DNA from: Kordia aestuariivivens | GTDB taxonomy: Bacteria; Bacteroidota; Bacteroidia; Flavobacteriales; Flavobacteriaceae | Reading direction: 5' to 3' | NCBI RefSeq assembly: GCF_014397005.1 | Contig: NZ_JACGWS010000015.1 | Location: 62,001 to 126,000, forward strand | Length of the DNA stretch: 64,000 nt | Shown: piece by piece, positions 1 through 64,000 of the stretch | Position numbering within the stretch: the first letter of the stretch is position 1 | How the letters are laid out: each line of letters starts with the position of its first letter | The notes under the pieces: model-generated | The model's database searches: none | The model's input: the letters and a program-made list of their open reading frames with translations, nothing else | What the model was told of the DNA's origin: nothing | Position numbers and translations under genes: made by a program

Positions 1-433
1 TAACAAAAACCTGTTCTCTAAACGAAACGGTATCACCCACTTTTTTGCCTAATAACAATTTCCCAATCGGTGTATTGGACGCAATTGCGTAGAATGTTGA
101 GTTGTTTGCCGAAATTTCGCCAACACTGACGGAAATAAAATAATTAGCCTGAGAAGTATATATAATGGCTCCTAAAGAACCTTGTTTTGCTGTAATTGTA
201 GGATTTACTTTTTGAAGAATTGCGGTTACTTTCTCAATTTCCAACAGTTGATTTCCTAGTTTTTCGCGTTCCAATTGCAACATCGCGCGACCAGTTTCGT
301 GCTTATCGCCAGCCGAACTTTTGGTTTCGGACAACATCGCTTCCTGAATGCTCGCAAAATTTCTTTGAATATTGGCGTTTCGTTCGTTCACGATGTCCAA
401 ACACAATTGATGTAGTTTTTCTTTCAAATTCAT
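1..433 (-). CDS. GreA/GreB-like protein, 3' end outside window
   Basis: The visible 144 residues start MNLKEKLHQL and have a helical, charged N-terminal half followed by a C-terminal part containing ASNTPIGKLLLGKKVGDTV, which matches the Gre-factor C-terminal FKBP-like fold (SPIG-ALLGK-VGD pattern). Gre factors bind RNA polymerase and rescue backtracked complexes. The N-terminal helices are shorter and more divergent than true GreA, so this is probably the flavobacterial Gre-like family that databases often mislabel as 3-oxoacyl-ACP synthase. The ATG overlaps the TGA of the upstream FAD oxidoreductase (ATGA), so the two are probably translationally coupled. No stop codon is reached before the window edge. 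Confidence 0.75.
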   Translation of the reverse strand, partial: MNLKEKLHQLCLDIVNERNANIQRNFASIQEAMLSETKSSAGDKHETGRAMLQLEREKLGNQLLEIEKVTAILQKVNPTITAKQGSLGAIIYTSQANYFISVSVGEISANNSTFYAIASNTPIGKLLLGKKVGDTVSFREQVFV

Positions 434-1542
434 ACCAATGCTGCTAATTCTTTTCCTACCAAACTTCCAATGGCAACGCCCATTCCGCCTAAGCGAACGC
501 CACAAAACACATGATTGGAAAGTGGTTTTACAATGGCTTTTTTCTGCGATCCAACACCCATAATTCCGCTCCAGCGATGTTCAATTTCAAAATTTGTATT
601 CGGTAAAATAGTTGTTTTTAATAATTCTTCCAGCTTTTGCTGAATCAACTTGGTTTGCATCAATTCGGTGGTTTCTTCACCTTTAAAATCTAGATTTCGA
701 CCGCCGCCAAATAAAATACGATTGTCAATATTTCTAAAATAATAATAACCTTTATCTAAGTGAAAAGTTCCTTTGATCTGTAAATCAGGAATTGGCTTGG
801 TAATCAATACTTGCGCGCGTGCAGGTTTCACTTTCTCATCGAGTAATTGTGAAGCAAATCCGTTGGTGGCAATCAAGAGTTTTTTTGTGTGAAAGTCAAA
901 ATGATTCGTTTGAATGTGCACAGAATTTTCGCTTTCGCTGAAACTTTCTACCGTAACCGAATTTAAAATTTGAATATCATTCGATAGTACTTTTTGTAAA
1001 AGCGCATGCATCATTTTTCCGGTATCGATTTGTCCTTCAAACTGATTAAAAATATAATTGGATTGAATCTGTTGAAACTGAAATTTATTCTCAACTTGAC
1101 TAAACACAGCATCCTTAAAAATTGGCTTCAATAATTGATTGATGGTATCTTTCTCCGCCAAACACGATTCGTACAAGGCAGCATCTTCTTTGGTAAACAA
1201 TTCATAACCGCCCAATTGCTGAAAATCGATCGTGGTATCACCTAAAGTTTCACGAAGCAATTGTAAGCCTTCATAACGTCTTTTAATGAGTTGAGTTACT
1301 TCTTGCTCAGAATGTGTGTTCAAATCGTCTAAGATCTCGGAGAGACTTCCAAAACAGGCAAATCCAGCGTTTTTTGTACTCGCACCTTGTGGCAGCATTC
1401 CTTTTTCGAGTAGGATGATTTTTGCGGCCGGATATTGCTTTCGAAGTTGCAACGCACAATTGAGTCCCACAATGCCGCTTCCGACAATAGTGAAATCGAC
1501 ATTTGATAACCACGTTTTATATTCCCAATAACTTAGGTTCAT
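430..1542 (-). CDS. FAD-dependent oxidoreductase (DAO/glycine-oxidase-like)
   Basis: The N-terminus carries a Rossmann dinucleotide-binding motif, VGSGIVGLNCALQL, followed by an acidic residue after strand 2 (LLEKG). A C-terminal stretch (GIMGVGSQKKAIV, GVRLGGMGVAIGS) is typical of D-amino-acid oxidase/ThiO/MnmC-type flavoproteins. The protein probably oxidises an amine or amino acid using FAD; the substrate cannot be deduced. A TTG 12 bases upstream could extend the frame by four residues, but the ATG at 1542 is preferred. It overlaps the downstream Gre-like gene by ATGA. Confidence 0.82.
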   Translation of the reverse strand: MNLSYWEYKTWLSNVDFTIVGSGIVGLNCALQLRKQYPAAKIILLEKGMLPQGASTKNAGFACFGSLSEILDDLNTHSEQEVTQLIKRRYEGLQLLRETLGDTTIDFQQLGGYELFTKEDAALYESCLAEKDTINQLLKPIFKDAVFSQVENKFQFQQIQSNYIFNQFEGQIDTGKMMHALLQKVLSNDIQILNSVTVESFSESENSVHIQTNHFDFHTKKLLIATNGFASQLLDEKVKPARAQVLITKPIPDLQIKGTFHLDKGYYYFRNIDNRILFGGGRNLDFKGEETTELMQTKLIQQKLEELLKTTILPNTNFEIEHRWSGIMGVGSQKKAIVKPLSNHVFCGVRLGGMGVAIGSLVGKELAALV

Positions 1543-1753
1543 GTATATTTTCAATTTATTTAGCGTTTCAATATAACGAAACGAATGTAATCTTTTTACG
1601 GATGTATTAAAAATGCCCTTAATGATTTTGATTCTCGTTGAGATTCTTATAGTTTTAGCAATGCGTAAATCTTAAACTAATAGTTTTGTTTATAAAAAGA
1701 AATAAGAGGAATTCCAAGTATGCATTAATTGTAGGTAATTAAAAAAATATTTT

Positions 1754-2422
1754 ATGTTTAAATGGTTTAAGAGAAAAAAACTAAAATTTGAATCTGAATT
1801 TCTGAAAACAAAATCTGACGAATATTCATTCCGTTGGTTGGAACTTGGAGATGATGACAATCCATTCAACAAAAAAGTCTTAGATATTAGTTCTTACACT
1901 AGCACTACAATGGCATTTACTACGGAAAAAGAAATTGCCGAAAAATATACTGAATTAAGAAGTTCTTTAGGAAAAGAATTAATTGGTTTTGATACTTCAA
2001 ATTTTAAGAAAACACATGCTAATCTAGAATATTCACATAGTGGAGAACAACTAGAAGGAGTAGCTTTTAAAGCGGATTCAATGGATTGTAAATGGGATAT
2101 ATATGCTTATGACAATTACTTATTCTTTTCTCGAAGTTGGGATGGTAAATTAATCTATAAAGCCAGCTATACAATTACAAGTGACAAGATACTCATCTCT
2201 GAAATCTTGTTTAATGATTCCTATTCTGATGATGAAGCGAAAAACGATGTTCATTTTCTAATAAAATCTCATGCAACTGGTCAAGTATTTCCACATACAA
2301 TCCCAAAAGAACTTACCTCTGATTCGGAAATTGCTCAGTGGTCTTTTGTTAAATTCGGAAATCGAGCTTATTGTGCTTGTTACGATAATATTATAGATAC
2401 AGTGGTTGTTATCAAAGAATAA
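1754..2422 (+). CDS. hypothetical protein, 222 aa
   Basis: I do not recognise the family. The product is cytoplasmic-looking, with no signal peptide or membrane segment. It has a basic start (MFKWFKRKK) and a mixed alpha/beta, aromatic-rich middle (KWDIYAYDNYLFFSRSWDGKLIYKA). The tone resembles small immunity or SMI1-like proteins, but no diagnostic motif is visible. It stands alone between an oxidoreductase on the opposite strand and the convergent XRE/DUF2975 pair. The ATG is preceded by an A/T-rich leader. Full-length, uninterrupted coding and flavobacterial codon use support a real gene. Confidence 0.7.
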   Translation: MFKWFKRKKLKFESEFLKTKSDEYSFRWLELGDDDNPFNKKVLDISSYTSTTMAFTTEKEIAEKYTELRSSLGKELIGFDTSNFKKTHANLEYSHSGEQLEGVAFKADSMDCKWDIYAYDNYLFFSRSWDGKLIYKASYTITSDKILISEILFNDSYSDDEAKNDVHFLIKSHATGQVFPHTIPKELTSDSEIAQWSFVKFGNRAYCACYDNIIDTVVVIKE

Positions 2423-2444
2423 CTAAAAACTCAACAAAACTTTT

Positions 2445-2654
2445 TTATTCCTCTCTCGAATACTCCAACAAATCTCCTGGTTGACATTCTAGTACTTCGC
2501 AAATAGCTTCCAATGTACTAAAACGCACCGCTTTTGCCTTCCCAGTTTTTAGGATGGATAGATTTGATAGCGTCAATCCTACTTTTTCTGAAAGTTCATT
2601 CAATGACATTTTTCGTTTTGCCATCATTACGTCTAAGTTTACTATTATCGGCAT
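2445..2654 (-). CDS. XRE-family HTH regulator (YozG-like), paired with DUF2975 protein
   Basis: This 69-residue protein is almost entirely a Cro/CI-type helix-turn-helix: KMSLNELSEKVGLTLSNLSILKTGKAKAVRF, then a conserved tail ICEVLECQPGDLLEY. That tail is the hallmark of the small YozG-like regulators which accompany DUF2975 membrane proteins. The gene starts 3 bases after the DUF2975 stop codon, so the two are co-transcribed. It probably autoregulates the pair; the physiological signal for these pairs is not known to me. Confidence 0.88.
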   Translation of the reverse strand: MPIIVNLDVMMAKRKMSLNELSEKVGLTLSNLSILKTGKAKAVRFSTLEAICEVLECQPGDLLEYSREE

Positions 2655-2657
2655 AAC

Positions 2658-3215
2658 TTATATGGTTAGTTCGTTTTCATGTTGAATTTCAATCCCTCTT
2701 TTTACAATCTTTACAATGACAAAAAGGATTACTGCCATAAAAATCCACACATCAGCTCCTGATATATGCAATGATTCGAGGTTGGCTGTTTCTAATCCTT
2801 GTTTCGTAAGCCACGCAGCATATTTAAACCCAGAATAACAGAAGAAACCAATTGCGAAAGATAGATAAGATAATTTTAAAGTGAAACGCGTTAAATCTGA
2901 ACTGAAAGGCTGAGACATATTGAGTTTTTTGTCCGAGAATAACGCTACTATATGGTAAAACATAATGACTTTTAACACTGCGACAATCGTCATGGTGAAG
3001 GTAATGGCAAAGAAATGTCCGTAATCAAAGGTGTAAAGGCTTGCTAAATAATCGGAACCTTCCCAAAAATTAGTGACACCATCTGGGTTTATAGCAAGTG
3101 TAATAAACGTGTTGAAAGCCGTTCCGCCAGCTTCAATACATAGACCAATAAAAATGATCCACGAAAGTATTTGCAGTACTTTCAAAATCTGATTTGTTGT
3201 GATTTTAATCTCCAT
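2658..3215 (-). CDS. DUF2975 integral membrane protein
   Basis: The protein has 185 residues and about four hydrophobic membrane segments (for example LQILSWIIFIGLCIEAG, FAITFTMTIVAVLKVIMFYHI, LSYLSFAIGFFCYSGF, DVWIFMAVILFVIVKIV). This layout, the charged C-terminal tail (KRGIEIQHENELTI) and the immediate downstream YozG-like HTH gene are characteristic of DUF2975 two-gene units. Such pairs are common in Bacillota and Bacteroidota; the function is unknown, and a role in relaying a membrane or envelope signal to the small regulator is an inference. Confidence 0.82.
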   Translation of the reverse strand: MEIKITTNQILKVLQILSWIIFIGLCIEAGGTAFNTFITLAINPDGVTNFWEGSDYLASLYTFDYGHFFAITFTMTIVAVLKVIMFYHIVALFSDKKLNMSQPFSSDLTRFTLKLSYLSFAIGFFCYSGFKYAAWLTKQGLETANLESLHISGADVWIFMAVILFVIVKIVKRGIEIQHENELTI

Positions 3216-3463
3216 AAGTATTCAGTAATTAATAATTATGAAGCAAATATCAATAATTATTTATTGATAAACAATATATTTTTATTCTTTCTTAACAAAA
3301 AATAAAAATGCAGTATGTAAAATCATATACAAAAACGTTGGACATATTATAAATGTAGCAGCAATAAGTTAGCTGATAAATTTACAATTATTCGATGCGT
3401 TTTTGCCGAGAATTTTACTAGTTGAATATAGATTCCTGCGTTCGCAGTAATAATAAAGCACAA

Positions 3464-3494
3464 AAAAAGCTCCTTAGATTTTAAGGAGCTTTTT
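3464..3494 (-). terminator. rho-independent terminator after accC
   Basis: A 13-bp inverted repeat (AAAAAGCTCCTTA and its complement) lies 20 bases past the accC stop. Read on the minus strand it ends in a T run, so it should terminate the accB-accC transcript. Confidence 0.85.
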
Positions 3495-3513
3495 GGTATA
3501 TATAGAATACTAT

Positions 3514-4866
3514 TTAGTCTTCTGTTTCTTCTTGCATTACGAAATCTTCCATAAACTTCGTTGTGTAGTTTCCTGCGACATAATCTGGATGATCCATTAA
3601 TTGTCTGTGGAAAGGAATCGTGGTTTTAATTCCTTCGATAACGAATTCATCTAACGCACGTTTCATTTTGTTAATTGCTTCTTCACGAGTTTGCGCCGTT
3701 GTAATCAACTTTGCAATCATAGAATCGTAGTTGGGTGGAATTGAATACCCAGCATATACATGTGTATCTAAACGAACTCCGTGTCCGCCTGGTGCATGTA
3801 ACGTAGTAATTTTTCCTGGAGAAGGTCTAAAGTTATTGTATGGATCTTCCGCGTTGATTCTACATTCGATAGAGTGTAAGTTTGGCGTATAATTTTTTCC
3901 TGAGATTGGCACACCATTCGCCACTAAGATTTGCTCACGAATTAAATCGAAATCAATTACTTGTTCCGTAATTGGGTGTTCTACTTGGATACGAGTATTC
4001 ATTTCCATGAAGTAGAAGTTTCGGTGCTTATCTACTAAGAATTCTACCGTTCCAGCGCCTTCATACTTAATGAATTCGGCAGCTTTTACAGCAGCTTCTC
4101 CCATACGTGTACGTAATTCGTCTGTCATGAATGGGGAAGGAACTTCTTCTGTTAATTTTTGGTGACGACGTTGTACAGAACAATCGCGTTCAGACAAGTG
4201 ACATGCTTTTCCTGAAGAATCTCCGACAATTTGAATTTCAATGTGTCTTGGTTCTTCAATCAGTTTTTCCATGTACATATCATCATTTCCAAAAGCAGCT
4301 TTTGATTCTTGTCGAGCAGAATCCCAAGCTTCTTTTAAATCTTCTGGTTTCCATACGGCACGCATTCCTTTTCCACCACCACCAGCAGTTGCTTTAAGCA
4401 TCACAGGATATCCTGTTTCTACGGCTAGTTTTTCACATTCTTCAAAATCTTCAATAATACCTTCACTTCCTGGAACACAAGGAACACCTGCAGCTCTCAT
4501 AGTAGCTTTTGCAGAAGCTTTGTCTCCCATTCTATCAATCATATCAGCAGAAGCACCAATAAACTTGATGTTGTGCTCTTCACAAATTTTTGAGAATTTG
4601 GCGTTTTCAGATAAGAATCCATATCCTGGATGAATGGCATCTGCATTTGTAATTTCTGCAGCAGCGATAATATTTGCCATTTTTAAATACGATTCGCTAC
4701 TTGGCGCGGGTCCAATACAAACCGCTTCATCGGCAAATCGTACGTGTAAGCTATCAATATCGGCTGTAGAGTATACAGCAACTGTTTTGATACCCATTTC
4801 TTTGCAGGTTCTAATAACTCTAAGCGCTATTTCACCTCTGTTTGCAACTAATATTTTTTTAAACAT
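3514..4866 (-). CDS. accC: acetyl-CoA carboxylase, biotin carboxylase subunit
   Basis: AccC carboxylates the biotin of AccB using ATP and bicarbonate, the first half of the committed step of fatty-acid synthesis. The 450-residue length is standard. Visible landmarks are the N-terminal [18 protein letters not shown], the ATP-grasp glycine loop [12 protein letters not shown] near residue 165, the bicarbonate/biotin site motif [14 protein letters not shown] near residue 290, and RINAEDP near 340. It lies 90 bases downstream of accB and close to fabH on the same strand, giving a fatty-acid initiation cluster. The carboxyltransferase subunits are not in the window. Confidence 0.98.
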
Positions 4867-4956
4867 CTCTTGAAATTTTAAATGTTGAATTTTAAATCAT
4901 TCACTTTTGAATTGCTCAGAATTGCTTCTTTCGCTTCAAGTGTTATTTAAAATTTC

Positions 4957-5442
4957 TTATGATGGATCTACCAAAAATAATGGTTGATCAAATTCTACTG
5001 GTGAAGAATCGTCTACTAAGACCTTCACTATTTTTCCTGAAATTTCAGATTCAATTTCGTTGAAAAGTTTCATTGCTTCAATTACACACAAAACATCTCC
5101 TTCAGAAATAGTGCTTCCTACTTCAACAAAAGTTGGCTTGTCGGGAGAAGGTTTTCTATAAAAAGTACCAATAATTGGTGATTTTATAGTAACATATTTA
5201 GCATCTTCGCTTACATCTGCCGCTGGAGCTTCACTTGCTGCTGGTGCTGCTTGATGCGCTGCGGGAGCAGCTTGTTGTTGAGGCATTCCTGCCATAGGAA
5301 TTTGCTGTACTAATGTTGTCATTTCGCCTTTAGCTTCTCCAGTCTTAATGGTGATTTTTACATCTTCCATTTCAAGTTTTACTTCACTTGCGCCAGATTT
5401 AGCTACGAATTTAATTAAATTTTGAATTTCTTTTAAATCCAT
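4957..5442 (-). CDS. accB: biotin carboxyl carrier protein of acetyl-CoA carboxylase
   Basis: BCCP carries CO2 between biotin carboxylase and carboxyltransferase. The C-terminal biotinyl domain (about residues 83-160) contains the biotinylation motif VIEAMKLFNEIESE, whose lysine is modified by biotin ligase, plus the structural protruding-thumb region (PIIGTFYRKPSPDKPTFVEV). An Ala/Pro/Gln-rich flexible linker occupies about residues 50-80. The N-terminal IQNLIKFVAKSGASEVKLE is the usual AccB leader. The gene sits between fabH (22 bases upstream) and accC, so all three are likely one transcript. Confidence 0.98.
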   Translation of the reverse strand: MDLKEIQNLIKFVAKSGASEVKLEMEDVKITIKTGEAKGEMTTLVQQIPMAGMPQQQAAPAAHQAAPAASEAPAADVSEDAKYVTIKSPIIGTFYRKPSPDKPTFVEVGSTISEGDVLCVIEAMKLFNEIESEISGKIVKVLVDDSSPVEFDQPLFLVDPS

Positions 5443-5464
5443 GAATATAGGTTTTTAGTCGTTT

Positions 5465-6466
5465 CTAGTTTGAATTATATGCCCACTTTAGGTAAATAGC
5501 TCCCCAAGTAAATCCACCACCAAAGGCAGCAAAGATGAGGTTATCTCCTTTTTTGAGTTGTTTTTCATAGTCATGTAAACAGAGTGGCAACGTTCCAGAA
5601 GTTGTATTTCCGTAACGCTGAATGTTTACCATCACTTTACTTTCATCTACGCCCATACGCCTTGCTGTGGCATCAATGATACGTTTATTGGCTTGGTGAG
5701 GCACCAACCATTGCACATCTTCATTCGTCAGGTTATTATCTTCCATGATTTTTGCACTTACATCTGCCATGTTAGATACTGCGAATTTGAAGACTGTTTT
5801 CCCGTCTTGAAATACGGTATGTTGTTTGTTTTTTACTGTTTCTTCTGAAGTTGGTAAGATAGATCCGCCTGCGTCAATTTTTAGGAACTCACGACCAACA
5901 CCATCACTTCTGAGGTGTTCATCTTGCAATCCTAATCCTTCTTCATTGGGTTCAAATAATACGGCACCTGCACCATCACCGAAGATGATACATGTAGCTC
6001 TATCTGTATAATCAATAATAGATGACATTTTATCAGCACCTATGAGTAATACTTTTTTATAACGTCCAGATTGGATATAGCTCGCAGCTGTTGACATTCC
6101 ATATAAGAAACTAGAACATGCAGCTTGTAAGTCAAAGGCAAATGCATTAGTAGCGCCTATTTTACTGGCTGTATACACAGCAGTAGATGCAACTGGCATG
6201 TCAGGTGTTGCGGTAGCAACAATGACTAAGTCAATTTCTTTAGGGTCTAAATTTTTCTTTGCAATTAAATTTTCGGCAGCTTTGATAGCCAAATATGAAG
6301 TTCCAGCTCCTTCTTCTTCTTTAAGAATTCTGCGTTCTTTGATACCTGTTCGACTCGTGATCCACTCGTCGTTAGTATCAACCATTGTTTCAAGTATCTT
6401 ATTGGTTAATACATATTCAGGAGTATAAGCTCCTACAGCTGTTATTGCTGCTGTAATTTTGGTCAT
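5465..6466 (-). CDS. fabH: beta-ketoacyl-ACP synthase III
   Basis: KAS III condenses acetyl-CoA (or branched primers) with malonyl-ACP to start fatty-acid synthesis. The catalytic triad is visible: Cys in DLQAACSSFLYG (about 115), His in WLVPHQANKRIID (about 257) and Asn in RYGNTTSGT (about 287). The C-terminus has the conserved FAAFGGGFTWGA. Length (333) is normal. In many bacteria fabH follows rpmF and the DUF177 gene, as here. A terminator-like hairpin separates fabH from rpmF, so part of its expression may come from its own promoter. Confidence 0.97.
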   Translation of the reverse strand: MTKITAAITAVGAYTPEYVLTNKILETMVDTNDEWITSRTGIKERRILKEEEGAGTSYLAIKAAENLIAKKNLDPKEIDLVIVATATPDMPVASTAVYTASKIGATNAFAFDLQAACSSFLYGMSTAASYIQSGRYKKVLLIGADKMSSIIDYTDRATCIIFGDGAGAVLFEPNEEGLGLQDEHLRSDGVGREFLKIDAGGSILPTSEETVKNKQHTVFQDGKTVFKFAVSNMADVSAKIMEDNNLTNEDVQWLVPHQANKRIIDATARRMGVDESKVMVNIQRYGNTTSGTLPLCLHDYEKQLKKGDNLIFAAFGGGFTWGAIYLKWAYNSN

Positions 6467-6591
6467 ACCTTAACGTTGGTTTTTTATTTTTTAACAAAAA
6501 TTCATTAAAAACATAACGAAATTACTAAAATTCTCTGAAAATCTCGGTAAAATATATCGTTTTTACATTTTTAACAAAAAAATGAATAAAT

Positions 6592-6620
6592 AAAAAACTC
6601 TCACGAAAGTGAGAGCTTTT
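6592..6620 (-). terminator. terminator-like hairpin between rpmF and fabH
   Basis: A CTCTCAC-GAAA-GTGAGAG tetraloop hairpin is followed, on the minus strand, by a run of T. It lies 17 bases after the rpmF stop and probably ends or attenuates the DUF177-rpmF transcript before fabH. Confidence 0.8.
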
Positions 6621-6636
6621 ATGACTAACATATATG

Positions 6637-6837
6637 TTATGCTAAGTTTTCCTCAGTTGTATTATCAATCAATACTTTTCCTCTGTAATATAATTTTCCT
6701 TCGTGCCAGTGAGCTCGGTGGTATAAATGTGCTTCACCAGTAGTTGGGCACGTAGCGATTTGAGGAACTGTTGCTTTGTAATGTGTTCTTCTCTTATCTC
6801 TTCTTGTTCTGGAGATTTTTCTCTTAGGATGTGCCAT
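6637..6837 (-). CDS. rpmF: 50S ribosomal protein L32
   Basis: The 66-residue basic protein begins [22 protein letters not shown], diagnostic of bL32, and ends with the [12 protein letters not shown] segment common in Bacteroidota L32. It is part of the large ribosomal subunit. Only one cysteine (ATCPTTGE) is left of the four-cysteine zinc-ribbon form, so this is a zinc-independent version. It begins 8 bases after the DUF177 gene, the conserved pairing. Confidence 0.97.
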
Positions 6838-6845
6838 TTTCTATG

Positions 6846-7394
6846 TTATTTATTATCCGTTAATAGTTTTTTTAATGTATTCCAACGAGGATCAATTTCC
6901 TCTTCAGTTTCTTTTTTATCTGTACCAGGTTGTAATTCTTCTAACTTATCTAATATTTCAGATTGTAATGTTCCATCTTCAATCCCTGGATGTATTCTTT
7001 TTAAAGGCATGGCTAACACAAGCATTTCATAGAAGTATTGTGCTACGTTAATTTCATACTCACCATGAGGAACGATTAAAATTTCTTCATTTTCATCGTT
7101 GTATTCGTTTCCGAATTTCACTAGTAAGTCCAAATTACCTTCAATTGGCTGGTCAAAAGGCTCATTAGTTAAATCACAATTTACATTTGCATTTCCTATT
7201 GCATTGAATGTTAATTCAAGCATGGTTGCTTTTTTGTGAAATTCTAACGTTGCATTTATTGCAGTTTCATTGAATTCATCAAAGTCAAAAAGTTTAAAGA
7301 ACGAATTATCAATTTGATATTCGAATTGGTGTTTTCCTTCTTTTAATCCTGTAAAAGGAATATTAAAGTCCTTTAGTTCCATCATCTTAAACAT
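6846..7394 (-). CDS. DUF177 (YceD-like) rRNA-accumulation protein
   Basis: This 182-residue protein has the YceD/DUF177 layout: N-terminal beta-rich part, the central ATMLELTFNAIGNANVNCDLT element (family consensus: V-A-x-V-x-LxCdR/L with a C-DLT), then an acidic C-terminus ending in DPRWNTLKKLLTDNK, the conserved family terminus. Homologues are needed for normal 23S rRNA accumulation and almost always precede rpmF, as here. The initial MFKMM offers alternative starts at 7394, 7385 and 7382; the first ATG is used. Confidence 0.9.
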   Translation of the reverse strand: MFKMMELKDFNIPFTGLKEGKHQFEYQIDNSFFKLFDFDEFNETAINATLEFHKKATMLELTFNAIGNANVNCDLTNEPFDQPIEGNLDLLVKFGNEYNDENEEILIVPHGEYEINVAQYFYEMLVLAMPLKRIHPGIEDGTLQSEILDKLEELQPGTDKKETEEEIDPRWNTLKKLLTDNK

Positions 7395-7459
7395 CAGTTT
7401 CGAGCGTGCAAAGATATAAATTTTTCTTAATGTACCTTAAGTTGTTAACATTTTTTTGT

Positions 7460-8506
7460 TTATATCTTGCCAGGCTGCTTCTTTAAAGGATTTTTAGCTA
7501 TTTCATTGTACATGTTTCGGTTCTTAAAAATCTGTATTCCAGTGAATACTGCTTCTTTGAATGAGTTTGGATCTGCTTCGTTTTTTCCAGCAATCTCATA
7601 CGCGGTTCCATGATCTGGTGAAGTACGTATTTTGTTTAACCCAGCAGTGAAATTTACACCTTGTCCAAATGATAAGGTTTTAAACGGAATTAATCCTTGA
7701 TCGTGATATGCTGCTAAGATGGCATCAAAGTTTTTGTAATTGCTTGACGCAAAAAAGCTATCTGCTGCATACGGACCAAAAACAAGTTTGCCTGAATTTT
7801 TAATTTTTTCCAACGTTGGTTTTAACACTTCATCATCTTCTACACCAATAACTCCATTGTCTCCAACATGCGGATTGATTCCTAAAACTGCAATTTTTGG
7901 TTTGCTAATTCCAAAGTCTTGTTGTAATGTATGGTATATAACAGCTACTTTTTTCTTGATGAGTTCTGGTGTAATGGCGGCAGAAACATCTTTTACCGCA
8001 ACATGATCTGTTAATAAGCCAACTCGCAATGAGTCGTTTACCATTAACATTAAGCTATCACCTTCTAAGGTTTGTCCTAAATAGTCGGTATGTCCTGGGA
8101 ACTTGAAATCTTCCGATTGTACATTGTGTTTGTTAATTGGCGCTGTTACCAATATATCAATCATTCCTTCTTTAAGTGCATTGGTCGCTTGTACAAATGA
8201 TTCTACTGCAAACTTTCCAGCTTCTGGGGATGATTTCCCATATTCGATATTTATAGATTCTCTCCAAATGTTCACTACATTTATTTTTCCATGTTGCGCT
8301 TTATCAGCACTTGGAATGCCATGAAAGTTTGTCTGTATGTTGAAATGTTTCTTTTGAAATGATAAAATCTTGGTGGATCCAAAAATAATGGGCGTGCACA
8401 ATTCTAACATTCTAGGATCTTTAAATGTTTTTAGAATTACTTCTGTTCCGATACCATTCAAATCCCCAACCGAAATCCCTATTTTTATTTTTTCCTCTTT
8501 CTTCAT
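7460..8506 (-). CDS. pdxA: 4-hydroxythreonine-4-phosphate dehydrogenase
   Basis: PdxA oxidises 4-phosphohydroxy-L-threonine in the DXP-dependent pyridoxal phosphate pathway. The 348 residues contain the N-terminal KIKIGISVGDLNGIGTEVI, the metal-binding histidines in FKFPGHTDYLG, LLTDHVAVKDV and AAYHDQGLIPFKTL, and the C-terminal RTSPDHGTAYEIAGK. It is divergent from ribE with only 56 bases between the start codons, so both promoters lie in that gap. It is 65 bases from DUF177 and may lead the DUF177-rpmF transcript. Confidence 0.97.
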   Translation of the reverse strand: MKKEEKIKIGISVGDLNGIGTEVILKTFKDPRMLELCTPIIFGSTKILSFQKKHFNIQTNFHGIPSADKAQHGKINVVNIWRESINIEYGKSSPEAGKFAVESFVQATNALKEGMIDILVTAPINKHNVQSEDFKFPGHTDYLGQTLEGDSLMLMVNDSLRVGLLTDHVAVKDVSAAITPELIKKKVAVIYHTLQQDFGISKPKIAVLGINPHVGDNGVIGVEDDEVLKPTLEKIKNSGKLVFGPYAADSFFASSNYKNFDAILAAYHDQGLIPFKTLSFGQGVNFTAGLNKIRTSPDHGTAYEIAGKNEADPNSFKEAVFTGIQIFKNRNMYNEIAKNPLKKQPGKI

Positions 8507-8562
8507 CTAAGTATTAAAACTTTTATTTCTAATTTTACATGCAAATTTAACCAAATAAATAG

Positions 8563-9159
8563 ATGTTTACAGGGATTATTGAAGAATTAGGTGTGATTAC
8601 GCATCTAGAGCGTGAAAAAGAAAACCTTCACATTACAGTTCAAAGCAGTTTAACAGAGGAACTCAAAATTGATCAAAGCGTTGCGCACAATGGTGTTTGC
8701 TTAACAGTTGTTGATAGAAATCTTGAAGAAAACACATACATCGTTACGGCAATTCAGGAAACTTTAGAGAAAACAAATGTAGGTGCTTGGCAGGTGAATG
8801 ATCGGGTCAATTTAGAACGCGCTATGAAATTAGGCGATCGTTTAGACGGACATATTGTACAAGGTCATATAGATCAGGTGGGAACATGTATTTCAATAAA
8901 GGAAAGTAATGGAAGTTGGTATTATACCTTTGAATACGATTCTGCATTAAATAATATAACTATTGAAAAAGGTTCAATTACAGTAAATGGTACGAGTCTT
9001 ACCGTTGTAAATTCTGGAATACATACTTTTTCAGTTGCTATAATTCCATATACATATAGCCACACCACTTTTCAATATTTGAAGGTAGGATCACTTATAA
9101 ATTTGGAATTTGATGTTATAGGAAAATATGTAGCAAGACTTCAGGGGCTATCAAAGTAG
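8563..9159 (+). CDS. ribE: riboflavin synthase, alpha subunit
   Basis: The enzyme dismutates 6,7-dimethyl-8-ribityllumazine to riboflavin. It is an internal duplication: the first lumazine-binding domain starts MFTGIIEELGVI and includes NGVCLTVVD; the second starts after GHIVQGHIDQVG and includes NGTSLTVVN. The 198-residue length is typical. The stop codon at 9159 abuts the stop of the convergent PID-CTERM gene. No FMN riboswitch was seen in the short 56-base leader. Confidence 0.97.
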   Translation: MFTGIIEELGVITHLEREKENLHITVQSSLTEELKIDQSVAHNGVCLTVVDRNLEENTYIVTAIQETLEKTNVGAWQVNDRVNLERAMKLGDRLDGHIVQGHIDQVGTCISIKESNGSWYYTFEYDSALNNITIEKGSITVNGTSLTVVNSGIHTFSVAIIPYTYSHTTFQYLKVGSLINLEFDVIGKYVARLQGLSK

Positions 9160-9354
9160 TTACTTTTTTATTTTTTTCCGTATACCATACAAAAGTCCAG
9201 CGGCCATTACACCTATTAAACCAGCATCAATCGGGAATCCCGGTGGAGATGGAGGTCCAGGTGGCGGAGGTATGATTTGGGCGTATGTAGGTGTTAAAAA
9301 AGCTATTGCTAATATAACAAAACATAACAGGGTCTTTTGGTTCAATTTTGCCAT
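9160..9354 (-). CDS. PID-CTERM mini-protein
   Basis: The predicted 64-residue product has a signal peptide (MAKLNQKTLLCFVILAIAFLTPTYAQ) whose cleavage would leave almost nothing except a Pro/Gly linker (IIPPPPGPPSPPGF) and a tripartite tail: the motif PID, a hydrophobic segment (AGLIGVMAAGLLYGI) and basic RKKIKK. This is the PID-CTERM arrangement of short Bacteroidota proteins proposed to be processed by a dedicated sorting system. The ATG at 9354 is chosen over an upstream in-frame start at 9390 because it gives a canonical signal peptide. It is convergent with ribE. Function is unknown. Confidence 0.82.
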   Translation of the reverse strand: MAKLNQKTLLCFVILAIAFLTPTYAQIIPPPPGPPSPPGFPIDAGLIGVMAAGLLYGIRKKIKK

Positions 9355-9390
9355 AACGGTGTAAAAGTATGAAATTATAGGATTTGACAA

Positions 9391-9687
9391 AAGATTTTAT
9401 GTTATATCATTGCAAAATTATCCATGAAACGCCTAAAAATAACGTCGAACATGTATTTTTGCTTGAATCTCTTCTATCTTTTTCTATAATTACAGGCTAT
9501 TAAGTTGGCGAAAATACAATAAAAAGAATATAAGTAACAGCTATTTTAGTTAGAAATGTCACTTTGTTAGTATATTTCATTGAACTACTTTTCATGAACT
9601 TATAAATTTTATTAAGGTTTTTTTAAGAGTTTTAAAGTAAACTAATGGATAGATTTGCAATCTAACCATCTAAAATTATCCCGCCAA
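9391..9687. other. intergenic region upstream of the RND operon
   Basis: No gene or repeat was recognised in these 297 A/T-rich bases apart from the promoter candidate listed separately. A short frame from 9645 is closed after six codons and is not considered coding. Confidence 0.6.
9563..9593 (+). promoter_or_regulatory. possible Bacteroidota-type promoter for the RND operon
   Basis: TTTG at 9563 and TACTTTTC at 9586, 19 bases apart, resemble the Bacteroidota -33 (TTTG) and -7 (TAnnTTTG) elements. This would give a leader of about 90 bases before the adaptor gene. Such short motifs arise easily in A/T-rich DNA. Confidence 0.3.
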
Positions 9688-10851
9688 ATGCGAAAATTTA
9701 TACTTTCGATTCTTGGAGCACTACTAATTGTAGGCGCTGTTTTCATTGGAAAACAAATAGCAAGTGGTAAAAAGAAGAAAAGACCCGTTGCTGAAAAAGT
9801 GGTGAAAACTGTATTTACGGATACAGTCCAAAACAAAACGATACAAATTATTATTCCAGCAAATGGAAGCCTTGTCGCAAAACGTCGAGTAGAATTGTAT
9901 GCAGAAGTACAAGGTATTTTTAAATCTAGCGGAAAGCTATTTAAGCCAGGACAAAAGTATCGTAGTGGACAAACGCTAATTCGTATTGATGCTGCTGAGT
10001 ATTATGCCGGAGTACAATCTTCAAAGAGTAATTTGTACAATTCGATTGCTGCGATTATGCCCGATTTACGATTGGACTTTCCTGAAGTTTTTCAAAAATG
10101 GCAAACCTATTTGACGAATTTCGATCTCAATAAAACCACTCCAACATTACCTGAAATGACTTCCGAAAAGGAAAAATACTTCATTACAGGTCGAAATATT
10201 GTCACCAATTATTATAATGTAAAGAACTTAGAACAGCGTTTGGCAAAGTATACCATCCGAGCACCATTTTCAGGAATCTTAACGGAATCGCTGGTTACAG
10301 AAGGTTCTTTGGTGAGAAACGGACAAAAATTAGGAGAATTTATTGATGATTCTGTCTACGAAATGGAAGTTGCTTTAAGCAAAACCTACGCAAGTTTGTT
10401 GAAAGTAGGCGAAAAAGTAGCCTTGAACAATCTTGAAAATACCGAAACCTTTACAGGTGTTGTTTCCCGTGTCAACGGAAGTATTGATGCTACTACACAA
10501 ACCATTACAGCATATATAGAAGTTAAAAACGACAAGCTAAAAGAAGGCATGTATTTGGAAGCAAATTTAAATGCCAAACAAGAAGAAAACGCTATTGAAG
10601 TTACGAGAAGCTTACTACTTGATGACAATAAAATTTTTGTTGTGAGAGATAGTGTTTTAGATGTCATTGATGTAAAACCTGTGTATTTCTCAGACACAAA
10701 AGCCGTATTAAAAAATGTGCCTGACGGAACTATCATTTTATCAAAACCTATTCCGGGTGCGTATGCAGGAATGCAGGTAAAGCCATTTAAAGCGAAAACT
10801 GAGAAAGATGCTGCTGGAAAAGCAACTCCTGAATCTAAAAAAGCCGAGTAA
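9688..10851 (+). CDS. RND efflux periplasmic adaptor (membrane fusion protein)
   Basis: This is the HlyD/AcrA-type adaptor linking the inner-membrane RND pump to the outer-membrane channel. It has an N-terminal hydrophobic anchor (FILSILGALLIVGAVFIG), a split lipoyl/hairpin region (RVELYAEVQGIF ... RAPFSGILTESLVTEGSLV), then beta-barrel and membrane-proximal domains. The ATG at 9688 is preferred over a TTG 33 bases upstream. The gene ends four bases before the permease start, so expression is coupled. It has a Lys/Glu-rich C-terminus. The substrate cannot be inferred. Confidence 0.93.
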   Translation: MRKFILSILGALLIVGAVFIGKQIASGKKKKRPVAEKVVKTVFTDTVQNKTIQIIIPANGSLVAKRRVELYAEVQGIFKSSGKLFKPGQKYRSGQTLIRIDAAEYYAGVQSSKSNLYNSIAAIMPDLRLDFPEVFQKWQTYLTNFDLNKTTPTLPEMTSEKEKYFITGRNIVTNYYNVKNLEQRLAKYTIRAPFSGILTESLVTEGSLVRNGQKLGEFIDDSVYEMEVALSKTYASLLKVGEKVALNNLENTETFTGVVSRVNGSIDATTQTITAYIEVKNDKLKEGMYLEANLNAKQEENAIEVTRSLLLDDNKIFVVRDSVLDVIDVKPVYFSDTKAVLKNVPDGTIILSKPIPGAYAGMQVKPFKAKTEKDAAGKATPESKKAE

Positions 10852-10854
10852 GCG

Positions 10855-13800
10855 ATGAGAAAATTAATTGGTTACTTCATAAAACATAGCGTCGCAGTAA
10901 ACATCGTTATACTTACGTTTTTTGCTTTTGGTCTTTACGGAGCCTTCACGCTTAAATCCTCTTTTTTCCCTTTAGTAGGTTCAAAAAATGTAAACATTAA
11001 TATCACATATCCTGGTGCGTCTCCACAAGAGATTGAAGAAGGAATTGTACTCAAAATTGAAGATAACCTTAAAGGATTAAACGGTGTAGAACGTGTTACA
11101 TCAACTTCGAGAGAAAATAGCGGAACCATCAATGTTGAGATAGAAAAAGGGAAAGATATTGACTTTATGTTGCTCGAAATAAAGAATGCCGTAGATCGTG
11201 TGCCTTCTTTTCCCACAGGAATGGAACCTTTAGTGGTGGCAAAACGAGAATCTGTTCGAGAAACCATTTCGTTTGCAATAAGTGGCACCAATATTCCTTT
11301 AGTCACACTAAAACAAATAGGACGGCAAGTAGAAAATGATTTACGAGGAATTGACGGGATTTCACAAATTGAAATTTCAGGATATCCAGATGAAGAAATT
11401 GAAATAGCCATCAATGAAACTAATTTATTAGCTTTCGATTTATCGTTTGCCGAAGTTTCGCAAGCTATTAATGAAGCAAGTCTTATTACAACTGGTGGAA
11501 CAATAAAGACAGATGCTGAAGAATATTTGATTCGCGCCAACGCACGTTCGTATTATGCGGATGAATTATCAAACTTAATTGTAAAAGCAGATGCTTCGGG
11601 TAGAATTATTCGATTAAAAGATGTTGCCGAAGTACGCGATCAATTCTCAGAAACACCAAACGCCAACTATTTTGATGGCGATCTTTCCATCAATGTTAGA
11701 ATTACAAGTACAAATACAGAAGATTTAATTACTTCCGCAGATAAAGTCAAAGAATACATTGTTGATTTCAACGAAAAATATGATAACGTAGAATTAAATG
11801 TGGTTAGAGACTTATCTACAACCTTAGTGCAACGTACCGAATTACTTACTGAAAACGCAGTTATTGGTATGATTCTCGTGTTGTTGTTTCTATCATTATT
11901 CTTAAATACACGTTTAGCATTTTGGGTAGCTTTTGGATTGCCAATAGCATTCTTAGGAATGTTTATGTTTGCAAGCTATTTTAACGTAACTATTAATGTA
12001 TTATCCCTTTTCGGGATGATTATCGTAATTGGTATTTTGGTGGATGATGGAATTGTCATCGCAGAAAATATCTATCAACAATACGAAAAAGGGAAAACGC
12101 CAGAAGAAGCCGCTATTGATGGTGTCATGGAAGTGCTTCCAGCAATTTTTTCAGCAATTTTAACGACCATATTAGCCTTTAGTATTTTCTTATTCTTAGA
12201 TGGTAGAATTGGTGACTTTTTTGGTGAAGTCTCTGTGGTTGTTATTCTAACATTAGTTGTATCTCTTGTAGAAGCTTTAATTATTTTGCCTGCGCATTTA
12301 GCACATTCCAAAGCATTAAGAGCTAAAAACAAAGAACCAAAAGGCTTGCTACCAAGACTATTTTCAAAACTACGCTATATCAATACATTTGGTGATTTTA
12401 TCATGAGTTGGCTTCGTGATAAAATGTACAGTCCGACATTGAAATTTGCTTTAAAGTATAAATTTCTAATGTTTTCTTTCTTCATTGTCTTCTTAATTTT
12501 AACGAAATCAAGTTTTGATGCTGGAATTATTAGAGGAGCTTTTTTCCCAAGAATTGCGAGTGATAGAATAACGATAACGCTAAACATGCCAAATGGAACC
12601 AATGAAAAGGTAACAGATAGCATTATTTCATACATCGAAAACAAATCGATTGAAATCACGAAAGCAATAAATAAGGAATATATAGGAGAAGATGCTGATA
12701 AATATTTGGTAGAAAACATGATTCGTACTGTGGGTCCAGGTTCATCAACAGCATCACTTGTCATTAATTTATTACCAGGAGAAGAACGTCCTAATGAAAT
12801 TACATCGGATCTGGTTTCTAACCGAATAAAAAAAGCGGTAGGACCCGTAATTGGTGTGGAAAGCTTGGTGTACGGTGGTGGTGGAAACTTTGGCGGACTT
12901 CCTGTATCTGTTTCCTTATTAGGAAATAATATTACCGAATTGAAAGCCGTAAAAGCAGAACTCAAACAAAATTTAGAAAATAACTTATTACTAAAAGATG
13001 TTACCGATAACGATCCTGCGGGAATTAAAGAAATTCGTTTAGAGTTGAATGAAAGTGCGTATGCGCTTGGTTTAAACTTACGAAGTGTAATGCTGCAAGT
13101 ACGATCTGCATTTTTTGGCGCGCAAGCACAGCGTTTTCAAAGAGGTCAAGATGAAATACGTGTGTGGGTTCGGTATGATAAATCGAATCGTTCCTCTATC
13201 AATAATCTTGATAATATGCGAATTGTGACACCAAATGGACAACGTGTTCCGCTAAAAGAAATTGCAAGTTATAGCATAGCGCGTGGCGATGTTGCTATTA
13301 ATCACTTAGAAGGGCGAAGAGAAATTCAGGTTTCAGCAGATATCAAAGACACCAAAAAAACAAGTGCAACGGATATTATGGCGGAAATTCAAAACGAAAT
13401 CATGCCTGAAATCTTATCAAAATATCCTACAGTAACACCTTCTTATGAAGGACAAAATAGAGAACGTAACAAATTGTTTGATTCGTTAGGTCCTGTTGGT
13501 CTTACAGTATTAATTTTAATATATATTGTGATTGCCTTCACGTTTAGAAGTTACAGTCAACCATTATTACTATTACTACTGATTCCTTTAAGTTTACCTG
13601 CAGTTGCTTGGGGACATTGGATTCACGATTTTCCATTAAACATTCTATCTATGTTAGGGATCATTGCCCTGATAGGAATTATGGTCAATGATGGACTCGT
13701 TTTAATAGGAAGATTCAATAACAACTTACGAGACGGAATGCTCTTTGACGAAGCTTTATATGAAGCTGGGCGTTCACGTTTTAGAGCGATCTTTTTAACG

Positions 13801-14139
13801 TCAATAACTACGGTGGCTGGTTTGGCTCCTTTAATTTTTGAAGAAAGCAGACAAGCACAATTCTTAATACCAATGGCGGTTTCTATTGCTTATGGAATTG
13901 GATTTGCAACGGTATTAACCTTAATTGTATTGCCAATTTTCTTATCGTTTGGGAATTTTATGAAGACAAACATAAAATGGCTAGCAACTGGAAGAGAAAT
14001 CACTAAAGAAGAAGTTGAACGTGTAGTTAGAGAGCAACGACATGAAGATCATCTTTTAGAAGAAAAAGAAAAAACGATACTCATAAAAGATGAAAAAGTA
14101 ATATCTCTTAATGAACAAAACGAAGCAGATGAACAATAG
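10855..14139 (+). CDS. RND-family efflux permease (AcrB/HAE1-like)
   Basis: A 1094-residue inner-membrane pump with the RND duplication: a transmembrane helix at the N-terminus, a large periplasmic porter domain, a helix bundle, then the same again. The first bundle includes VIGILVDDGIVIAENIYQQY, with the two acidic residues of the proton relay in TM4; the matching segment of the second half is IALIGIMVNDGLVLIGRFN. Family motifs such as NITYPGASPQEIEEGI are present. It overlaps the start of the TolC-like gene. The C-terminal tail is long, charged and probably cytoplasmic. Confidence 0.95.
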   Translation: MRKLIGYFIKHSVAVNIVILTFFAFGLYGAFTLKSSFFPLVGSKNVNINITYPGASPQEIEEGIVLKIEDNLKGLNGVERVTSTSRENSGTINVEIEKGKDIDFMLLEIKNAVDRVPSFPTGMEPLVVAKRESVRETISFAISGTNIPLVTLKQIGRQVENDLRGIDGISQIEISGYPDEEIEIAINETNLLAFDLSFAEVSQAINEASLITTGGTIKTDAEEYLIRANARSYYADELSNLIVKADASGRIIRLKDVAEVRDQFSETPNANYFDGDLSINVRITSTNTEDLITSADKVKEYIVDFNEKYDNVELNVVRDLSTTLVQRTELLTENAVIGMILVLLFLSLFLNTRLAFWVAFGLPIAFLGMFMFASYFNVTINVLSLFGMIIVIGILVDDGIVIAENIYQQYEKGKTPEEAAIDGVMEVLPAIFSAILTTILAFSIFLFLDGRIGDFFGEVSVVVILTLVVSLVEALIILPAHLAHSKALRAKNKEPKGLLPRLFSKLRYINTFGDFIMSWLRDKMYSPTLKFALKYKFLMFSFFIVFLILTKSSFDAGIIRGAFFPRIASDRITITLNMPNGTNEKVTDSIISYIENKSIEITKAINKEYIGEDADKYLVENMIRTVGPGSSTASLVINLLPGEERPNEITSDLVSNRIKKAVGPVIGVESLVYGGGGNFGGLPVSVSLLGNNITELKAVKAELKQNLENNLLLKDVTDNDPAGIKEIRLELNESAYALGLNLRSVMLQVRSAFFGAQAQRFQRGQDEIRVWVRYDKSNRSSINNLDNMRIVTPNGQRVPLKEIASYSIARGDVAINHLEGRREIQVSADIKDTKKTSATDIMAEIQNEIMPEILSKYPTVTPSYEGQNRERNKLFDSLGPVGLTVLILIYIVIAFTFRSYSQPLLLLLLIPLSLPAVAWGHWIHDFPLNILSMLGIIALIGIMVNDGLVLIGRFNNNLRDGMLFDEALYEAGRSRFRAIFLTSITTVAGLAPLIFEESRQAQFLIPMAVSIAYGIGFATVLTLIVLPIFLSFGNFMKTNIKWLATGREITKEEVERVVREQRHEDHLLEEKEKTILIKDEKVISLNEQNEADEQ

Positions 14140-15445
14140 AAGGTATCTTATGTATGTGTTAGTTTTCTTCGGAATTCATGCATACGCGCAACAAATAGTA
14201 ACGCCCGATGAAGCAATTCAGTTGACATTGGCCCATAATTACGGAATTAAAATTGTCAACAATACGGTAAAAGTTGCTGAGAATAATACAAGTATTTTCA
14301 ATTCTGGTTACTTACCAACATTGACAGGAAATGCTGGCGGAACGTATAATTTGGACAATACTGAAGCTGAATTTTCTAATGGAAATACAACGGTATTAAA
14401 TGGTGCGGAAAGTTCGCGTTACAATGCTTCCATCAACTTAAATTATACACTTTTTGATGGTTTGGGCAGATTGTACAATTACAAACGACTTAAAGAACAA
14501 TACCAATTATCTGAATTGGAAGCACGTGAAACCATCGAAAATACCTTATTGCAATTATTTTCAGTCTATTATTCGGTAGCGCAACTTTCAGAAAATACGG
14601 CAACGATTAAAGAAACCTTTGAAATTTCAAAAGATCGATTGGTTCGTTCGGAATATCAATTTGACTATGGTCAGAATACAAAACTCGATGTGTTAAACGC
14701 GCAAGTTGATATCAATAACGATAGCATTAGCATTGTAAATACGGAACAACAGTTGAAAAACACCAAACGCGATTTGAATGTCATTTTAGGAAATAAGCTT
14801 CCGCAAGATTTTAATGTTGATACTACAATTACATTTCTATTTGAAATTGAAAAAGAAGATTTATGGACAAAAACGAAGGCAAATAATGTTTCGTTATTGC
14901 AAGCAGAAAAAAACATTAGTATTAGCTCGTTAGATGTAAAATCGAATCGATCGCAATACTTACCAACTATTGGTTTAACTGGAACTTATGGTTGGAACCG
15001 AAACAATAACAACGCTGCGGCGTTTGTGGCGGTTTCTACCAACACAGGATTTTCTGGTGGCATCAACTTGTCTTGGAACTTATTTGATGGCGGAGGAACG
15101 CTTACACGCGTAAGAAACGCAAAAATCACGTTGGAAAATCAGCAATTGCAAAAAGAGCAGATTCTTATCGATTTGGAACGTAATTTTAATAATTCTTGGG
15201 ACGATTATCAGAATAAAATCTTGATTTACGAATTGCAACAGAAAAATATTAAAACGGCAGAAAACAATTTTAATCGCACTAAAGAGAAATTCAAAATAGG
15301 GCAAGTAAATTCTATTGAATTTCGACAAGCACAATTGAATTTATTAAACGCTGAACTCAGTAGAAATCAAGCAAAATACAACGCAAAACTTGCCGAATTG
15401 GTCATTTTACAATTGAGTGGTGAGTTGTTGAATGTTAAAATATAG
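14129..15445 (+). CDS. TolC-family outer-membrane efflux channel
   Basis: After a signal peptide (MNNRRYLMYVLVFFGIHAYAQ) the protein shows two repeated OEP domains of long helices and short strands; each ends in a similar motif (LNYTLFDGLGRL near residue 115; LSWNLFDGGGTL near 310), as in TolC. It would form the trimeric outer-membrane exit of this pump. The start at 14129 overlaps the permease by 11 bases; an upstream ATG at 14111 is possible but makes a less clean signal peptide. A strong terminator follows about 180 bases downstream. Confidence 0.93.
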   Translation: MNNRRYLMYVLVFFGIHAYAQQIVTPDEAIQLTLAHNYGIKIVNNTVKVAENNTSIFNSGYLPTLTGNAGGTYNLDNTEAEFSNGNTTVLNGAESSRYNASINLNYTLFDGLGRLYNYKRLKEQYQLSELEARETIENTLLQLFSVYYSVAQLSENTATIKETFEISKDRLVRSEYQFDYGQNTKLDVLNAQVDINNDSISIVNTEQQLKNTKRDLNVILGNKLPQDFNVDTTITFLFEIEKEDLWTKTKANNVSLLQAEKNISISSLDVKSNRSQYLPTIGLTGTYGWNRNNNNAAAFVAVSTNTGFSGGINLSWNLFDGGGTLTRVRNAKITLENQQLQKEQILIDLERNFNNSWDDYQNKILIYELQQKNIKTAENNFNRTKEKFKIGQVNSIEFRQAQLNLLNAELSRNQAKYNAKLAELVILQLSGELLNVKI

Positions 15446-15455
15446 ATGCTGGACA

Positions 15456-15502
15456 TTAGACCGCTTCGCTTAGATGTTAGATCGCTTTTGCTTTTAGATG
15501 TA
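15456..15502. repeat. AGCGAAGCG repeat, two inverted-sense units
   Basis: Two adjacent copies of a short repeat (TTAGACCGCTTCGC, then TTAGATCGCTTTTGC). Related units occur near 15716-15736, 34141-34155, 44052-44077, 44101-44124 and 51917-51978, always in intergenic DNA or at the extreme end of a gene. Confidence 0.65.
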
Positions 15503-15627
15503 AAAAAATGCTTTTAGCCTTTTGCTGTTGGCTCTTGGAATTTGTTGTAAAGCAATCCAATTTTGTGCTAGTATTAGAAATCGTCTAATAATCCAACAAT
15601 CTAAGTGAGTCTAACATGTCTAAATAA

Positions 15628-15664
15628 AAAACTCCAATACTATATCAGTATTGGAGTTTTTTTT
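15628..15664 (+). terminator. rho-independent terminator of the RND operon
   Basis: CTCCAATACT, a five-base loop and AGTATTGGAG, followed by eight T. A flanking A run makes it work on either strand, so it may also serve the convergent gene ending at 15743. Confidence 0.9.
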
Positions 15665-15742
15665 GTTAATATTCTAATCATAAGACAACTAGTGCAACGT
15701 CTTAATTCTTAATTCTAAAAGCGAAGCGATCTTATGTCTATT

Positions 15743-18700
15743 TTATAGTTTAAGGAATTTCTGAGTATATATTTTTCCTTCAGATTCTAAACGTAAAATA
15801 TAACTTCCTTGGCGTAAGTTTGAAACGTCAATAGAATGTTCAGTTAATTTTAAGTTCATCATACGTTTTCCTTCAATATTGAAAATCGTTGCAATTTTAC
15901 CAACCAAGTTGATTGGACTGTTGATGTTCATTACTTTTCCAACCGGATTTGGATGAATAGCAATGTTTTCCAACGTTTCATCTTCAATTCCTAAAGCTTG
16001 TCCTTCCGTAATTATATGATGCGTATTGATTGTTGGATTCTGCACATTATCAATAGCTCCAGATGGCCAGTAAATAAGAATATTAGTAACTGCTGTATCT
16101 GTTCCGATTCCGAAATGTGTATTTAATGTACTCATAAAGCGGAATCCTTCTCCACTACGAACATCTCTAATTTGAACACCAGAAGCTGTATATACTTCCA
16201 CTCTAGCACCAATTCCATTAATGTTACTCGCAACTCCTGTAGTAGTAATTTTTATCCAATTGTTACCATTAGTATCGTTCGTATATAAAGTTGTGCCAGA
16301 AATAGCATCAATAAATCCATCATTATTCATATCTCCAAAAGAACCATTGTTTCCAGATAGAACATTATCAAACACTGTAAATGTAAGATCTCCATTTCCA
16401 AATAGAATACTTCCATTAGAAGCAATGTCTAAGTTTCCATCGTTGTCAAAATCGTAGGTTGCATTTTCAATTCCTAAGTTGGTTAATGCTGGTAATATTC
16501 CAGAACCAGCCGTTACATTCGTAAACGTGCTGTTTCCATTATTTCGCATTAATTTATGTGTTCCGTCAGCCGTAGAACTTGCGCCTACAAAAACGTCCAT
16601 ATCTCCATCATTGTCAAAATCTCCCCAAGCGGAAGACCACGTTTGTAATGGATCTGCTAAACCTACCGCAGAAGCTACTTCTGTAAAAGTACCTGTTCCA
16701 TCATTTTCATGCATTTCATTGATGTTAATGGTAGAAGAACCACCACGACATTTTGCAATGAACATGTCCATATCTCTATCGTTATCAAAATCAATCCAAA
16801 TAGAACCGTAATTTCCTCCACCTGCAATATCTCCAAGTCCACCTTGGTTAAATACCAAGTTTCCTGTTCCATCATTCATATAATATACATTTGGATCAAC
16901 ATCATGACAAACAAAAGCATCTAAGTGTCCATCTTGGTTTAAATCAACAAAATTTGAACGTTGTGAGAATACATATTCAGATCCAGAAATTTCAGTAAAC
17001 CCAGTTCCTGTAGCATTGGCTCTCATAAACGTTACACCGTTTCCACCACCATATAGTAAATCGGTAAATCCATTTCTATCATAATCGGCAGCAGCCAAAC
17101 TCCAAGAAGGTGAGTTGTTTGCACTTGTTGTAGTTATGTTTGTTGCTGTACCACTTAATCCACCAAGAGTTTGTTGGTAGAAGATATTTACATTGGTTGT
17201 ACCAATAGAAACAACATCATCTAAAAAGTCACCATTCATATCTACGGCAGCTCTTTGTGTTCCTGTAGTTCCTACAGTTGATGTTGTAAATGTTGCTGGT
17301 GGCGGTGGTGCTAAGGTTGTGAATGTTAAAGGTCCGCCCCAAACACTAGCATCTAATCCGCAAATTGCACGTACATATACTTCGTAACTTGTTCCTGCAC
17401 TTAAAGTAGTTAAGTTTGCACTTGTTGTACCTGTAGCAGTTCCAGAACCTGTTGGAATTCCTGTTCCTGCAAGTTGTACAACATATTCCCAAGCACTTTC
17501 TCCACTGTTTGCAGTCCAAGAAACGGTTGCTGAGGTTTGTGTTATTGCGCTAGCTACAATACTTGAAGGTGCAATACAAAATGATCCACATGTTTCTATA
17601 CGAACATAGTCAATAGACATGTCTCCATGAAAACCTGTTCCTGTTCCTGTATGTCTAAATTCTAAGTAAATTACTTGTCCAACATACGTATCTAAATTGA
17701 CACCAACGGGAACCCAAGCTTCTGTTGCGCTTGTTTGTAATTCTCCTGTGTGTGTAAATACTGTTGTAAATGGTCCAGAAGCTGAAGTTCCTACTTTTAC
17801 ATCTAAGGTTCCCATTTCTGCACCATATGCATGTAGGTAAAAAGATAACTCTGCACCATCTGTAGCGGTTGATAAATCTATTGCTGGACTCACCGCAGAA
17901 GCAGTTGCAGTTGAATTTCCAGATGCTTCATATTCTAAGTGTGTTCCTCCGCTAAAAGAAGTAGAAGGACCTGTATCTACTGAGTTAGCACTACCTCCAG
18001 TAATATCCCAATTTCCATTAGTCCCACTAAAGCTTGTTCCTGTCCAACCTGAACCAGATACAAATTCTTCTGTAAAGATAAAAGTAGATGAACCTGAACC
18101 ACAGGTAACACCAACTGGTGCTGGCGGTGGACAGTTACTTTGTGTAATTGATCCACTACTTCCAGTACAATTTACATCTTGATCATTTTGAATACTAATA
18201 ACAACATCGGTTGTGTTGGCATACGGTCCAAATTGAACCATTCCAGCAGCAATTAATGGTTGTGTTGCACTCGCTTGATTGTCAGAAATGGTTAATGACG
18301 TTGCTGAACCAATATCAGTTACGTCAACATTTACCAAAAATCCACCACTTGTAGCACAATCATTCACTACTGTATAGGTTGCCGTAGCATTTGTACAAGT
18401 TGCGCAAGTTACATCAAAGTCCCACTGCGTATAACCGTTAGCAGTACAGTTTACTGTAACATCAGAATTTATAGAAACTGTAATTGTGTCTCCATTAGAT
18501 TGGAATGTAAGACCCGTTAAGTCTCCAGCATTTCCATATCCGTTGTATAATTCGGTTCCGTTTGTATCTAGTACAATCAATTCATCCCAAGTATTTTCTA
18601 CTTGTCCAGCATTGAATGTTACTTGTAAATCTGATCCATCAGAACTTGTAAAGACGAAACTCGTAGTGTCGTCATTAACGTAACAATAAGTTGTATTTAC

Positions 18701-18787
18701 AGAGCCTACTGTACAATCTACGGTAGTTTGTGCTCCTGCAAAATAACAGGATGCAAGAAAGAATAATAGTAAAGTAATTTTTTTCAT
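15743..18787 (-). CDS. type IX secreted protein with Fn3, FG-GAP repeats and ASPIC/UnbV domain
   Basis: A signal peptide (MKKITLLLFFLASCYFAGAQ) starts this 1014-residue extracellular protein. Next come beta-rich regions, a jelly-roll/MAM-like segment (about 240-400), a fibronectin type III domain (APSSIVASAITQTSATVSW...), then FG-GAP/VCBS repeats with calcium-type loops (DFDNDGDMDVFVG, DYDRNGFTDLLYGG). An ASPIC/UnbV domain follows (IGARVEVYTASGVQIRDVRSG), and the end is a type A T9SS sorting domain (IHPNPVGKVMNI ... GSYILRLESEGKIYTQKFLKL). It is probably secreted and surface-attached, with an adhesive or polymer-binding role. The diheme lipoprotein gene lies 57 bases upstream on the same strand. 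Confidence 0.93.
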   Translation of the reverse strand: MKKITLLLFFLASCYFAGAQTTVDCTVGSVNTTYCYVNDDTTSFVFTSSDGSDLQVTFNAGQVENTWDELIVLDTNGTELYNGYGNAGDLTGLTFQSNGDTITVSINSDVTVNCTANGYTQWDFDVTCATCTNATATYTVVNDCATSGGFLVNVDVTDIGSATSLTISDNQASATQPLIAAGMVQFGPYANTTDVVISIQNDQDVNCTGSSGSITQSNCPPPAPVGVTCGSGSSTFIFTEEFVSGSGWTGTSFSGTNGNWDITGGSANSVDTGPSTSFSGGTHLEYEASGNSTATASAVSPAIDLSTATDGAELSFYLHAYGAEMGTLDVKVGTSASGPFTTVFTHTGELQTSATEAWVPVGVNLDTYVGQVIYLEFRHTGTGTGFHGDMSIDYVRIETCGSFCIAPSSIVASAITQTSATVSWTANSGESAWEYVVQLAGTGIPTGSGTATGTTSANLTTLSAGTSYEVYVRAICGLDASVWGGPLTFTTLAPPPPATFTTSTVGTTGTQRAAVDMNGDFLDDVVSIGTTNVNIFYQQTLGGLSGTATNITTTSANNSPSWSLAAADYDRNGFTDLLYGGGNGVTFMRANATGTGFTEISGSEYVFSQRSNFVDLNQDGHLDAFVCHDVDPNVYYMNDGTGNLVFNQGGLGDIAGGGNYGSIWIDFDNDRDMDMFIAKCRGGSSTININEMHENDGTGTFTEVASAVGLADPLQTWSSAWGDFDNDGDMDVFVGASSTADGTHKLMRNNGNSTFTNVTAGSGILPALTNLGIENATYDFDNDGNLDIASNGSILFGNGDLTFTVFDNVLSGNNGSFGDMNNDGFIDAISGTTLYTNDTNGNNWIKITTTGVASNINGIGARVEVYTASGVQIRDVRSGEGFRFMSTLNTHFGIGTDTAVTNILIYWPSGAIDNVQNPTINTHHIITEGQALGIEDETLENIAIHPNPVGKVMNINSPINLVGKIATIFNIEGKRMMNLKLTEHSIDVSNLRQGSYILRLESEGKIYTQKFLKL

Positions 18788-18800
18788 AAGCTAGTTTTTT

Positions 18801-18835
18801 ACAGTATGAAATCGAAAAGATTCGTTTCATACTGT
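18801..18835 (-). other. intercistronic hairpin between cytochrome and type IX protein genes
   Basis: A perfect 11-bp inverted repeat (ACAGTATGAAA and complement, 13-base loop) sits between two same-strand genes. On the minus strand it is followed by A rather than T, so it does not look like an intrinsic terminator. It may stabilise mRNA ends or be an operator. Confidence 0.6.
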
Positions 18836-18844
18836 TGGTTGTAG

Positions 18845-19942
18845 TTAATCGCATTCGTTTGTCAATCCATCAATCCACTCACCAATAAGCGCAACGGCTT
18901 CTTCGTGTATAATACTTCTACCAAGTAATGGCATTCTGAATTCTTCTGCAGTTGTATTAATTCTATAATACATTACAGAGCGTTCTTTTAATCCTGGCGA
19001 TACAATATCAACCATTCCAGGAATTTCGGTGTCTGGATCTACACAAATACCTATGTTGGTATCGTCAGAAGATTCATCAAACGCAAAACGCACAGGTCTG
19101 TAATCACAATGTGATAATTCTGAATGACAGTGTGCACAATTGATATCAATATATGAGCGAACGCGTAAGTCAATTGGTTGCGTTTCATCGCTCCATTTTA
19201 CAACCGTGTTGATGGTTGCAGGTAAATTATCTTCTAAATAGCCTTCTGCGATTAATTTTTCTAGTTGATTTTGAGAACCATCAGCATACGCAAATAAGCT
19301 GTTTAAGTTTTGTGGTTTTACACCAATAGGAACTGAGCTTTCACCTTGTTTATGACAAGTAAAACATTCCACTTCCGAAGGAATTCGGTAGTTTGTGCTT
19401 TTTGCAACGCCATTTTCTAAAAAGTCTACATTGGTAAACGAACCTTCTAAACTAAAGGTTGCTTCCGTTTGATCGGCATTCCAGATGTAATCAGCAAAAT
19501 ACCAATCGTCTGCTTTCTTTAACATCAAACGTGTTTCTATAATGCGCGTATTATTATCTGGTTGCACATTGTTATAGTAAAATGATTTGATTAGAATGGT
19601 TCCGACTGGAAAGTTAATAAGTTCGTTATCTGCCATGTAGGTTGCTTGCACATCGCTTGGCATCCAAACAAAGCGTTTCTTTTTGGCATAGTCTGTAAAT
19701 AAAGCAGAAATTGGCTCATACGGAATAACACCTAAGACAGGTTCTTGTTCTTTCATTTCACCTTCAAAAAAGTTGTATTCAGAAAGTGTATCGAAAGGAA
19801 AAGCGTCTATATCTAAGACTACGGGCGAAACAGGAATTGGTTCGTACGTGTCATCTGTCCCAGTATCATTATCGTCAGCACAAGAAAATAGCATAGCAGA
19901 AAAGAGTGCTATACTAGCAAAATTTAGTAGTTTTTTGATCAT
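18845..19942 (-). CDS. diheme c-type cytochrome lipoprotein (SO2930-like family)
   Basis: The N-terminus is a lipoprotein signal (FASIALFSAMLFSCADDND). Two CxxCH haem-attachment motifs are present: ECFTCHKQG near residue 190 and INCAHCHSE near 270. Surrounding sequence (FPVGTILIKSFYYN, NYRIPSEVECFTCHKQGE, QPIDLRVRSYIDINCAHCHS, FRMPLLGRSIIHEEAVALI) fits the SO2930-type diheme family, whose members often neighbour beta-propeller or beta-helix secreted proteins. It should sit in the periplasm or on the outer membrane and transfer electrons; donor and acceptor are unknown. It is likely co-transcribed with the type IX protein downstream. Confidence 0.85.
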   Translation of the reverse strand: MIKKLLNFASIALFSAMLFSCADDNDTGTDDTYEPIPVSPVVLDIDAFPFDTLSEYNFFEGEMKEQEPVLGVIPYEPISALFTDYAKKKRFVWMPSDVQATYMADNELINFPVGTILIKSFYYNNVQPDNNTRIIETRLMLKKADDWYFADYIWNADQTEATFSLEGSFTNVDFLENGVAKSTNYRIPSEVECFTCHKQGESSVPIGVKPQNLNSLFAYADGSQNQLEKLIAEGYLEDNLPATINTVVKWSDETQPIDLRVRSYIDINCAHCHSELSHCDYRPVRFAFDESSDDTNIGICVDPDTEIPGMVDIVSPGLKERSVMYYRINTTAEEFRMPLLGRSIIHEEAVALIGEWIDGLTNECD

Positions 19943-20083
19943 GTTTTGGTTTAGTTAATGCACGAATATAAGAAAAAAAACGATTGTTACATTTGATTAT
20001 TAGTGCGTTACTATTTATATATAACAACTGAACTTGCTTTTATCCTACCTTGAAGTGAGTTTTATTTTGTTACTATGATAAGA

Positions 20084-21040
20084 TTAATTTATTTGAAAAA
20101 CCTTCAACCCAACCATAACACCAATCTCAAAATCCACCAAACTCTCAAAAAACACCTCAGTACCTTTATGTTTTGCACTAATGAGGTAATGACTTCCTTT
20201 AAAATAACTTTGTTGTACCGTTACTTTAAAATCAGAAGTTTCGTCCACTTTTAACTGATGCGGATACACTAAAATGGTTTCCTGAGTAGTTTCCATGTTT
20301 GGGAATGCACTCGCGGGCAATTCATTCACTTCTCCGAAAAGCGACGCAACATATTTGTTCGTAGGATGCTTGTACAAGTCTTTTGGTGTGCCTTGCGCTA
20401 CGAGTTGTCCTTGTTTCAGCACCAATGTCATGTTCGCAAAGGAAAGTGCATCTGTACGATCGTGTGTCGCGACAATACACGTGATGTTTTTCTTTTTGAG
20501 ATATGCAAAGAGATTTCTACGAAGCGTGTTTTTTCTAAAATTATCAATTTGACTGAAAGGTTCATCTAACAGTAAAACTTCAGGTTCACGCGCAATTGCT
20601 TTTGCCAACGCAACACGTTGTAGTTGTCCACCACTGAGTAATTTTGCTTTTACGTTTGCGAAAGCGGACATTTCCACCATTGCTAACAATTCTGCAGTGC
20701 GTGCTGTTTTTTCTTCTGGAAAGAAATTAGATAAATAACTTCCAATGTTTTCCGCAACGGTAATGTATGGCATTAAGCCAAAATCTTGCGCTAAGTATTT
20801 CATGCGATCATGACCCGGAACCAAATTGTACGCTGGTCCTAATACTTGTGAATCTTTCCAGAAAATTTCGCCAGCATTCAAATCATGTAAACCGTAGATA
20901 AGTTTGAGCAACGTACTTTTTCCGCAACCACTTTCGCCAATGAGCGAAACATGTGTTCCTTTGGGAATTTCAAAAGAAACGTGTTTTAAAATCGGTGTGT
21001 TTTTTAGATAGGAAAAGGAAACGTTTTGGACTTTTAGCAT
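20084..21040 (-). CDS. ABC transporter ATP-binding protein
   Basis: All nucleotide-binding motifs are visible: Walker A GESGCGKST, Q-loop region LAQDFGLMPYITV, signature LLSGGQLQRVALAKA, Walker B VLLLDEPFSQID, and H-loop VATHDRTD. After the ATPase core (about 1-230) an 85-residue C-terminal regulatory extension (ETILVYPHQLKVD ... GVMVGLKVFQIN) resembles a TOBE-like domain of iron, molybdate, sulphate or polyamine importers. No permease or binding-protein gene is adjacent, so the substrate is unknown. Confidence 0.92.
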   Translation of the reverse strand: MLKVQNVSFSYLKNTPILKHVSFEIPKGTHVSLIGESGCGKSTLLKLIYGLHDLNAGEIFWKDSQVLGPAYNLVPGHDRMKYLAQDFGLMPYITVAENIGSYLSNFFPEEKTARTAELLAMVEMSAFANVKAKLLSGGQLQRVALAKAIAREPEVLLLDEPFSQIDNFRKNTLRRNLFAYLKKKNITCIVATHDRTDALSFANMTLVLKQGQLVAQGTPKDLYKHPTNKYVASLFGEVNELPASAFPNMETTQETILVYPHQLKVDETSDFKVTVQQSYFKGSHYLISAKHKGTEVFFESLVDFEIGVMVGLKVFQIN

Positions 21041-21112
21041 GGAGAATTATTGAAATGTAAAAATACGGAGATAGTAGAAGAATATTGTTATACTTTTAAA
21101 ATTGATTTGATA

Positions 21113-21140
21113 CGTCATGCTGAACTTGATTCAGCATCTC
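21113..21140 (+). repeat. GTCA-headed palindrome, CTGAACTTGATTCAG family
   Basis: CGTCA followed by ATGCTGAA-cttga-TTCAGCAT, a near-perfect palindrome. Other copies are at 28955-29032 (pair), 36107-36185 (pair) and 43994-44019, with different but still complementary outer stem bases. Confidence 0.8.
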
Positions 21141-21170
21141 ACAAGCAGAAGATTTCGTTTATAGGATAAG

Positions 21171-21225
21171 TGAATCTCGATACAATTTTTCTTCATTTTA
21201 TTACGAAAAACCACTCGATTTGACG
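21171..21225 (-). repeat. GTCA-headed TCGAGTG...GTATCGA palindrome
   Basis: On the minus strand the unit reads CGTCA-AATCGAGTGG, an inner TTTTTC/GAAAAA stem, then GTATCGAGATT. It belongs to the family clustered around 60.3-61.0 kb. Confidence 0.75.
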
Positions 21226-21231
21226 TTTTAG

Positions 21232-21255
21232 ATTCCTGCCTACGCAGGAATGACA
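21232..21255 (-). repeat. GTCATTCCTGCG palindrome overlapping a gene end
   Basis: On the minus strand: TGTCATTCCTGCG followed by TAGGCAGGAAT, a GTCA-headed palindrome. It supplies the last codons and stop of the small gene at 21240-21485. Confidence 0.8.
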
Positions 21256-21485
21256 GGGAAGTTTTTATTGATTTCTTCCATGACTTGCTGATGTGTGAAT
21301 GTATTTCCCTCTTCAACATCTTTCAATCCTGCTTCAATCATGAGTTTTTCAGTTTCAGAAACCGTATCGCTCCAATCAGTAGTAGAACGATCATTTTTTA
21401 TTTCTTTTAACTTGTGAATAATTGCTTCATCTTTTAGATTCACCAACCACTCCATCAGTTTATATTTCTCCAATTGTAAATCCAT
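21240..21485 (-). CDS. small conserved-type protein, possible antitoxin-like, C-terminus replaced by a repeat
   Basis: The 81-residue product begins MDLQLEKYKLMEWLVNLKDE and continues with an acidic middle (ETEKLMIEAGLKDVEEGNT) and THQQVMEEI. This resembles the short flavobacterial proteins that precede RelE/ParE-type toxins, which normally end a few residues after an EVM-type motif. No toxin gene follows. The last six residues (FPVIPA) and the stop are encoded by the GTCATTCCTGCG palindrome, so the native end appears to have been replaced. The ATG at 21485 is favoured; a longer frame to 21590 runs into another repeat at 21536-21583 and is unlikely. Confidence 0.6.
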   Translation of the reverse strand: MDLQLEKYKLMEWLVNLKDEAIIHKLKEIKNDRSTTDWSDTVSETEKLMIEAGLKDVEEGNTFTHQQVMEEINKNFPVIPA

Positions 21486-21535
21486 ACTTATAGCTTTATA
21501 TTCAAAGATAGTAATTTTATCAATCATACTTTTAG

Positions 21536-21583
21536 ACTCCTGCCAGAGTTTATCTTGAGCGAAGTCGAAAGGTAGGAATGACA
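21536..21583 (-). repeat. chimeric GTCA-headed repeat
   Basis: On the minus strand: TGTCATTCCTACC, then an internal TTTCGACTTCGCTCAAG-type segment, then GGCAGGAGT closing the outer stem. It looks like one repeat type inserted in the loop of another. Confidence 0.65.
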
Positions 21584-21599
21584 AATACAAAGCATATAT

Positions 21600-21637
21600 A
21601 AAAAACCACCAAACTGAAGTTCAATTTGATGGTTTTT
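21600..21637 (-). terminator. terminator after the prolyl oligopeptidase gene
   Basis: An imperfect hairpin (AAAAACCACCAAACTGAA against AATTTGATGGTTTTT) with T runs on both strands, located about 60 bases past the oligopeptidase stop. Confidence 0.7.
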
Positions 21638-21641
21638 GTAG

Positions 21642-21694
21642 TGTGTCTTAGATACTGAATTAAGTTCAGCACAAGCTTCTCAAAATTGAGTTTT
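21642..21694 (-). repeat. partial copy D of the GTGAAACTCAATTTTGAG repeat
   Basis: Nearly identical over about 50 bases to 59754-59806, including CTTAGATACTGAAT and ACAAGCTTCTCAAAATTGAG. It lacks the terminal hairpin found in the copies at 34636, 49046 and 59710. Confidence 0.75.
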
Positions 21695-21695
21695 A

Positions 21696-23855
21696 TTAAT
21701 CCTTAAATTTTTCTAAAATTGCTTTGTTTGGCAATTCCTTAAAGCCCATATTGTACAGTGTAAAACCGTACATATCAGCCATTTGTTCAATGGTTTTTGT
21801 AATTGGTGTTCCTGCACCGTGACCTGCATCGGTTTCTATACGAATTAACGTAGGATTGCTTCCTGATTGTTTTGCTTGTAATTCGGCAGCAAATTTGAAA
21901 CTGTGCGCTGGCACAACTCTATCATCATGATCGCCCGTAGTGACCATTGTTGCAGGATATTCAACACCTGCTTTTACATTGTGTACTGGCGAATATCCTT
22001 TTAGATATTCAAACATTTCTTTGCTTTCGTCTGCAGTTCCGTAATCGTACGCCCAACCTGCGCCGGCAGTAAATGTGTGGTAACGTAACATGTCTAACAC
22101 ACCAACAGCTGGCAACGCAACTTTGATTAAGTCTGGGCGTTGTGTCATGGTTGCACCGACTAATAATCCTCCGTTTGACCCACCACGAATGGCTAAAAAG
22201 TCACTCGAAGTATAGTTTTTTTCGATTAGATATTCCGCTGCAGCGATAAAATCGTCAAATACATTTTGCTTTTGCATTTTAGTTCCAGCGTCGTGCCATT
22301 TTTTTCCGTATTCGCCACCACCACGTAAGTTTGGTACTGCGTAAATTCCGCCTTGTTCCATCCAAACAACGTTGGCAACACTAAAAGAAGGTCTTAACGA
22401 AATGTTGAATCCGCCGTAACCATATAGAATTGTTGGATTTTTTCCGTCCATTTTCAATCCTTTTTTGTGTGTGATAATCATCGGAACTTTGGTACCATCT
22501 TTTGAAGTATAAAATACTTGATTGCTTTCGTACTCGTCCGGATCAAAGTCAATGCCTGGTTTTCTATATACTTTAGATGTTCCATCTTTTGGATTGTATG
22601 TATAGGTTGTTCCTGGTGTTTTGTAGTTTGAGAATGAATAGTACAATATTTCATCTTCTTTTTCGCCACTAAATCCGCCTGCGCTTCCAACGCCTGGTAG
22701 TTTTACTTCACGCACCAGTTTTCCATCGTAATCATATTGTAATACTTTAGAAACCGCATCCACCATATACGTTGCAAAGAAATAGCCTGAACCAGTCGAA
22801 ATACTTAATACGTTTTCTGTTTCTGGAATGAAATCTACCCAGTTTTCTGGAGCAGGATTTGATGCATCAACCGTTATAATTTTTTGATTTGGTGCATTCA
22901 TATTCGTACTGATGTACAATTTTGAACCAACATTTTCAATAATGTATGAATCGGTATCTGTATGGTCTAAAACAGTTATTAATTCGCTATCAGGATTTGA
23001 TAAATCTTTGAGCAACATTTTAGTTCCAGATGTTGAGGTTCTTGGATAGATGATTAAATATCTTCCATCTTCCGTAACGCCACCACCAATATAGCGATGT
23101 TTTTCTGCGGGTGTTCCGCCATAAACTAATTCATCATCTTTTTGAGAAGTTCCTAGTTTGTGATAGTATAATTTGTGCTGATCTGTTTTAGCAGAAAGTT
23201 CACTTCCTTTTGGCTTGTCGTAGCTAGAATAGTAGAATCCGTCGTTTTCTTTCCATGAAATTCCTGAGAATTTAATATCTACCAGGGTATCTTCAATAAT
23301 TTCTTTAGAAAGTACATCTCTAATAATTACTTTTCGCCAATCGCTTCCACCTTCTGAAATGGAATACGCAACTATTTTTTTGTCTTTAGAAAAGTTCAAT
23401 CCACTTCCCATTGAAATTGTTCCGTCTTCTGAAAATTTGTTTGGATCTAAAAATACTTCTGGTTCGTCATCGCCTTTTTGTCTGTAAATTACATATTGAT
23501 TTTGCAATCCGTCATTTTTATAAAAATAGTCATACTCACCATGTTTGCGGGGCGCGGTAATTTTTTCGTAATTCACTAATTGTGTGTACCGCTTTTTTAA
23601 TGCATCGCGAAATGGAATATTATCTAAATATCCAAAGGTTGTTTTGTTTTGATCTTTTACCCAAGCTTCTGTTTCTTTAGAACGATCGTCTTCAAGCCAA
23701 CGATATGGATCTTTTACTTCGGTACCAAATATGGTATCAATCACTTCTTTTTGTTGCGTTTCAGGATATGTCACTACAATTTCTTTTTTTTCAGGTTCTT
23801 TCTCGCAAGAGAAGAAAAGTACTGCGAGACAACTAATTTTTAACAACGATTTCAT
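21696..23855 (-). CDS. prolyl oligopeptidase (S9 family) lipoprotein
   Basis: A serine peptidase that cleaves short peptides after proline. The start at 23855 gives a lipoprotein signal ([18 protein letters not shown]), so the enzyme is probably periplasmic; an upstream in-frame start at 23903 would bury it. The N-terminal part contains [17 protein letters not shown], the S9A hallmark, and a beta-propeller region follows. The C-terminal hydrolase domain has the nucleophile in [14 protein letters not shown], Asp in [14 protein letters not shown] and His in [11 protein letters not shown]. Length (719) is normal. Confidence 0.95.
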
Positions 23856-23895
23856 AATAATACAGGATTGGTTAAAGTTCAAATTTAATCTAAAA

Positions 23896-23927
23896 AAAAC
23901 CACTTCAAAAGAATTGGAAGTGGTTTT
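23896..23927 (-). terminator. terminator after the DoxX gene
   Basis: ACCACTTC, loop, GAAGTGGT with a long T run on the minus strand, 22 bases past the DoxX stop. Confidence 0.85.
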
Positions 23928-23948
23928 AACATAATGTGATGGTTTTTA

Positions 23949-24335
23949 CTAATAAAACAAAGGTTTAAATTGTGGCCAATGTTTGTAAATTAAGATTCCG
24001 TTTAGGAGTGCCACTACAAGAGCACCAATCATTCCACTTGATAAATCTAAGAAGAAGTGAAATAGTAAAATATTCACCGAAATTGGCGCGAGTAATATTA
24101 GTGCAAAAGGCACCCATTTTTTTAGAATTAGTAACACAGCAATATAGACTTCTAAGGCGCCAACAACAGGAAGTATGTATACGATGGAGCCAATGGAACC
24201 TTTAAGATTAGCAGGCATTGTTATTAGTGACATGAACCCCGTTTCATTGAAAATCATGATGAGTTTGTTAGCACCAAATACGATGAGAATTAATCCTAAT
24301 ATAAAACGGATAATTTTAGTAAAGTTAGAATTCAT
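23949..24335 (-). CDS. DoxX-family membrane protein
   Basis: The 128-residue protein has four hydrophobic helices. It starts with the family-typical IIRFILGLILIVFGANKLIMIF and ends with ALLNGILIYKHWPQFKPLF. DoxX-like proteins are small inner-membrane proteins, some linked to quinone or thiosulphate redox chemistry; no catalytic residues are visible here. The gene is monocistronic, with a terminator just downstream. Confidence 0.85.
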   Translation of the reverse strand: MNSNFTKIIRFILGLILIVFGANKLIMIFNETGFMSLITMPANLKGSIGSIVYILPVVGALEVYIAVLLILKKWVPFALILLAPISVNILLFHFFLDLSSGMIGALVVALLNGILIYKHWPQFKPLFY

Positions 24336-24460
24336 ATTGCGAGACTTTTTTGGTTAGTGTACTCTTAAGGTAAGAAAAAGATAGCGTATTCTCTAAATAT
24401 TTCGACAACATGAATAATTATAGGTTTTTAATAAGAAGCTGATTTGTAGTATTTTGGAAT

Positions 24461-24490
24461 AAAAAAGACGCTTCGTATTTGCGAAGCGTC
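24461..24490 (-). terminator. terminator after asd
   Basis: GACGCTTCG and CGAAGCGTC stem with six T on the minus strand, 28 bases beyond the asd stop. Confidence 0.88.
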
Positions 24491-24518
24491 CGTAAGTATA
24501 TGTTGTAACAAAAATCAG

Positions 24519-25508
24519 TTAAACCAACTTGTGATCTACTAGATATTGTGCAATTTGAACCGCATTTGTGGCAGCGCCTTTGCGTAAGTTATCGGCAACA
24601 ATCCACATATTTAAGCTATTTCGTTGCGAACCATCGCGACGAATTCTTCCCACAAATACATCATCTTTTCCTTCTGCATAAATTGGCATTGGATATACAT
24701 TTACATCAGGATTGTCTTGTACCACAATTCCAGGTGATTCGTGTAATAGTTTGCGAACTTCTGCTACATCAAAATCATTTTCAAACTCAACGTTTACACT
24801 TTCAGAATGTCCTCCAACTACCGGAATACGAATGGCAGTTGCCGTAATAGCAATGGTTGCATCATTCAAAATTTTCTGCGTTTCGCGGACCAATTTCATT
24901 TCTTCTTTGGTATATCCGTTTTCTTCAAATACATCACAATGTGGCAATGCGTTTTTATGAATTGGATACGGATATGCCATTTCTCCTTTTTCACCAGCAT
25001 ATTCACTTTCCAACTGTCGAACCGCTTTTACACCAGTTCCTGAAATGGATTGATAGGTAGAAACTACAATACGTTTGATTTTATATTTTTTGTGTAATGG
25101 CGCCAATACGACAACCATTTGAATCGTAGAACAATTTGGGTTTGCAATAATTTTATCATTGGCTGTGAGTTCGTTAGCGTTGATTTCTGGAACGACTAAT
25201 TTTTTAGAATGATCCATTCGCCATGCAGATGAATTATCAATAACGGTTGTACCGACAGCTTCAAATTTTGGTGCCCATTCGAGTGAAGTATTTCCACCAG
25301 CAGAAAACAACGCAATATCAGGTTTGGCATTTATAGCATCTTGCATACTTACAATAGGATATGCGTTTCCTTGATAGGTAATTTCTTTTCCAATTGATTT
25401 TTCAGAAGCTACTGGAATTAGGGTTGAAACGGGAAATTTTTGTTCTGCTAATACTTTTAACATCACAGTTCCTACCATTCCTGTTGCGCCAACGACTGCT
25501 ACTTTCAT
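24519..25508 (-). CDS. asd: aspartate-semialdehyde dehydrogenase
   Basis: Asd reduces aspartyl phosphate to the semialdehyde, at the branch to lysine/diaminopimelate, threonine and methionine. The N-terminal NADP-binding motif is VAVVGATGMVGTVMLKVL. The active-site Cys lies in IIANPNCSTIQMVVVL (about 128), and the catalytic His region is IPVVGGHSESVNVEF. The conserved SGTGVKAV and RIRRDGSQRNSLNMW motifs are present. Length (329) is standard. It has its own terminator. Confidence 0.97.
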   Translation of the reverse strand: MKVAVVGATGMVGTVMLKVLAEQKFPVSTLIPVASEKSIGKEITYQGNAYPIVSMQDAINAKPDIALFSAGGNTSLEWAPKFEAVGTTVIDNSSAWRMDHSKKLVVPEINANELTANDKIIANPNCSTIQMVVVLAPLHKKYKIKRIVVSTYQSISGTGVKAVRQLESEYAGEKGEMAYPYPIHKNALPHCDVFEENGYTKEEMKLVRETQKILNDATIAITATAIRIPVVGGHSESVNVEFENDFDVAEVRKLLHESPGIVVQDNPDVNVYPMPIYAEGKDDVFVGRIRRDGSQRNSLNMWIVADNLRKGAATNAVQIAQYLVDHKLV

Positions 25509-25622
25509 CTGTTTATTTTTATTTTTTTGTAATTCTATGAAGCAAAACTAGTAATAATTATAGTGCGGTTTGTATAAAAATTTGGAATTATCAAAAGGAT
25601 CACAAAAAGTTATATATAACAC

Positions 25623-25650
25623 AAAAGCCACTCCGTAAAGAGTGGCTTCT
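25623..25650 (-). terminator. terminator after mscL
   Basis: AAGCCACTC and GAGTGGCTT stem followed on the minus strand by TTTTGTG. Located 23 bases past the mscL stop. Confidence 0.75.
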
Positions 25651-25672
25651 TATTATTATAATTTCGAGAAAA

Positions 25673-26086
25673 TTATTTTTTCAATAAGTCTCTAATTTCT
25701 CCTAATAATTCTTCTTGCGTTGGTCCTGCTGGAGGTGCTGGAGCTGCCGCTTCTTCTTTCTTCTTCATTTTATTGTAAGCTTTCACAATTAAGAACATTA
25801 CCAAACCTACAATTAATAAGTTTACAATAGCATTGATCCAAATACCATAAGATATTACTGCTCCACCTGCTTCTTTTGCAGCTGCTAATGTTTCATATTC
25901 TTTTCCATCCAAGGCAAGAAACATATTTGCAAAATCAGTTCCACCTGTAAAGTATCCTACAAAAGGCATTACAATATTGTCTACAAATCCTTTTACAACA
26001 CCGCCAATTGCTCCTGCCATAATTACGGCAACGGCAAACTCTATGACATTACCGCCAGTGATAAATTCTTTAAATTCTTTCAACAT
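25673..26086 (-). CDS. mscL: large-conductance mechanosensitive channel
   Basis: MscL opens under membrane tension to release solutes in osmotic downshock. The N-terminal amphipathic helix and first membrane segment (FKEFITGGNVIEFAVAVIMAGAIGGVVKGFVDNIVMPFVG, here cited in parts) carry the hydrophobic-gate region; the second segment is INAIVNLLIVGLVMFLIV. The C-terminal helix ends EELLGEIRDLLKK, as in the family. A Pro/Ala-rich linker (EEAAAPAPPAGPT) precedes it. Length (137) is typical; there is no sign of alteration. Confidence 0.97.
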   Translation of the reverse strand: MLKEFKEFITGGNVIEFAVAVIMAGAIGGVVKGFVDNIVMPFVGYFTGGTDFANMFLALDGKEYETLAAAKEAGGAVISYGIWINAIVNLLIVGLVMFLIVKAYNKMKKKEEAAAPAPPAGPTQEELLGEIRDLLKK

Positions 26087-26173
26087 AATATTTGATTGTT
26101 AGTTATTAATTGAATCTAAATTTAGTAAAAAATAGTACAACTTTAACATTTGTTGAAATAGAGAATGGATATT

Positions 26174-27283
26174 TTAACGAAGAAATACACGTTTTACTCG
26201 TTGAGATACCGCTGTGAGTAGTTCATACGAGATGGTGTTTATTTTTGAAGCGAGTTCTTCAGCACTTTGTCCTTCACCAAAAATGATGACTTCATCGCCT
26301 TCGTTACAACGAATATTGGTGACATCTACCATCATCATATCCATACATACGTTTCCAATGATTGGTGCTAGTTTTCCATTGATAACAACAGCGCCAACAC
26401 CATTCCCAAATTGTCTGCTAATTCCGTCTGCATGTCCTATTGGAATAGTTGCGGTTGTTTTATAATCATCCGCGACGAAAGCACGGTTATATCCAACACT
26501 TTCTCCTTTTTCGATGCGATGTATTTGTGAAATTACAGATTTTAAAGAAGCTATGGGTTGCAGTTTTTTGTCAAATTTTGGATCATTTCCAAAACCGTAT
26601 AAGCCAATTCCTGTTCTGACCATATCAAAATGCGCTTCAGGATAGTTGAAAATCCCAGATGTATTTACCATATGAAGCATCGGTTTATACTGCATTGCTT
26701 TTTCAAAAGATGCACTAATTTCTTTGAATGTCTGTATTTGATTCTTGGTAAATTCTTTTTCATTGAGATCTTCAGAAGCCGCAATATGTGAAAATATAGA
26801 AACTGCTTTTAGTTGCGAGAGCGTTTTGAGTTTTTTGGTAATATGATCTACATCAGTGTGAAAAAACCCTAAACGATTTAATCCTGTATTGAATTTTATA
26901 TGTACCGGATAGTCTTTTTTTCCTTGTTTTGCCGCTTCATGAGCAAACGCATTGAAAATCCGATCGTTGTATAAACTAGGTTCTAAGTTGTAGTTAATTG
27001 CATGTTTTAGATTTACTATTTGCGGATGCAATACTAAAATTGGCGTTGTAATTCCTGCAGCTCGTAAATAAGCACCTTCTCGGATGTAAGCTACTGCAAA
27101 ATAATCAACGTTTAGTTCATCTTGTAGAAACTTAGCAACTTCAACAGCATCGCTTCCGTAGCCAAACGCTTTGACAACGGCTAAGATTTTAGTTCCTGTT
27201 TTGGTCTGGGATTTTATAAACTCAAAGTTGTGCTGTAATGCTTTGAAATTGATTTCTAAAACAGATTCTTGTATGTGTAACAT
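26174..27283 (-). CDS. alr: alanine racemase
   Basis: PLP-dependent interconversion of L- and D-alanine for peptidoglycan. The PLP lysine is K38 in KILAVVKAFGYGSDA, and the second-base tyrosine lies in SVGYNRAFVADDY. The C-terminal VCMDMMMVDVT and GDEVIIFGEG motifs are intact. The gene is 9 bases downstream of tdk on the same strand, so the two are likely co-transcribed. Confidence 0.97.
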   Translation of the reverse strand: MLHIQESVLEINFKALQHNFEFIKSQTKTGTKILAVVKAFGYGSDAVEVAKFLQDELNVDYFAVAYIREGAYLRAAGITTPILVLHPQIVNLKHAINYNLEPSLYNDRIFNAFAHEAAKQGKKDYPVHIKFNTGLNRLGFFHTDVDHITKKLKTLSQLKAVSIFSHIAASEDLNEKEFTKNQIQTFKEISASFEKAMQYKPMLHMVNTSGIFNYPEAHFDMVRTGIGLYGFGNDPKFDKKLQPIASLKSVISQIHRIEKGESVGYNRAFVADDYKTTATIPIGHADGISRQFGNGVGAVVINGKLAPIIGNVCMDMMMVDVTNIRCNEGDEVIIFGEGQSAEELASKINTISYELLTAVSQRVKRVFLR

Positions 27284-27292
27284 TATTGGTAG

Positions 27293-27937
27293 TTAATTGT
27301 CCGATTGTTGTTTTGGAATGATTTCTTCCGCATCATCAACTTCAATCTCTTTCACTGATTCTTTTAGCATTGCTTTGTAATAAGCAGCGCGACTTAATGG
27401 CTCGTATTCGTCAGTTTCACCAAGCAAGACCAGATCGTCGCTTTTGGATTTTCTAAAACTGTATTGTGCTAAATTTCCCGTTCGTGTGCAAACAGCATGT
27501 ACTTTGGTTACGTATTCGGCTGTTGCCATCAATGCTGGCATAGGTCCAAAAGGATTTCCTTTAAAATCCATATCAAGCCCAGCAACGATCACTCTAATTC
27601 CTTTATTGGCTAAATCATTACAAACAGCCACAATTTCATCATCAAAAAATTGCGCTTCATCAATTCCAACAACCTCACAATCGTGGGCTAATAATCGAAT
27701 GTTAGCGGCAGCGGGAACAGGTGAAGAACGAATTTCGTTTGCATCATGTGATACAACTTTTTCATCATCATATCGAATATCAACAGCAGGTTTGAAGATT
27801 TCTACTTTCTGCTTTGCAAACTGTGCTCGTTTGAGTCTACGGATCAATTCTTCGGTTTTTCCGGAGAACATTGAACCACAAATAACTTCAATCCAACCAA
27901 ATTGTTCTTTATGATTTACTGTATTTTCGAGAAACAT
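27293..27937 (-). CDS. tdk: thymidine kinase
   Basis: Type II thymidine kinase of the pyrimidine salvage pathway. The P-loop is [14 protein letters not shown], the magnesium/catalytic region [15 protein letters not shown], and the lasso loop contains [19 protein letters not shown]. The four-cysteine structural zinc site of E. coli- or human-type enzymes is reduced: only AVCTRTG keeps a Cys, and the second pair is replaced (EPLSRAAYY). It is followed by alr. Confidence 0.95.
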
Positions 27938-28040
27938 TTTGTAATTTTCAAGTCGAAAACGAATTTATACTCGTTTTTGTAAAGGTGGAACAAATTTATT
28001 AAAAAACCAAAGGTTATACAACGACATTAGCTTAAAAATT

Positions 28041-28835
28041 ATGAAGAAAAAATTAGAAGGAGATTTAGTAAGTATTGCGCATCGCATCCTTAAGTTAAAG
28101 GGAAGAGAAGACGTAGTTGCGCTACATAAAGAAGCAAAGGAAGTTTTTGAAAAGTTGTCGGTATTATTGTTTTTTGAAGAACAATTTAAAGATTCTGTGC
28201 CTGAGTATGCAGATTCTTCTTTTTTCCAAACTTTAGAAAATGTATACAACCATGATAAGGTAGAACAAAACGCTGAAGATGATGATATTATTCGTCATAG
28301 CTTGGTTGCAGAAGATCCAGAACAAGACGATTTGATTGAGCCGTTGATGGAAACTATCAGAAACATGGTGGCTGAAATGCCAGAAGAAGATGAAGATGAG
28401 GCAGCAGTAGAAACGCCGACACCATCAACACCAAAACAACAAACCTTAGAAGATATTTTAGCAGATGTATTGCCGCAACCTACGTTTGTAAAGAGCGAAG
28501 ATGTAGCTAAAGAAACTACAGAAACAAGCCCTGCACAAACCGTTACGAAAGAGGTAAAAGCTACTAAAACGGAGACCAAACCTAAGTCTTTAAATGATCG
28601 GTTGAATACAGGAATTTCTATTGGATTAAACGATCGTATTGCATTTACAAAGCATTTATTTGAAGGCAATCAGGAAGATTATAATCGTGTAATTTCGCAA
28701 TTGAATACTACAGAAACAGAAACAGAAGCGAAAGACTTTATTTATAATATGATCAAACCCGATTATAAAAATTGGGCAGGAAAAGAAGAGTATGAAAATC
28801 GCTTTATAGAGATTATAGAACGTAAGTTTGCGTAG
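28041..28835 (+). CDS. hypothetical flavobacterial protein, acidic linker plus C-terminal helical domain
   Basis: The 264 residues start MKKKLEGDLVSIAHRILKLK, then a helical domain (to about 80), a long acidic, Pro/Thr/Lys-rich disordered linker (about 110-190) and a conserved-looking C-terminal domain (LNDRIAFTKHLFEGNQEDYNRVISQLNT ... WAGKEEYENRFIEIIERKF). No signal peptide or membrane segment is present, so it is cytoplasmic. I recognise it only as a type of protein found next to tdk/alr in Flavobacteriaceae; function is unknown. It is divergent from tdk. Confidence 0.82.
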   Translation: MKKKLEGDLVSIAHRILKLKGREDVVALHKEAKEVFEKLSVLLFFEEQFKDSVPEYADSSFFQTLENVYNHDKVEQNAEDDDIIRHSLVAEDPEQDDLIEPLMETIRNMVAEMPEEDEDEAAVETPTPSTPKQQTLEDILADVLPQPTFVKSEDVAKETTETSPAQTVTKEVKATKTETKPKSLNDRLNTGISIGLNDRIAFTKHLFEGNQEDYNRVISQLNTTETETEAKDFIYNMIKPDYKNWAGKEEYENRFIEIIERKFA

Positions 28836-28954
28836 TTTTTTTAGACTTGCTTAGATTGTTGGATTGTTTAGACTTTTTAGATTTTGTACTTCGATAAACA
28901 AGTAGAACTATCGAGAAGCACTTTGATTTCAATAATTTTACTTGTTTAGAGGTT

Positions 28955-29032
28955 CGTCAAACTGAACTTGATTCAGTTTCACATAATAGTAAGATTCATT
29001 TGTAAAGATGCTGAATCAAGTTCAGCATGACG
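28955..29032. repeat. inverted pair of GTCA-headed CTGAACTTGATTCAG palindromes
   Basis: The left unit is CGTCA then AACTGAActtgaTTCAGTT; the right unit, inverted, has ATGCTGAAtcaagTTCAGCAT then TGACG. Each is a palindrome, and together they form a larger inverted repeat with CGTCA/TGACG ends. Confidence 0.82.
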
Positions 29033-29053
29033 AAATTTTGGCTACCAAATTTT

Positions 29054-32000
29054 CTAATAATTAACATAAACCCAACCCGTTTTTTCAATGGTATTTCCTT
29101 GTAATTTTAATACATAGAAATATGTTCCAACAGGTACAATTTGATTCTTCTCAAAGAGCACAACATTTTGGTTGCACTCGCCATTCCAGTCGTTTGCGTA
29201 GTTTCTTGTTTTGTACACAATAGTTCCCCATCTGTTGAAAATGATCAATTCGTTGTCCGAATAATTGTCTAAACATTCAATTTCCCAAACATCATTTATT
29301 GTATTGTCATTTGGTGAAAAACCACTCGGAATTTGCAAACAATCAGGCAGTGTAAACGCTTCTGCTGAATTATTCGTGAGATCCAAGTCAACATCATCCT
29401 GACTCACTATTTGTACAACATTTGTATAATCATCGCCGTCTACAACGGTTACATTAATTGTTAACGTTGCCGAACTTCCTGCTGTTAATGTAGCAATTGT
29501 CCATAATTGTGTATTAGAATCATACAAACCGCTACTTGTGGTATGTGAAACATAATTATATCCATTTGGAAGCATTTCTTCGATGACAATATTAGAAGCA
29601 TCTAAAGCACTATTGTTGGTAATTGTAATGGTAAATTGTACCGATTCGCCAATAGAAGGTGTATCAATATCTACTTCTTTTTCAATGCCTAAATCAATAC
29701 AGGAAACAGCAGTAATAGTAATCATTTCTCTTGCAATTCCAGGACAGTTATTTTCATTGATAACTTCAATTTCATACACTATATCTGCTGTAATTATTGA
29801 AGTTTCAAAGCTCGTTCCTGTAAATATGATTTGAGTTGGATCGGCACTTTCATACCAATTATACGTATACGCTATCGTTGGATTGTCAATAGTAAGTGTC
29901 GTTGTTGTTCCAGAACAGACTTCTGCATCCGCAATGCCTAAGTTGATATCATTGTGAATTTCAAAAACGTCAACTTGAATTTCAGTTTCATCATCATCCG
30001 CCAATCCATCCGCTAAATCGTCTATTGTAAAACTCGTCGTTACATCGCTGTCTAAATCAGTCGTATCTGTCGCAGTAATTTCTGCGGTACTTTCATATTG
30101 ATTCGTTAAGGCAACATCTACATTTAAAATCGTTGTTGTAATTTCTGCGGTAAACGTATTGCTTCCAGCTGCAGCTGAAATACTAATATTGGAAAGTTCC
30201 CAAATTCCTGTTGTATTTGTGTACGTTCCGCCTGCATTGTCTGAAATATAGGTAAATCCTAAAGGATTCAAATAGTGTTCAATAGCAACGCTTGTCACAT
30301 CATCAGGACCATTATTGGTTACCGTTAACGTAAATATTGCTTCATCGCCTTCACAATATTGCGTTTGATTTGGTGTTAACGAAATCTCTAAATCAGCACT
30401 TGGTGGAAGTGGTAATACATTTAAGGTTGCAAAAACGCTTGTTGCATCTATATTATTTAAGTTTGAAAAATTGGTAAATTCATTTGTATAGAAACCACTT
30501 GTGGAAGAAGTAACTAATACCGAAAATGTACAATTGGCAACTCCGGCAGGAAATACCAAATTGGCAATTCCAACAAAATCATCATTTGTCAATCCAACAA
30601 AATCTGCTGTACAACCGTTACTTTGTACCCAAGACGGATCGCCCGCTAAGACAATTCCCGCAGGTAAATTATCTGTAAAAGAAATTCCAGATTGTGCTAA
30701 GTTTCCAGGAACATTTTCAATCGTAAAAGTTAATAAAGATGTTTGCGATGCTATAATTTCATCGGGCACAAAACTTTTAAATACTTGTGGTGAAATTACT
30801 TGAACATTAGAAATAGAAATATTTGTACTTGGATCAAATTCTCCATTATTAGCAGGATCTGGTTGTACTTCAGCAATATTGTTAAACGAACCTCCAAAAT
30901 TTGGTGCTACTACAGGAATTCGTAATTGTATGGTTGCATCTGGATCTAACAATGGAATAACACCAGAAACTATATTTGTAGCTGAATCTACAGTAAATGT
31001 TGTCACACAAGTAGCACTTCCACTTGTAACGGTACATGTTGGTGTTCCTGTAATGGTAAATGCACTATTGACAGTTGTGCTAAAAGTTGCGTCTGTAGCT
31101 GTTGAACTAATGACACTATTGGTAATATCTACAATCCACTCAAAATTACTATTGATAGGAACCGTTGGCGAAGAAGGAAACGTTTGTACGATTAAATCTA
31201 CGCAAGGTGTTAAAAAACTTGTAGCAATGGATGTCTTTGTAAAATTTAGCCCGTCCAAAATAGTTCCTGTAACACCATTGGCAACGGATGTTACCATACT
31301 TGAACATTCGGGAGTCCAATTGACAACAACTTCAAACGTAATAGAACTTTGGGGAGCAAGTTCCCAATTTTCAGCGGCGGTAATCTCCCAAAAAACATCA
31401 TTCGTTAGTGTATAATTGGTGCCAATATTTGCATTCGTTACATCATAACAACTTGCTGTTCCTGTGGTTGAAACACAGTTTACCGATTGTAATACGGCAG
31501 TTACAGTAGTCGCAGTTATAGGAGAAGCATAAAAGTCTACTAATGACAATGGAATTGACACTAAATTATTATTTGTCACTGTAATTTCATACGTAATATC
31601 GCCCCATGGAATAGGTTCGTTTGCGGAACCGCCTAATGGTAATGTTGGACTTATTTGTGTTTTGGTAATTAGAAAATCATTGATACTAATACATTGAGCA
31701 GTTCCAGGTGCTTGCGGAAGAACGGTATTAGAAAACTCATTATTATCATCAGGATTACAATCAACATGTTCTAACATATTGATAGTACTTCGGTAATTAG
31801 AAATAATTACATCATTGGAAGGACAAATAGGTTCTATATAACGAACAACAGTTCTTGTGACGACTTGACCGCCCGAAGGAATTATATAATCTTCCACGGA
31901 CCAAAATTGCCCTGTAGGACCAATTACATAATTAGTGGTTCCACAATTTAATCCACCTGTGGCACTAATGCATTGTACAGAGATAATTTCCCACTCCACA

Positions 32001-33130
32001 CCCAAATTTTGTAAAAAGAAACGAATTGTGGTATCTAACGGACCATTATTAGTTACGGTAGTTTCATAGGTTACCGTTTGGTTATAATCGGCAATAATTG
32101 CTCCACCTGCAGGATCTGTTTGAATTGTATTAATGGTAACATCTGTACACGGACAAAGTACAGAAAGTAATAAATTTGTAACTTCAATATTTGACTGTGT
32201 TGCCGATGTAGTATTATTTGCTAACGCTACTCTGGCAAAACTTCGCGTTCTGATCAAGCTAGATTCTAATCCGCATTCGCCTTCAAAATAGGCATACACA
32301 ACTCTAAATGTAATACTTGATTGTGAAGGAAATATAATTTGGTTATCAAACAAATACATTTCTTGTGTTGGAACAATTACCGTAGGATTTCCGGAAGTAA
32401 CGCCTAAATCTGCCGGACATGAAACGCCGTTCGTACTACCAATACATTGCAACGAAATTAATTGTACCAATGCTGTTCCATTATCTGCGGTAGATTGCAT
32501 TCCTTGAAACAAACTAAAATTATCAATAGGATATTCAATGGTACTATTATTTGTAATAGTAAACTCAAACGTAACTTGATCGCCCCAAGCGGAAATTGCA
32601 GTTCCTGCTGCTGGCGAAATCTGCTGGTAGTCTATCACAAAATCTAACGGAACATTATTTACGTCCATAGAAACGATAGATGTATTACTATCGGGCATGG
32701 TATCTGTGGTGCCTGTTGGCGGAAAAGCTTCTGCAATTGTTGAAATTCCTCCTAATTCTGTAGGCGCTCTTAAAGTAATTCGAATTTGTACGCTAGAATT
32801 TGTTGGCATGTTTGGAAGCAAGCCTGTTATCAAATTTGTTCCTCCATTAAACACCAAATTTGTAGCCAAATCTGCGCCACCAAGCGGGTTGATGCTTTCA
32901 ATAGAAACGAACGTAACATTTGGATTTAATTGTTGTGAAAATGTAGCATTACTAACAGAATTTCCAGAATTACTAATGGTGGTAACATAGTTAAATTCTT
33001 GAAATAAAAATACATTTGGAATGGTAGTTCCGCCAGCATCTGTAACTTCAACACTAATAGATAAATCTGTGGTTTGACTCCACACAGATGTGGATATTAA
33101 CAGGAAAAAGAGGTAAAATAGTCGGCTCAT
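29054..33130 (-). CDS. giant DUF11-repeat surface protein with type B T9SS sorting domain
   Basis: A signal peptide (MSRLFYLFFLLISTSVWSQ) leads a 1358-residue extracellular protein made of tandem DUF11/CARDB-like beta-sandwich modules (recurring TDLSISVEVTD..., TYEITVTNN, VQFTITITNNSALDASNIVI). It ends with the gliding-motility-associated C-terminal domain, IPSGFSPNDNTINDVWEIE ... ELIIFNRWGTIVYK ... GTYFYVLKLQG, a type B T9SS signal. Such proteins are exported by the type IX machinery and are often surface adhesins or cell-wall-like spacers. It lies between the hypothetical gene at 28041 and rsmI, and is not obviously in an operon. Confidence 0.93.
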   Translation of the reverse strand: MSRLFYLFFLLISTSVWSQTTDLSISVEVTDAGGTTIPNVFLFQEFNYVTTISNSGNSVSNATFSQQLNPNVTFVSIESINPLGGADLATNLVFNGGTNLITGLLPNMPTNSSVQIRITLRAPTELGGISTIAEAFPPTGTTDTMPDSNTSIVSMDVNNVPLDFVIDYQQISPAAGTAISAWGDQVTFEFTITNNSTIEYPIDNFSLFQGMQSTADNGTALVQLISLQCIGSTNGVSCPADLGVTSGNPTVIVPTQEMYLFDNQIIFPSQSSITFRVVYAYFEGECGLESSLIRTRSFARVALANNTTSATQSNIEVTNLLLSVLCPCTDVTINTIQTDPAGGAIIADYNQTVTYETTVTNNGPLDTTIRFFLQNLGVEWEIISVQCISATGGLNCGTTNYVIGPTGQFWSVEDYIIPSGGQVVTRTVVRYIEPICPSNDVIISNYRSTINMLEHVDCNPDDNNEFSNTVLPQAPGTAQCISINDFLITKTQISPTLPLGGSANEPIPWGDITYEITVTNNNLVSIPLSLVDFYASPITATTVTAVLQSVNCVSTTGTASCYDVTNANIGTNYTLTNDVFWEITAAENWELAPQSSITFEVVVNWTPECSSMVTSVANGVTGTILDGLNFTKTSIATSFLTPCVDLIVQTFPSSPTVPINSNFEWIVDITNSVISSTATDATFSTTVNSAFTITGTPTCTVTSGSATCVTTFTVDSATNIVSGVIPLLDPDATIQLRIPVVAPNFGGSFNNIAEVQPDPANNGEFDPSTNISISNVQVISPQVFKSFVPDEIIASQTSLLTFTIENVPGNLAQSGISFTDNLPAGIVLAGDPSWVQSNGCTADFVGLTNDDFVGIANLVFPAGVANCTFSVLVTSSTSGFYTNEFTNFSNLNNIDATSVFATLNVLPLPPSADLEISLTPNQTQYCEGDEAIFTLTVTNNGPDDVTSVAIEHYLNPLGFTYISDNAGGTYTNTTGIWELSNISISAAAGSNTFTAEITTTILNVDVALTNQYESTAEITATDTTDLDSDVTTSFTIDDLADGLADDDETEIQVDVFEIHNDINLGIADAEVCSGTTTTLTIDNPTIAYTYNWYESADPTQIIFTGTSFETSIITADIVYEIEVINENNCPGIAREMITITAVSCIDLGIEKEVDIDTPSIGESVQFTITITNNSALDASNIVIEEMLPNGYNYVSHTTSSGLYDSNTQLWTIATLTAGSSATLTINVTVVDGDDYTNVVQIVSQDDVDLDLTNNSAEAFTLPDCLQIPSGFSPNDNTINDVWEIECLDNYSDNELIIFNRWGTIVYKTRNYANDWNGECNQNVVLFEKNQIVPVGTYFYVLKLQGNTIEKTGWVYVNY

Positions 33131-33269
33131 ATATTATAAATGATACGCAAAACCTTAAAAGGTTGCGTATATATAACAATAAAGGTACAGTAATTACGAC
33201 TTATATTTTTTTAATAGTTATTTTTGAATTGAAATTTAACAGGAACTTCAACTTCTAAACGCAGCATTG

Positions 33270-33941
33270 ATGAAACTTTATATTGTGCCAACACCTATTG
33301 GAAACTTACAAGATATGACCTTTAGAGCGGTTGAAGTTTTGAAGAGTGTCGATCTTATTCTTGCGGAAGATACACGCACAAGCGGAAAACTGTTGAAGCA
33401 TTTCGAAATTGGTACACACATGCAAAGTCATCACATGCACAATGAGCATAAAACGATGGAAACGTTGATAAAACGCATGCAAGCCGGCGAAACGTTTGCA
33501 TTGATCAGTGATGCAGGAACGCCCGCAATTTCAGATCCTGGATTTTTACTCACACGCGAATGTATTGCGAACAATATTCCTGTAGAATGTTTGCCAGGCG
33601 CCACAGCTTTTGTACCAGCGTTGGTGAATAGTGGTTTGCCAAATGATAAATTTGTCTTTGAAGGATTTTTGCCTGTAAAAAAGGGACGGCAAACGCGCTT
33701 TAAAATTTTAGCGGAAGAAACGCGCACCATGATTTTCTACGAATCGCCACATAAACTAGTCAAAACGTTGGGGCATTTCTGTGAATATTTCGGCGAAGAC
33801 CGACAAGTTTCTGTTTCCCGTGAACTCACAAAACTATTTGAAGAAAACATTCGCGGTACTGCAAAAGAAGTTTTAACACATTATGAAAACAAACCACCAA
33901 AAGGCGAGATTGTTGTTGTGGTTGATGGGAAAAGGCAGTAG
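33270..33941 (+). CDS. rsmI: 16S rRNA 2'-O-methyltransferase RsmI
   Basis: RsmI 2'-O-methylates C1402 of 16S rRNA with SAM. The protein begins MKLYIVPTPIGNLQDMTFRA, the family hallmark, with LILAEDTRTSGKLLKHF next. ALISDAGTPAISDPG and CLPGATAFVPALVNSG, the SAM-site loops, follow. Length (223) is slightly short of the E. coli enzyme, as usual in Bacteroidota. The ATG at 33270 is chosen over a TTG one codon upstream. Confidence 0.97.
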   Translation: MKLYIVPTPIGNLQDMTFRAVEVLKSVDLILAEDTRTSGKLLKHFEIGTHMQSHHMHNEHKTMETLIKRMQAGETFALISDAGTPAISDPGFLLTRECIANNIPVECLPGATAFVPALVNSGLPNDKFVFEGFLPVKKGRQTRFKILAEETRTMIFYESPHKLVKTLGHFCEYFGEDRQVSVSRELTKLFEENIRGTAKEVLTHYENKPPKGEIVVVVDGKRQ

Positions 33942-33972
33942 TGAGTTATTAGTAGTGGGAATTGAGAAAATT

Positions 33973-34018
33973 ACGTCATATCGAGTGAAATTCTGAAAGA
34001 ATTTAGTATCGAGATAAA
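33973..34018 (+). repeat. GTCA-headed TCGAGTG...GTATCGA palindrome
   Basis: CGTCA-TATCGAGTG, inner AAATTC/GAATTT stem, then AGTATCGAGATA. Outer TATC/GATA and the inner stem are complementary but differ from copies near 60 kb. Further degenerate repeat pieces fill the rest of 34019-34165. Confidence 0.75.
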
Positions 34019-34178
34019 GTAATTTTCAAAATAATTCGTGAATTCGCGGCAAAACAAGTGAGATACTGCACTTCGATAAACTCAGCATACCATTCAGTAA
34101 GACGAAAAAACCAATAGCAAGCAGCTAAAAGCTAGAACCCAAAAGCGAAGCGACCCAAAACCTATTACCTAAAAAAAC

Positions 34179-34613
34179 CTAACTCGCTTCCCCCAAAATT
34201 CCATGCAACGAAAACACATTCTTATGCACCATGCATTTGGTTTTTTTAAACAAGTTTGTAACAATCTTTTTTTCCTGTTGGATAATTTGAAACATCTTTT
34301 CAAGCATTTCGAAATCTTGTGATTTGTAACGTTTCAAGCATAAAATATAGGGCAACTCTTTCTTGCTTGATAAATATCGAACGCCAGCTTTAATGGCGGC
34401 AGAATGACCTTTGTCTTTTTTTACATCAATAATCGAAATAGGAACCATTGCATCTTCTTGAATTTCCTTCAATAGTTCCAACGTTTTATCTGTACTTCCG
34501 TTATTCACAAAACAAATAGAGAGTTTACTTTTTTCAGCAAACAGATGTACAAATTTTTGGACTTCAATTGCTGTTTCGTCATTTCGGAATAATATCAAAA
34601 TTCCAATCTTCAT
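34179..34613 (-). CDS. short GT2-like protein lacking the DxD motif
   Basis: The 144 residues align with only the first half of a GT-A glycosyltransferase: ILILFRNDETAIEVQKF, CFVNNGSTDKTLELLKEI and KDKGHSAAIKAGVRYL correspond to the nucleotide-sugar binding region of the neighbouring fused enzyme. Where that enzyme has LDADL, this protein reads LCLKRYKSQD, so the metal-binding DxD is missing and the acceptor half is absent. It is probably not an active transferase: a degenerate paralogue or a regulatory/binding subunit. It follows the receiver-GT2 gene on the same strand. Confidence 0.8.
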   Translation of the reverse strand: MKIGILILFRNDETAIEVQKFVHLFAEKSKLSICFVNNGSTDKTLELLKEIQEDAMVPISIIDVKKDKGHSAAIKAGVRYLSSKKELPYILCLKRYKSQDFEMLEKMFQIIQQEKKIVTNLFKKTKCMVHKNVFSLHGILGEAS

Positions 34614-34635
34614 TTTTGGTAGATTTTAAGGTTTC

Positions 34636-34719
34636 GTGAAACTCAATTTTGAGAAGCCTGATAAGGTGAACTCAAAACTGAAAGTTGAACTAACTTCGCT
34701 GAAGAGCGAAGTCTTTTTT
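34636..34719 (+). repeat. copy A of the GTGAAACTCAATTTTGAG repeat with terminal hairpin
   Basis: It starts GTGAAACTCAATTTTGAGAAG, has a variable middle with AAAGTTGAACTAA, and ends in the hairpin ACTTCGCT-GAAG-AGCGAAGT followed by T7. The hairpin would act as a terminator on the plus strand, although both neighbouring genes are on the minus strand. Confidence 0.75.
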
Positions 34720-34769
34720 TATGTATTCTAAAATATTACGCAATTTCAAAATCGGTAGTTACTTCCTCT

Positions 34770-35924
34770 TTAGTTGAAGCTTTTTTTTTTACCTCTATAC
34801 GACCAAGCTATCTGACCCAATTGTCCAATAATTTTGATAGAATCTTTCATCGATAACTTTGATCCGTCTGCGTGAATCCAACGTTTCAATGGCTTCTCGC
34901 ACATCATTGCACGCGCTGTTTCCAATCCGAAATGTCTACGCATACGCATAAAAATTTCCACATCAAACAACCACTTTGTAATGAACTTTTTATCAAAAGC
35001 TAAATTGATCACATCTTTATGGAAAATCTTCGCACCACATTGTGTGTCTTTAAAATTCATGGATAAAATATTTCTGATAATCAAATTGATTGTCATACTG
35101 ATAATCTTACGCGCAGATTCTTTCGTAATATTTGCGCCCATTCTGCTAATTCGTGAACCACTCACAATCTTAAATTCCGAGTTTTCAATCGTAGAAACCA
35201 AATCATCAAAATCTGATAAATCCGTAGACAAATCTGCATCCAAAAACCCGATATAATCCAAATCTTCTTGTTGCGCCATAAGCAACATTCCCAAACGAAC
35301 TGCTTCTGCTTTTCCGCCATTTTTTTCACAATCATACACGGTAATAAAGTCTTCACGTCCTTTTTGTAATTTGTGCAAAACATCTAACGTTGCATCTTTA
35401 CTTCCATCATTCACAAAACACAAATGATAGCCTGAATTACGATCAATAAAATCTGTAAATTCTTTACTTAATAATCGCTCTGCTTCATCATAACAAGGAA
35501 TCACAACACCAACACATCGTTGCTGAATCATCACATTATTCGTGCTTTCTGTATTTGTTGTTTCTGGAATACCAATCAATCGTTTCACACGTGCACAAAC
35601 TTCGTTCAGGCTCAATGGTTTTTTCATATAATCGTTAATACCTAAATCGAATCCTTTTGTAATCATGTCATCATTTGTATTTCCCGATAATATCATAATT
35701 GGCGTAGCTTCTTTTTTATCGCTACGAATATGTTTTACGATTTCCATTCCGGAAATGGTTGGCATATTCATATCTACAATGACTAAATCTGGTTGAAACG
35801 TATCGTACAATTCAATGCCTTTAAAAGCGTTTGTTTCGGTTATAACTTCGTATCCTAATTCGGCTAATCTGCTTTCTAAAGGAATCAACACTAACTTCTG
35901 ATCGTCTATCGCTAATATCTTCAT
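34770..35924 (-). CDS. receiver domain fused to GT2 glycosyltransferase
   Basis: Residues 1-117 are a CheY-like receiver: acidic D7/D8, phosphoacceptor D51 in VIVDMNMPTISG, and K102 in KKPLS. Residues 135-370 are a GT-A glycosyltransferase most like polyprenyl-phosphate glucosyltransferases (ALG5 type): VVIPCYDEAERLL, CFVNDGSKDATL, metal-binding D229-A-D231 in GFLDADLSTD, and DTQCGAKIFHKDV. There are no membrane segments. Phosphorylation probably controls sugar transfer for the local polysaccharide. A T10 run at 34781-34790 (A10 in the mRNA) sits 4 codons before the stop; one base fewer would extend the protein to a stop at 34736. A 21-bp-spaced operator candidate lies about 90 bases upstream of the start. 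Confidence 0.92.
   Translation of the reverse strand: MKILAIDDQKLVLIPLESRLAELGYEVITETNAFKGIELYDTFQPDLVIVDMNMPTISGMEIVKHIRSDKKEATPIMILSGNTNDDMITKGFDLGINDYMKKPLSLNEVCARVKRLIGIPETTNTESTNNVMIQQRCVGVVIPCYDEAERLLSKEFTDFIDRNSGYHLCFVNDGSKDATLDVLHKLQKGREDFITVYDCEKNGGKAEAVRLGMLLMAQQEDLDYIGFLDADLSTDLSDFDDLVSTIENSEFKIVSGSRISRMGANITKESARKIISMTINLIIRNILSMNFKDTQCGAKIFHKDVINLAFDKKFITKWLFDVEIFMRMRRHFGLETARAMMCEKPLKRWIHADGSKLSMKDSIKIIGQLGQIAWSYRGKKKSFN
34781..34790 (-). other. A10 homopolymer (coding strand) at the 3' end of the receiver-GT2 gene
   Basis: Ten consecutive A on the coding strand. As given, the frame reads RGKKKSFN-stop. Losing one A gives RGKKKASTKEEVTTDFEIA and then a stop at 34736-34738. Length variation or polymerase slippage here would switch between two C-termini. 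Confidence 0.7.
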
Positions 35925-36014
35925 AATGGATAATTTTTTAGGGTTACTTACAGGTCAAAAGTAGGTTGGATTCGCTGAGGATTTTGCTAGAAGTACTCAA
36001 AACGAAACTATCCT

Positions 36015-36047
36015 TAGACGAAATGCAATTTCCTTTAGTCCAATTAA
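36015..36047 (+). promoter_or_regulatory. candidate LytTR-type operator 1 (21-bp direct repeat)
   Basis: TAGACGAAATGC at 36015 and TAGTCCAATTAA at 36036, starts 21 bases apart. A weaker third copy fits at 35994 (TACTCAAAA). The site is about 90 bases upstream of the receiver-GT2 gene (minus) and about 175 bases upstream of the divergent membrane-protein operon (plus). Confidence 0.5.
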
Positions 36048-36106
36048 AAATTACACCGTTTATCTTTACAATAATGAAATTACATGATGATGAGTTGTTT
36101 TAATAG

Positions 36107-36185
36107 CGTCATTCTGAACTTGATTCAGAATCCCATTAAGCTGATTTTAATTATTATGAGAAACCGAATCAAGTTCGGTTTGACG
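36107..36185. repeat. inverted pair of GTCA-headed palindromes
   Basis: The left unit is CGTCA-TTCTGAActtgaTTCAGAA; the right unit is AACCGAAtcaagTTCGGTT-TGACG. The outer stems TTC/GAA and AACC/GGTT differ between units but each stays complementary. Confidence 0.82.
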
Positions 36186-36222
36186 AGATTTTATTAAAAA
36201 GTGAATGCATCATATATAAAAC

Positions 36223-39200
36223 ATGAAAGAGACAACAAACAAACTACTACTATTGGCACTACTTCTCGGAGTTGTGTTTCATGGTGCGTCTATCTTTTTT
36301 ACGTTGGAAACTACCTATGATGCGTTAATCCACTTATTCTTTGCCGATCATTATGCAAACAGTTGGTTTGAACCTTGGAATTATAAATGGTACACAGGAT
36401 TTACGGTAATGAGTTATCCGCCGTTAGTACATCAATCTATTGGTGCGTTATCGTTAATTGGCGGTTTAAAATTTGGACTTTTTACGGTGGCAATCATTGC
36501 GGTGATTCTATTCATTACTGGTGTGTATCGGTTCTCTTTGCTCATGACAGGAAACAAAAGAGTCGCTGGTTATGCGGCAATTTTGGCGGTTTTCTCGTCT
36601 TCATTTGTAGAAACCTTGCATATTTTTGGACAATTGCCAAGTATTGTAGGAATTTCTGTGTTGATGCATGCCTTACCCGAAATTTATTTGTGGTTAAAAA
36701 CAGGAAAGTATAAATACCTTTTTACGTCGCTTTCGCTGATTGCAGTTACGGTTACCTCACATCATGTAACACCAATTTTTGGGATGATCTTTTTCATATT
36801 TCCGTTAATCGGGATGGTGCTAATGGACGCTTCTCGCGAAGAAGTAAACAGTACAAAAGAAGTAACGTTTATAGTTTTTTGGAAGCAATTTTTAAAGCTT
36901 TTCAAGCGAATTATTAGTTTCGGAATGTTGTCACTCGTGATTATTGTCGGATGTATCTTACCCTATTGGATCAATTCCAAAAACAATCCAATTACGCAAG
37001 TACCAATTCCGCACGGTTCACGCGATCACTTTATAGAAATTTCGTCTTCAGGATTGGTTTTCTTTCTAATTCCTTGGGGAATTTTACTCTTTCTATTACC
37101 ATATATATTTTACAGATATTACAGTAAACGCTATCTATTTTTTGGCTTGTCAATTACCATATTGTTCGTTTTAGGAACAGGCGGAACAACGCCAATTCCA
37201 CGAATGTTATTGGGTGAAACGGCTTTCAATATCTTAACCTTGGACAGATTCACGTTGTGGGCTTCCATTATGTCATTACCGCTTTTTGGCGAATTTGTAT
37301 ATCGTTTTGTTGAAGGTGATTTAAAAGCATTGCTACAAGAAAAATTTGGCGCTATCTATCACAGAATCATTGGTGGCGGATTAGCAGGTTTATTTGTCTT
37401 TATGACCATTTTCACGATGAGTTTAGGCTATTTCAGACCATCGCAACCGAAAAAAATAAACATGTTGCCTATTGTGAATTTCCTCAATCAAGATCAACAC
37501 GATCAATGGAGATATCTAACACTTGGTTTTGGCGATCAAATGGCTTGGTTATCAGCACAAACAAACGCAATGACAGTTGACGGAAACTATCATTCTGCAC
37601 GACGTTTGCCAGAATTGACAACACGACCAATAGAACGTTTAGAAAACTCAAAATTCAAAGGCGTTGCCGGAATCGGATCCTTACAACAATTCTTAACAAC
37701 GCCCGAAAAATACAATCTAAAATATATATTTTCCAACGATAAATTTTACGATCCAATTCTCTATTTCTGCGGTTGGCAACGCTTGCCACAATTGGAAAAT
37801 GGAATCATGGTTTGGGAACGACTCAACGTTGCCCCACTTTCATCAATTTTACCGAAAGATGAGGTTTCAACCTGGCAAAAAATGTTGTGGGGAATTATGC
37901 CGTTTCTCACGTTGATATTGGCGTTTATACTCAACATTCAACCCATCTTTCTGAGATACATTCAGCGAAAGCGAACTGATTCACAAGCATATCTAAATTT
38001 CAAAATTGAATATGGAAATTTCTCAAGAAAACTTGTAAAAGTGAATCATATTTGGGCAATAATTCTCACGTTGATTCTTTGTTTTGGAACCTATCAATTC
38101 TACCTAAAAAACGATGCACAACGTTCGCCCGAAAATGTCGTAAAGGCGTATTATGATGCACTCGATTTTAAACAATTTGAAAAAGCATACAGTTTCATCA
38201 ATCCAGAAAACAAAAGTACAATTGCGCAATACATGTTGGAGATTTCTTCTACGGACGGATTGTTGAGTTCGTATGCAAAACTAGACGCATTGGAAACTGA
38301 AATCATTACGGAAACGGATCGTTTGGTTACGCTGAAAGTCACCTCAAAATGGATTACACCATTAGAAAAAATTCAAAAAGTAGACTATAAAACGGTTCTA
38401 AAACACAACGGAAAATGGTTTTTACAACCAGAAACTGTTGAAGCCGATTTGCCGCCCGATCAATTAGTTGAGAACAATGAAACTTCGTATTTCAATCACG
38501 GACGAAGACGTATTACAACCGAACAAACCTATCATGAAGATGTTTTAAAACAACCAGTTTTGGAGATTATTTCCGCAAAATTGGTCAATCATAATGGACA
38601 TTACGCAATTGTTGGTGAAGTTCAAAACATTGACAATGTACCCGCGGATGTGGTTTTAAAAGGAACCTTGTACAACGATAAAAATGTGGAATTGGCAACG
38701 TACAACGCCAAATATCATATCAAGCACAAATTGATGCCGAAAGAAGTGACGTCGTTCCGAATTAACTTTGAAGGAATTGCATGGTCAAACACGCAAGATT
38801 CCATTCCGAAAACCTTCAATCCAGACGAATTTACACCTGCGCATTTTGAAGATGAACCGACAAAGTTCAATTTGCAAGCAGCAGGAAATGTTTCTGGCTT
38901 GGATTTGTACAAAAATATCGTGTTGAATGATGTAGAAATTGATCAGAAAACCATCAAAGGAAACTTGTTCAATAGCGGTTTGCAAGAAATTACGGTTCCA
39001 CAATTATTGATCACGTATTATGATGAAAACAAAGAATTGTTGTGGGTAGATCATTTGTTTTTGGACAGCGGAATTCGTCAGCAACGAAAACAGGCTTTTA
39101 GCTATAAATTATCAGGAAATGATGCCATAAAAATTATCAGTACGGACATGGAAAACTGTTACGTAAATGGTTTGCCAAACGCGGACATTTCTGCGAAAAT

Positions 39201-39303
39201 TCTATCCAACAGAAAACAACAAGATGCATTGCAAAAAATAACGCATTCGGTGTATCAATATGTGAAAATTGAAATGAACGCGTATATCGGAAATCCAAAA
39301 TGA
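36223..39303 (+). CDS. large polytopic membrane protein, GT-C/PTPS-related, with NTF2-like region
   Basis: The first 570 residues are a bundle of about a dozen hydrophobic helices with short loops. The first loop (ETTYDALIHLFFADHYANSW ... GFTVMSYPPLVHQSIGAL) carries the D-HL and YPPL-H pattern of the membrane PTPS-related family, which resembles GT-C glycosyltransferases using lipid-linked sugars. After another helix (about 610-630) comes an NTF2-like segment (PENVVKAYYDALDFKQFEKAYSFI, about 640-755) and beta-rich extracytoplasmic domains. I infer an inner-membrane glycosyltransferase or assembly factor for the local polysaccharide. It overlaps the next gene by ATGA. Confidence 0.8.
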   Translation: MKETTNKLLLLALLLGVVFHGASIFFTLETTYDALIHLFFADHYANSWFEPWNYKWYTGFTVMSYPPLVHQSIGALSLIGGLKFGLFTVAIIAVILFITGVYRFSLLMTGNKRVAGYAAILAVFSSSFVETLHIFGQLPSIVGISVLMHALPEIYLWLKTGKYKYLFTSLSLIAVTVTSHHVTPIFGMIFFIFPLIGMVLMDASREEVNSTKEVTFIVFWKQFLKLFKRIISFGMLSLVIIVGCILPYWINSKNNPITQVPIPHGSRDHFIEISSSGLVFFLIPWGILLFLLPYIFYRYYSKRYLFFGLSITILFVLGTGGTTPIPRMLLGETAFNILTLDRFTLWASIMSLPLFGEFVYRFVEGDLKALLQEKFGAIYHRIIGGGLAGLFVFMTIFTMSLGYFRPSQPKKINMLPIVNFLNQDQHDQWRYLTLGFGDQMAWLSAQTNAMTVDGNYHSARRLPELTTRPIERLENSKFKGVAGIGSLQQFLTTPEKYNLKYIFSNDKFYDPILYFCGWQRLPQLENGIMVWERLNVAPLSSILPKDEVSTWQKMLWGIMPFLTLILAFILNIQPIFLRYIQRKRTDSQAYLNFKIEYGNFSRKLVKVNHIWAIILTLILCFGTYQFYLKNDAQRSPENVVKAYYDALDFKQFEKAYSFINPENKSTIAQYMLEISSTDGLLSSYAKLDALETEIITETDRLVTLKVTSKWITPLEKIQKVDYKTVLKHNGKWFLQPETVEADLPPDQLVENNETSYFNHGRRRITTEQTYHEDVLKQPVLEIISAKLVNHNGHYAIVGEVQNIDNVPADVVLKGTLYNDKNVELATYNAKYHIKHKLMPKEVTSFRINFEGIAWSNTQDSIPKTFNPDEFTPAHFEDEPTKFNLQAAGNVSGLDLYKNIVLNDVEIDQKTIKGNLFNSGLQEITVPQLLITYYDENKELLWVDHLFLDSGIRQQRKQAFSYKLSGNDAIKIISTDMENCYVNGLPNADISAKILSNRKQQDALQKITHSVYQYVKIEMNAYIGNPK

Positions 39304-40517
39304 TGAACTTAAAATATATAGCAGTTTTGTGTAGCTTTTTCTTTTTTGCGTCAAGCGCGAAGGAACTCAGCGCGCAAACAAATGAAGCAATTCAACTAGA
39401 AATTTCCGAACGAGAATTCACGGCTGGCGAACCGATTGTGTTGAAATTCTCGGGAACGCAAAACACTTCCATTCTACTATATTGCGCTAATAGTTATGGT
39501 TCCACTTTGATTACGCCTAAAGTTGAGAATAATCAATTACACTATACAATTCCAACTCAAATCGCTACTAAAATTGGCGCTGTCAACTGGAAATTAGTAA
39601 CTGAAAACAATTCGCTTTCAGGCACATTTACGGTGCTTGCGCAAGCAAAACCTGTTTCTATGGAAACCTACGTTGGTCCGCCAAGTATTGCCGCAGGCGG
39701 AAACGATTATACGATGTTAGTGGTGATTCCAACCGACAAATTGGGCAATCCATTAAAGTCAACTACGGAAGTAACTGTGAAGCATCAGTTTTTGGCAAAC
39801 GAAACAAATGAAACGGTTTTCACTAAAAATTTAATTGCGTATCAAAATATTTATTCGCCAATAGAAAGTGGCAGAATGTTGTTGTCAACAGAATGTTTAG
39901 GTTTGAATTCTAAAGAATATACCGTACATGTTTTGCCTGCGGTTTCGACAAATTTCGAAATTTTCGCCAAGCGTTCACATGAATATGCGGATGGAAATCA
40001 AATCACGACGTTTACAACTTCGGTGCTAAAAGATGAACACAATAATATTGTCAGTGATGGAAGTTTCGTCACGTTTTACATCACAAATTCAGACGGAAAC
40101 CTATTGAAAACTTCAGGAATGACCATTAAGGGAGTTGCAACTGCAAAAATGATGCATCCTGATCATTCAGCAACTTGGAGTGTAAAAGCATCTGTGACAG
40201 GAATTTCAGAAAGCAATACAATTTCGTTGACGTATAAAAAAGTCATGGACGATTTCACGGTTGCATTCTCAGAAAACAACAGAAATATTTCGGTTGGACC
40301 TTTGAAAAGCTTCATGAATCAACTAATTCCAGATGGTTTACAAGTGAAATTAATCATCTATCAAAACAAAAAAATCATTAAAGAATATTCAAAAGAATCG
40401 CGTGAAGGATCTGTGAATTTTGAATTAAACTCAAATATTTTCGGCAACGGAAACTACGATTTCGAAATTACAACCGCAGGAATTACAAAAACATTTCAAG
40501 GGAAGAAACTATGGTAA
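39300..40517 (+). CDS. secreted beta-sandwich protein of the polysaccharide operon
   Basis: A signal peptide (YIAVLCSFFFFASSAKELSAQ) leads a 405-residue protein that looks like three to four Ig-like/beta-sandwich modules (for example VEYTVHV..., FTTSVLKDEHNNIVSDGSFVTFYITNSDG, similar to invasin or Big-type domains). There is no catalytic motif and no T9SS tail, so it should stay in the periplasm. The start overlaps the stop of the membrane-protein gene and its end overlaps the GH5 start by 7 bases. It is a tightly coupled operon member, probably a periplasmic partner of its neighbours. Confidence 0.85.
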   Translation: MMNLKYIAVLCSFFFFASSAKELSAQTNEAIQLEISEREFTAGEPIVLKFSGTQNTSILLYCANSYGSTLITPKVENNQLHYTIPTQIATKIGAVNWKLVTENNSLSGTFTVLAQAKPVSMETYVGPPSIAAGGNDYTMLVVIPTDKLGNPLKSTTEVTVKHQFLANETNETVFTKNLIAYQNIYSPIESGRMLLSTECLGLNSKEYTVHVLPAVSTNFEIFAKRSHEYADGNQITTFTTSVLKDEHNNIVSDGSFVTFYITNSDGNLLKTSGMTIKGVATAKMMHPDHSATWSVKASVTGISESNTISLTYKKVMDDFTVAFSENNRNISVGPLKSFMNQLIPDGLQVKLIIYQNKKIIKEYSKESREGSVNFELNSNIFGNGNYDFEITTAGITKTFQGKKLW

Positions 40518-42025
40518 AAACCGATAAAAATATCATACGAGGATTTTTAGTATTCTCCTATGTCGTCATCATTTCGATGTTGATTTTCTTAATCAGCAGT
40601 TCGTTTAGTTACCTAAATACAGGCGCGGACAGAAGCAAATTATTACACACGGAAGTTAAAAAAGCAGAAAACTATTCACCAAAAATTGTTTGGGTAGAAG
40701 ACGGAAACGAAGGTAGAAATGTCGATGAGCAAACATTAATCAAGATTGAAAATGATTATTTGGATGCTTGGTATGTGCGAAATGTGGCGTATAAAACTAA
40801 TCAAACCGTTGGAATTGCGGATTATTACACAGACAATGCACGCAAAAATATAGCAGAATTTGTAGCGCAAAATAAAAAACAACAGATTTCTGTAGAAGCA
40901 ACCACACTTTCACACCAACCGAATATTGAATTCTTTAGTGAAGATGGACAATTAGTGGTTTTGTCTGATAAAAATGTGGTGGAATATAAGAAGCTTTTCA
41001 AAGACGGAAAGTTTGTCATGGAAACCACAGAAACGGCGAATTACAAAATAATTTTATTGTTGGAAGATGGTTTTTGGCGCATTCGACATTTGGTAAAAGA
41101 AACAATTGCAGATTTTGATAAAACGATTCAAAATAAATCATTTGCTAACTTGAATATTAAAGGCATTAATTACTATCCGCAAGCGACACCTTGGGATATG
41201 TTTGGCGATCAATTTGATATTAAAATCATTGAAAACGATTTCAGTATTATGAAAGATGCGGGTTTAAATACGATTCGAATTTTCATTCAATATGACGATT
41301 TTGGAAAAGCAGAAGTGAAAGAAGAAAAACTACAAAAACTACAGCAAGTTTTAGATGCTGCCGAAACCAAAAAACTCAAAGCGGTGGTGACACTTTTTGA
41401 CTTCTACGGAAATTACGAAGTGTTAGATTGGACATTGACACACCGACATGCGGAAACGATTGTGTCGCGATTTAAAAATCACAACGCAATTCTCGCTTGG
41501 GACATCAAAAACGAACCGAATTTAGACTTTGAATCACGTGGAAAACAAACTGTACTAGCGTGGTTAGATCACATCCTTTTAGTAGTAAAATCGATTGATA
41601 CAAAACATTTGGTGACCATTGGTTGGTCAAACACAGAAAGTGCCCATTTACTAAAAGACAAGCTTGATTTTGTATCGTTTCATTATTACGAAGATCGTGC
41701 AAATTTTGAACAATCCTATTTAGATTTAAAAGCCAAAATACCAAACAAACAAATCGTTTTAGGAGAATTTGGAGAATCATCTTATGGCGGATTTTGGAAA
41801 CCGTTTGTAGGTTCTGAACAAAAACAAGCTGCATATTTCAAAGAAATGCAACAAGTCTTAGCTGCGCAAAACATTTCATTCATGTCCTGGACATTATACG
41901 ACTTTGAAGACATTCCAGCTTCGGTTGTCGGAAGTCGTCCGTGGCGAACAAATCCTCAGAAAAAGTTTGGATTTATTGATAAGGATGGGAATAGGAAATT
42001 GGCTTTTGAGTTTGCTGTGGAGTGA
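40511..42025 (+). CDS. membrane-anchored GH5-like glycoside hydrolase with NTF2-like domain
   Basis: An N-terminal anchor (GFLVFSYVVIISMLIFLISSSF) is followed by an NTF2/SnoaL-like domain (about 75-205, IENDYLDAWYVRNVAYKT ... EDGFWRIRHL) and a (beta/alpha)8 hydrolase. The catalytic glutamates are visible: acid/base E335 in AWDIKNEPN and nucleophile E419 in VLGEFGESSYGG; SFHYYED supplies the usual aromatic/His residues. It should face the periplasm and cleave or trim a beta-glycan, either editing the exported polymer or releasing it. It shares the NTF2-like module with the membrane protein two genes upstream. Confidence 0.9.
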   Translation: MVKTDKNIIRGFLVFSYVVIISMLIFLISSSFSYLNTGADRSKLLHTEVKKAENYSPKIVWVEDGNEGRNVDEQTLIKIENDYLDAWYVRNVAYKTNQTVGIADYYTDNARKNIAEFVAQNKKQQISVEATTLSHQPNIEFFSEDGQLVVLSDKNVVEYKKLFKDGKFVMETTETANYKIILLLEDGFWRIRHLVKETIADFDKTIQNKSFANLNIKGINYYPQATPWDMFGDQFDIKIIENDFSIMKDAGLNTIRIFIQYDDFGKAEVKEEKLQKLQQVLDAAETKKLKAVVTLFDFYGNYEVLDWTLTHRHAETIVSRFKNHNAILAWDIKNEPNLDFESRGKQTVLAWLDHILLVVKSIDTKHLVTIGWSNTESAHLLKDKLDFVSFHYYEDRANFEQSYLDLKAKIPNKQIVLGEFGESSYGGFWKPFVGSEQKQAAYFKEMQQVLAAQNISFMSWTLYDFEDIPASVVGSRPWRTNPQKKFGFIDKDGNRKLAFEFAVE

Positions 42026-42040
42026 TATTACATAATAAAT

Positions 42041-42100
42041 TATATCTGAATGCATATAATTCAGTGTATTTATCTAATTTTATATCTAAATACATATAAT
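42041..42100 (+). promoter_or_regulatory. direct repeats overlapping the hipB-like start, probable autoregulatory operator
   Basis: TATATCTGAATGCATATAAT at 42041 and TATATCTAAATACATATAAT at 42081 match at 18 of 20 positions, 40 bases apart; the second overlaps the ATG at 42099. Such repeats are the expected binding sites of the HTH protein. Confidence 0.65.
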
Positions 42101-42317
42101 GAAGTCTTTGTCAGAATTTGTAAAAGAGCGTAGAAAAGAAGTTGACTTAACTCAAGAAGAGTTTGCCGATCGAGCCGGAGTAGCCTTGACAGTAGTTCGT
42201 AAGATAGAACAAGGCAAAACAAATTTGAATATGAATAAGGTAAATTTAGTATTAAGTATGTTTGGTCATGTATTGGGATCCTTAAACAGTAAAGAGCTAA
42301 TAGATGAGACAAGGTAA
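42099..42317 (+). CDS. HipB-like HTH antitoxin/regulator
   Basis: A 72-residue XRE-type HTH protein: SLSEFVKERRKEVDLTQEEF, then ADRAGVALTVVRKIEQGKTN, then LNMNKVNLVLSMFGHVLG. This is the short HipB form found in front of HipA-type kinases in Bacteroidota. It would bind the direct repeats at its promoter. Its partner kinase gene has been lost except for the two ends (see the pseudogene), so it is an orphan. Confidence 0.85.
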   Translation: MKSLSEFVKERRKEVDLTQEEFADRAGVALTVVRKIEQGKTNLNMNKVNLVLSMFGHVLGSLNSKELIDETR

Positions 42318-42476
42318 GGTTTAGAATTAACAGATACCCAAATACAAGGTGTTTTTAAGCGTATGTTAAAGAATAAACCTAAAGCTTTTAAGTGGATAAA
42401 AAGTTCTTTTTTATCAGACGAAATGAAGGAAGCTTATAGGAATGTTCTGGAAGAACGATATGAGCGATTACTTTGA
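42304..42476 (+). pseudogene. hipA-type kinase remnant: first codons joined to last ~50 codons
   Basis: From ATG 42304, overlapping the hipB end, the frame reads MRQGKV and stops. MRQ-x-KV is a common HipA-type N-terminus. In another frame, 42318-42476 encodes GLELTDTQIQGVFKRM then LKNKPKAFKWIKSSFLSDEM then KEAYRNVLEERYERLL-stop, which resembles the C-terminal helix bundle of HipA-family kinases. The middle, including all kinase motifs, is missing. The simplest reading is an internal deletion of hipA (or of a hipS-hipT pair). Confidence 0.6.
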
Positions 42477-42491
42477 ATTTAATGATGTAAG

Positions 42492-43697
42492 CTAAACAAC
42501 CAAATCACCAACTCGCTCACTTTTTTTTTCAATAATCGCTTCAAATTCTTCCAAATACATATCCGTAATGCGTTCCATAGGAAATGCAGTAGCAGCTTTG
42601 TAATTGGCCTTTTCGAGCGAAATTCGGTAGCTTTCGTTGGTTACAATTGCTTTAATAGCATTTGCCAAACTATCTACGCTATTAGGTTCAAAGAATTCAC
42701 CTCTATAACCTTCATCTTTTACTAACAAGGCTAAGTCACCTAAATTGGGCATGACAACTGCTTTTCCGTAACTTCCGGCTTGGTGCAACACACCAGAACT
42801 TCCCGTAGTTGACGTATATGGAAATACCACAACCGCACTTTCGTTGAACAGTGGCGCAACGTCAGCTTCTTCCACATATCCTGTAAATGTCAATTGTGAA
42901 ACATGCTTGTATTTTTCTTGAACATTTGCCAAATACCCTGGTACATTTGGATTGTCGGTTCCTGCAATGACGATTTCTAAATCTAAACCAGAAATCTTGC
43001 GAACTTTCTCCACAGCTTCAATCATGGATTCCACTTTTTTGTAGGTTCCAAATTTTCCAAACGTCATTATTTTTAATGGACTTCTTGGCAATTTGAATGA
43101 AGGAGTTGAGGCAACTTCAAACGTTCCGTGTGGAATCATAATTATGTTGTCTGCTAAGTATTTTGCCTCTAAGACATAAGCATATTTTTGCATGGTTACG
43201 GCAACTTTGTCTGCATGTAATAATAAGCGTGTTAAGTTTGTTCCAATATAATTATAGACTTTTTGTACTAATTTATTTGAGGTGAATCCGGCACTTTCTA
43301 AATCAACTTCTTCTAAAATATTATGTAATAACACAATGTTTGGGATTCCTTTCATTCGACAAACTAATGGAAGCATTAAACCCAAAGCCGCCGCAATTTT
43401 TTTATCGCCAAATTTCATGAATTGCAAGTTGAACAAAACGGCATCTGGTTTTGAACGATTAATCGCTTTTGTTACCGAAATTAAGTTGGTGTAGCTGTTA
43501 AACTTCCAACATTCCTTAACGGTAATTTTGCAACCGTCTTCTGTAAAGTTGAGATCTTTTGCGGCTGGAGTTTTGTCCGTTAACAAAATGATTTCTGTAA
43601 CATTTTCCTTCTGGCGAAAGCTTTTCACTAAGTGATATGCGTATTCATTTAACGTTACCTTACTTGGTGGATAGGCTGTTACGATTGCTAGTTTCAT
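42492..43697 (-). CDS. family 4 glycosyltransferase
   Basis: The 401-residue GT-B enzyme has the N-terminal acceptor domain (LAIVTAYPPSKVTLNEYAYHL ... VLLHNILEEVDLESAGF) and the C-terminal donor domain with PLKIMTFGKFGTYKKVESMI, DLEIVIAGTDNPN and the EX7E-region equivalent SSGVLHQAGSYGKAVVMPNLG. It probably transfers a sugar from a nucleotide donor in the cytoplasm during repeat-unit assembly. It is monocistronic with a 21-bp-spaced operator candidate 63-100 bases upstream. Confidence 0.93.
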   Translation of the reverse strand: MKLAIVTAYPPSKVTLNEYAYHLVKSFRQKENVTEIILLTDKTPAAKDLNFTEDGCKITVKECWKFNSYTNLISVTKAINRSKPDAVLFNLQFMKFGDKKIAAALGLMLPLVCRMKGIPNIVLLHNILEEVDLESAGFTSNKLVQKVYNYIGTNLTRLLLHADKVAVTMQKYAYVLEAKYLADNIIMIPHGTFEVASTPSFKLPRSPLKIMTFGKFGTYKKVESMIEAVEKVRKISGLDLEIVIAGTDNPNVPGYLANVQEKYKHVSQLTFTGYVEEADVAPLFNESAVVVFPYTSTTGSSGVLHQAGSYGKAVVMPNLGDLALLVKDEGYRGEFFEPNSVDSLANAIKAIVTNESYRISLEKANYKAATAFPMERITDMYLEEFEAIIEKKSERVGDLVV

Positions 43698-43759
43698 AAT
43701 GTGTTCTATTTAATTATAGTACAAATGTGCATTTTCAACACTTGAAAAATAGACGACTT

Positions 43760-43799
43760 GTGTCGAAATGCGAATAGGGTTCGATGAAATGCGAGTAGG
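43760..43799 (+). promoter_or_regulatory. candidate LytTR-type operator 2 (21-bp direct repeat)
   Basis: GAAATGCGAATAGG at 43765 and GAAATGCGAGTAGG at 43786 match at 13 of 14 positions with starts 21 bases apart. They are 68 bases upstream of the GT4 start codon. Confidence 0.6.
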
Positions 43800-43993
43800 T
43801 TTAGATTTCTAATTTGAATGATTTATGTTACTTTCATTTTAGTTCGTATCATTTCTATTTTAAGTTAAAAGAACTCATGAATCTTCGATTTCTTTGCTTA
43901 CCCACATTTCGGCTCCGCTCAATGTTCAACCACGAAAAAACTTTTCTATACTGCGGAAAAGGAGAAGAAAGGAATAAAATTTAGAGTAGTTTA

Positions 43994-44019
43994 CGTCATA
44001 CTGAACTTGATTCAGTATC
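43994..44019 (+). repeat. GTCA-headed CTGAACTTGATTCAG palindrome
   Basis: CGTCA-TACTGAActtgaTTCAGTA. The outer bases TAC/GTA differ from other copies but remain complementary. Confidence 0.8.
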
Positions 44020-44102
44020 ACATAAGAGTGAGAATAATTTAACATAACAAACAGTCTAAAAGCGAAGCGGTCTAAGAGATTCCCGCCTACAGGGGAACAA
44101 GT

Positions 44103-45356
44103 CTAAGAGCGAAGCGATCTAAATTTATTCTCAAAGAAGAAAAAAGACAATTGCACAACCAATAACAAAACCATCGCAATGCTTTGAACATGGACAACTT
44201 GTGCTAAACTTTCGTGAAAGAAAACAACCAATACAATTTGAAGCATTCCAAAAATGCCTGAAAGTACCACAGGAATGTATTTGTCTAATGATAAATAGTA
44301 ATAGGCGAAGATGTTGGAAATTGCGAAAATGCCTGTTGCCAATGCGTATTTCCATAATAGTGGCGCGATTTCGAGATAGCTTTCGCCAAATAAAACGTGT
44401 ACGATTTGTTCTGGAAATAGGACGCAAGCGAAAATGATTGTCGCTGCAATTATAGCAATGTAACCAACATATTTTAGCAATACAGAAACGGTTTCTTTTC
44501 CTTCTTTTTGCAATTGTACTACGGTTGGTAACAACAACATAACAAACATCCACGCGATGAAATACACAACACGTCCAATTAATGCCAACGAAGCATACAA
44601 ACCTGCATCATACGATTCAAAATAGTGTTTTACGAGTAAAATATCGCTGTTGTTAATGATGATTTGTGTCAGTTCGTAAAAAGCAGTGATGATGAAAAAA
44701 TTTCGGACGAGTTTACTTTGTGTCGCGTTTAATACGTTTACTTTTTTTAGGGAAATATGTTTGAATTTAAAAGGCATTAAACCAAATAAGAAAGACGCTA
44801 AAATCCCTAAGGAAATAATCAAAGATGATTCAATGTTAAGAAAATATAATAACGTCAACGTGATTAACAATCGACTGATCATTTCTGCTTGATACGTCAC
44901 AGAAAGCGAAACCAATTGCTGCTTTCCTTGAAAAATGCCTCTGTTGACACTCATGATGAAATAAAGTGGAATTCCGAATCCGAACGCGACAAACATACTT
45001 GACGATGAGGTTTTGAAAAATGTTTGCAATTCGGTTGCGAAGACAACAATCAACAATCCTAAAATGATTCCTGTACTAATAGATTTTTTATACATATTCG
45101 CAGCAAAAGCTTTGAAAACAGAAGTTTCAAACACTACGGAGAATTTTGCCGTTACAAGTTGAAACGTCATCGCTACAAATGATAATACCAATAAAAAAGT
45201 AATCAATACGGCAGCATCTGCAAATTTTTCGGGTCCTAAAAAACGTCCTAAAAGTAAATTGTAGACATAATTTCCACCATTCACCAATACGCCACTTATC
45301 ATGAAAATATGTGTTGTAGTAAGGATCCTTTTTATTTTTTTTGTGAGTGCGATCAT
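44103..45356 (-). CDS. Wzx-like polysaccharide flippase
   Basis: A 417-residue polytopic protein with about 12 hydrophobic helices and the MOP/polysaccharide-export signature at the start (THIFMISGVLVNGGNYVYNLLLGRFLGPEKFADAAVL). Wzx-type flippases move lipid-linked repeat units across the inner membrane. The extreme C-terminus (RSLRS and the stop) is encoded inside an AGCGAAGCG repeat unit, so the original end may have been overwritten. It lies 50 bases downstream of the STAS gene, the spacer containing five TGAATAC heptamers, and the two are likely co-transcribed. Confidence 0.9.
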   Translation of the reverse strand: MIALTKKIKRILTTTHIFMISGVLVNGGNYVYNLLLGRFLGPEKFADAAVLITFLLVLSFVAMTFQLVTAKFSVVFETSVFKAFAANMYKKSISTGIILGLLIVVFATELQTFFKTSSSSMFVAFGFGIPLYFIMSVNRGIFQGKQQLVSLSVTYQAEMISRLLITLTLLYFLNIESSLIISLGILASFLFGLMPFKFKHISLKKVNVLNATQSKLVRNFFIITAFYELTQIIINNSDILLVKHYFESYDAGLYASLALIGRVVYFIAWMFVMLLLPTVVQLQKEGKETVSVLLKYVGYIAIIAATIIFACVLFPEQIVHVLFGESYLEIAPLLWKYALATGIFAISNIFAYYYLSLDKYIPVVLSGIFGMLQIVLVVFFHESLAQVVHVQSIAMVLLLVVQLSFFFFENKFRSLRS

Positions 45357-45367
45357 GTTTTTATTTT

Positions 45368-45402
45368 TGAATACTGAATACTGAATACTGAATACTGAAT
45401 AC
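45368..45402. repeat. five tandem TGAATAC heptamers
   Basis: Five perfect copies of a 7-base unit in the spacer between the STAS and flippase genes. A copy-number change would alter the spacing or the leader of the flippase gene, not its frame. Confidence 0.85.
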
Positions 45403-45406
45403 TAAC

Positions 45407-45685
45407 TTACGCTACTTGCGAACAATTAAAATCTTGGTAAATGTTTTTGCAACCATTTCCGATGACGGAAAACATTTTTTGATTTTGCACTGCAATTGCG
45501 ATTAATGATTTGATTCCTTCCAAGCCAGCTTCATCAATTTCTGTGATTCCGTCAATATTGATGACTATATTATGATGTAGTTCAATGATTTCCTCGAAGT
45601 GAATGATAAACGATTGTTTCGTAGTAGTATTTAGTTGTCCATGTACTAAAAAAGTTCCGTTTTGTGCTGTGATTTGTAAAGCCAT
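45407..45685 (-). CDS. STAS-domain protein without phosphorylatable serine
   Basis: The 92 residues form one STAS domain: GTFLVHGQLNT, VINIDGITEIDEAGLEGIKSL, and a terminal helix. SpoIIAA-type anti-anti-sigma factors have D-S-S-G with the second Ser phosphorylated; here residues 51-54 are D-E-A-G, so that control is lost. It may be a constitutive partner of an unknown anti-sigma or act in the polysaccharide machinery. No anti-sigma kinase is nearby. It precedes the flippase and has an operator candidate 68 bases upstream. Confidence 0.85.
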   Translation of the reverse strand: MALQITAQNGTFLVHGQLNTTTKQSFIIHFEEIIELHHNIVINIDGITEIDEAGLEGIKSLIAIAVQNQKMFSVIGNGCKNIYQDFNCSQVA

Positions 45686-45752
45686 AATTGAAAGGTTTTG
45701 AGGTTAATTCTGCTGCAAATATCTCAGAATCACTACCAAATTAGGCGTGTTG

Positions 45753-45785
45753 TCGGCGAGATTCAATTTACTTGCGATGAATGAA
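45753..45785 (+). promoter_or_regulatory. candidate LytTR-type operator 3 (21-bp direct repeat, weaker)
   Basis: TCGGCGAGATTC at 45753 and GCGATGAATGAA at 45774, 21 bases apart. It is upstream of the STAS gene (minus) and of the divergent TPR gene. The match to the other sites is weaker. Confidence 0.35.
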
Positions 45786-45827
45786 GCGTCGTTGGTGCTT
45801 ACCTTACAATTGTCTAAAACCAAGATC

Positions 45828-47891
45828 ATGAACACAAAATATACAGTGCTTTTTTCGTTCCTATTTATATCTCTTTTTTGCTTCTCTCAGAACATGAAAG
45901 AAGGATTTACCTATTTGGAAACTGGAAAATATCCGCAAGCAGAAACTTTCTTTGAAACCATCCTAAAAGAATATCCAAACAATAAAACAGCACGCTTGTG
46001 TTATGGACGCGCAATTGGACTCAATGGCAATTCGGCGGAAGCCAAAAACATCTTCACGAAGTTGTTGAACGATTATGCAAATGATTTTGAAGTAAAGTTG
46101 AATTATGGCGAATCGTTATTATGGAACAACGAGTTTAATCTCGCGAAAGCGTACTACCAAAAATTAGTACAGGAAGACGCCAAGAGTTTTCCAGCGTTAT
46201 TAGGTTTTGCAAATACATTGTCCAATTTAAAAGCATATAAAGAAGCATTAAAATATGTAAATAAGGCGTTGGAAGTTTCTCCAGGAAATCCAAATGCGTT
46301 GACGTCCAAAAAGTATATGTATTTAGGATTTGCCTATCAAAAACAACAATTGCAAGAGTATAATGAGTCAGAAATGTTGTTGAAAGAATGTTTAACGCTT
46401 TTCGCGAATGATAAAGATGCATTGTTAAACTTGGCAAATTTGTATTTGATTATGGGCGAATTTGAAAAAGCAGAAGAAACGTATCTAATTTTAGCAAAAG
46501 ATGAATCCAATGCATTGGAATCGTTAAATGGTTTATCGCTTGTTGCACATTTAAAAGGAAAAGAAAAGAAAGCATTACAGATTAGTCAGAAAGCATACAA
46601 TCTTTTGGTTGGTGTAAATGATGAAACGAAAAAACAACAAACGACAGAACGTTACATTCAAGCATTAATTTGGAATAAAAAGTATGCAAAAGCAAAAAAT
46701 TTGATTGCTGATTTGATTTCAACACAACCAAACGAAAACTGGGTTTTAGCATTACGCGCAACTTTGAATACCTATAAAAGTAACTTTAAAAAGAGTTTGG
46801 CTGATTACGATCAGATTTTAGTGAATGATTCCACTTCATTTGATGGAAATTTAGGAAAAGCCAATGCCTTGAAAGCATTAGGAAAGTATGATGAAGCGTT
46901 TGCTTCCGCAGAAAATATCCTGAAGTTTTATGACAACCAGAAAGATGCTGTAAATTTCATTAAAGAGTTGAATACTACGTTTACACCTTTCTACGAAGGA
47001 AAAGCGTCGTACACGTTTGATAATGGCGATAACGAAGCGTTTTCGGTTCAGAATAGAGTTGAGTTTCCATTTTCGACGAAGTTTAAACTTTTTGGAAACT
47101 ATAATTATAGAACCACCAATAATACGGTTACAAACAACAAAGCGACTTCCAATGATGTTTCTGCTGGTTTGGAATATCAATTGTTGCCAACGGTGACTTT
47201 TAAGGGAACCTTCGGAATCATGTCGGCAAAAGCACAAACGAACGATTTTACACAATTGTTAGCGGATGTTTCCTTGAACATAAAACCATTCAAAATGCAA
47301 ACCTTGGATATTGGTTACAAACGAGAAATTCAGAGTTTCAATGCAGATTTACTCGATCGTGAGATTGTACAAAATAACTTTTATACAAATTATAATGTGA
47401 GCACGAATTTTAACTTAGGTTGGTTTACGCAGTATTTTTATACGTCTCAGAATGATGAAAATTCAAGACATTTATTGTTTACTTCTTTGTACTATAACCT
47501 TTTGAGCAAGCCTTCTTTGAAAGTTGGTGTGAATTACCAATACATTACGTTTGAAAAGCAAGTGCCCACGATTTATTTTAGCCCTTCGACATTCAACGCT
47601 GGTGAAATCTTCTTAAACTTAATTAAAGATGAAGCAATCACAAAGCCAAACGAATGGTTTTACGAACTCACAGCTGCCACAGGTTTGCAATATATTGAAG
47701 ACCAGAAAAGTCAAAGTACGTATCGTTTCCAGGGGAAATTAGGGTATAAATTCTCAGATCGTTGTTTGGCAAACATTTTCGCAACTCGAAGTAATATTGC
47801 GTCTGCAACTGCTGCCGGATTTACGTTTACGGAAGTTGGTGTGCGATTGAAGTGGTATTTGAACAGTAAGCCTACATTTAGAAAAAATTAA
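45828..47891 (+). CDS. TPR protein with YaiO-like outer-membrane beta-barrel
   Basis: A signal peptide (TVLFSFLFISLFCFSQ) is followed by TPR repeats (about residues 25-390: GFTYLETGKYPQAETFFETILKEYPNN, AKAYYQKLVQEDAKSFPALLGFANTLSNLKAY cited in part). The C-terminal half alternates as amphipathic strands (YTFDNGDNEAFSVQNRVEF..., final VGVRLKWYL), fitting a YaiO-type barrel. The architecture parallels BcsC/PgaA/AlgK-AlgE polysaccharide export proteins, so it is the likely outer-membrane exporter. An upstream in-frame start at 45747 would spoil the signal peptide; the ATG at 45828 is used. Confidence 0.9.
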   Translation: MNTKYTVLFSFLFISLFCFSQNMKEGFTYLETGKYPQAETFFETILKEYPNNKTARLCYGRAIGLNGNSAEAKNIFTKLLNDYANDFEVKLNYGESLLWNNEFNLAKAYYQKLVQEDAKSFPALLGFANTLSNLKAYKEALKYVNKALEVSPGNPNALTSKKYMYLGFAYQKQQLQEYNESEMLLKECLTLFANDKDALLNLANLYLIMGEFEKAEETYLILAKDESNALESLNGLSLVAHLKGKEKKALQISQKAYNLLVGVNDETKKQQTTERYIQALIWNKKYAKAKNLIADLISTQPNENWVLALRATLNTYKSNFKKSLADYDQILVNDSTSFDGNLGKANALKALGKYDEAFASAENILKFYDNQKDAVNFIKELNTTFTPFYEGKASYTFDNGDNEAFSVQNRVEFPFSTKFKLFGNYNYRTTNNTVTNNKATSNDVSAGLEYQLLPTVTFKGTFGIMSAKAQTNDFTQLLADVSLNIKPFKMQTLDIGYKREIQSFNADLLDREIVQNNFYTNYNVSTNFNLGWFTQYFYTSQNDENSRHLLFTSLYYNLLSKPSLKVGVNYQYITFEKQVPTIYFSPSTFNAGEIFLNLIKDEAITKPNEWFYELTAATGLQYIEDQKSQSTYRFQGKLGYKFSDRCLANIFATRSNIASATAAGFTFTEVGVRLKWYLNSKPTFRKN

Positions 47892-47925
47892 GATTTCTTT
47901 ACAATATCGTTTCGTTTATTTCGTT

Positions 47926-47933
47926 TATATTTG
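47926..47933 (+). promoter_or_regulatory. possible -7 element of the PIN toxin-antitoxin operon
   Basis: TATATTTG fits the Bacteroidota -7 consensus TAnnTTTG, 26 bases before the antitoxin ATG. It is preceded by two tandem TTTCGTTTA units that could be the antitoxin's operator. Confidence 0.4.
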
Positions 47934-47958
47934 TTTTAATACCTGAAACAAAACTATT

Positions 47959-48414
47959 ATGGAATATCTTCACGACATACAAAAGCCTTCAAAAAAGGAG
48001 CAGCTAGCCGCAATGGAGTCCTATAATGCGTTGGCTGCTAGATTGGCAGAATTACATTCAGAAAATCCAGAAATAGAAATTGAAGAAACTTCTGAAAAAA
48101 TTAAAATTCCTTTAAAAGCACTCAAACTTCTAGCAAAAATTCTTCAAGCAACAAGTCAAGGAAAACCTATTTCTGTAGTTCCTATTGCCACAGAGATGAC
48201 TACACAAGCGGCCGCAGAACTGTTAGGCTGTTCACGTCCGCATATAGTAAAACTCCTAGAAAGTGGCGAAATTCCATTTACAAAAGTTGGAAGACATCGC
48301 AGAGTAAAATATGAAGATATAGCACGCTATAAGAAAGCTAAAAAAGAAGAGCAAGAGCAATTGCTTATTCAAATGATGAAGTCTGATGAAGAATTAGGTT
48401 TGTATGATTCATAG
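47959..48414 (+). CDS. excisionase-type HTH antitoxin
   Basis: Residues about 78-130 form an excisionase/MerR-like winged helix (MTTQAAAELLGCSRPHIVKL then LESGEIPFTKVGRHRRVKYE). The N-terminal part is helical and probably binds the toxin. The next gene, a PIN protein, overlaps this one by 11 bases. That arrangement, antitoxin first with translational overlap, is typical for PIN-type II toxin-antitoxin pairs with an Xis-like antitoxin. Confidence 0.88.
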   Translation: MEYLHDIQKPSKKEQLAAMESYNALAARLAELHSENPEIEIEETSEKIKIPLKALKLLAKILQATSQGKPISVVPIATEMTTQAAAELLGCSRPHIVKLLESGEIPFTKVGRHRRVKYEDIARYKKAKKEEQEQLLIQMMKSDEELGLYDS

Positions 48415-48967
48415 TGTTCGTTTTACGGCGGTTTTAGATACCAATATTATTTATCCTATTGAAATTAGAGATTTACTTTTTTGGTTTGCACATTATGATT
48501 TGTTTACTGTAAAGTGGAGTAAACATATTTTTGATGAATGGGAAAGTGTCATGAAACGAAAAGATATTAGTGAAGCTGAAATTAAAAAACGCACTAATTT
48601 TGCCAGCTTAGCTTTTCCCGACGCATTAGTCACAAATTATGAATCACTCATAGAAAGTCTGTCATTGCCAGATGAAAAAGATTGTCACGTATTAGCAGCA
48701 GCAATTAAAACAAACGCAAATGTAATTGTCACACATAATCTCAAAGATTTTCCAAAGCCATATTTGGCTACTTTTGGTTTGGTTGCTAAATCGGCGGATG
48801 ATTTTATCGCGGATATTATTGACTTAAATCATAGCAAAGCCATAGAAGCTTTTCGGAAATTAGTATTAAATAGAAGAAATCCTGATTTAGACGAATTTGA
48901 AGTTTTAGATAATCTACGAAAAAATGGATTGAATAATTCTGCAGACTATTTACATTCGTTGATTTAA
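48404..48967 (+). CDS. PIN-domain toxin
   Basis: A 187-residue PIN ribonuclease. The acidic active-site residues are visible: D12 in TAVLDTNIIYP, E in FDEWESVMKR, and D in LPDEKDCHVLAAAIKT; a further Asp region follows in VIVTHNLKDFP. PIN toxins cleave RNA and stop translation until inhibited by the antitoxin. The C-terminal extension after residue 135 is helical and longer than in VapC. It overlaps its antitoxin. Confidence 0.9.
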   Translation: MIHSVRFTAVLDTNIIYPIEIRDLLFWFAHYDLFTVKWSKHIFDEWESVMKRKDISEAEIKKRTNFASLAFPDALVTNYESLIESLSLPDEKDCHVLAAAIKTNANVIVTHNLKDFPKPYLATFGLVAKSADDFIADIIDLNHSKAIEAFRKLVLNRRNPDLDEFEVLDNLRKNGLNNSADYLHSLI

Positions 48968-49045
48968 TACACTAAACAACAAAAAGACAAAAGAATCGCT
49001 CCTTTTGCCTTTTCTATCAACCAATGATAATCATGAAAAAAATTT

Positions 49046-49126
49046 GTGAAACTCGATTTTGAGAAGCTTATGAAAGCGCATTCAAAATTACAAGTTGAAT
49101 GAACTCCGCTGAAGAGCGGAGCCTTT
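49046..49126 (+). repeat. copy B of the GTGAAACTCAATTTTGAG repeat with hairpin
   Basis: GTGAAACTCGATTTTGAGAAG, a short middle with CATTCAAAATTACAAGTTGA, and the hairpin CTCCGCT-GAAG-AGCGGAG. Compared with copy A, the paired bases have changed on both sides of the stem while the GCTGAAGAGC core is conserved. Confidence 0.75.
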
Positions 49127-49136
49127 AAGTTATAAA

Positions 49137-51734
49137 CTACTCTACAATGAGTTTTATAATTTTATACGTCTGTTTTGAACCAATAATTTTACAGAAATAC
49201 AATCCGGAACGCAAGTTTTGTCGGTTTAGGGGGATTTTGTTCGAGCCATTTTCAGTCGTAATTTGCGCCTTATAAACTATTTTGCCTACTTGGTCGTACA
49301 TAACAAACTGTACGTTCTCGGATTGATTTGCTGTAAAGTGAATATTTGTGTGTGTTGTCATCGGATTTGGAATCGCCGCAACATGTTGTGTTTCGTTTTC
49401 AAAACCAGGAACACTTAAAGTACTTTCATTGGAGAAATATACCTGTTTTAAATTCATGGTTTTGGTGACCATTTGTCCATTTTCAGAAACCATCGTGAAA
49501 ACTATTGTAACAACATCGTTTAGCTCAATATTTGAACCAGTTGTTGAAGTAAAACTTGACAATGGAATATTGAATTCTTGTTCGGTTTCTGTTAAGCTGA
49601 TGGTCGTTTTGTATTGTTCCGCCCAATCAGAAATGCTTTGTTTTACAAGGGTAATTTCTAAATTTCCTGTTCCGCTTGCGATGAGATTAAAGGTATCATA
49701 ACCAGAAATATCTACCGCTTTAAATCGGGGTGTTAAAGCTCTGTAAGCGGCAACATACGTACTTGTATTTGCTCTTAAAGCGACGTTTCTTTCTATTGGA
49801 AATACGTCCGTATCAAAACTGTTTGTATTTTGAGAAACTGTATAATTACTTACCGTAGTATTGACTTCCGAATCGTCAATTCCCCAAGGTCCATCAGACA
49901 TGAATAAATCATCTGGTGTTGCAATTCCGTCGCCAATTCTGAATCCGATATCGAATAAGTTTCCTGTCGGTACTTGTAAGTTGGTAATGTAATTTCCGTT
50001 TAAGTCTAATGTTGAAGTTGTATTGTTAAATTCGCTCGTTTCTGTCGTTCTAAAACCTGCGTCAAAAGCGACATTTCCTGTTGCATTTGTGTTTACTATT
50101 TGTAAATCTAATGCGCCATTTGTATAGTTTCCTTTTCTAACAAAAACTGTTGGCGGCGTTGAAAGGGTATAGTCTGAAATTGGTTTTTCAATATTTAATA
50201 AATTCAATACTTCTTCTCCCAAAAGATATAAATCATCTAAAGAGTTTGACCAAATTTGAAAGTTGTAAAAAGTAACATCGCTTTCATATCGATCTAAATT
50301 CCAGTGACTTTCCACCGCGAAATTTACTTCGTTATTGATAACTTTCGCCGAAAAGCTTAAGACAAATTCAACTGTATTATCTGTATTTCTGATTAATGAT
50401 TTTATAAATGCTTGTCCATTAATGTCTATTGTTGACACAGAGATCAATTCCGCGCCAAGCAAACGATCGCAAATATATTTAGTATGTTCGTACACGCCAT
50501 TTTCTGTTTTTAAAGCTAAAATAGATGCGACTGCCGTATTATTTTTGATATAATCTACTGAATAAATTTCGGTTGCATTGGTAATGTTTATTAAATCGGA
50601 AGGTGTAGATTCAATCGTTTCATCTTCGTTGATAACGGCTAACGGAATAAAATCTTGTAGCACAAAACCATTCGCAGTATTTTCTGCATAAAATTGCGAT
50701 CTTGTCACTCTTGGAGCATTTCTTTTGTCAAACTTAAAACTTGTTTTTGCTCTGTTGTAGTTTCGTTTGTTGATTGCATCCGACAATCTTCTATTACTTT
50801 CCAAACCGCCTTCATTAGCGCCAGAAGTTTCAGGATTTATGACATCACATTCACCATAACCAGAACATGAAGGATCTTGGCAATCAATTAGTCCGTCGCC
50901 ATCATCGTCAATTCCGTTATCACAAATTTCTTGCAAAACTGGTGCTGTTGGACAACGCGCGCCGTCATTACTTGCGCTTGAAGGTCCAAAAGCAAATAGA
51001 TTAGAATCTATGGCAATTGTTCCATCTAAATCTTGTACACGTTGAATGACATAAATAGTTCCTGTTTGGTTTGCAGATACGTAAAAACGTCCTGAATTAT
51101 CGAAATAAACAGCGCCATACGTATAGTTTAAACCTGATAGAATAGGAACTTCGCCAAGCGATTGTACAACACTTGTTACAGGATCAATTCGATATAAAAT
51201 ATTTGTACCTTTTTCAACCGCGTATAAATTATTGTCAACCGCATTAAAAGCCCAATCGTGAATACTGAGGTTTTGTGATAAATTTTCGGTTGCTACATGT
51301 TGTGTGTATGTTGTAGAAGTTGGATCAACATCTATTTTATAATACGTTGTTCCACCACCTTTTAAATAGTAAATTCCAGCGGCACTTACATCACCAACAT
51401 ATCTATTTGATGTTGGCAATTCGTCTATATAAAAAGAAGTTGTTTGAAAATCCTGTCCAATACGAATAATGGTTTTTTCAGGTGTACTCAACGATCCCCA
51501 AATGAAACCATCTGCAGGATTGTATGCTGCTGCATTAATGCTTCCGGGAGTAACATCTTCGGCAATTAAATACGAGTTTCCAGAAGCTAAATCAATGGAA
51601 TAGACATCATTATATTGAAATAAGTACGCGTCTTGCACACAATTGAACGGATCATTTTGTGCCGTAAGTGAAAGACTTGATATTGCTATAAATAGTGCAA
51701 GAAGTTGATATCGTAAAGTAATTATTCTTTTCAT
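49137..51734 (-). CDS. type IX secreted protein, beta-propeller-like, type A sorting domain
   Basis: A signal peptide (QLLALFIAISSLSLTAQ) starts this 865-residue protein. Residues about 30-255 look like a beta-propeller (repeated SIDLASGNSYLI, YKIDVDPTSTTY, YRIDPVTSVVQSLG patterns). Then comes a calcium-type DNGIDDDGDGLIDCQDPSC motif, a central region with FxIxSNSLDDLYLLG, a carbohydrate-binding-like segment (about 640-780) and a type A T9SS tail (AIPNPMTTHTNIHF ... LRSGLYFCKIIGSKQTYKIIKLIVE). It is probably a surface or secreted polymer-binding protein. It lies downstream of the LytTR gene and has an operator candidate 76 bases upstream. Confidence 0.9.
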   Translation of the reverse strand: MKRIITLRYQLLALFIAISSLSLTAQNDPFNCVQDAYLFQYNDVYSIDLASGNSYLIAEDVTPGSINAAAYNPADGFIWGSLSTPEKTIIRIGQDFQTTSFYIDELPTSNRYVGDVSAAGIYYLKGGGTTYYKIDVDPTSTTYTQHVATENLSQNLSIHDWAFNAVDNNLYAVEKGTNILYRIDPVTSVVQSLGEVPILSGLNYTYGAVYFDNSGRFYVSANQTGTIYVIQRVQDLDGTIAIDSNLFAFGPSSASNDGARCPTAPVLQEICDNGIDDDGDGLIDCQDPSCSGYGECDVINPETSGANEGGLESNRRLSDAINKRNYNRAKTSFKFDKRNAPRVTRSQFYAENTANGFVLQDFIPLAVINEDETIESTPSDLINITNATEIYSVDYIKNNTAVASILALKTENGVYEHTKYICDRLLGAELISVSTIDINGQAFIKSLIRNTDNTVEFVLSFSAKVINNEVNFAVESHWNLDRYESDVTFYNFQIWSNSLDDLYLLGEEVLNLLNIEKPISDYTLSTPPTVFVRKGNYTNGALDLQIVNTNATGNVAFDAGFRTTETSEFNNTTSTLDLNGNYITNLQVPTGNLFDIGFRIGDGIATPDDLFMSDGPWGIDDSEVNTTVSNYTVSQNTNSFDTDVFPIERNVALRANTSTYVAAYRALTPRFKAVDISGYDTFNLIASGTGNLEITLVKQSISDWAEQYKTTISLTETEQEFNIPLSSFTSTTGSNIELNDVVTIVFTMVSENGQMVTKTMNLKQVYFSNESTLSVPGFENETQHVAAIPNPMTTHTNIHFTANQSENVQFVMYDQVGKIVYKAQITTENGSNKIPLNRQNLRSGLYFCKIIGSKQTYKIIKLIVE

Positions 51735-51809
51735 GATTCTAATTTATACTACAAAACTAGCTTCATAAAAATGATAAAAACACGATCGTCGGCGCGATCA
51801 TTTTAAGTG

Positions 51810-51842
51810 TAGACGAAATGCAATTTGCTTTAGATTAGCTTT
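51810..51842 (+). promoter_or_regulatory. candidate LytTR-type operator 4
   Basis: TAGACGAAATGC at 51810, identical to boxes at 36015 and 58390, with a weaker TAGATTAGCTTT at 51831 (21 bases on). It is 76 bases upstream of the type IX protein gene. Confidence 0.5.
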
Positions 51843-51916
51843 TAGATATTTTGATTTTTGGACGCACTTTGCTTTTAGAATGTTGGACATTTTATGCGAA
51901 AGGATTATCAAAAAAG

Positions 51917-51978
51917 TCTAAAAGCGCAGCGGTCTAATATCTAAGAGCGATAGCGATCTAATAAGCGCAGCGATCCAA
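51917..51978. repeat. cluster of three AGCGAAGCG-type units
   Basis: Three successive degenerate units (TCTAAAAGCGCAGCGGTCTAA, shortened here; TCTAAGAGCGATAGCGATCTAA in part; AAGCGCAGCGATCC) immediately before the end of the LytTR gene. Confidence 0.6.
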
Positions 51979-52689
51979 TTACAAAAGATCCAAACGCTTC
52001 ATTAATTCAGGACGTTTTGAACGACTTACCGGAATAACATCTTTTTTGATTAAAACGCTATTATCTTCAATATCAACGATTTTCTTTAGATTGATAATGT
52101 ACGAACGGTGAATTTTTAAGAACAACGATTCAGGGAGTTTTTCTTCGATTTTCTTTAAGGTAGAATGTACAGTGTAATTTTTATCTTCTGTTTTGATGTG
52201 AATGTAATCGCCTTTGGCTTCTACTAAATAAATGCTTGGAATGTCAATTTTTATCAAACGACGATCAATATTAATATAAAAGTCATTTTCATAGTCTGAA
52301 TCATCATTGATCGTTTCCGAAGTTTTGCTTTCTATTGCTTGATATTTTTTGGCTTTTTGAACTGCCATTTTAAAACGATCAGTAGCAACAGGTTTTAATA
52401 AATAATCTACAATACAGTCATACTGAAATGCTTCAATAGCAAACTTTGGATCAGAAGTCGTTAGGACAATACTTGGCGGATTTTTTAAGGTTTTTACAAA
52501 GTCAAATCCTGTAAAGTCCGGCATGTGAATGTCTAAAAAGATGAGGTCAACTTCGTTTTCATTCAAATATTTAATGGCTTGTAATGCATTAGGAAATTCG
52601 GCTAATACATGCAATGAATCTATTTCATCACAAAGCGTTTTAATAATTGTTCTCGCCAACTTTTCATCATCAATAATAATACAGTTCAT
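51979..52689 (-). CDS. LytTR-family response regulator
   Basis: A receiver domain (residues 1-120; D7/D8, phosphoacceptor D53 in LIFLDIHMPDFTG, K at LLKPV) followed by a LytTR DNA-binding domain (about 140-235: SIYLVEAKGDYIHIKTEDKN, FLKIHRSYIINLKKI, VIPVSRSKRPEL). LytTR proteins bind pairs of direct repeats with about 21-base spacing. It is the only DNA-binding output in this signalling operon, so it is the likely end of the phosphorelay and the best candidate reader of the TAGACGAAATGC boxes. The gene follows the Hpt gene by 94 bases. Confidence 0.93.
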   Translation of the reverse strand: MNCIIIDDEKLARTIIKTLCDEIDSLHVLAEFPNALQAIKYLNENEVDLIFLDIHMPDFTGFDFVKTLKNPPSIVLTTSDPKFAIEAFQYDCIVDYLLKPVATDRFKMAVQKAKKYQAIESKTSETINDDSDYENDFYINIDRRLIKIDIPSIYLVEAKGDYIHIKTEDKNYTVHSTLKKIEEKLPESLFLKIHRSYIINLKKIVDIEDNSVLIKKDVIPVSRSKRPELMKRLDLL

Positions 52690-52783
52690 CTGTTTATTTT
52701 TATTTAATTAATTCGGTCAGATAGAATTTGCATATAAACATATTGGTTGCCAACAACAAATAATTATAGCTCATTTCATACCA

Positions 52784-53101
52784 TTAAATAGTTTTTATAT
52801 ACGCTGTAATTGTGGTTAAAATTTGCTCGAAATCTTCAGCGCCATCTCTATTTTTTTCACGGAGATTGTGCTCATACGTATTTGCTAATTCATAACTTTT
52901 TTCAAGTCCAAAAATACTAATTTTGTGCTTAAGCCTGTGTACATTTTCCTCTATTTTTTTGTAATCTTTTTTTTCTAAACTATCGTAATAATCCTGTTTT
53001 TCTTCAGGAAACTCCGTTTTGATGACGTCGATTAGTGTTGCTCTAATCTTTTGATCGCCTCTCGCTAATTGTTCTATGTAGGTTAAATTTGGGTACTCCA
53101 T
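52784..53101 (-). CDS. Hpt-domain phosphotransfer protein
   Basis: A 105-residue helical protein with the Hpt signature ENVHRLKHKISIFGLEKSYEL; H55 is the predicted phosphorylated residue. It would move phosphate between kinase/receiver partners and the LytTR regulator. The ATG at 53101 (MEYPNLTYIE) is used; a longer frame would overlap the upstream kinase and is not needed. It lies 14 bases after the kinase stop codon. Confidence 0.85.
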   Translation of the reverse strand: MEYPNLTYIEQLARGDQKIRATLIDVIKTEFPEEKQDYYDSLEKKDYKKIEENVHRLKHKISIFGLEKSYELANTYEHNLREKNRDGAEDFEQILTTITAYIKTI

Positions 53102-53115
53102 ATTTTTATTCCTAG

Positions 53116-54165
53116 TTACTTTTTCAAGGTAAAATAAAAGGTTGTTCCTTCTGTTGGCTTGGATTCTATCCAAATAACACCTTCATACAGATCCATGATT
53201 TTTTTGACGATTGAAAGTCCAATACCCGAAGATTTATAGTCGTTTTCTAGTTTTTGAAATGCCATAAATACTTTTTCAAAGTATTTTTCTTCAATTCCTT
53301 TGCCATTATCTTTTACATAAAACTCCCAAAAATCGCTTGCATCGGTATATCCAATTGTAATTTCCCCTTGCGGTTTGTCGTTGAATTTGATAGCATTGTT
53401 GATAAGGTTTCGAAATAATTCTTCCAATCGAAAATGATCGCCCGTAACGACAGGTAATTTTTTTGGAATTGAAATGTTTATATGTTCAGGAATTTCAGTA
53501 GTACTCACTACTTTTTGAACAACGAAATGTGTGTCTACTTTGTAGAAACCTTTTTCAGCACTACCAATGGTAGAATATTTTAAAATTCCTTTGACCAACG
53601 TGTCCATTTTTTCAACATTACCACGAATGAGTTGAATGGTGTTTTTTCCGTCTTCGTCTAAAATTTCTTCATAGTCACTTTGCAACCAATATGTTAATGC
53701 GTCAATGCTTTGTAAAGGCGATTGTAAATCGTGTGAAACTAAGTGTGTATAATTATTGAGTTCTTGATTTTGACGTTCTAAATTTGTCAATAATTTGTCA
53801 CGTTGCTGATTGATTTGAAGAATTTCTTTGGTTTGATTGTCTATCAAATCGACTAAAGTTAACGAATCTAACGCTATATTTTCTTGCTGTTTTGAGTTTG
53901 TTAACTCATACGTTTTTAAGGTATTAATAACATTTTTCAACTTTTCAATGACTTCTTTTTGCGAATCTAATTCCTTTTTTAGTTTTTCGTTTACTAAAAA
54001 TAATTCTTCTGAACTAATCGCAGTTGCGCGTTGCAACATTATAAATTGTTCATCAGATGTGTTGTACGAGCGATTTACCGCATCTAAAAAGCGTTCCAGT
54101 TCAGGATTTTGCTTTAAATCATCGCTGAGGTATTTTCGTAATTGTCTTTTTAGTAGTGAATTCAT
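53116..54165 (-). CDS. sensor histidine kinase next to FIST gene (NahK-like position)
   Basis: A 349-residue soluble kinase. An N-terminal helical segment (LKRQLRKYLSDDLKQNPELE) and a long coiled coil lead to the H box YTHLVSHDLQSPLQ (H145), then N box NLINNAIKF, G1 VKDNGKGIE and G2 SSGIGLSIVKKI. There is no membrane segment and no own sensor domain, so the signal should come from a partner, most simply the FIST protein whose stop codon directly abuts this ATG. In proteobacteria such FIST-kinase pairs are NosP-NahK nitric oxide sensors. Confidence 0.92.
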   Translation of the reverse strand: MNSLLKRQLRKYLSDDLKQNPELERFLDAVNRSYNTSDEQFIMLQRATAISSEELFLVNEKLKKELDSQKEVIEKLKNVINTLKTYELTNSKQQENIALDSLTLVDLIDNQTKEILQINQQRDKLLTNLERQNQELNNYTHLVSHDLQSPLQSIDALTYWLQSDYEEILDEDGKNTIQLIRGNVEKMDTLVKGILKYSTIGSAEKGFYKVDTHFVVQKVVSTTEIPEHINISIPKKLPVVTGDHFRLEELFRNLINNAIKFNDKPQGEITIGYTDASDFWEFYVKDNGKGIEEKYFEKVFMAFQKLENDYKSSGIGLSIVKKIMDLYEGVIWIESKPTEGTTFYFTLKK

Positions 54166-55305
54166 CTATTCGCTAATTAGCGTAATTGTCATCGTTTGAT
54201 TGTGTAATTGGCAGTTTGTCTCACCTTGAAAAGGTGCTATTTCTCCATAAGAATATAATCCGCAAATCGTGGTATTTTCACCAACGACTTCAATGATTTC
54301 TTCTATTTCTTCTTCCACACGCTGATCGAGCACTAACTTTCGTCCAATACAACTTACTAAAAGTGCCAATTCGGGTGCTGTATTTCGTGATTTTAATGCT
54401 TGAATTGCCGCATTTTCAGATGCTTCTACAATACTATCAACATTTGTCATCATCAATTGTACGCGCGAATTTTCAAGAATATCACCAGCTAAAATCATGG
54501 AGTTTTCTTCTTCATTTATGTTTAAAATGGTTCGAACTATCGATTGCTTATCGTTTGTCGATTTCACTTTAAGTGGATATAATAATGCCGCGCCAGGCAA
54601 TTCTTTTGATTTTTCGCCTAAATATTTTTTGTATAAATCCAGCGCAGGTTGATGGTCTAGTTCGTACAATACATTCGCTTTTGATTTGGTCACAATGCGT
54701 TCGGGTCCAAAAGGTGTCCAACCGCCGTTGATAGAAAAACTGATGTCTAAGGTTTCCCCGTATAAACCAATCGCGACAATTTCGCCTGCTTTTGGCAATT
54801 CGTTATACGAAGCAATTGTTTTTTCAAATCGTGCAGCATCGCCACACAAAGCGCCCGTAATGAGCAAATTGTTTTCCGTTGCCGAATTCATGCCTTGGGT
54901 AAGCTGACTTCCATTGCTAAAACTTCCTTCCGAAACAATAAAGATATGTTTTAAACCTTCATTAGAAAATTGTTCAATGAGATTTTTGCCAGTTTTGTAA
55001 CTGTCAATTTCTGCATTGTTTTCTAATACATTCGCCGTTTTGATTTCAAATCGACTTCGCTCAAACTCAATTGCAGTAATGCTAATACTTTCGTCATCTA
55101 CATAGTGTGACGTAATATCGCCAGCCGTAGAACCAAATACTAAATGTCCGTCGTTAAAAAGTGTTTTGATTTCGTTATAAATCGTTTCACTTTCCAACAA
55201 ATACCTGTTTCCAAAAACGAAGACCAACGGATTTTGTAGCGGAATGTTCTCGCTAATATATTCCCAATCGGACGTTTTTGTTTTTTTAAGTTGAACAGTT
55301 TTCAT
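54166..55305 (-). CDS. FIST-domain sensor (possible NosP-type NO sensor)
   Basis: Both FIST_N (about 20-205: PLVFVFGNRYLLESE, LVFGSTAGDITSHYVDD) and FIST_C (about 215-370: ELDHQPALDLYKKYLG, CIGRKLVLDQRVEEE, TTICGLYSYGEIAPF) are complete in this 379-residue protein. FIST proteins are ligand sensors; the NosP branch binds haem and NO and regulates the adjacent histidine kinase. Haem binding cannot be proven from the sequence. The gene sits 2 bases after the PAS kinase and directly before a kinase. Alternative: a small-molecule sensor unrelated to NO. Confidence 0.88.
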   Translation of the reverse strand: MKTVQLKKTKTSDWEYISENIPLQNPLVFVFGNRYLLESETIYNEIKTLFNDGHLVFGSTAGDITSHYVDDESISITAIEFERSRFEIKTANVLENNAEIDSYKTGKNLIEQFSNEGLKHIFIVSEGSFSNGSQLTQGMNSATENNLLITGALCGDAARFEKTIASYNELPKAGEIVAIGLYGETLDISFSINGGWTPFGPERIVTKSKANVLYELDHQPALDLYKKYLGEKSKELPGAALLYPLKVKSTNDKQSIVRTILNINEEENSMILAGDILENSRVQLMMTNVDSIVEASENAAIQALKSRNTAPELALLVSCIGRKLVLDQRVEEEIEEIIEVVGENTTICGLYSYGEIAPFQGETNCQLHNQTMTITLISE

Positions 55306-55307
55306 AC

Positions 55308-57287
55308 TTATTTTTTTATTGTAAAGAAAAATGTGGTGCCTTTTCCTACTTCACTTTCTAACCAAATATTTCCTTCGTATAAGTTAACAATTTTTTTCAC
55401 GATAGAAAGCCCAATACCAGTAGATTCTTTACTTTTATTTAAAGAATGGAATATTTTGAAAATACGATCGTGGAACTTTTTTTCAATTCCGATTCCGTTG
55501 TCTTTTACAGAAAATTGATAGAAAGATGATTCTTCTACAAAATCAATTGTTACAATTCCGTTGTCTTTGTTGCTAAATTTAATAGCGTTGCTTAGTAGGT
55601 TTTGAAAAAGTTGTTGAAACTTTGTCGGATCGCCTTTAAGCACCGGTAATTTTTTTGATACGTTGATAGAAACATGTTCAGGAACGAATAATAATTTATT
55701 CAAATCTTGCATTGTTTGGTTTAAATCTACTTCTTGCTGTTCGTTGATTTCTGAACCTGCACTAGAATATTCTAAAATGTTAGAAATCAATCGTTCCATT
55801 GTTTCCAGTGTTTCTTCAACAAGGTTGAAGTTTTGCAAGGTTATAGCGTCTAATTTGCCTTCATTGTCTGTTTTTATCCAAGAAATTAATGCATCAATGC
55901 TTCGCAATGGAGTTTTTAAATCGTGCGAAACCACATGTGCATATTCATACAATTCGTTGTTACTATTTTCGAGTTCTTTTAGGATTTTTTCTTTTTGTTT
56001 TTCAAGCGATTTTAGCTCGGTGATATCTAAATGGATTCCAATAGAACCAATAACTTCACCTTGCAAATTGTAGTTTGGCGCGCCACTAATCAGCCAATCT
56101 CTAGCTTCTCCACTTTTGTTACGAGCTTTGATTTCGTAGGAGTTGGATTTGCCAGCCAATCGTTTTTTATTTTCTTCTACAATAACATTTTCATCTTGTT
56201 CAATTGGGAACACTTTGCCACCAACTTTACCAATGAGTTCTTCTTCGGTGTAGCCCGACATTTCACTGAAACTTTGATTTAACATCAAAATTTGATCGTC
56301 ATTGTCAACTTCTACCAAACCTAGATTCATATTAGCAATAATGCTACTATATTTTTCTTTTTGTGCTTCTAAACTTTTTCTATAGGTTCTTTTTAAGGTA
56401 ACATCAGAAAACGTCCATAAGTATCCTTTCGATTTCTCGCCTGTTTTGATTGGAATATAATTGCGTTCCAATATTTTTCCATCAATCATTTCCAATTCGT
56501 CACCAATCACTAGTTCTTTCGCATCATCAATTGCGCGCATGCGTTTCATAAAGGCTTCAGGATCTTTAAAAAGCACTTTGTTTTGTTCGGAAGCTTCTTT
56601 ACAATTCATTCCGACTAATTCTGTTGGTTGGATATCAATATTGAAAAGGTCACAAAATTTCTTATTCGTCAAAACGATTTTACGATTTTCATCTTCCAAG
56701 ACAATTCCGCTATCCAAATTGAGAATTAATGTAGCCAATCTATTTTCAGATTCAATCAGTTTTTCATCAAATGCTTTTTGATCGGTAATATCTCTAATAA
56801 TTCCTTGTGCGGCAATTGCTTTTTTGTTTTTATCGTACACTAAACTCGCGTTGATTTGAACCCAACGCACTTCTTTAGTCTTACTTATTATGCGTGCTGT
56901 GTAGTTGGTAAATGTTCCTTTTTTAATCAATTCGCTGAACGATTCAAATGCATAAGCAGCATCTTCTGGGTATATTAGTGAGGTAGCATTTAAAGCTTCT
57001 TTTGTAATATCGTAGCCGAAAAGATCAGTAGCGGCATCATTCATTTTCAATACATTTCCACCTAAATCCATCACCATATATGCATCTAGAATATTTTCAA
57101 AAACACCTGCTAATTGTGATGATTTTTCGTTGACCGAATCTTCTAACTTTGCATTGATAACTTTTAATTCTTCAGACAACACATACAACTCTCTGGATTT
57201 GTCTTCCAGAATTTTTTCTGCGGCTCTTCTTGCTGCTTTCTCTCTTTTGAGCGCACGTTGTAATATGTCGATCTGTTCTTGACTCAT
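55308..57287 (-). CDS. multi-PAS histidine kinase coupled to H-NOX
   Basis: The 659-residue soluble kinase begins with a coiled coil (LQRALKREKAARRAAEKILE) that is typical of kinases adjacent to H-NOX genes in this phylum. Three PAS modules follow (about 60-175, 185-300, 310-425). H box YAHVVSHDLKTPLRSID (about 450), N box LLSNAIKFS, G1 VKDNGIGIE and G2 STGIGLSIVKKI follow. Its ATG overlaps the H-NOX stop (TAATG), making it the probable direct partner of H-NOX, equivalent to HnoK. Confidence 0.93.
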   Translation of the reverse strand: MSQEQIDILQRALKREKAARRAAEKILEDKSRELYVLSEELKVINAKLEDSVNEKSSQLAGVFENILDAYMVMDLGGNVLKMNDAATDLFGYDITKEALNATSLIYPEDAAYAFESFSELIKKGTFTNYTARIISKTKEVRWVQINASLVYDKNKKAIAAQGIIRDITDQKAFDEKLIESENRLATLILNLDSGIVLEDENRKIVLTNKKFCDLFNIDIQPTELVGMNCKEASEQNKVLFKDPEAFMKRMRAIDDAKELVIGDELEMIDGKILERNYIPIKTGEKSKGYLWTFSDVTLKRTYRKSLEAQKEKYSSIIANMNLGLVEVDNDDQILMLNQSFSEMSGYTEEELIGKVGGKVFPIEQDENVIVEENKKRLAGKSNSYEIKARNKSGEARDWLISGAPNYNLQGEVIGSIGIHLDITELKSLEKQKEKILKELENSNNELYEYAHVVSHDLKTPLRSIDALISWIKTDNEGKLDAITLQNFNLVEETLETMERLISNILEYSSAGSEINEQQEVDLNQTMQDLNKLLFVPEHVSINVSKKLPVLKGDPTKFQQLFQNLLSNAIKFSNKDNGIVTIDFVEESSFYQFSVKDNGIGIEKKFHDRIFKIFHSLNKSKESTGIGLSIVKKIVNLYEGNIWLESEVGKGTTFFFTIKK

Positions 57288-57826
57288 TAGTTTTTTTGAA
57301 TGCTGAACTTAACTTCCGTTCCGTCTTCTTTAATTTTTTCAAGAATAATTTCGGCGGAACTGTTAAAATGTTCGAAAGTTTTGTTCATTAAGCCCAATCC
57401 AAAATGATGCATGGCTCTGCTCGATTTATAGATCAAAACCAGCGAATTTTCTGTTTTTTCTTCAACTATAAATGTTGGTAACTCTGCATCAGGATATATT
57501 TTTCGGACTTCTACATGAATGTGATTTTCAATAGAAGCAATCATTTCTATCGGATCTTTGTACGTTGCTAACAATCCTGGATAACTACTTTCAATAACGC
57601 TAAAAAAGTGTTCGGCGTATGTGAGTAATAAATCATCAATAGAAATATCTGTACTTTCGCTTAAGTGTTGTAATAACTGCAACATTTCAGAAAAGCGATA
57701 CGTTCCAATAGATGTATACACACCTTCAGATTCCAATTCAGATTGCTCAATGATTTTATCCACCATTTCCAGACCAAATTTGTCTTCTACTAAGTCTAAA
57801 AATTCTGTAAAAATGATTCCTTTCAT
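57287..57826 (-). CDS. H-NOX haem nitric oxide sensor
   Basis: The 179 residues start MKGIIFTEFLDLVEDKFG. The proximal haem ligand is His104 in NHIHVEVRKIYPDAELP. The YxSxR haem-propionate motif is Y133-S135-R137 in YKSSRAMHHFG. Distal-pocket residues that hydrogen-bond O2 in O2-binding members (equivalents of Trp9 and Tyr140 of Thermoanaerobacter H-NOX) are Phe9 and Phe142 here, predicting NO-selective binding. It starts 65 bases after the receiver gene and overlaps the PAS kinase gene. Confidence 0.96.
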   Translation of the reverse strand: MKGIIFTEFLDLVEDKFGLEMVDKIIEQSELESEGVYTSIGTYRFSEMLQLLQHLSESTDISIDDLLLTYAEHFFSVIESSYPGLLATYKDPIEMIASIENHIHVEVRKIYPDAELPTFIVEEKTENSLVLIYKSSRAMHHFGLGLMNKTFEHFNSSAEIILEKIKEDGTEVKFSIQKN

Positions 57827-57891
57827 GTGTTTTTAGTATTTAGCAAGATTTTATCAGTTAGAGCGTGTTATGTAGAGTGCTTTCTTAAACG

Positions 57892-58305
57892 TTAGGCACT
57901 TTTTAATTCATTAATAGACCAATACGAAAGCGTAATTTCTATTTTAGAAACGTAATCTTCGTATTTTAAAGGTTTTAAGATGTACCCAGAAATTCCAATG
58001 CGGTAACATTCTAAAATATCTTTTTTATTATCTGATGTTGTTAAAATAATCGTAGGAATATGTCGTAAATCAGGATCATTTTTTAAAATCGATAAAAATT
58101 CGATCCCATTAATTTTGGGCATGTTTAAATCGAGTAAAATAATATTAGGAAGATTTTCTTTTGTTTCTAAAATTGCCAACGCTTCATCTGCATTTTTTGC
58201 TTCTGTAATTTCATGTTTTGCTTCCAACAAAGAAACCGTACGATTCATCTTCATGATTTCGATCATGTTGTCTTCGATTAACAATACTTTTAATGATTTC
58301 GGCAT
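57892..58305 (-). CDS. CheY-like single-domain response regulator
   Basis: A 137-residue receiver without output domain: D12 in LLIEDN, phosphoacceptor D59 in IILLDLNMPKING, T in IILTTSDNKKD, K in ILKPLKYED. It is first in the H-NOX operon. Without an output domain it may be a phosphate sink, a phosphorelay intermediate to the Hpt protein, or bind a target protein. An operator candidate is 85 bases upstream. Confidence 0.92.
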   Translation of the reverse strand: MPKSLKVLLIEDNMIEIMKMNRTVSLLEAKHEITEAKNADEALAILETKENLPNIILLDLNMPKINGIEFLSILKNDPDLRHIPTIILTTSDNKKDILECYRIGISGYILKPLKYEDYVSKIEITLSYWSINELKSA

Positions 58306-58389
58306 TTTTCTTATTTAAGCAATTATAACTGCAATTTTAGGGGAATAAAAACCAATAAAAGTTGAATGCAGTTTAACGAAGAATAAGTG

Positions 58390-58422
58390 TAGACGAAATG
58401 CAATAAAGTGTAGATGAGGTAT
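58390..58422 (+). promoter_or_regulatory. candidate LytTR-type operator 5 (21-bp direct repeat)
   Basis: TAGACGAAATGC at 58390 and TAGATGAGGTAT at 58411, both preceded by GTG, exactly 21 bases apart. It is upstream of the receiver/H-NOX operon, which ends with the LytTR gene, so it would give feedback control. Confidence 0.55.
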
Positions 58423-58466
58423 TTTGATGATTTTTGTTTTCACCTGAAAAACAACTCTTTAAAAAA

Positions 58467-58495
58467 GAAAACCCTTACAAGTAGCAAGGGTTTTC
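58467..58495 (-). terminator. terminator after the zinc-ribbon gene
   Basis: GAAAACCCTT and AAGGGTTTTC stem followed by a T run on the minus strand, 7 bases past the stop. Confidence 0.88.
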
Positions 58496-58501
58496 TCGAA
58501 A

Positions 58502-59002
58502 TTATAATTTATATTTCTTCTTAAGATTATGACTTTCAATAGCATCATACAACGTGTATAACAATGCCATGACAATAGCACATTTCCACAAAATTCCGCT
58601 GTATAATAATATAGGATCCGCTAAATACAATAAGAAATAATAACCCAACATTACACACAAAGCGAGTGAAACAAATAAAATCGGTTTCTTTGGCGATAAG
58701 TAACCAAAAGTAGCCAATAATGCTGCAACTACTAAGTAAAAAACGACATCTATTATACTACTAAATTTTACATACACTAAAATTGCATTCAGCACTTGAA
58801 AACCTGCAAGAACATATAAAATGATGCGTGTTTTGCCAACCATTTTGGCTGAGTTATCAATTTTTGACTTTCGCATGGTTTGTCGCCCAATCCAAATTGC
58901 TTTCTCTTTTTCTGTTCCGATCAACGGAAATCCGCAATTTTCACAATGTACTTCTACTTGAGAAACTCCTGCTTTGCAATACGAACATATATTTTCTTCC
59001 AT
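58502..59002 (-). CDS. zinc-ribbon membrane protein
   Basis: A zinc ribbon at the N-terminus (ICSYCKAGVSQVEVHCENCG, two CxxC) is followed by a cytoplasmic linker (KEKAIWIGRQTMRKSKIDN) and about four hydrophobic segments (ILYVLAGFQVLNAILVYV, VVFYLVVAALLATFGYL, LFVSLALCVMLGYYFLLYL, WKCAIVMALLYTLYDAI). The function is unknown. It lies 13 bases downstream of the carboxymuconolactone decarboxylase-like gene and shares its transcript, ending in a terminator. Confidence 0.85.
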   Translation of the reverse strand: MEENICSYCKAGVSQVEVHCENCGFPLIGTEKEKAIWIGRQTMRKSKIDNSAKMVGKTRIILYVLAGFQVLNAILVYVKFSSIIDVVFYLVVAALLATFGYLSPKKPILFVSLALCVMLGYYFLLYLADPILLYSGILWKCAIVMALLYTLYDAIESHNLKKKYKL

Positions 59003-59015
59003 TCAATAAAAATAA

Positions 59016-59606
59016 TTATACGTGCTTTCCTTTTTCCCAACCGTGTTTTCCTAAATATTGATCTCCACTTTCGACAGCGCCTTCTTCAATTGAAGTTCCC
59101 ATACTATCGTTCCAACGGTTTAAGTAGCCAAATAATGAAATAACACCTAGCATTTCTACTATTTCGCCTTCGTTCCAGTATTTGTATAATTCTGTTTTAA
59201 TATCTTCATTTACCGCATTTGGAATGATAGAAGCTGCCAACGAAAAATCTAACGCAGCACGTTCCGCATCTGAAAATGAAGGATGTGTTTTATATTCCCA
59301 AACATTGTCCAACTGTTCTTGTTCTGCTCCGTAGCGTTCTGCAGCTCTAATAGCGTGTGCTTGGCAATATCTACAACCTGTGGCATTACTACTTACCCAA
59401 GCAATCAATCGTTTCAAAGCCGAAGTTACACGACCTTCATTTGCCATTACCGCTTTATTTAAGTTGATAAAAGCTTTTGAAATGGCGGGTCTGCGTTGCA
59501 TGGTTAAGACCGAATTTGGGCAAAACCCAAGCGTTTCGTTAAAAAATGCTGCTAATTCTTTGGTTTCCAAATCATGATCAGGATTCAATGGCGTTACTAA
59601 TGGCAT
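59016..59606 (-). CDS. carboxymuconolactone decarboxylase/AhpD-like protein
   Basis: The 196-residue protein has the AhpD-type active-site motif CRYCQAHAIRAAERYG, with two cysteines and a histidine spaced as in alkylhydroperoxidase and peroxidase-related proteins. A helical fold surrounds it (ALKRLIAWVSSNATG before, LDFSLAASIIP after). It is probably a cytoplasmic thiol peroxidase-like enzyme or a reductant carrier. Position beside OsmC, another peroxide-responsive family, is suggestive, but the two genes are divergent. Confidence 0.85.
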   Translation of the reverse strand: MPLVTPLNPDHDLETKELAAFFNETLGFCPNSVLTMQRRPAISKAFINLNKAVMANEGRVTSALKRLIAWVSSNATGCRYCQAHAIRAAERYGAEQEQLDNVWEYKTHPSFSDAERAALDFSLAASIIPNAVNEDIKTELYKYWNEGEIVEMLGVISLFGYLNRWNDSMGTSIEEGAVESGDQYLGKHGWEKGKHV

Positions 59607-59709
59607 AATCGTATATTTTTAAATTAATTACTTGTATTTTTGAATTCTGTAATCGTTTTCAATTACAGCATACGAATTTAAGCAAATAAAAACAGTAAAT
59701 AAATTAAAG

Positions 59710-59806
59710 ATCCTGCTTTTCAGTAGGATTAGTTCAACTTACAATTTTGAATGCGTCTTAGATACTGAATCAAGTTCATCACAAGCTTCTCAAAATTGAG
59801 TTTCAC
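59710..59806 (-). repeat. copy C of the GTGAAACTCAATTTTGAG repeat with hairpin
   Basis: On the minus strand it starts GTGAAACTCAATTTTGAGAAG, has the longest middle (with ACTTGATTCAGTATCTAAG), CATTCAAAATTGTAAGTTGA, and ends in hairpin ATCCTACT-GAAA-AGCAGGAT. It occupies the leader of the osmC-like gene. Confidence 0.78.
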
Positions 59807-59823
59807 TAAAAAAATCTTCAAAC

Positions 59824-60246
59824 ATGGCACATAAAGTTACGACGCAATGGAAAGGAAATATGTTATTCGAATCAGACAATCCGAGTGGACATAACGTATT
59901 AATTGATACTTCGCCTGAAAATGGCGGAAACAATGATGGATTAGGTCCAAAAGCACTCATGTTATCTTCATTGGCAGGTTGTTCAGGATTGGATGTAGTT
60001 TCCATTATGAACAAAATGAAAGTCACAGTGGACGACTTCAAAATGGACGTTGTGGGCGAATTGACAGACGAACACCCAAAATATTACCATTCTGTAAAAC
60101 TAGATTATCATTTTTACGGAGCTGATTTAGACGAAAAAAAGCTCCAAAGAGCGGTTGATTTATCCGTAGAAACCTATTGTGGTGTTATGGAAATGTTCCG
60201 TCGTTTTGCAAAATTGGAAATCAATACGTATTTTCACAAAAGCTAA
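59824..60246 (+). CDS. OsmC-family peroxiredoxin-like protein
   Basis: A 140-residue OsmC/Ohr-fold protein. The two redox cysteines are in SLAGCSGLDVVSIMNKM and VETYCGVMEMFRRF. The N-terminal TTQWKGNMLFESDNPSGHNV and the helix-loop GLGPKALMLSSL are typical of the YhfA-like OsmC subgroup, thiol peroxidases or organic hydroperoxide reductases. It is monocistronic, with the long repeat copy C upstream. Confidence 0.92.
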   Translation: MAHKVTTQWKGNMLFESDNPSGHNVLIDTSPENGGNNDGLGPKALMLSSLAGCSGLDVVSIMNKMKVTVDDFKMDVVGELTDEHPKYYHSVKLDYHFYGADLDEKKLQRAVDLSVETYCGVMEMFRRFAKLEINTYFHKS

Positions 60247-60270
60247 CTATCTTGTTTGGCTATTGAAAAT

Positions 60271-60310
60271 CGTCATTTCGAGTAATTTTTGAAGAAAATT
60301 GTATCGAGAA
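60271..60310 (+). repeat. GTCA-headed TCGAGT...GTATCGA palindrome (unit 1 of cluster)
   Basis: CGTCA-TTTCGAGTA, an inner A/T stem, then GTATCGAGAAA. It is the first of a cluster around the GIY-YIG gene. Confidence 0.78.
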
Positions 60311-60361
60311 AAAGATTTTTAATACTACAGTAGAATAATCTTCCTCAGTTTAATTCACATT

Positions 60362-60405
60362 CGTCACTTCGAGTGATTCGCTTAAGCGAATTGTATCGAG
60401 AAGTG
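60362..60405 (+). repeat. GTCA-headed palindrome (unit 2), directly upstream of GIY-YIG gene
   Basis: CGTCA-CTTCGAGTG, perfect inner palindrome ATTCGCTTAAGCGAAT, then GTATCGAGAAGTG. It ends 27 bases before the nuclease ATG. Confidence 0.85.
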
Positions 60406-60432
60406 CTATGAACGCTAAATTAAATATGGAAA

Positions 60433-60732
60433 ATGAAATTATCATACGTGTACATTTTAAAATGTTCTGATGAATCTTACTATGCAGGAGTTACCACAAA
60501 TCTTGAAAAAAGATTTGTGCAACATCAACAAGGTTTCTACAAAGAAAGTTATACATATAGAAGAAGACCATTAACAATCGTTTTTTATGCTTCTTTTACA
60601 GATATAAATATTGCAATAGAAAACGAGAAGCAAATAAAAAAATGGTCAAGAGCTAAAAAGCAAGCTTTAATACACGATGAATACGAAGCATTACCTAATT
60701 TAGCAAAGAAGAAATTTAGAATAAAAAAGTAG
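60433..60732 (+). CDS. GIY-YIG nuclease-domain protein (UPF0213 type)
   Basis: A 99-residue single-domain GIY-YIG endonuclease: YVYILKCSDESYYAGVTTNL carries the two-strand core, EKRFVQHQQG the catalytic arginine, and IENEKQIKKWSRAKKQALI the metal-binding glutamate. The family cuts DNA; no DNA-binding partner domain is present. The gene is flanked by palindromic repeats in inverted orientation: unit 2 (+) ends 27 bases before the ATG, and unit 3 (-) begins at the last base of its stop codon. This suggests the nuclease and repeats form one unit. Alternative: a repair enzyme that happens to lie in repeat-rich DNA. Confidence 0.9.
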   Translation: MKLSYVYILKCSDESYYAGVTTNLEKRFVQHQQGFYKESYTYRRRPLTIVFYASFTDINIAIENEKQIKKWSRAKKQALIHDEYEALPNLAKKKFRIKK

Positions 60733-60775
60733 ATCTCGATACAAAAATCCTAACGGATTTCCACTCGATCTGACG
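60732..60775 (-). repeat. GTCA-headed palindrome (unit 3), starting at the GIY-YIG stop codon
   Basis: On the minus strand: CGTCA-GATCGAGTGG, inner AAATCC/GGATTT, then GTATCGAGATC. It is inverted with respect to unit 2. Confidence 0.85.
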
Positions 60776-60789
60776 CAGATAATCCAAGC

Positions 60790-60831
60790 CGTTACTTCGA
60801 GTAATTTTTGAAAAAAATAGTATCGAGAAGA
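60790..60831 (+). repeat. palindrome (unit 4 of cluster)
   Basis: CGTTA-CTTCGAGTA, inner ATTTTT/AAAAAT, then GTATCGAGAAG; the head has one change from CGTCA. Confidence 0.75.
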
Positions 60832-60879
60832 TTTTGAAACGAAATATTTGTAGAATAATAAATAACCAATAAAACTAGA

Positions 60880-60917
60880 TTTTGATATAAATCTTCGTGA
60901 TTTTTATTCGATTTGAT
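60880..60917 (-). repeat. decayed palindrome (unit 5 of cluster)
   Basis: On the minus strand CATCAAATCGAATAAAAATC followed by ACGAAGATTTATATC; a degraded family member. Confidence 0.5.
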
Positions 60918-60932
60918 GATAGTAATCCAAAA

Positions 60933-60974
60933 CGTCACTTCGAGTGATTTTCGTAGAAAATTGTATCGAGAAGT
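60933..60974 (+). repeat. palindrome (unit 6 of cluster)
   Basis: CGTCA-CTTCGAGTG, inner ATTTTC/GAAAAT, then GTATCGAGAAGTA. It lies 46 bases upstream of recJ. Confidence 0.82.
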
Positions 60975-61019
60975 ACTCTGAAGCCAAAAAGTACATTAAA
61001 AATCTAAACAAGAATTACC

Positions 61020-62708
61020 ATGCGTTGGACATTAAAACCAAAACCAGAAGCACATAAACTCAAGCATTTAATGGAAGCGTTGCAAGTCAACGAAACTGTT
61101 GCGACACTTTTATTACAAAGAGGAATTGAAACTTACGAAGCGGCAAAAACCTTCTTTCGTCCTTCGTTAGACGATATTCATGATCCGTTTTTGATGAAAG
61201 ATATGAATCTCGCTGTCGCGCGAATTGACAAAGCAATTGCCGATGGTGAAAACATTATGGTATATGGCGATTATGATGTTGACGGAACAACTTCGGTTGC
61301 GTTGGTTTCTTCGTATCTAAAAACAATCTACCCAAACATAGCAAGTTATATTCCAGATCGGTATGAAGAAGGGTATGGATTGTCCTTTCAAGGAATTGAT
61401 TTTGCGGAAGACAATGATATTTCATTAATTATTACACTCGATTGTGGCATCAAAGCCATCGATAAAGTAGCGTATGCTTCCGAAAAAAACATTGATATTA
61501 TTATATGCGATCATCACCGACCGGGAACCGAATTGCCAAAAGCAGTTGCGGTTTTAGATCCAAAACGAGACGATTGCAACTATCCGTATGACGAATTGTG
61601 TGGTTGCGGTGTTGGTTTCAAGTTGATTCAAGCATTAAGCTCTAAAAGAGGTCAAACTATTGAAGATTTATTTCCGTATTTAGACTTGGTTGCAACCGCA
61701 ATTGCCGCAGATATTGTGCCGCTTACAGGCGAAAACAGAACCTTAGCACATTTTGGAATGCAAGTGATCAATTCGGCACCAAGAGCAGGAATTAAAGCAA
61801 TTATTGATCAATTAAAAAAGACGTCACTTACCATTACTGATGTTGTTTTTGTCGTTGCACCACGAATTAATGCAGCGGGAAGAATCAGTCAAGGATTGCA
61901 CGCAGTAACATTGCTTACTGAGGACGATCTTGAGGTTGCCAAACAATACGCAGCATCTATTGAAACGTATAACACGGAACGTCGCGCGCTCGATCAAGAA
62001 ATTACAAAAGAAGCTTTTGAGCAAATAGAAAAATTAGAAGAACAAGAACGTTTTACCACAGTTGTATACAATGAAAATTGGCACAAAGGTGTCATAGGAA
62101 TTGTGGCTTCACGCTTGATAGAAACCTATTACCGTCCAACACTAGTATTCACAAAAAGTGGCGATAAAATTGCGGCTTCTGCACGTTCCGTCAAAGGATT
62201 TGATGTTTACAATGCCTTGGAACAATGCAAAGAACATTTGATTCAGTTTGGTGGACACAAATACGCGGCAGGATTGACAATGAAAGAAGAAAAGTATCAA
62301 GATTTTAAAGATGCGTTTGAAGAAGTTGTCAAAAATACGATTGATAAAAACTTGCTGACGCCAGAAATTCTAATTGATACAAAAATCACGCTCAAAGAAA
62401 TTACGCCAAAATTTTATAGAATTCTAAAGCAATTTTCACCATTTGGACCTCAAAATATGAGTCCTGTTTTTATGAGTACACAATTGCAAGACAATGGTTG
62501 GGCAAAATGTGTTGGCGCTGAAAAAGATCATTTAAAATTGAATGCGGTTCAACAAAGATCAAATCCTATTGCAGGTATCGGATTCAACTTGGGCGATAAA
62601 CTTTCTACCGTAAAAAACAAAAAACCGTTTGACGCTGTCTATTCTGTAGATGAAAACGAATGGAACGGCAATGTAACGCTTCAATTACGCTTGCGAGATA
62701 TTAAATAA
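61020..62708 (+). CDS. recJ: single-stranded-DNA-specific exonuclease RecJ
   Basis: RecJ degrades single-stranded DNA 5' to 3' in recombination and repair. The DHH phosphoesterase motifs are intact: MVYGDYDVDGTTSVAL, TLDCGIKAID, IIICDHHRPG, and the DHHA1 region QFGGHKYAAGLTM. The 562-residue length is normal for this phylum. A cluster of palindromic repeats lies directly upstream, and a partial copy (GTATCGAGAAATACTCGG) lies downstream near 62743. Confidence 0.97.
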   Translation: MRWTLKPKPEAHKLKHLMEALQVNETVATLLLQRGIETYEAAKTFFRPSLDDIHDPFLMKDMNLAVARIDKAIADGENIMVYGDYDVDGTTSVALVSSYLKTIYPNIASYIPDRYEEGYGLSFQGIDFAEDNDISLIITLDCGIKAIDKVAYASEKNIDIIICDHHRPGTELPKAVAVLDPKRDDCNYPYDELCGCGVGFKLIQALSSKRGQTIEDLFPYLDLVATAIAADIVPLTGENRTLAHFGMQVINSAPRAGIKAIIDQLKKTSLTITDVVFVVAPRINAAGRISQGLHAVTLLTEDDLEVAKQYAASIETYNTERRALDQEITKEAFEQIEKLEEQERFTTVVYNENWHKGVIGIVASRLIETYYRPTLVFTKSGDKIAASARSVKGFDVYNALEQCKEHLIQFGGHKYAAGLTMKEEKYQDFKDAFEEVVKNTIDKNLLTPEILIDTKITLKEITPKFYRILKQFSPFGPQNMSPVFMSTQLQDNGWAKCVGAEKDHLKLNAVQQRSNPIAGIGFNLGDKLSTVKNKKPFDAVYSVDENEWNGNVTLQLRLRDIK

Positions 62709-62873
62709 TGTATCAATGTATTATTTTGAAAATGTACCAATTTGTATCGAGAAATACTCGGAAACAGAATTAGAGGTCATTTCAAACCACAACTTATCAA
62801 CACGAAAACGATTGCATAACTTCGTTTTATTCCGAAAAATGTACTTTTAGTAGCTAAATCAACCATAGGTATT

Positions 62874-64000
62874 ATGAAAACCATTTTTAAAGCGATTCTT
62901 TTTCTTGGAATCTATTGTTTTATTTCTTGCGATAAAGAAACTACAGCAGTTACGATAAGTTCTCCAGATGAAAAATTGAAAGTTGCTGTTTTTCTGTCTG
63001 AAAAAGGCGTTGCGCAGTATACAATAATTCGTGATACAAAAACGGTTATTGATACGTCTTCACTAGGTTTTGACTTAAAAGATATGCCTTCTTTACATGC
63101 GAATTTCAAAATTGTAAAGACACTTACCAAAACGGTTGATGAGACTTGGAAAATGCCTTGGGGCGAACAGGAAAATGTGCGAAATCAGTATAAAAAATTA
63201 ACGGTTGAACTTCAAGAGAAAGATTCGTTGCAACGAAAATTAAATTTGGTGTTTAAAGTATATAATGATGGAATTGGTTTTCGATATGAAATTCCTTCGC
63301 AAGAACATTTAAAAGAAGTCATTATTACCGATGAAAACACACAATTTCAATTGACTGGCGATCATACTTCGTGGTGGATTCCGGGCGATTGGGATATTTA
63401 TGAACACTTATATACCACGTCAAAAATTTCCAAAATTGATGCATTGAGCAAAGCAAATCATGGAAGTTTAGCACAAACCTATATTCCTGAAAATGCAGTC
63501 AATACACCAGTTACCATGCGAACAGCTGACGGTTTGCACATTAGCATTCATGAAGCAGCATTGATAGATTATTCGGGAATGACGTTGAAAGTTGACACGG
63601 AAAATTTATCCTTACAAAGTGAATTGGTAGGTTCAGAACGCACAAAATACAAAGTAAAAAGAACCACGCCATTTACAACACCTTGGCGAACAATTCAGGT
63701 CACAGAAAAAGCTACAGAATTAATTGATTCTAAACTGATTGTAAACTTAAATGAACCTTCTAAAATTGATGATATTTCATGGTTTACGCCGATGAAATAT
63801 ACTGGAATTTGGTGGGAAATGCATTTAGGAAAATCTTCTTGGGACAAAGCAGCGGGAAAACACGGCGCAACCACGGAAAACGCCAAAGCATTCATTGACT
63901 TTTCTACCAAAAACAATATTGGCGGCGTACTAATTGAAGGTTGGAATACAGGTTGGGAACATTGGATTGGCTTTGAAGATCGTGAAGGAGTTTTTGATTT
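62874..64000 (+). CDS. GH97-family glycoside hydrolase lipoprotein, 3' end outside window
   Basis: The visible 375 residues start with a lipoprotein signal (FKAILFLGIYCFISCDKE). A beta-sandwich N-terminal domain (ISSPDEKLKVAVFLSEKG, FKVYNDGIGFRYEIP, ADGLHISIHEAALIDYSGM) is followed by the start of the catalytic barrel (PMKYTGIWWEMHLGKSSW, GGVLIEGWNTGWEHW), characteristic of GH97 (SusB-like) alpha-glucosidases or galactosidases. Catalytic residues lie mostly beyond the window edge, so inverting or retaining type cannot be told. Confidence 0.93.
   Translation, partial: MKTIFKAILFLGIYCFISCDKETTAVTISSPDEKLKVAVFLSEKGVAQYTIIRDTKTVIDTSSLGFDLKDMPSLHANFKIVKTLTKTVDETWKMPWGEQENVRNQYKKLTVELQEKDSLQRKLNLVFKVYNDGIGFRYEIPSQEHLKEVIITDENTQFQLTGDHTSWWIPGDWDIYEHLYTTSKISKIDALSKANHGSLAQTYIPENAVNTPVTMRTADGLHISIHEAALIDYSGMTLKVDTENLSLQSELVGSERTKYKVKRTTPFTTPWRTIQVTEKATELIDSKLIVNLNEPSKIDDISWFTPMKYTGIWWEMHLGKSSWDKAAGKHGATTENAKAFIDFSTKNNIGGVLIEGWNTGWEHWIGFEDREGVFD

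Follow-up and report, generated by a model that had tools for sequence, protein, structure and literature searches.

Repeats with a 21-bp period before an H-NOX/LytTR operon and neighbouring polysaccharide genes in Kordia: a candidate LytTR regulon

Described systems and the Kordia locus

LytTR regulators are described as recognising direct or inverse repeats of 9–11 nt, with 11–13 nt between them (PMC4847170). The 21-bp step of the repeats discussed here fits this rule. LytTR operators such as those of YpdB, AlgR and AgrA are the closest described kind, and the LytTR-type layout that an earlier sequence-only reading of this DNA had seen in them agrees with the published descriptions (PMC4847170, PMC11347149). 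The AlgR site CCGTTCGTC (PMC4064291) and the core CCATTCGTC found here have eight of nine letters in common, the YpdB site GGCATTTCAT contains the GCATTTC of our motif (PMC4847170), and CoxC/RcoM has three repeats, as does the lattice described below (PMC11347149). Unlike known LytTR operators, the present ones appear to form a three-slot lattice whose neighbouring slots are used differently from promoter to promoter, to stand at a fixed step to the Bacteroidota -7 box, and to serve one dedicated regulon at a single locus.

The closest described signalling systems are those of Shewanella (HnoC) and Vibrio fischeri (H-NOX–SypF), where H-NOX is likewise found beside a kinase and a phosphorelay, and where the outputs, HnoC transcriptional feedback and syp exopolysaccharide transcription, resemble those proposed here (PMC8738867). 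Many of the H-NOX pathways studied end in changes of c-di-GMP (PMC8738867). The present locus differs from the Shewanella and Vibrio systems in that its output is a LytTR regulator, that a FIST/NosP-like gene lies inside the same operon, and that the genome has no GGDEF match (0 matches in a search of the Kordia genome, while 8 of 14 control genomes match). The usual c-di-GMP route thus seems closed.

The locus lies in the window, the whole 64-kb stretch of Kordia (Flavobacteriaceae) DNA that was analysed. All of the operon genes, target genes, operators and -7 boxes given below are on the minus strand. The operon begins with a single-domain receiver (REC, PF00072; 57892-58305), followed by the H-NOX heme NO sensor (57287-57826), which is assigned to its family by an HNOB domain well above the cut-off (PF07700, 138.2 bits vs 25.5). 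Its best structure match is 6bdd, over residues 1-179; this structure, of the Kordia algicida H-NOX, was used in PMC7356049. Then come a PAS-histidine kinase (55308-57287), a NosP-like FIST-domain protein (54166-55305; PF08495/PF10442), a second histidine kinase (53116-54165), an Hpt phosphotransfer protein (52784-53173; PF01627), which probably starts further downstream than the listed TTG, and lastly a predicted response regulator with a LytTR DNA-binding domain (51979-52689), in which both domains exceed their Pfam cut-offs (PF00072, 68.4 bits; PF04397, 80.7 bits). As in NosP-type NO sensors, FIST N and C domains here stand beside kinases. However, NosP (NF041558), the only NCBIfam family that the FIST protein matches, is hit with 57.5 bits where the curated cut-off is 450; by the equivalog test the protein is therefore not a NosP. 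FIST is found in 42 of the 80 named loci, some of the others being truncated at contig ends.

The candidate target genes are a secreted protein with DUF6923 and T9SS C-terminal sorting domains (49137-51734; domain matches), a STAS-domain protein (45407-45685; 21.3 bits, just under the Pfam cut-off of 22.6), a polysaccharide flippase (44103-45356; PF13440), a GT4 glycosyltransferase (42492-43697; domain match) and a receiver domain fused to a GT2 glycosyltransferase (34770-35924; PF00072 and PF00535). Among them lies a TPR outer-membrane protein (45747-47891) that recalls Pga-type export: its second-best match, after the TPR protein PrsT (98.8 bits), is PgaA (54.9 bits). This PgaA match is under the cut-off of 366.65, and the block differs from a Pga system in having a flippase, GT4 and receiver-GT2. 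An Rfam search of the window gave no match.

A lattice of half-sites and its step to a predicted -7 box

The sequence TAGACGAAATGC occurs exactly at 36015, 51810 and 58390, as a motif search of the window confirmed, and the variants that the sequence-only reading had placed at 43760/43781 and 45753/45774 are also there. With up to two mismatches there are 13 matches in the window, whereas 100 shuffles gave 6.17 on average and never more than 12. All five sites share one orientation, as had been proposed; the proposed distance of 68-90 bases was slightly too narrow, the measured distances to the minus-strand start codons being 91, 63, 68, 76 and 85 bp in positional order.

A third, degenerate half-site, absent from the earlier reading, was found in the window operators. 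Each predicted operator is a lattice with at most three half-sites. Before the receiver/H-NOX operon it spans 58365-58422, with half-sites at 58407-58422 and 58386-58401 and the degenerate third at 58365-58380, all in 21-bp phase. The operator of the DUF6923/T9SS protein (51785-51842) has one strong half-site (51806-51821) between two weak ones (51827-51842 and 51785-51800), and is supported by relatives. That of receiver-GT2 (35990-36047) consists of a weak half-site (36032-36047), a middle one (36011-36026) and a degenerate third (35990-36005); its core GCATTTCGTCTA is kept in the nine Kordia genomes that have this gene. The GT4 operator (43756-43813) has half-sites at 43798-43813 (weak), 43777-43792 and 43756-43771. 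The STAS-flippase operator (45749-45806) is degenerate, with usable half-sites at 45770-45785 and 45749-45764 and a first slot that is not recognisable, but relatives have strong sites in the STAS promoter. The sites at 45753 (STAS) and 43760 (GT4) are weak in Kordia, and the family matrix gives low scores to Kordia's own GT4 (-0.9) and receiver-GT2 (-1.9) sites; for the STAS and GT4 sites, support comes from the distance to the -7 box and from relatives, in which these promoters have good sites.

Using TAnnTTTG as the sigma-A -7 consensus (PMC9723704), a box at a fixed step is predicted in all five window promoters. It lies 46 nt past the middle half-site for the receiver/H-NOX operon (TAAAATTG, one mismatch; 58332-58339) and the DUF6923/T9SS protein (TAGTTTTG; 51752-51759), 46 nt past half-site 45770-45785 for STAS (GATATTTG, one mismatch; 45716-45723), and 47 nt past the middle half-site for GT4 (CACATTTG, one mismatch; 43722-43729) and receiver-GT2 (TACTTTTG; 35956-35963). 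The end of the lattice is 25-26 nt upstream of the box. A further one-mismatch box occurs at another step in four of the five promoters (58 for receiver/H-NOX, 59 for DUF6923/T9SS, 26 for STAS and 25 for GT4). A chance figure of 7e-9 for this spacing was judged too strong, because it relied on single-base shuffles and on middle or third half-sites chosen by the analyst for GT4 and STAS. The same step is seen in relatives, where 75 of 83 paired hits outside receiver promoters and 56 of 89 receiver hits have the box, compared with 0-6 hits for control shifts of 3-15 bases (counted with six duplicated genomes and the window itself set aside).

Conservation and restriction to the locus

The sequence-only reading had made conservation in relatives that keep the locus a test of its claim, and here it fared well. 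Of 79 named Flavobacteriaceae loci, 73 have their best 21-bp-paired site in front of the receiver gene. Four of the 79 genomes belonged to the training set, and the scores of L201 and L213, both among the 73, are low; the eightieth locus (L154) was not counted, as its contig stops short of the receiver promoter. Outside the genus, a matrix trained on Kordia alone places the best paired site of the locus in front of the receiver gene in 9 of 11 genomes of the family. The pairing at 21 bases, also claimed earlier, is borne out: with six duplicated genomes set aside, spacing 21 gives 199 hits, compared with 0-37 at 34 other spacings, and 30 column-permuted matrices give 0-5 hits (mean 0.97).

When the matrix was trained on receiver promoters alone, scores of at least 8 were obtained upstream of the T9SS protein in 8 of 10 cases, GT4 in 6/19, receiver-GT2 in 5/18, STAS in 3/9 and flippase in 2/18, compared with 0/85 for five control genes. 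Most of the GT4, receiver-GT2, STAS and flippase promoters score below 8. The promoter of a 1026-residue control gene has one good half-site, lacking a partner, in each of two genomes (G020 and G029). GT4 is present in 19 of 60 genomes (Kordia's own included), and all 19 have a LytTR match, compared with 25 of the 60 overall. In one genome from another family (G038), H-NOX, kinase, receiver and a LytTR of 42% identity stand side by side, with no comparable site.

The strong evidence for the motif is comparative, rather than from counts within the Kordia genome. The exact 12-mer has five copies in its 5.46 Mb, three of them in the window; the other two lie inside predicted ORFs and were rejected as sites. 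Looser forms are not enriched in this genome, either for the motif with at most one mismatch (31, compared with 24 for the reversed control) or for the bipartite pattern with at most three (157, control 135); when no more than one mismatch is allowed, however, the bipartite pattern matches the H-NOX promoter and nothing else. When 19 of 20 whole genomes (all but L182) were searched with the paired family consensus, there were 29 matches and none for the reversed control, and 28 of the 29 fall at the H-NOX/LytTR locus. Ten of these 28 are distal: six precede receiver-GT2, two GT4, one the T9SS protein and one a small protein, and all ten have the -7 box. The test set earlier, whether the motif is equally frequent elsewhere, speaks for the claim with the paired consensus and against it with the loose Kordia forms. 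Two other paired sites were discarded: one (L124, score 14.7) is inside a predicted ORF, and an intergenic one (L125, score 12.3) has no clear gene downstream on its strand and is probably due to chance.

The candidate regulator and the alternatives

A LytTR gene is visible in 72 of the 79 loci, and in 69 of these 72 the operator exceeds 15 bits. The exceptions to the pairing are G002, which has a perfect receiver operator (34.1) despite a large internal deletion in its Hpt and LytTR genes, and which retains a paralogous LytTR; L205 (Polaribacter glomeratus), with LytTR and no operator at the locus; and G019, where LytTR is accompanied by an operator that is only weak (7.1). L215 is a genome without a LytTR match whose locus has no site. 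Two genomes show the site going with the LytTR gene and not with H-NOX: in G015 it is kept with LytTR where H-NOX is absent, and in G021 it is found before LytTR, where that gene lies elsewhere. The local autoregulated regulon proposed by the sequence-only reading gains support from the conservation and the locus restriction; its tie to the operon's own LytTR is one that we still infer, now on better grounds because of G015 and G021.

On the basis of these observations, we consider it highly likely that the repeats are the operators of the operon's own LytTR regulator (51979-52689). Since the same 21-base-spaced motif takes the same place before the operon and the polysaccharide genes in many relatives, these are very probably switched together by that regulator. 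The most likely arrangement is a dedicated, autoregulated LytTR regulon through which an H-NOX/NosP-like phosphorelay would act on exopolysaccharide genes. Kinase activity would be set by H-NOX, joined in many species by the FIST/NosP-like protein; phosphate would travel via Hpt to the LytTR regulator, which would bind up to three half-sites 21 bp apart on one helix face, the best half-sites of different promoters lying in different neighbouring slots. The lattice would end just upstream of the -33 region, as for an activator. The regulator would thereby control its own operon and a local regulon (the DUF6923 protein, STAS-flippase, GT4 and receiver-GT2) whose genes probably make and export exopolysaccharide. 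That the regulator binds these sites directly and activates, that it responds to NO, that phosphate takes this path and that the product is an exopolysaccharide are all proposals.

In a wider sense, the chances seem evenly divided on whether much of the Flavobacteriaceae wires H-NOX and NosP-like NO sensing straight to exopolysaccharide transcription, through a phosphorelay and a LytTR activator on a three-slot 21-bp lattice, in place of the c-di-GMP biofilm switch and without GGDEF (this last from the Kordia genome only). The locus, which is conserved across many genera, is a candidate case of polysaccharide being controlled by NO independently of c-di-GMP. A binding-site model for a Bacteroidota LytTR subfamily comes with it; none was found among the papers listed by literature searches. 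The precise operator, promoter spacing and target list make the proposal testable, and the structure of the Kordia algicida H-NOX is already solved.

The alternative nearest to this proposal shares its operator claim and differs only in sign: the same LytTR and sites would repress the polysaccharide genes and their own operon until NO alters phosphorylation. There are precedents, as the LytTR protein CoxC represses from three direct repeats 18-21 bp apart (PMC11347149) and HnoC represses the hno regulon of Shewanella (PMC8738867). However, the CoxC operator overlaps the -35 box, whereas the present lattice stops upstream of the core promoter, and most LytTR regulators are described as activators that bind upstream of -35 (PMC11347149); we regard repression as unlikely. 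It is less probable still that the sites belong, alone or jointly with the operon's LytTR, to the paralogous LytTR (G000:C1:192735), and so carry another kinase's signal. Kordia's own genome has 38 LytTR matches, and in this one 80 of 101 residues of the DNA-binding domain are identical to those of the operon's LytTR, so that the exact binding protein is not fixed; G002, as noted, lost the operon LytTR and keeps both a perfect operator and the paralog. Against this, the operon to which the paralog belongs lacks a strong site in Kordia, the best score being -3.0, before the receiver in G004. G004 has a match to the paralog type, and a search for H-NOX, GT4 and receiver-GT2 found none of them there with the cut-offs applied. 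In G015 and G021, moreover, the site precedes an operon carrying a LytTR of the H-NOX-operon type.

Two further readings deny the motif an operator role. An unrelated promoter element, for example for an alternative sigma factor, would account for the fixed step to the -7 box, but that box fits the sigma-A consensus (PMC9723704), the motif ends 25-47 nt further upstream and is modular in 21-bp steps, and 28 of the 29 matches fall at one locus per genome; it was rejected as very improbable. Functionless copies of mobile or duplicated DNA, which would explain why exact 12-mers recur inside 22 kb, are scarcely credible and were also rejected, being contradicted by the conservation, the promoter scores and the -7 step; the flanks differ, with only half-sites and phase in common, orientation and start-codon distance are alike among the sites, and the sites persist in distant genera.

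Gene content of the locus

The window lies on contig C7 of the 5.46-Mb assembly. Its minus-strand operon runs in the order receiver, H-NOX, PAS-kinase, FIST protein, second kinase, Hpt and a LytTR-domain response regulator. On the 3' side lies the gene for a secreted DUF6923 protein that ends in a type IX sorting domain (here the T9SS protein). Further along are genes for a TPR outer-membrane protein that weakly resembles PgaA, for STAS and flippase proteins and for GT4, then a block of three plus-strand genes, and receiver-GT2 (34770-35924), which encodes a GT2 glycosyltransferase with a fused receiver domain; this enzyme may be a phosphorylation target in addition to being transcriptionally controlled. 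Most of this polysaccharide block adjoins the operon in 8 of the 11 H-NOX-bearing family genomes outside the genus; in G012, G019 and G034 it was not seen there.

Of the 60 genomes searched, GT4 was found in 19, and each of these 19 also has a LytTR match; LytTR is matched in 25 (own genome included in both counts). The genomes with LytTR and without GT4 are G002, G004, G019, G034, G038 and G059, the match in G002 and G004 being of the kind of a second Kordia LytTR, the paralog discussed below. Of 80 named loci, 42 were found to have the FIST/NosP-like gene (54166-55305 and relatives), a pattern that would fit an optional input module; contig ends cut some of the rest. Within the polysaccharide block, adjoining genes for an HTH_17 and a PIN_3 protein (47959-48967) resemble a toxin-antitoxin pair.

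A probable paired operator before the receiver gene

The sequence-only reading described three exact copies of a 12-mer in the window, with variants, and second copies 21 bases further on, all of which were recovered. When nine Kordia receiver promoters are used to train a matrix, the top paired site of the whole stretch falls immediately upstream of the receiver gene in 9 of the 11 family genomes outside the genus, where H-NOX identity is as low as 51%; the exceptions are G019 and G021. A family matrix built from 14 sites was applied to 79 named loci (80 were fetched; 4 of the 79 genomes were in the training set). The site directly preceding the receiver gene is the best paired site of the locus in 73 of them, including L201 and L213 with low scores, and is among the best three in 77. 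Scores exceed 15 in 73 of the 79, a slightly different set. The motif is conserved in relatives that keep the locus; the opposite would have spoken against the sequence-only reading.

The half-site consensus is ACCATTCGTCKACACT. A spacing of 21 gives 199 hits, as against 0–37 for each of the 34 other spacings within 10–44, the largest being at 42, twice 21; because receiver sites were chosen by 21-bp pairing, this control is independent only in part. Receiver promoters carry a further, degenerate half-site downstream that keeps the 21-bp phase. The conserved C falls at columns 9, 30 and 51, and the core of this third half-site is matched at +42 in 33 of 73 receiver sites and at +43 in 9.

The flavobacterial sigma-A (-7) box TAnnTTTG occupies -12 to -5 (PMC9723704). 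Allowing one mismatch, it follows the second half-site by 46 nt in 31 and by 47 nt in 11 of 73 receiver promoters, and the operator therefore ends just upstream of -33. In a non-redundant set excluding the window, the box stands at one of the steps 25, 26, 46 and 47 in 56/89 receiver hits and 75/83 other hits, including 29/29 at the T9SS gene. Control shifts of 3–15 bases give 0–6 boxes, and shifts of 20, which nearly coincide with the 21-bp step, give 12–40. All five window promoters have a box at 46 or 47, four of them carrying another one-mismatch box at a different step.

Extent of the proposed regulon

The earlier proposal of a local regulon was examined by searching 19 whole genomes for the paired consensus with up to three mismatches. 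There are 29 matches, in 18 of the genomes, and none for the reversed control. The receiver promoter accounts for eighteen. Another ten, no more than about 30 kb away from it, precede receiver-GT2 (6), GT4 (2), the T9SS gene (1) and a small protein (1), and each is followed at 46 or 47 by the -7 box; the single off-locus match (L300, in G029) has no such box. Since 28 of the 29 matches are at this locus, the regulon looks local and dedicated. The looser Kordia forms are not enriched genome-wide: in the own genome, the 12-mer with up to one mismatch gives 31 matches against 24 for the reversed control, and the paired motif with up to three mismatches 157 against 135. The exact 12-mer occurs five times there, both copies outside the window falling inside predicted ORFs. 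In that genome the H-NOX promoter is the sole paired-motif match with up to one mismatch, and the receiver promoter alone is strong enough to be detected by the paired-consensus search.

Other promoters were scored with a matrix built only on receiver promoters. Sites scoring at least 8 precede the T9SS gene in 8/10 genomes, GT4 in 6/19, receiver-GT2 in 5/18, STAS in 3/9 and the flippase in 2/18 (receiver, 19/22), and none of 85 stretches upstream of control genes (LytTR, TPR, 1026-aa, 504-aa and 196-aa proteins) reaches this score; one good lone half-site precedes the 1026-aa gene in G020 and G029. In Kordia itself the GT4 and receiver-GT2 sites get low scores with this matrix, but their cores are kept within Kordia. 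The GCATTTCGTCTA core of the receiver-GT2 site is also retained in K. algicida, where some 250 kb separate the gene from the operon. When all loci were scanned (4.4 million positions, six genomes counted twice), 181 hits exceeded 13 bits: receiver 94, T9SS 30, STAS 10, GT4 5, flippase 4, receiver-GT2 4, FIST 1 and other 33, the last including nucleotide-sugar dehydrogenase-like and chain-length-determinant-like proteins, as judged by reading the sequences.

In L158, L191, L195, L197, L207 and L219, loci from several genera, a small protein stands behind its own operator some 500 bp ahead of the receiver gene; no ORF was read in L219, and elsewhere it has 93–103 residues.

The probable regulator and a possible pathway

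LytTR is the only operon protein with a DNA-binding domain in Pfam scans. G015 has receiver, kinase, Hpt and LytTR and no H-NOX match; a 38.2-bit site precedes its receiver and weaker sites precede T9SS, STAS and GT4. The H-NOX operon of G021 has neither LytTR nor site (-22.3), and GT4 and receiver-GT2 there also have none; its LytTR, which clusters in the tree with those of G011, G028 and G036, lies elsewhere beside a receiver gene preceded by a 25.8-bit site. L215 has no LytTR match in the genome and no site at the locus, and L201 has no LytTR beside the operon (best genome match 52% identical) and a degenerate site. There are, however, counter-cases: LytTR is deleted and the operator intact in G002, LytTR is present without an operator in L205, the operator is weak in G019, and L218 has LytTR on another contig, none beside the operon, and one good half-site. 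Window LytTR and paralog share 80 of 101 residues of the DNA-binding domain, and it is therefore possible that the paralog binds these sites too.

The kinases are probably acted on by H-NOX and, where present, by the FIST protein. Phosphate would then pass through Hpt to LytTR, which probably occupies two or three half-sites next to -33 and would switch on the polysaccharide genes together with its own operon. That it activates is inferred from the operator position; LytTR could instead repress, for which there is a precedent in CoxC, a LytTR repressor with three repeats, 18–21 bp apart (PMC11347149). No GGDEF match was found in the own genome, so it is unlikely that NO acts here through a canonical diguanylate cyclase.

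Known LytTR sites have two repeats of 9–11 nt with 11–13 nt between (PMC4847170), and the AlgR core is CCGTTCGTC (PMC4064291). In a search that mostly did not reach subscription journals, no literature was found linking H-NOX to LytTR output or describing a LytTR regulon in Flavobacterium; PMC6769237 mentions LytTR in connection with AgrA nitrosylation. In Vibrio fischeri, H-NOX controls exopolysaccharide transcription via a phosphorelay, and a feedback loop is described for Shewanella H-NOX signalling (PMC8738867).

Two further features of Kordia were observed. G002 (L096) has a large deletion that joins the beginning of the Hpt gene to the final part of LytTR; nor were GT4 and receiver-GT2 found in that genome at E 1e-80. 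A paralogous receiver/PAS-kinase/Hpt/LytTR operon without H-NOX lies at about 3777-7458 of L267 (G000:C1:186000-200000).
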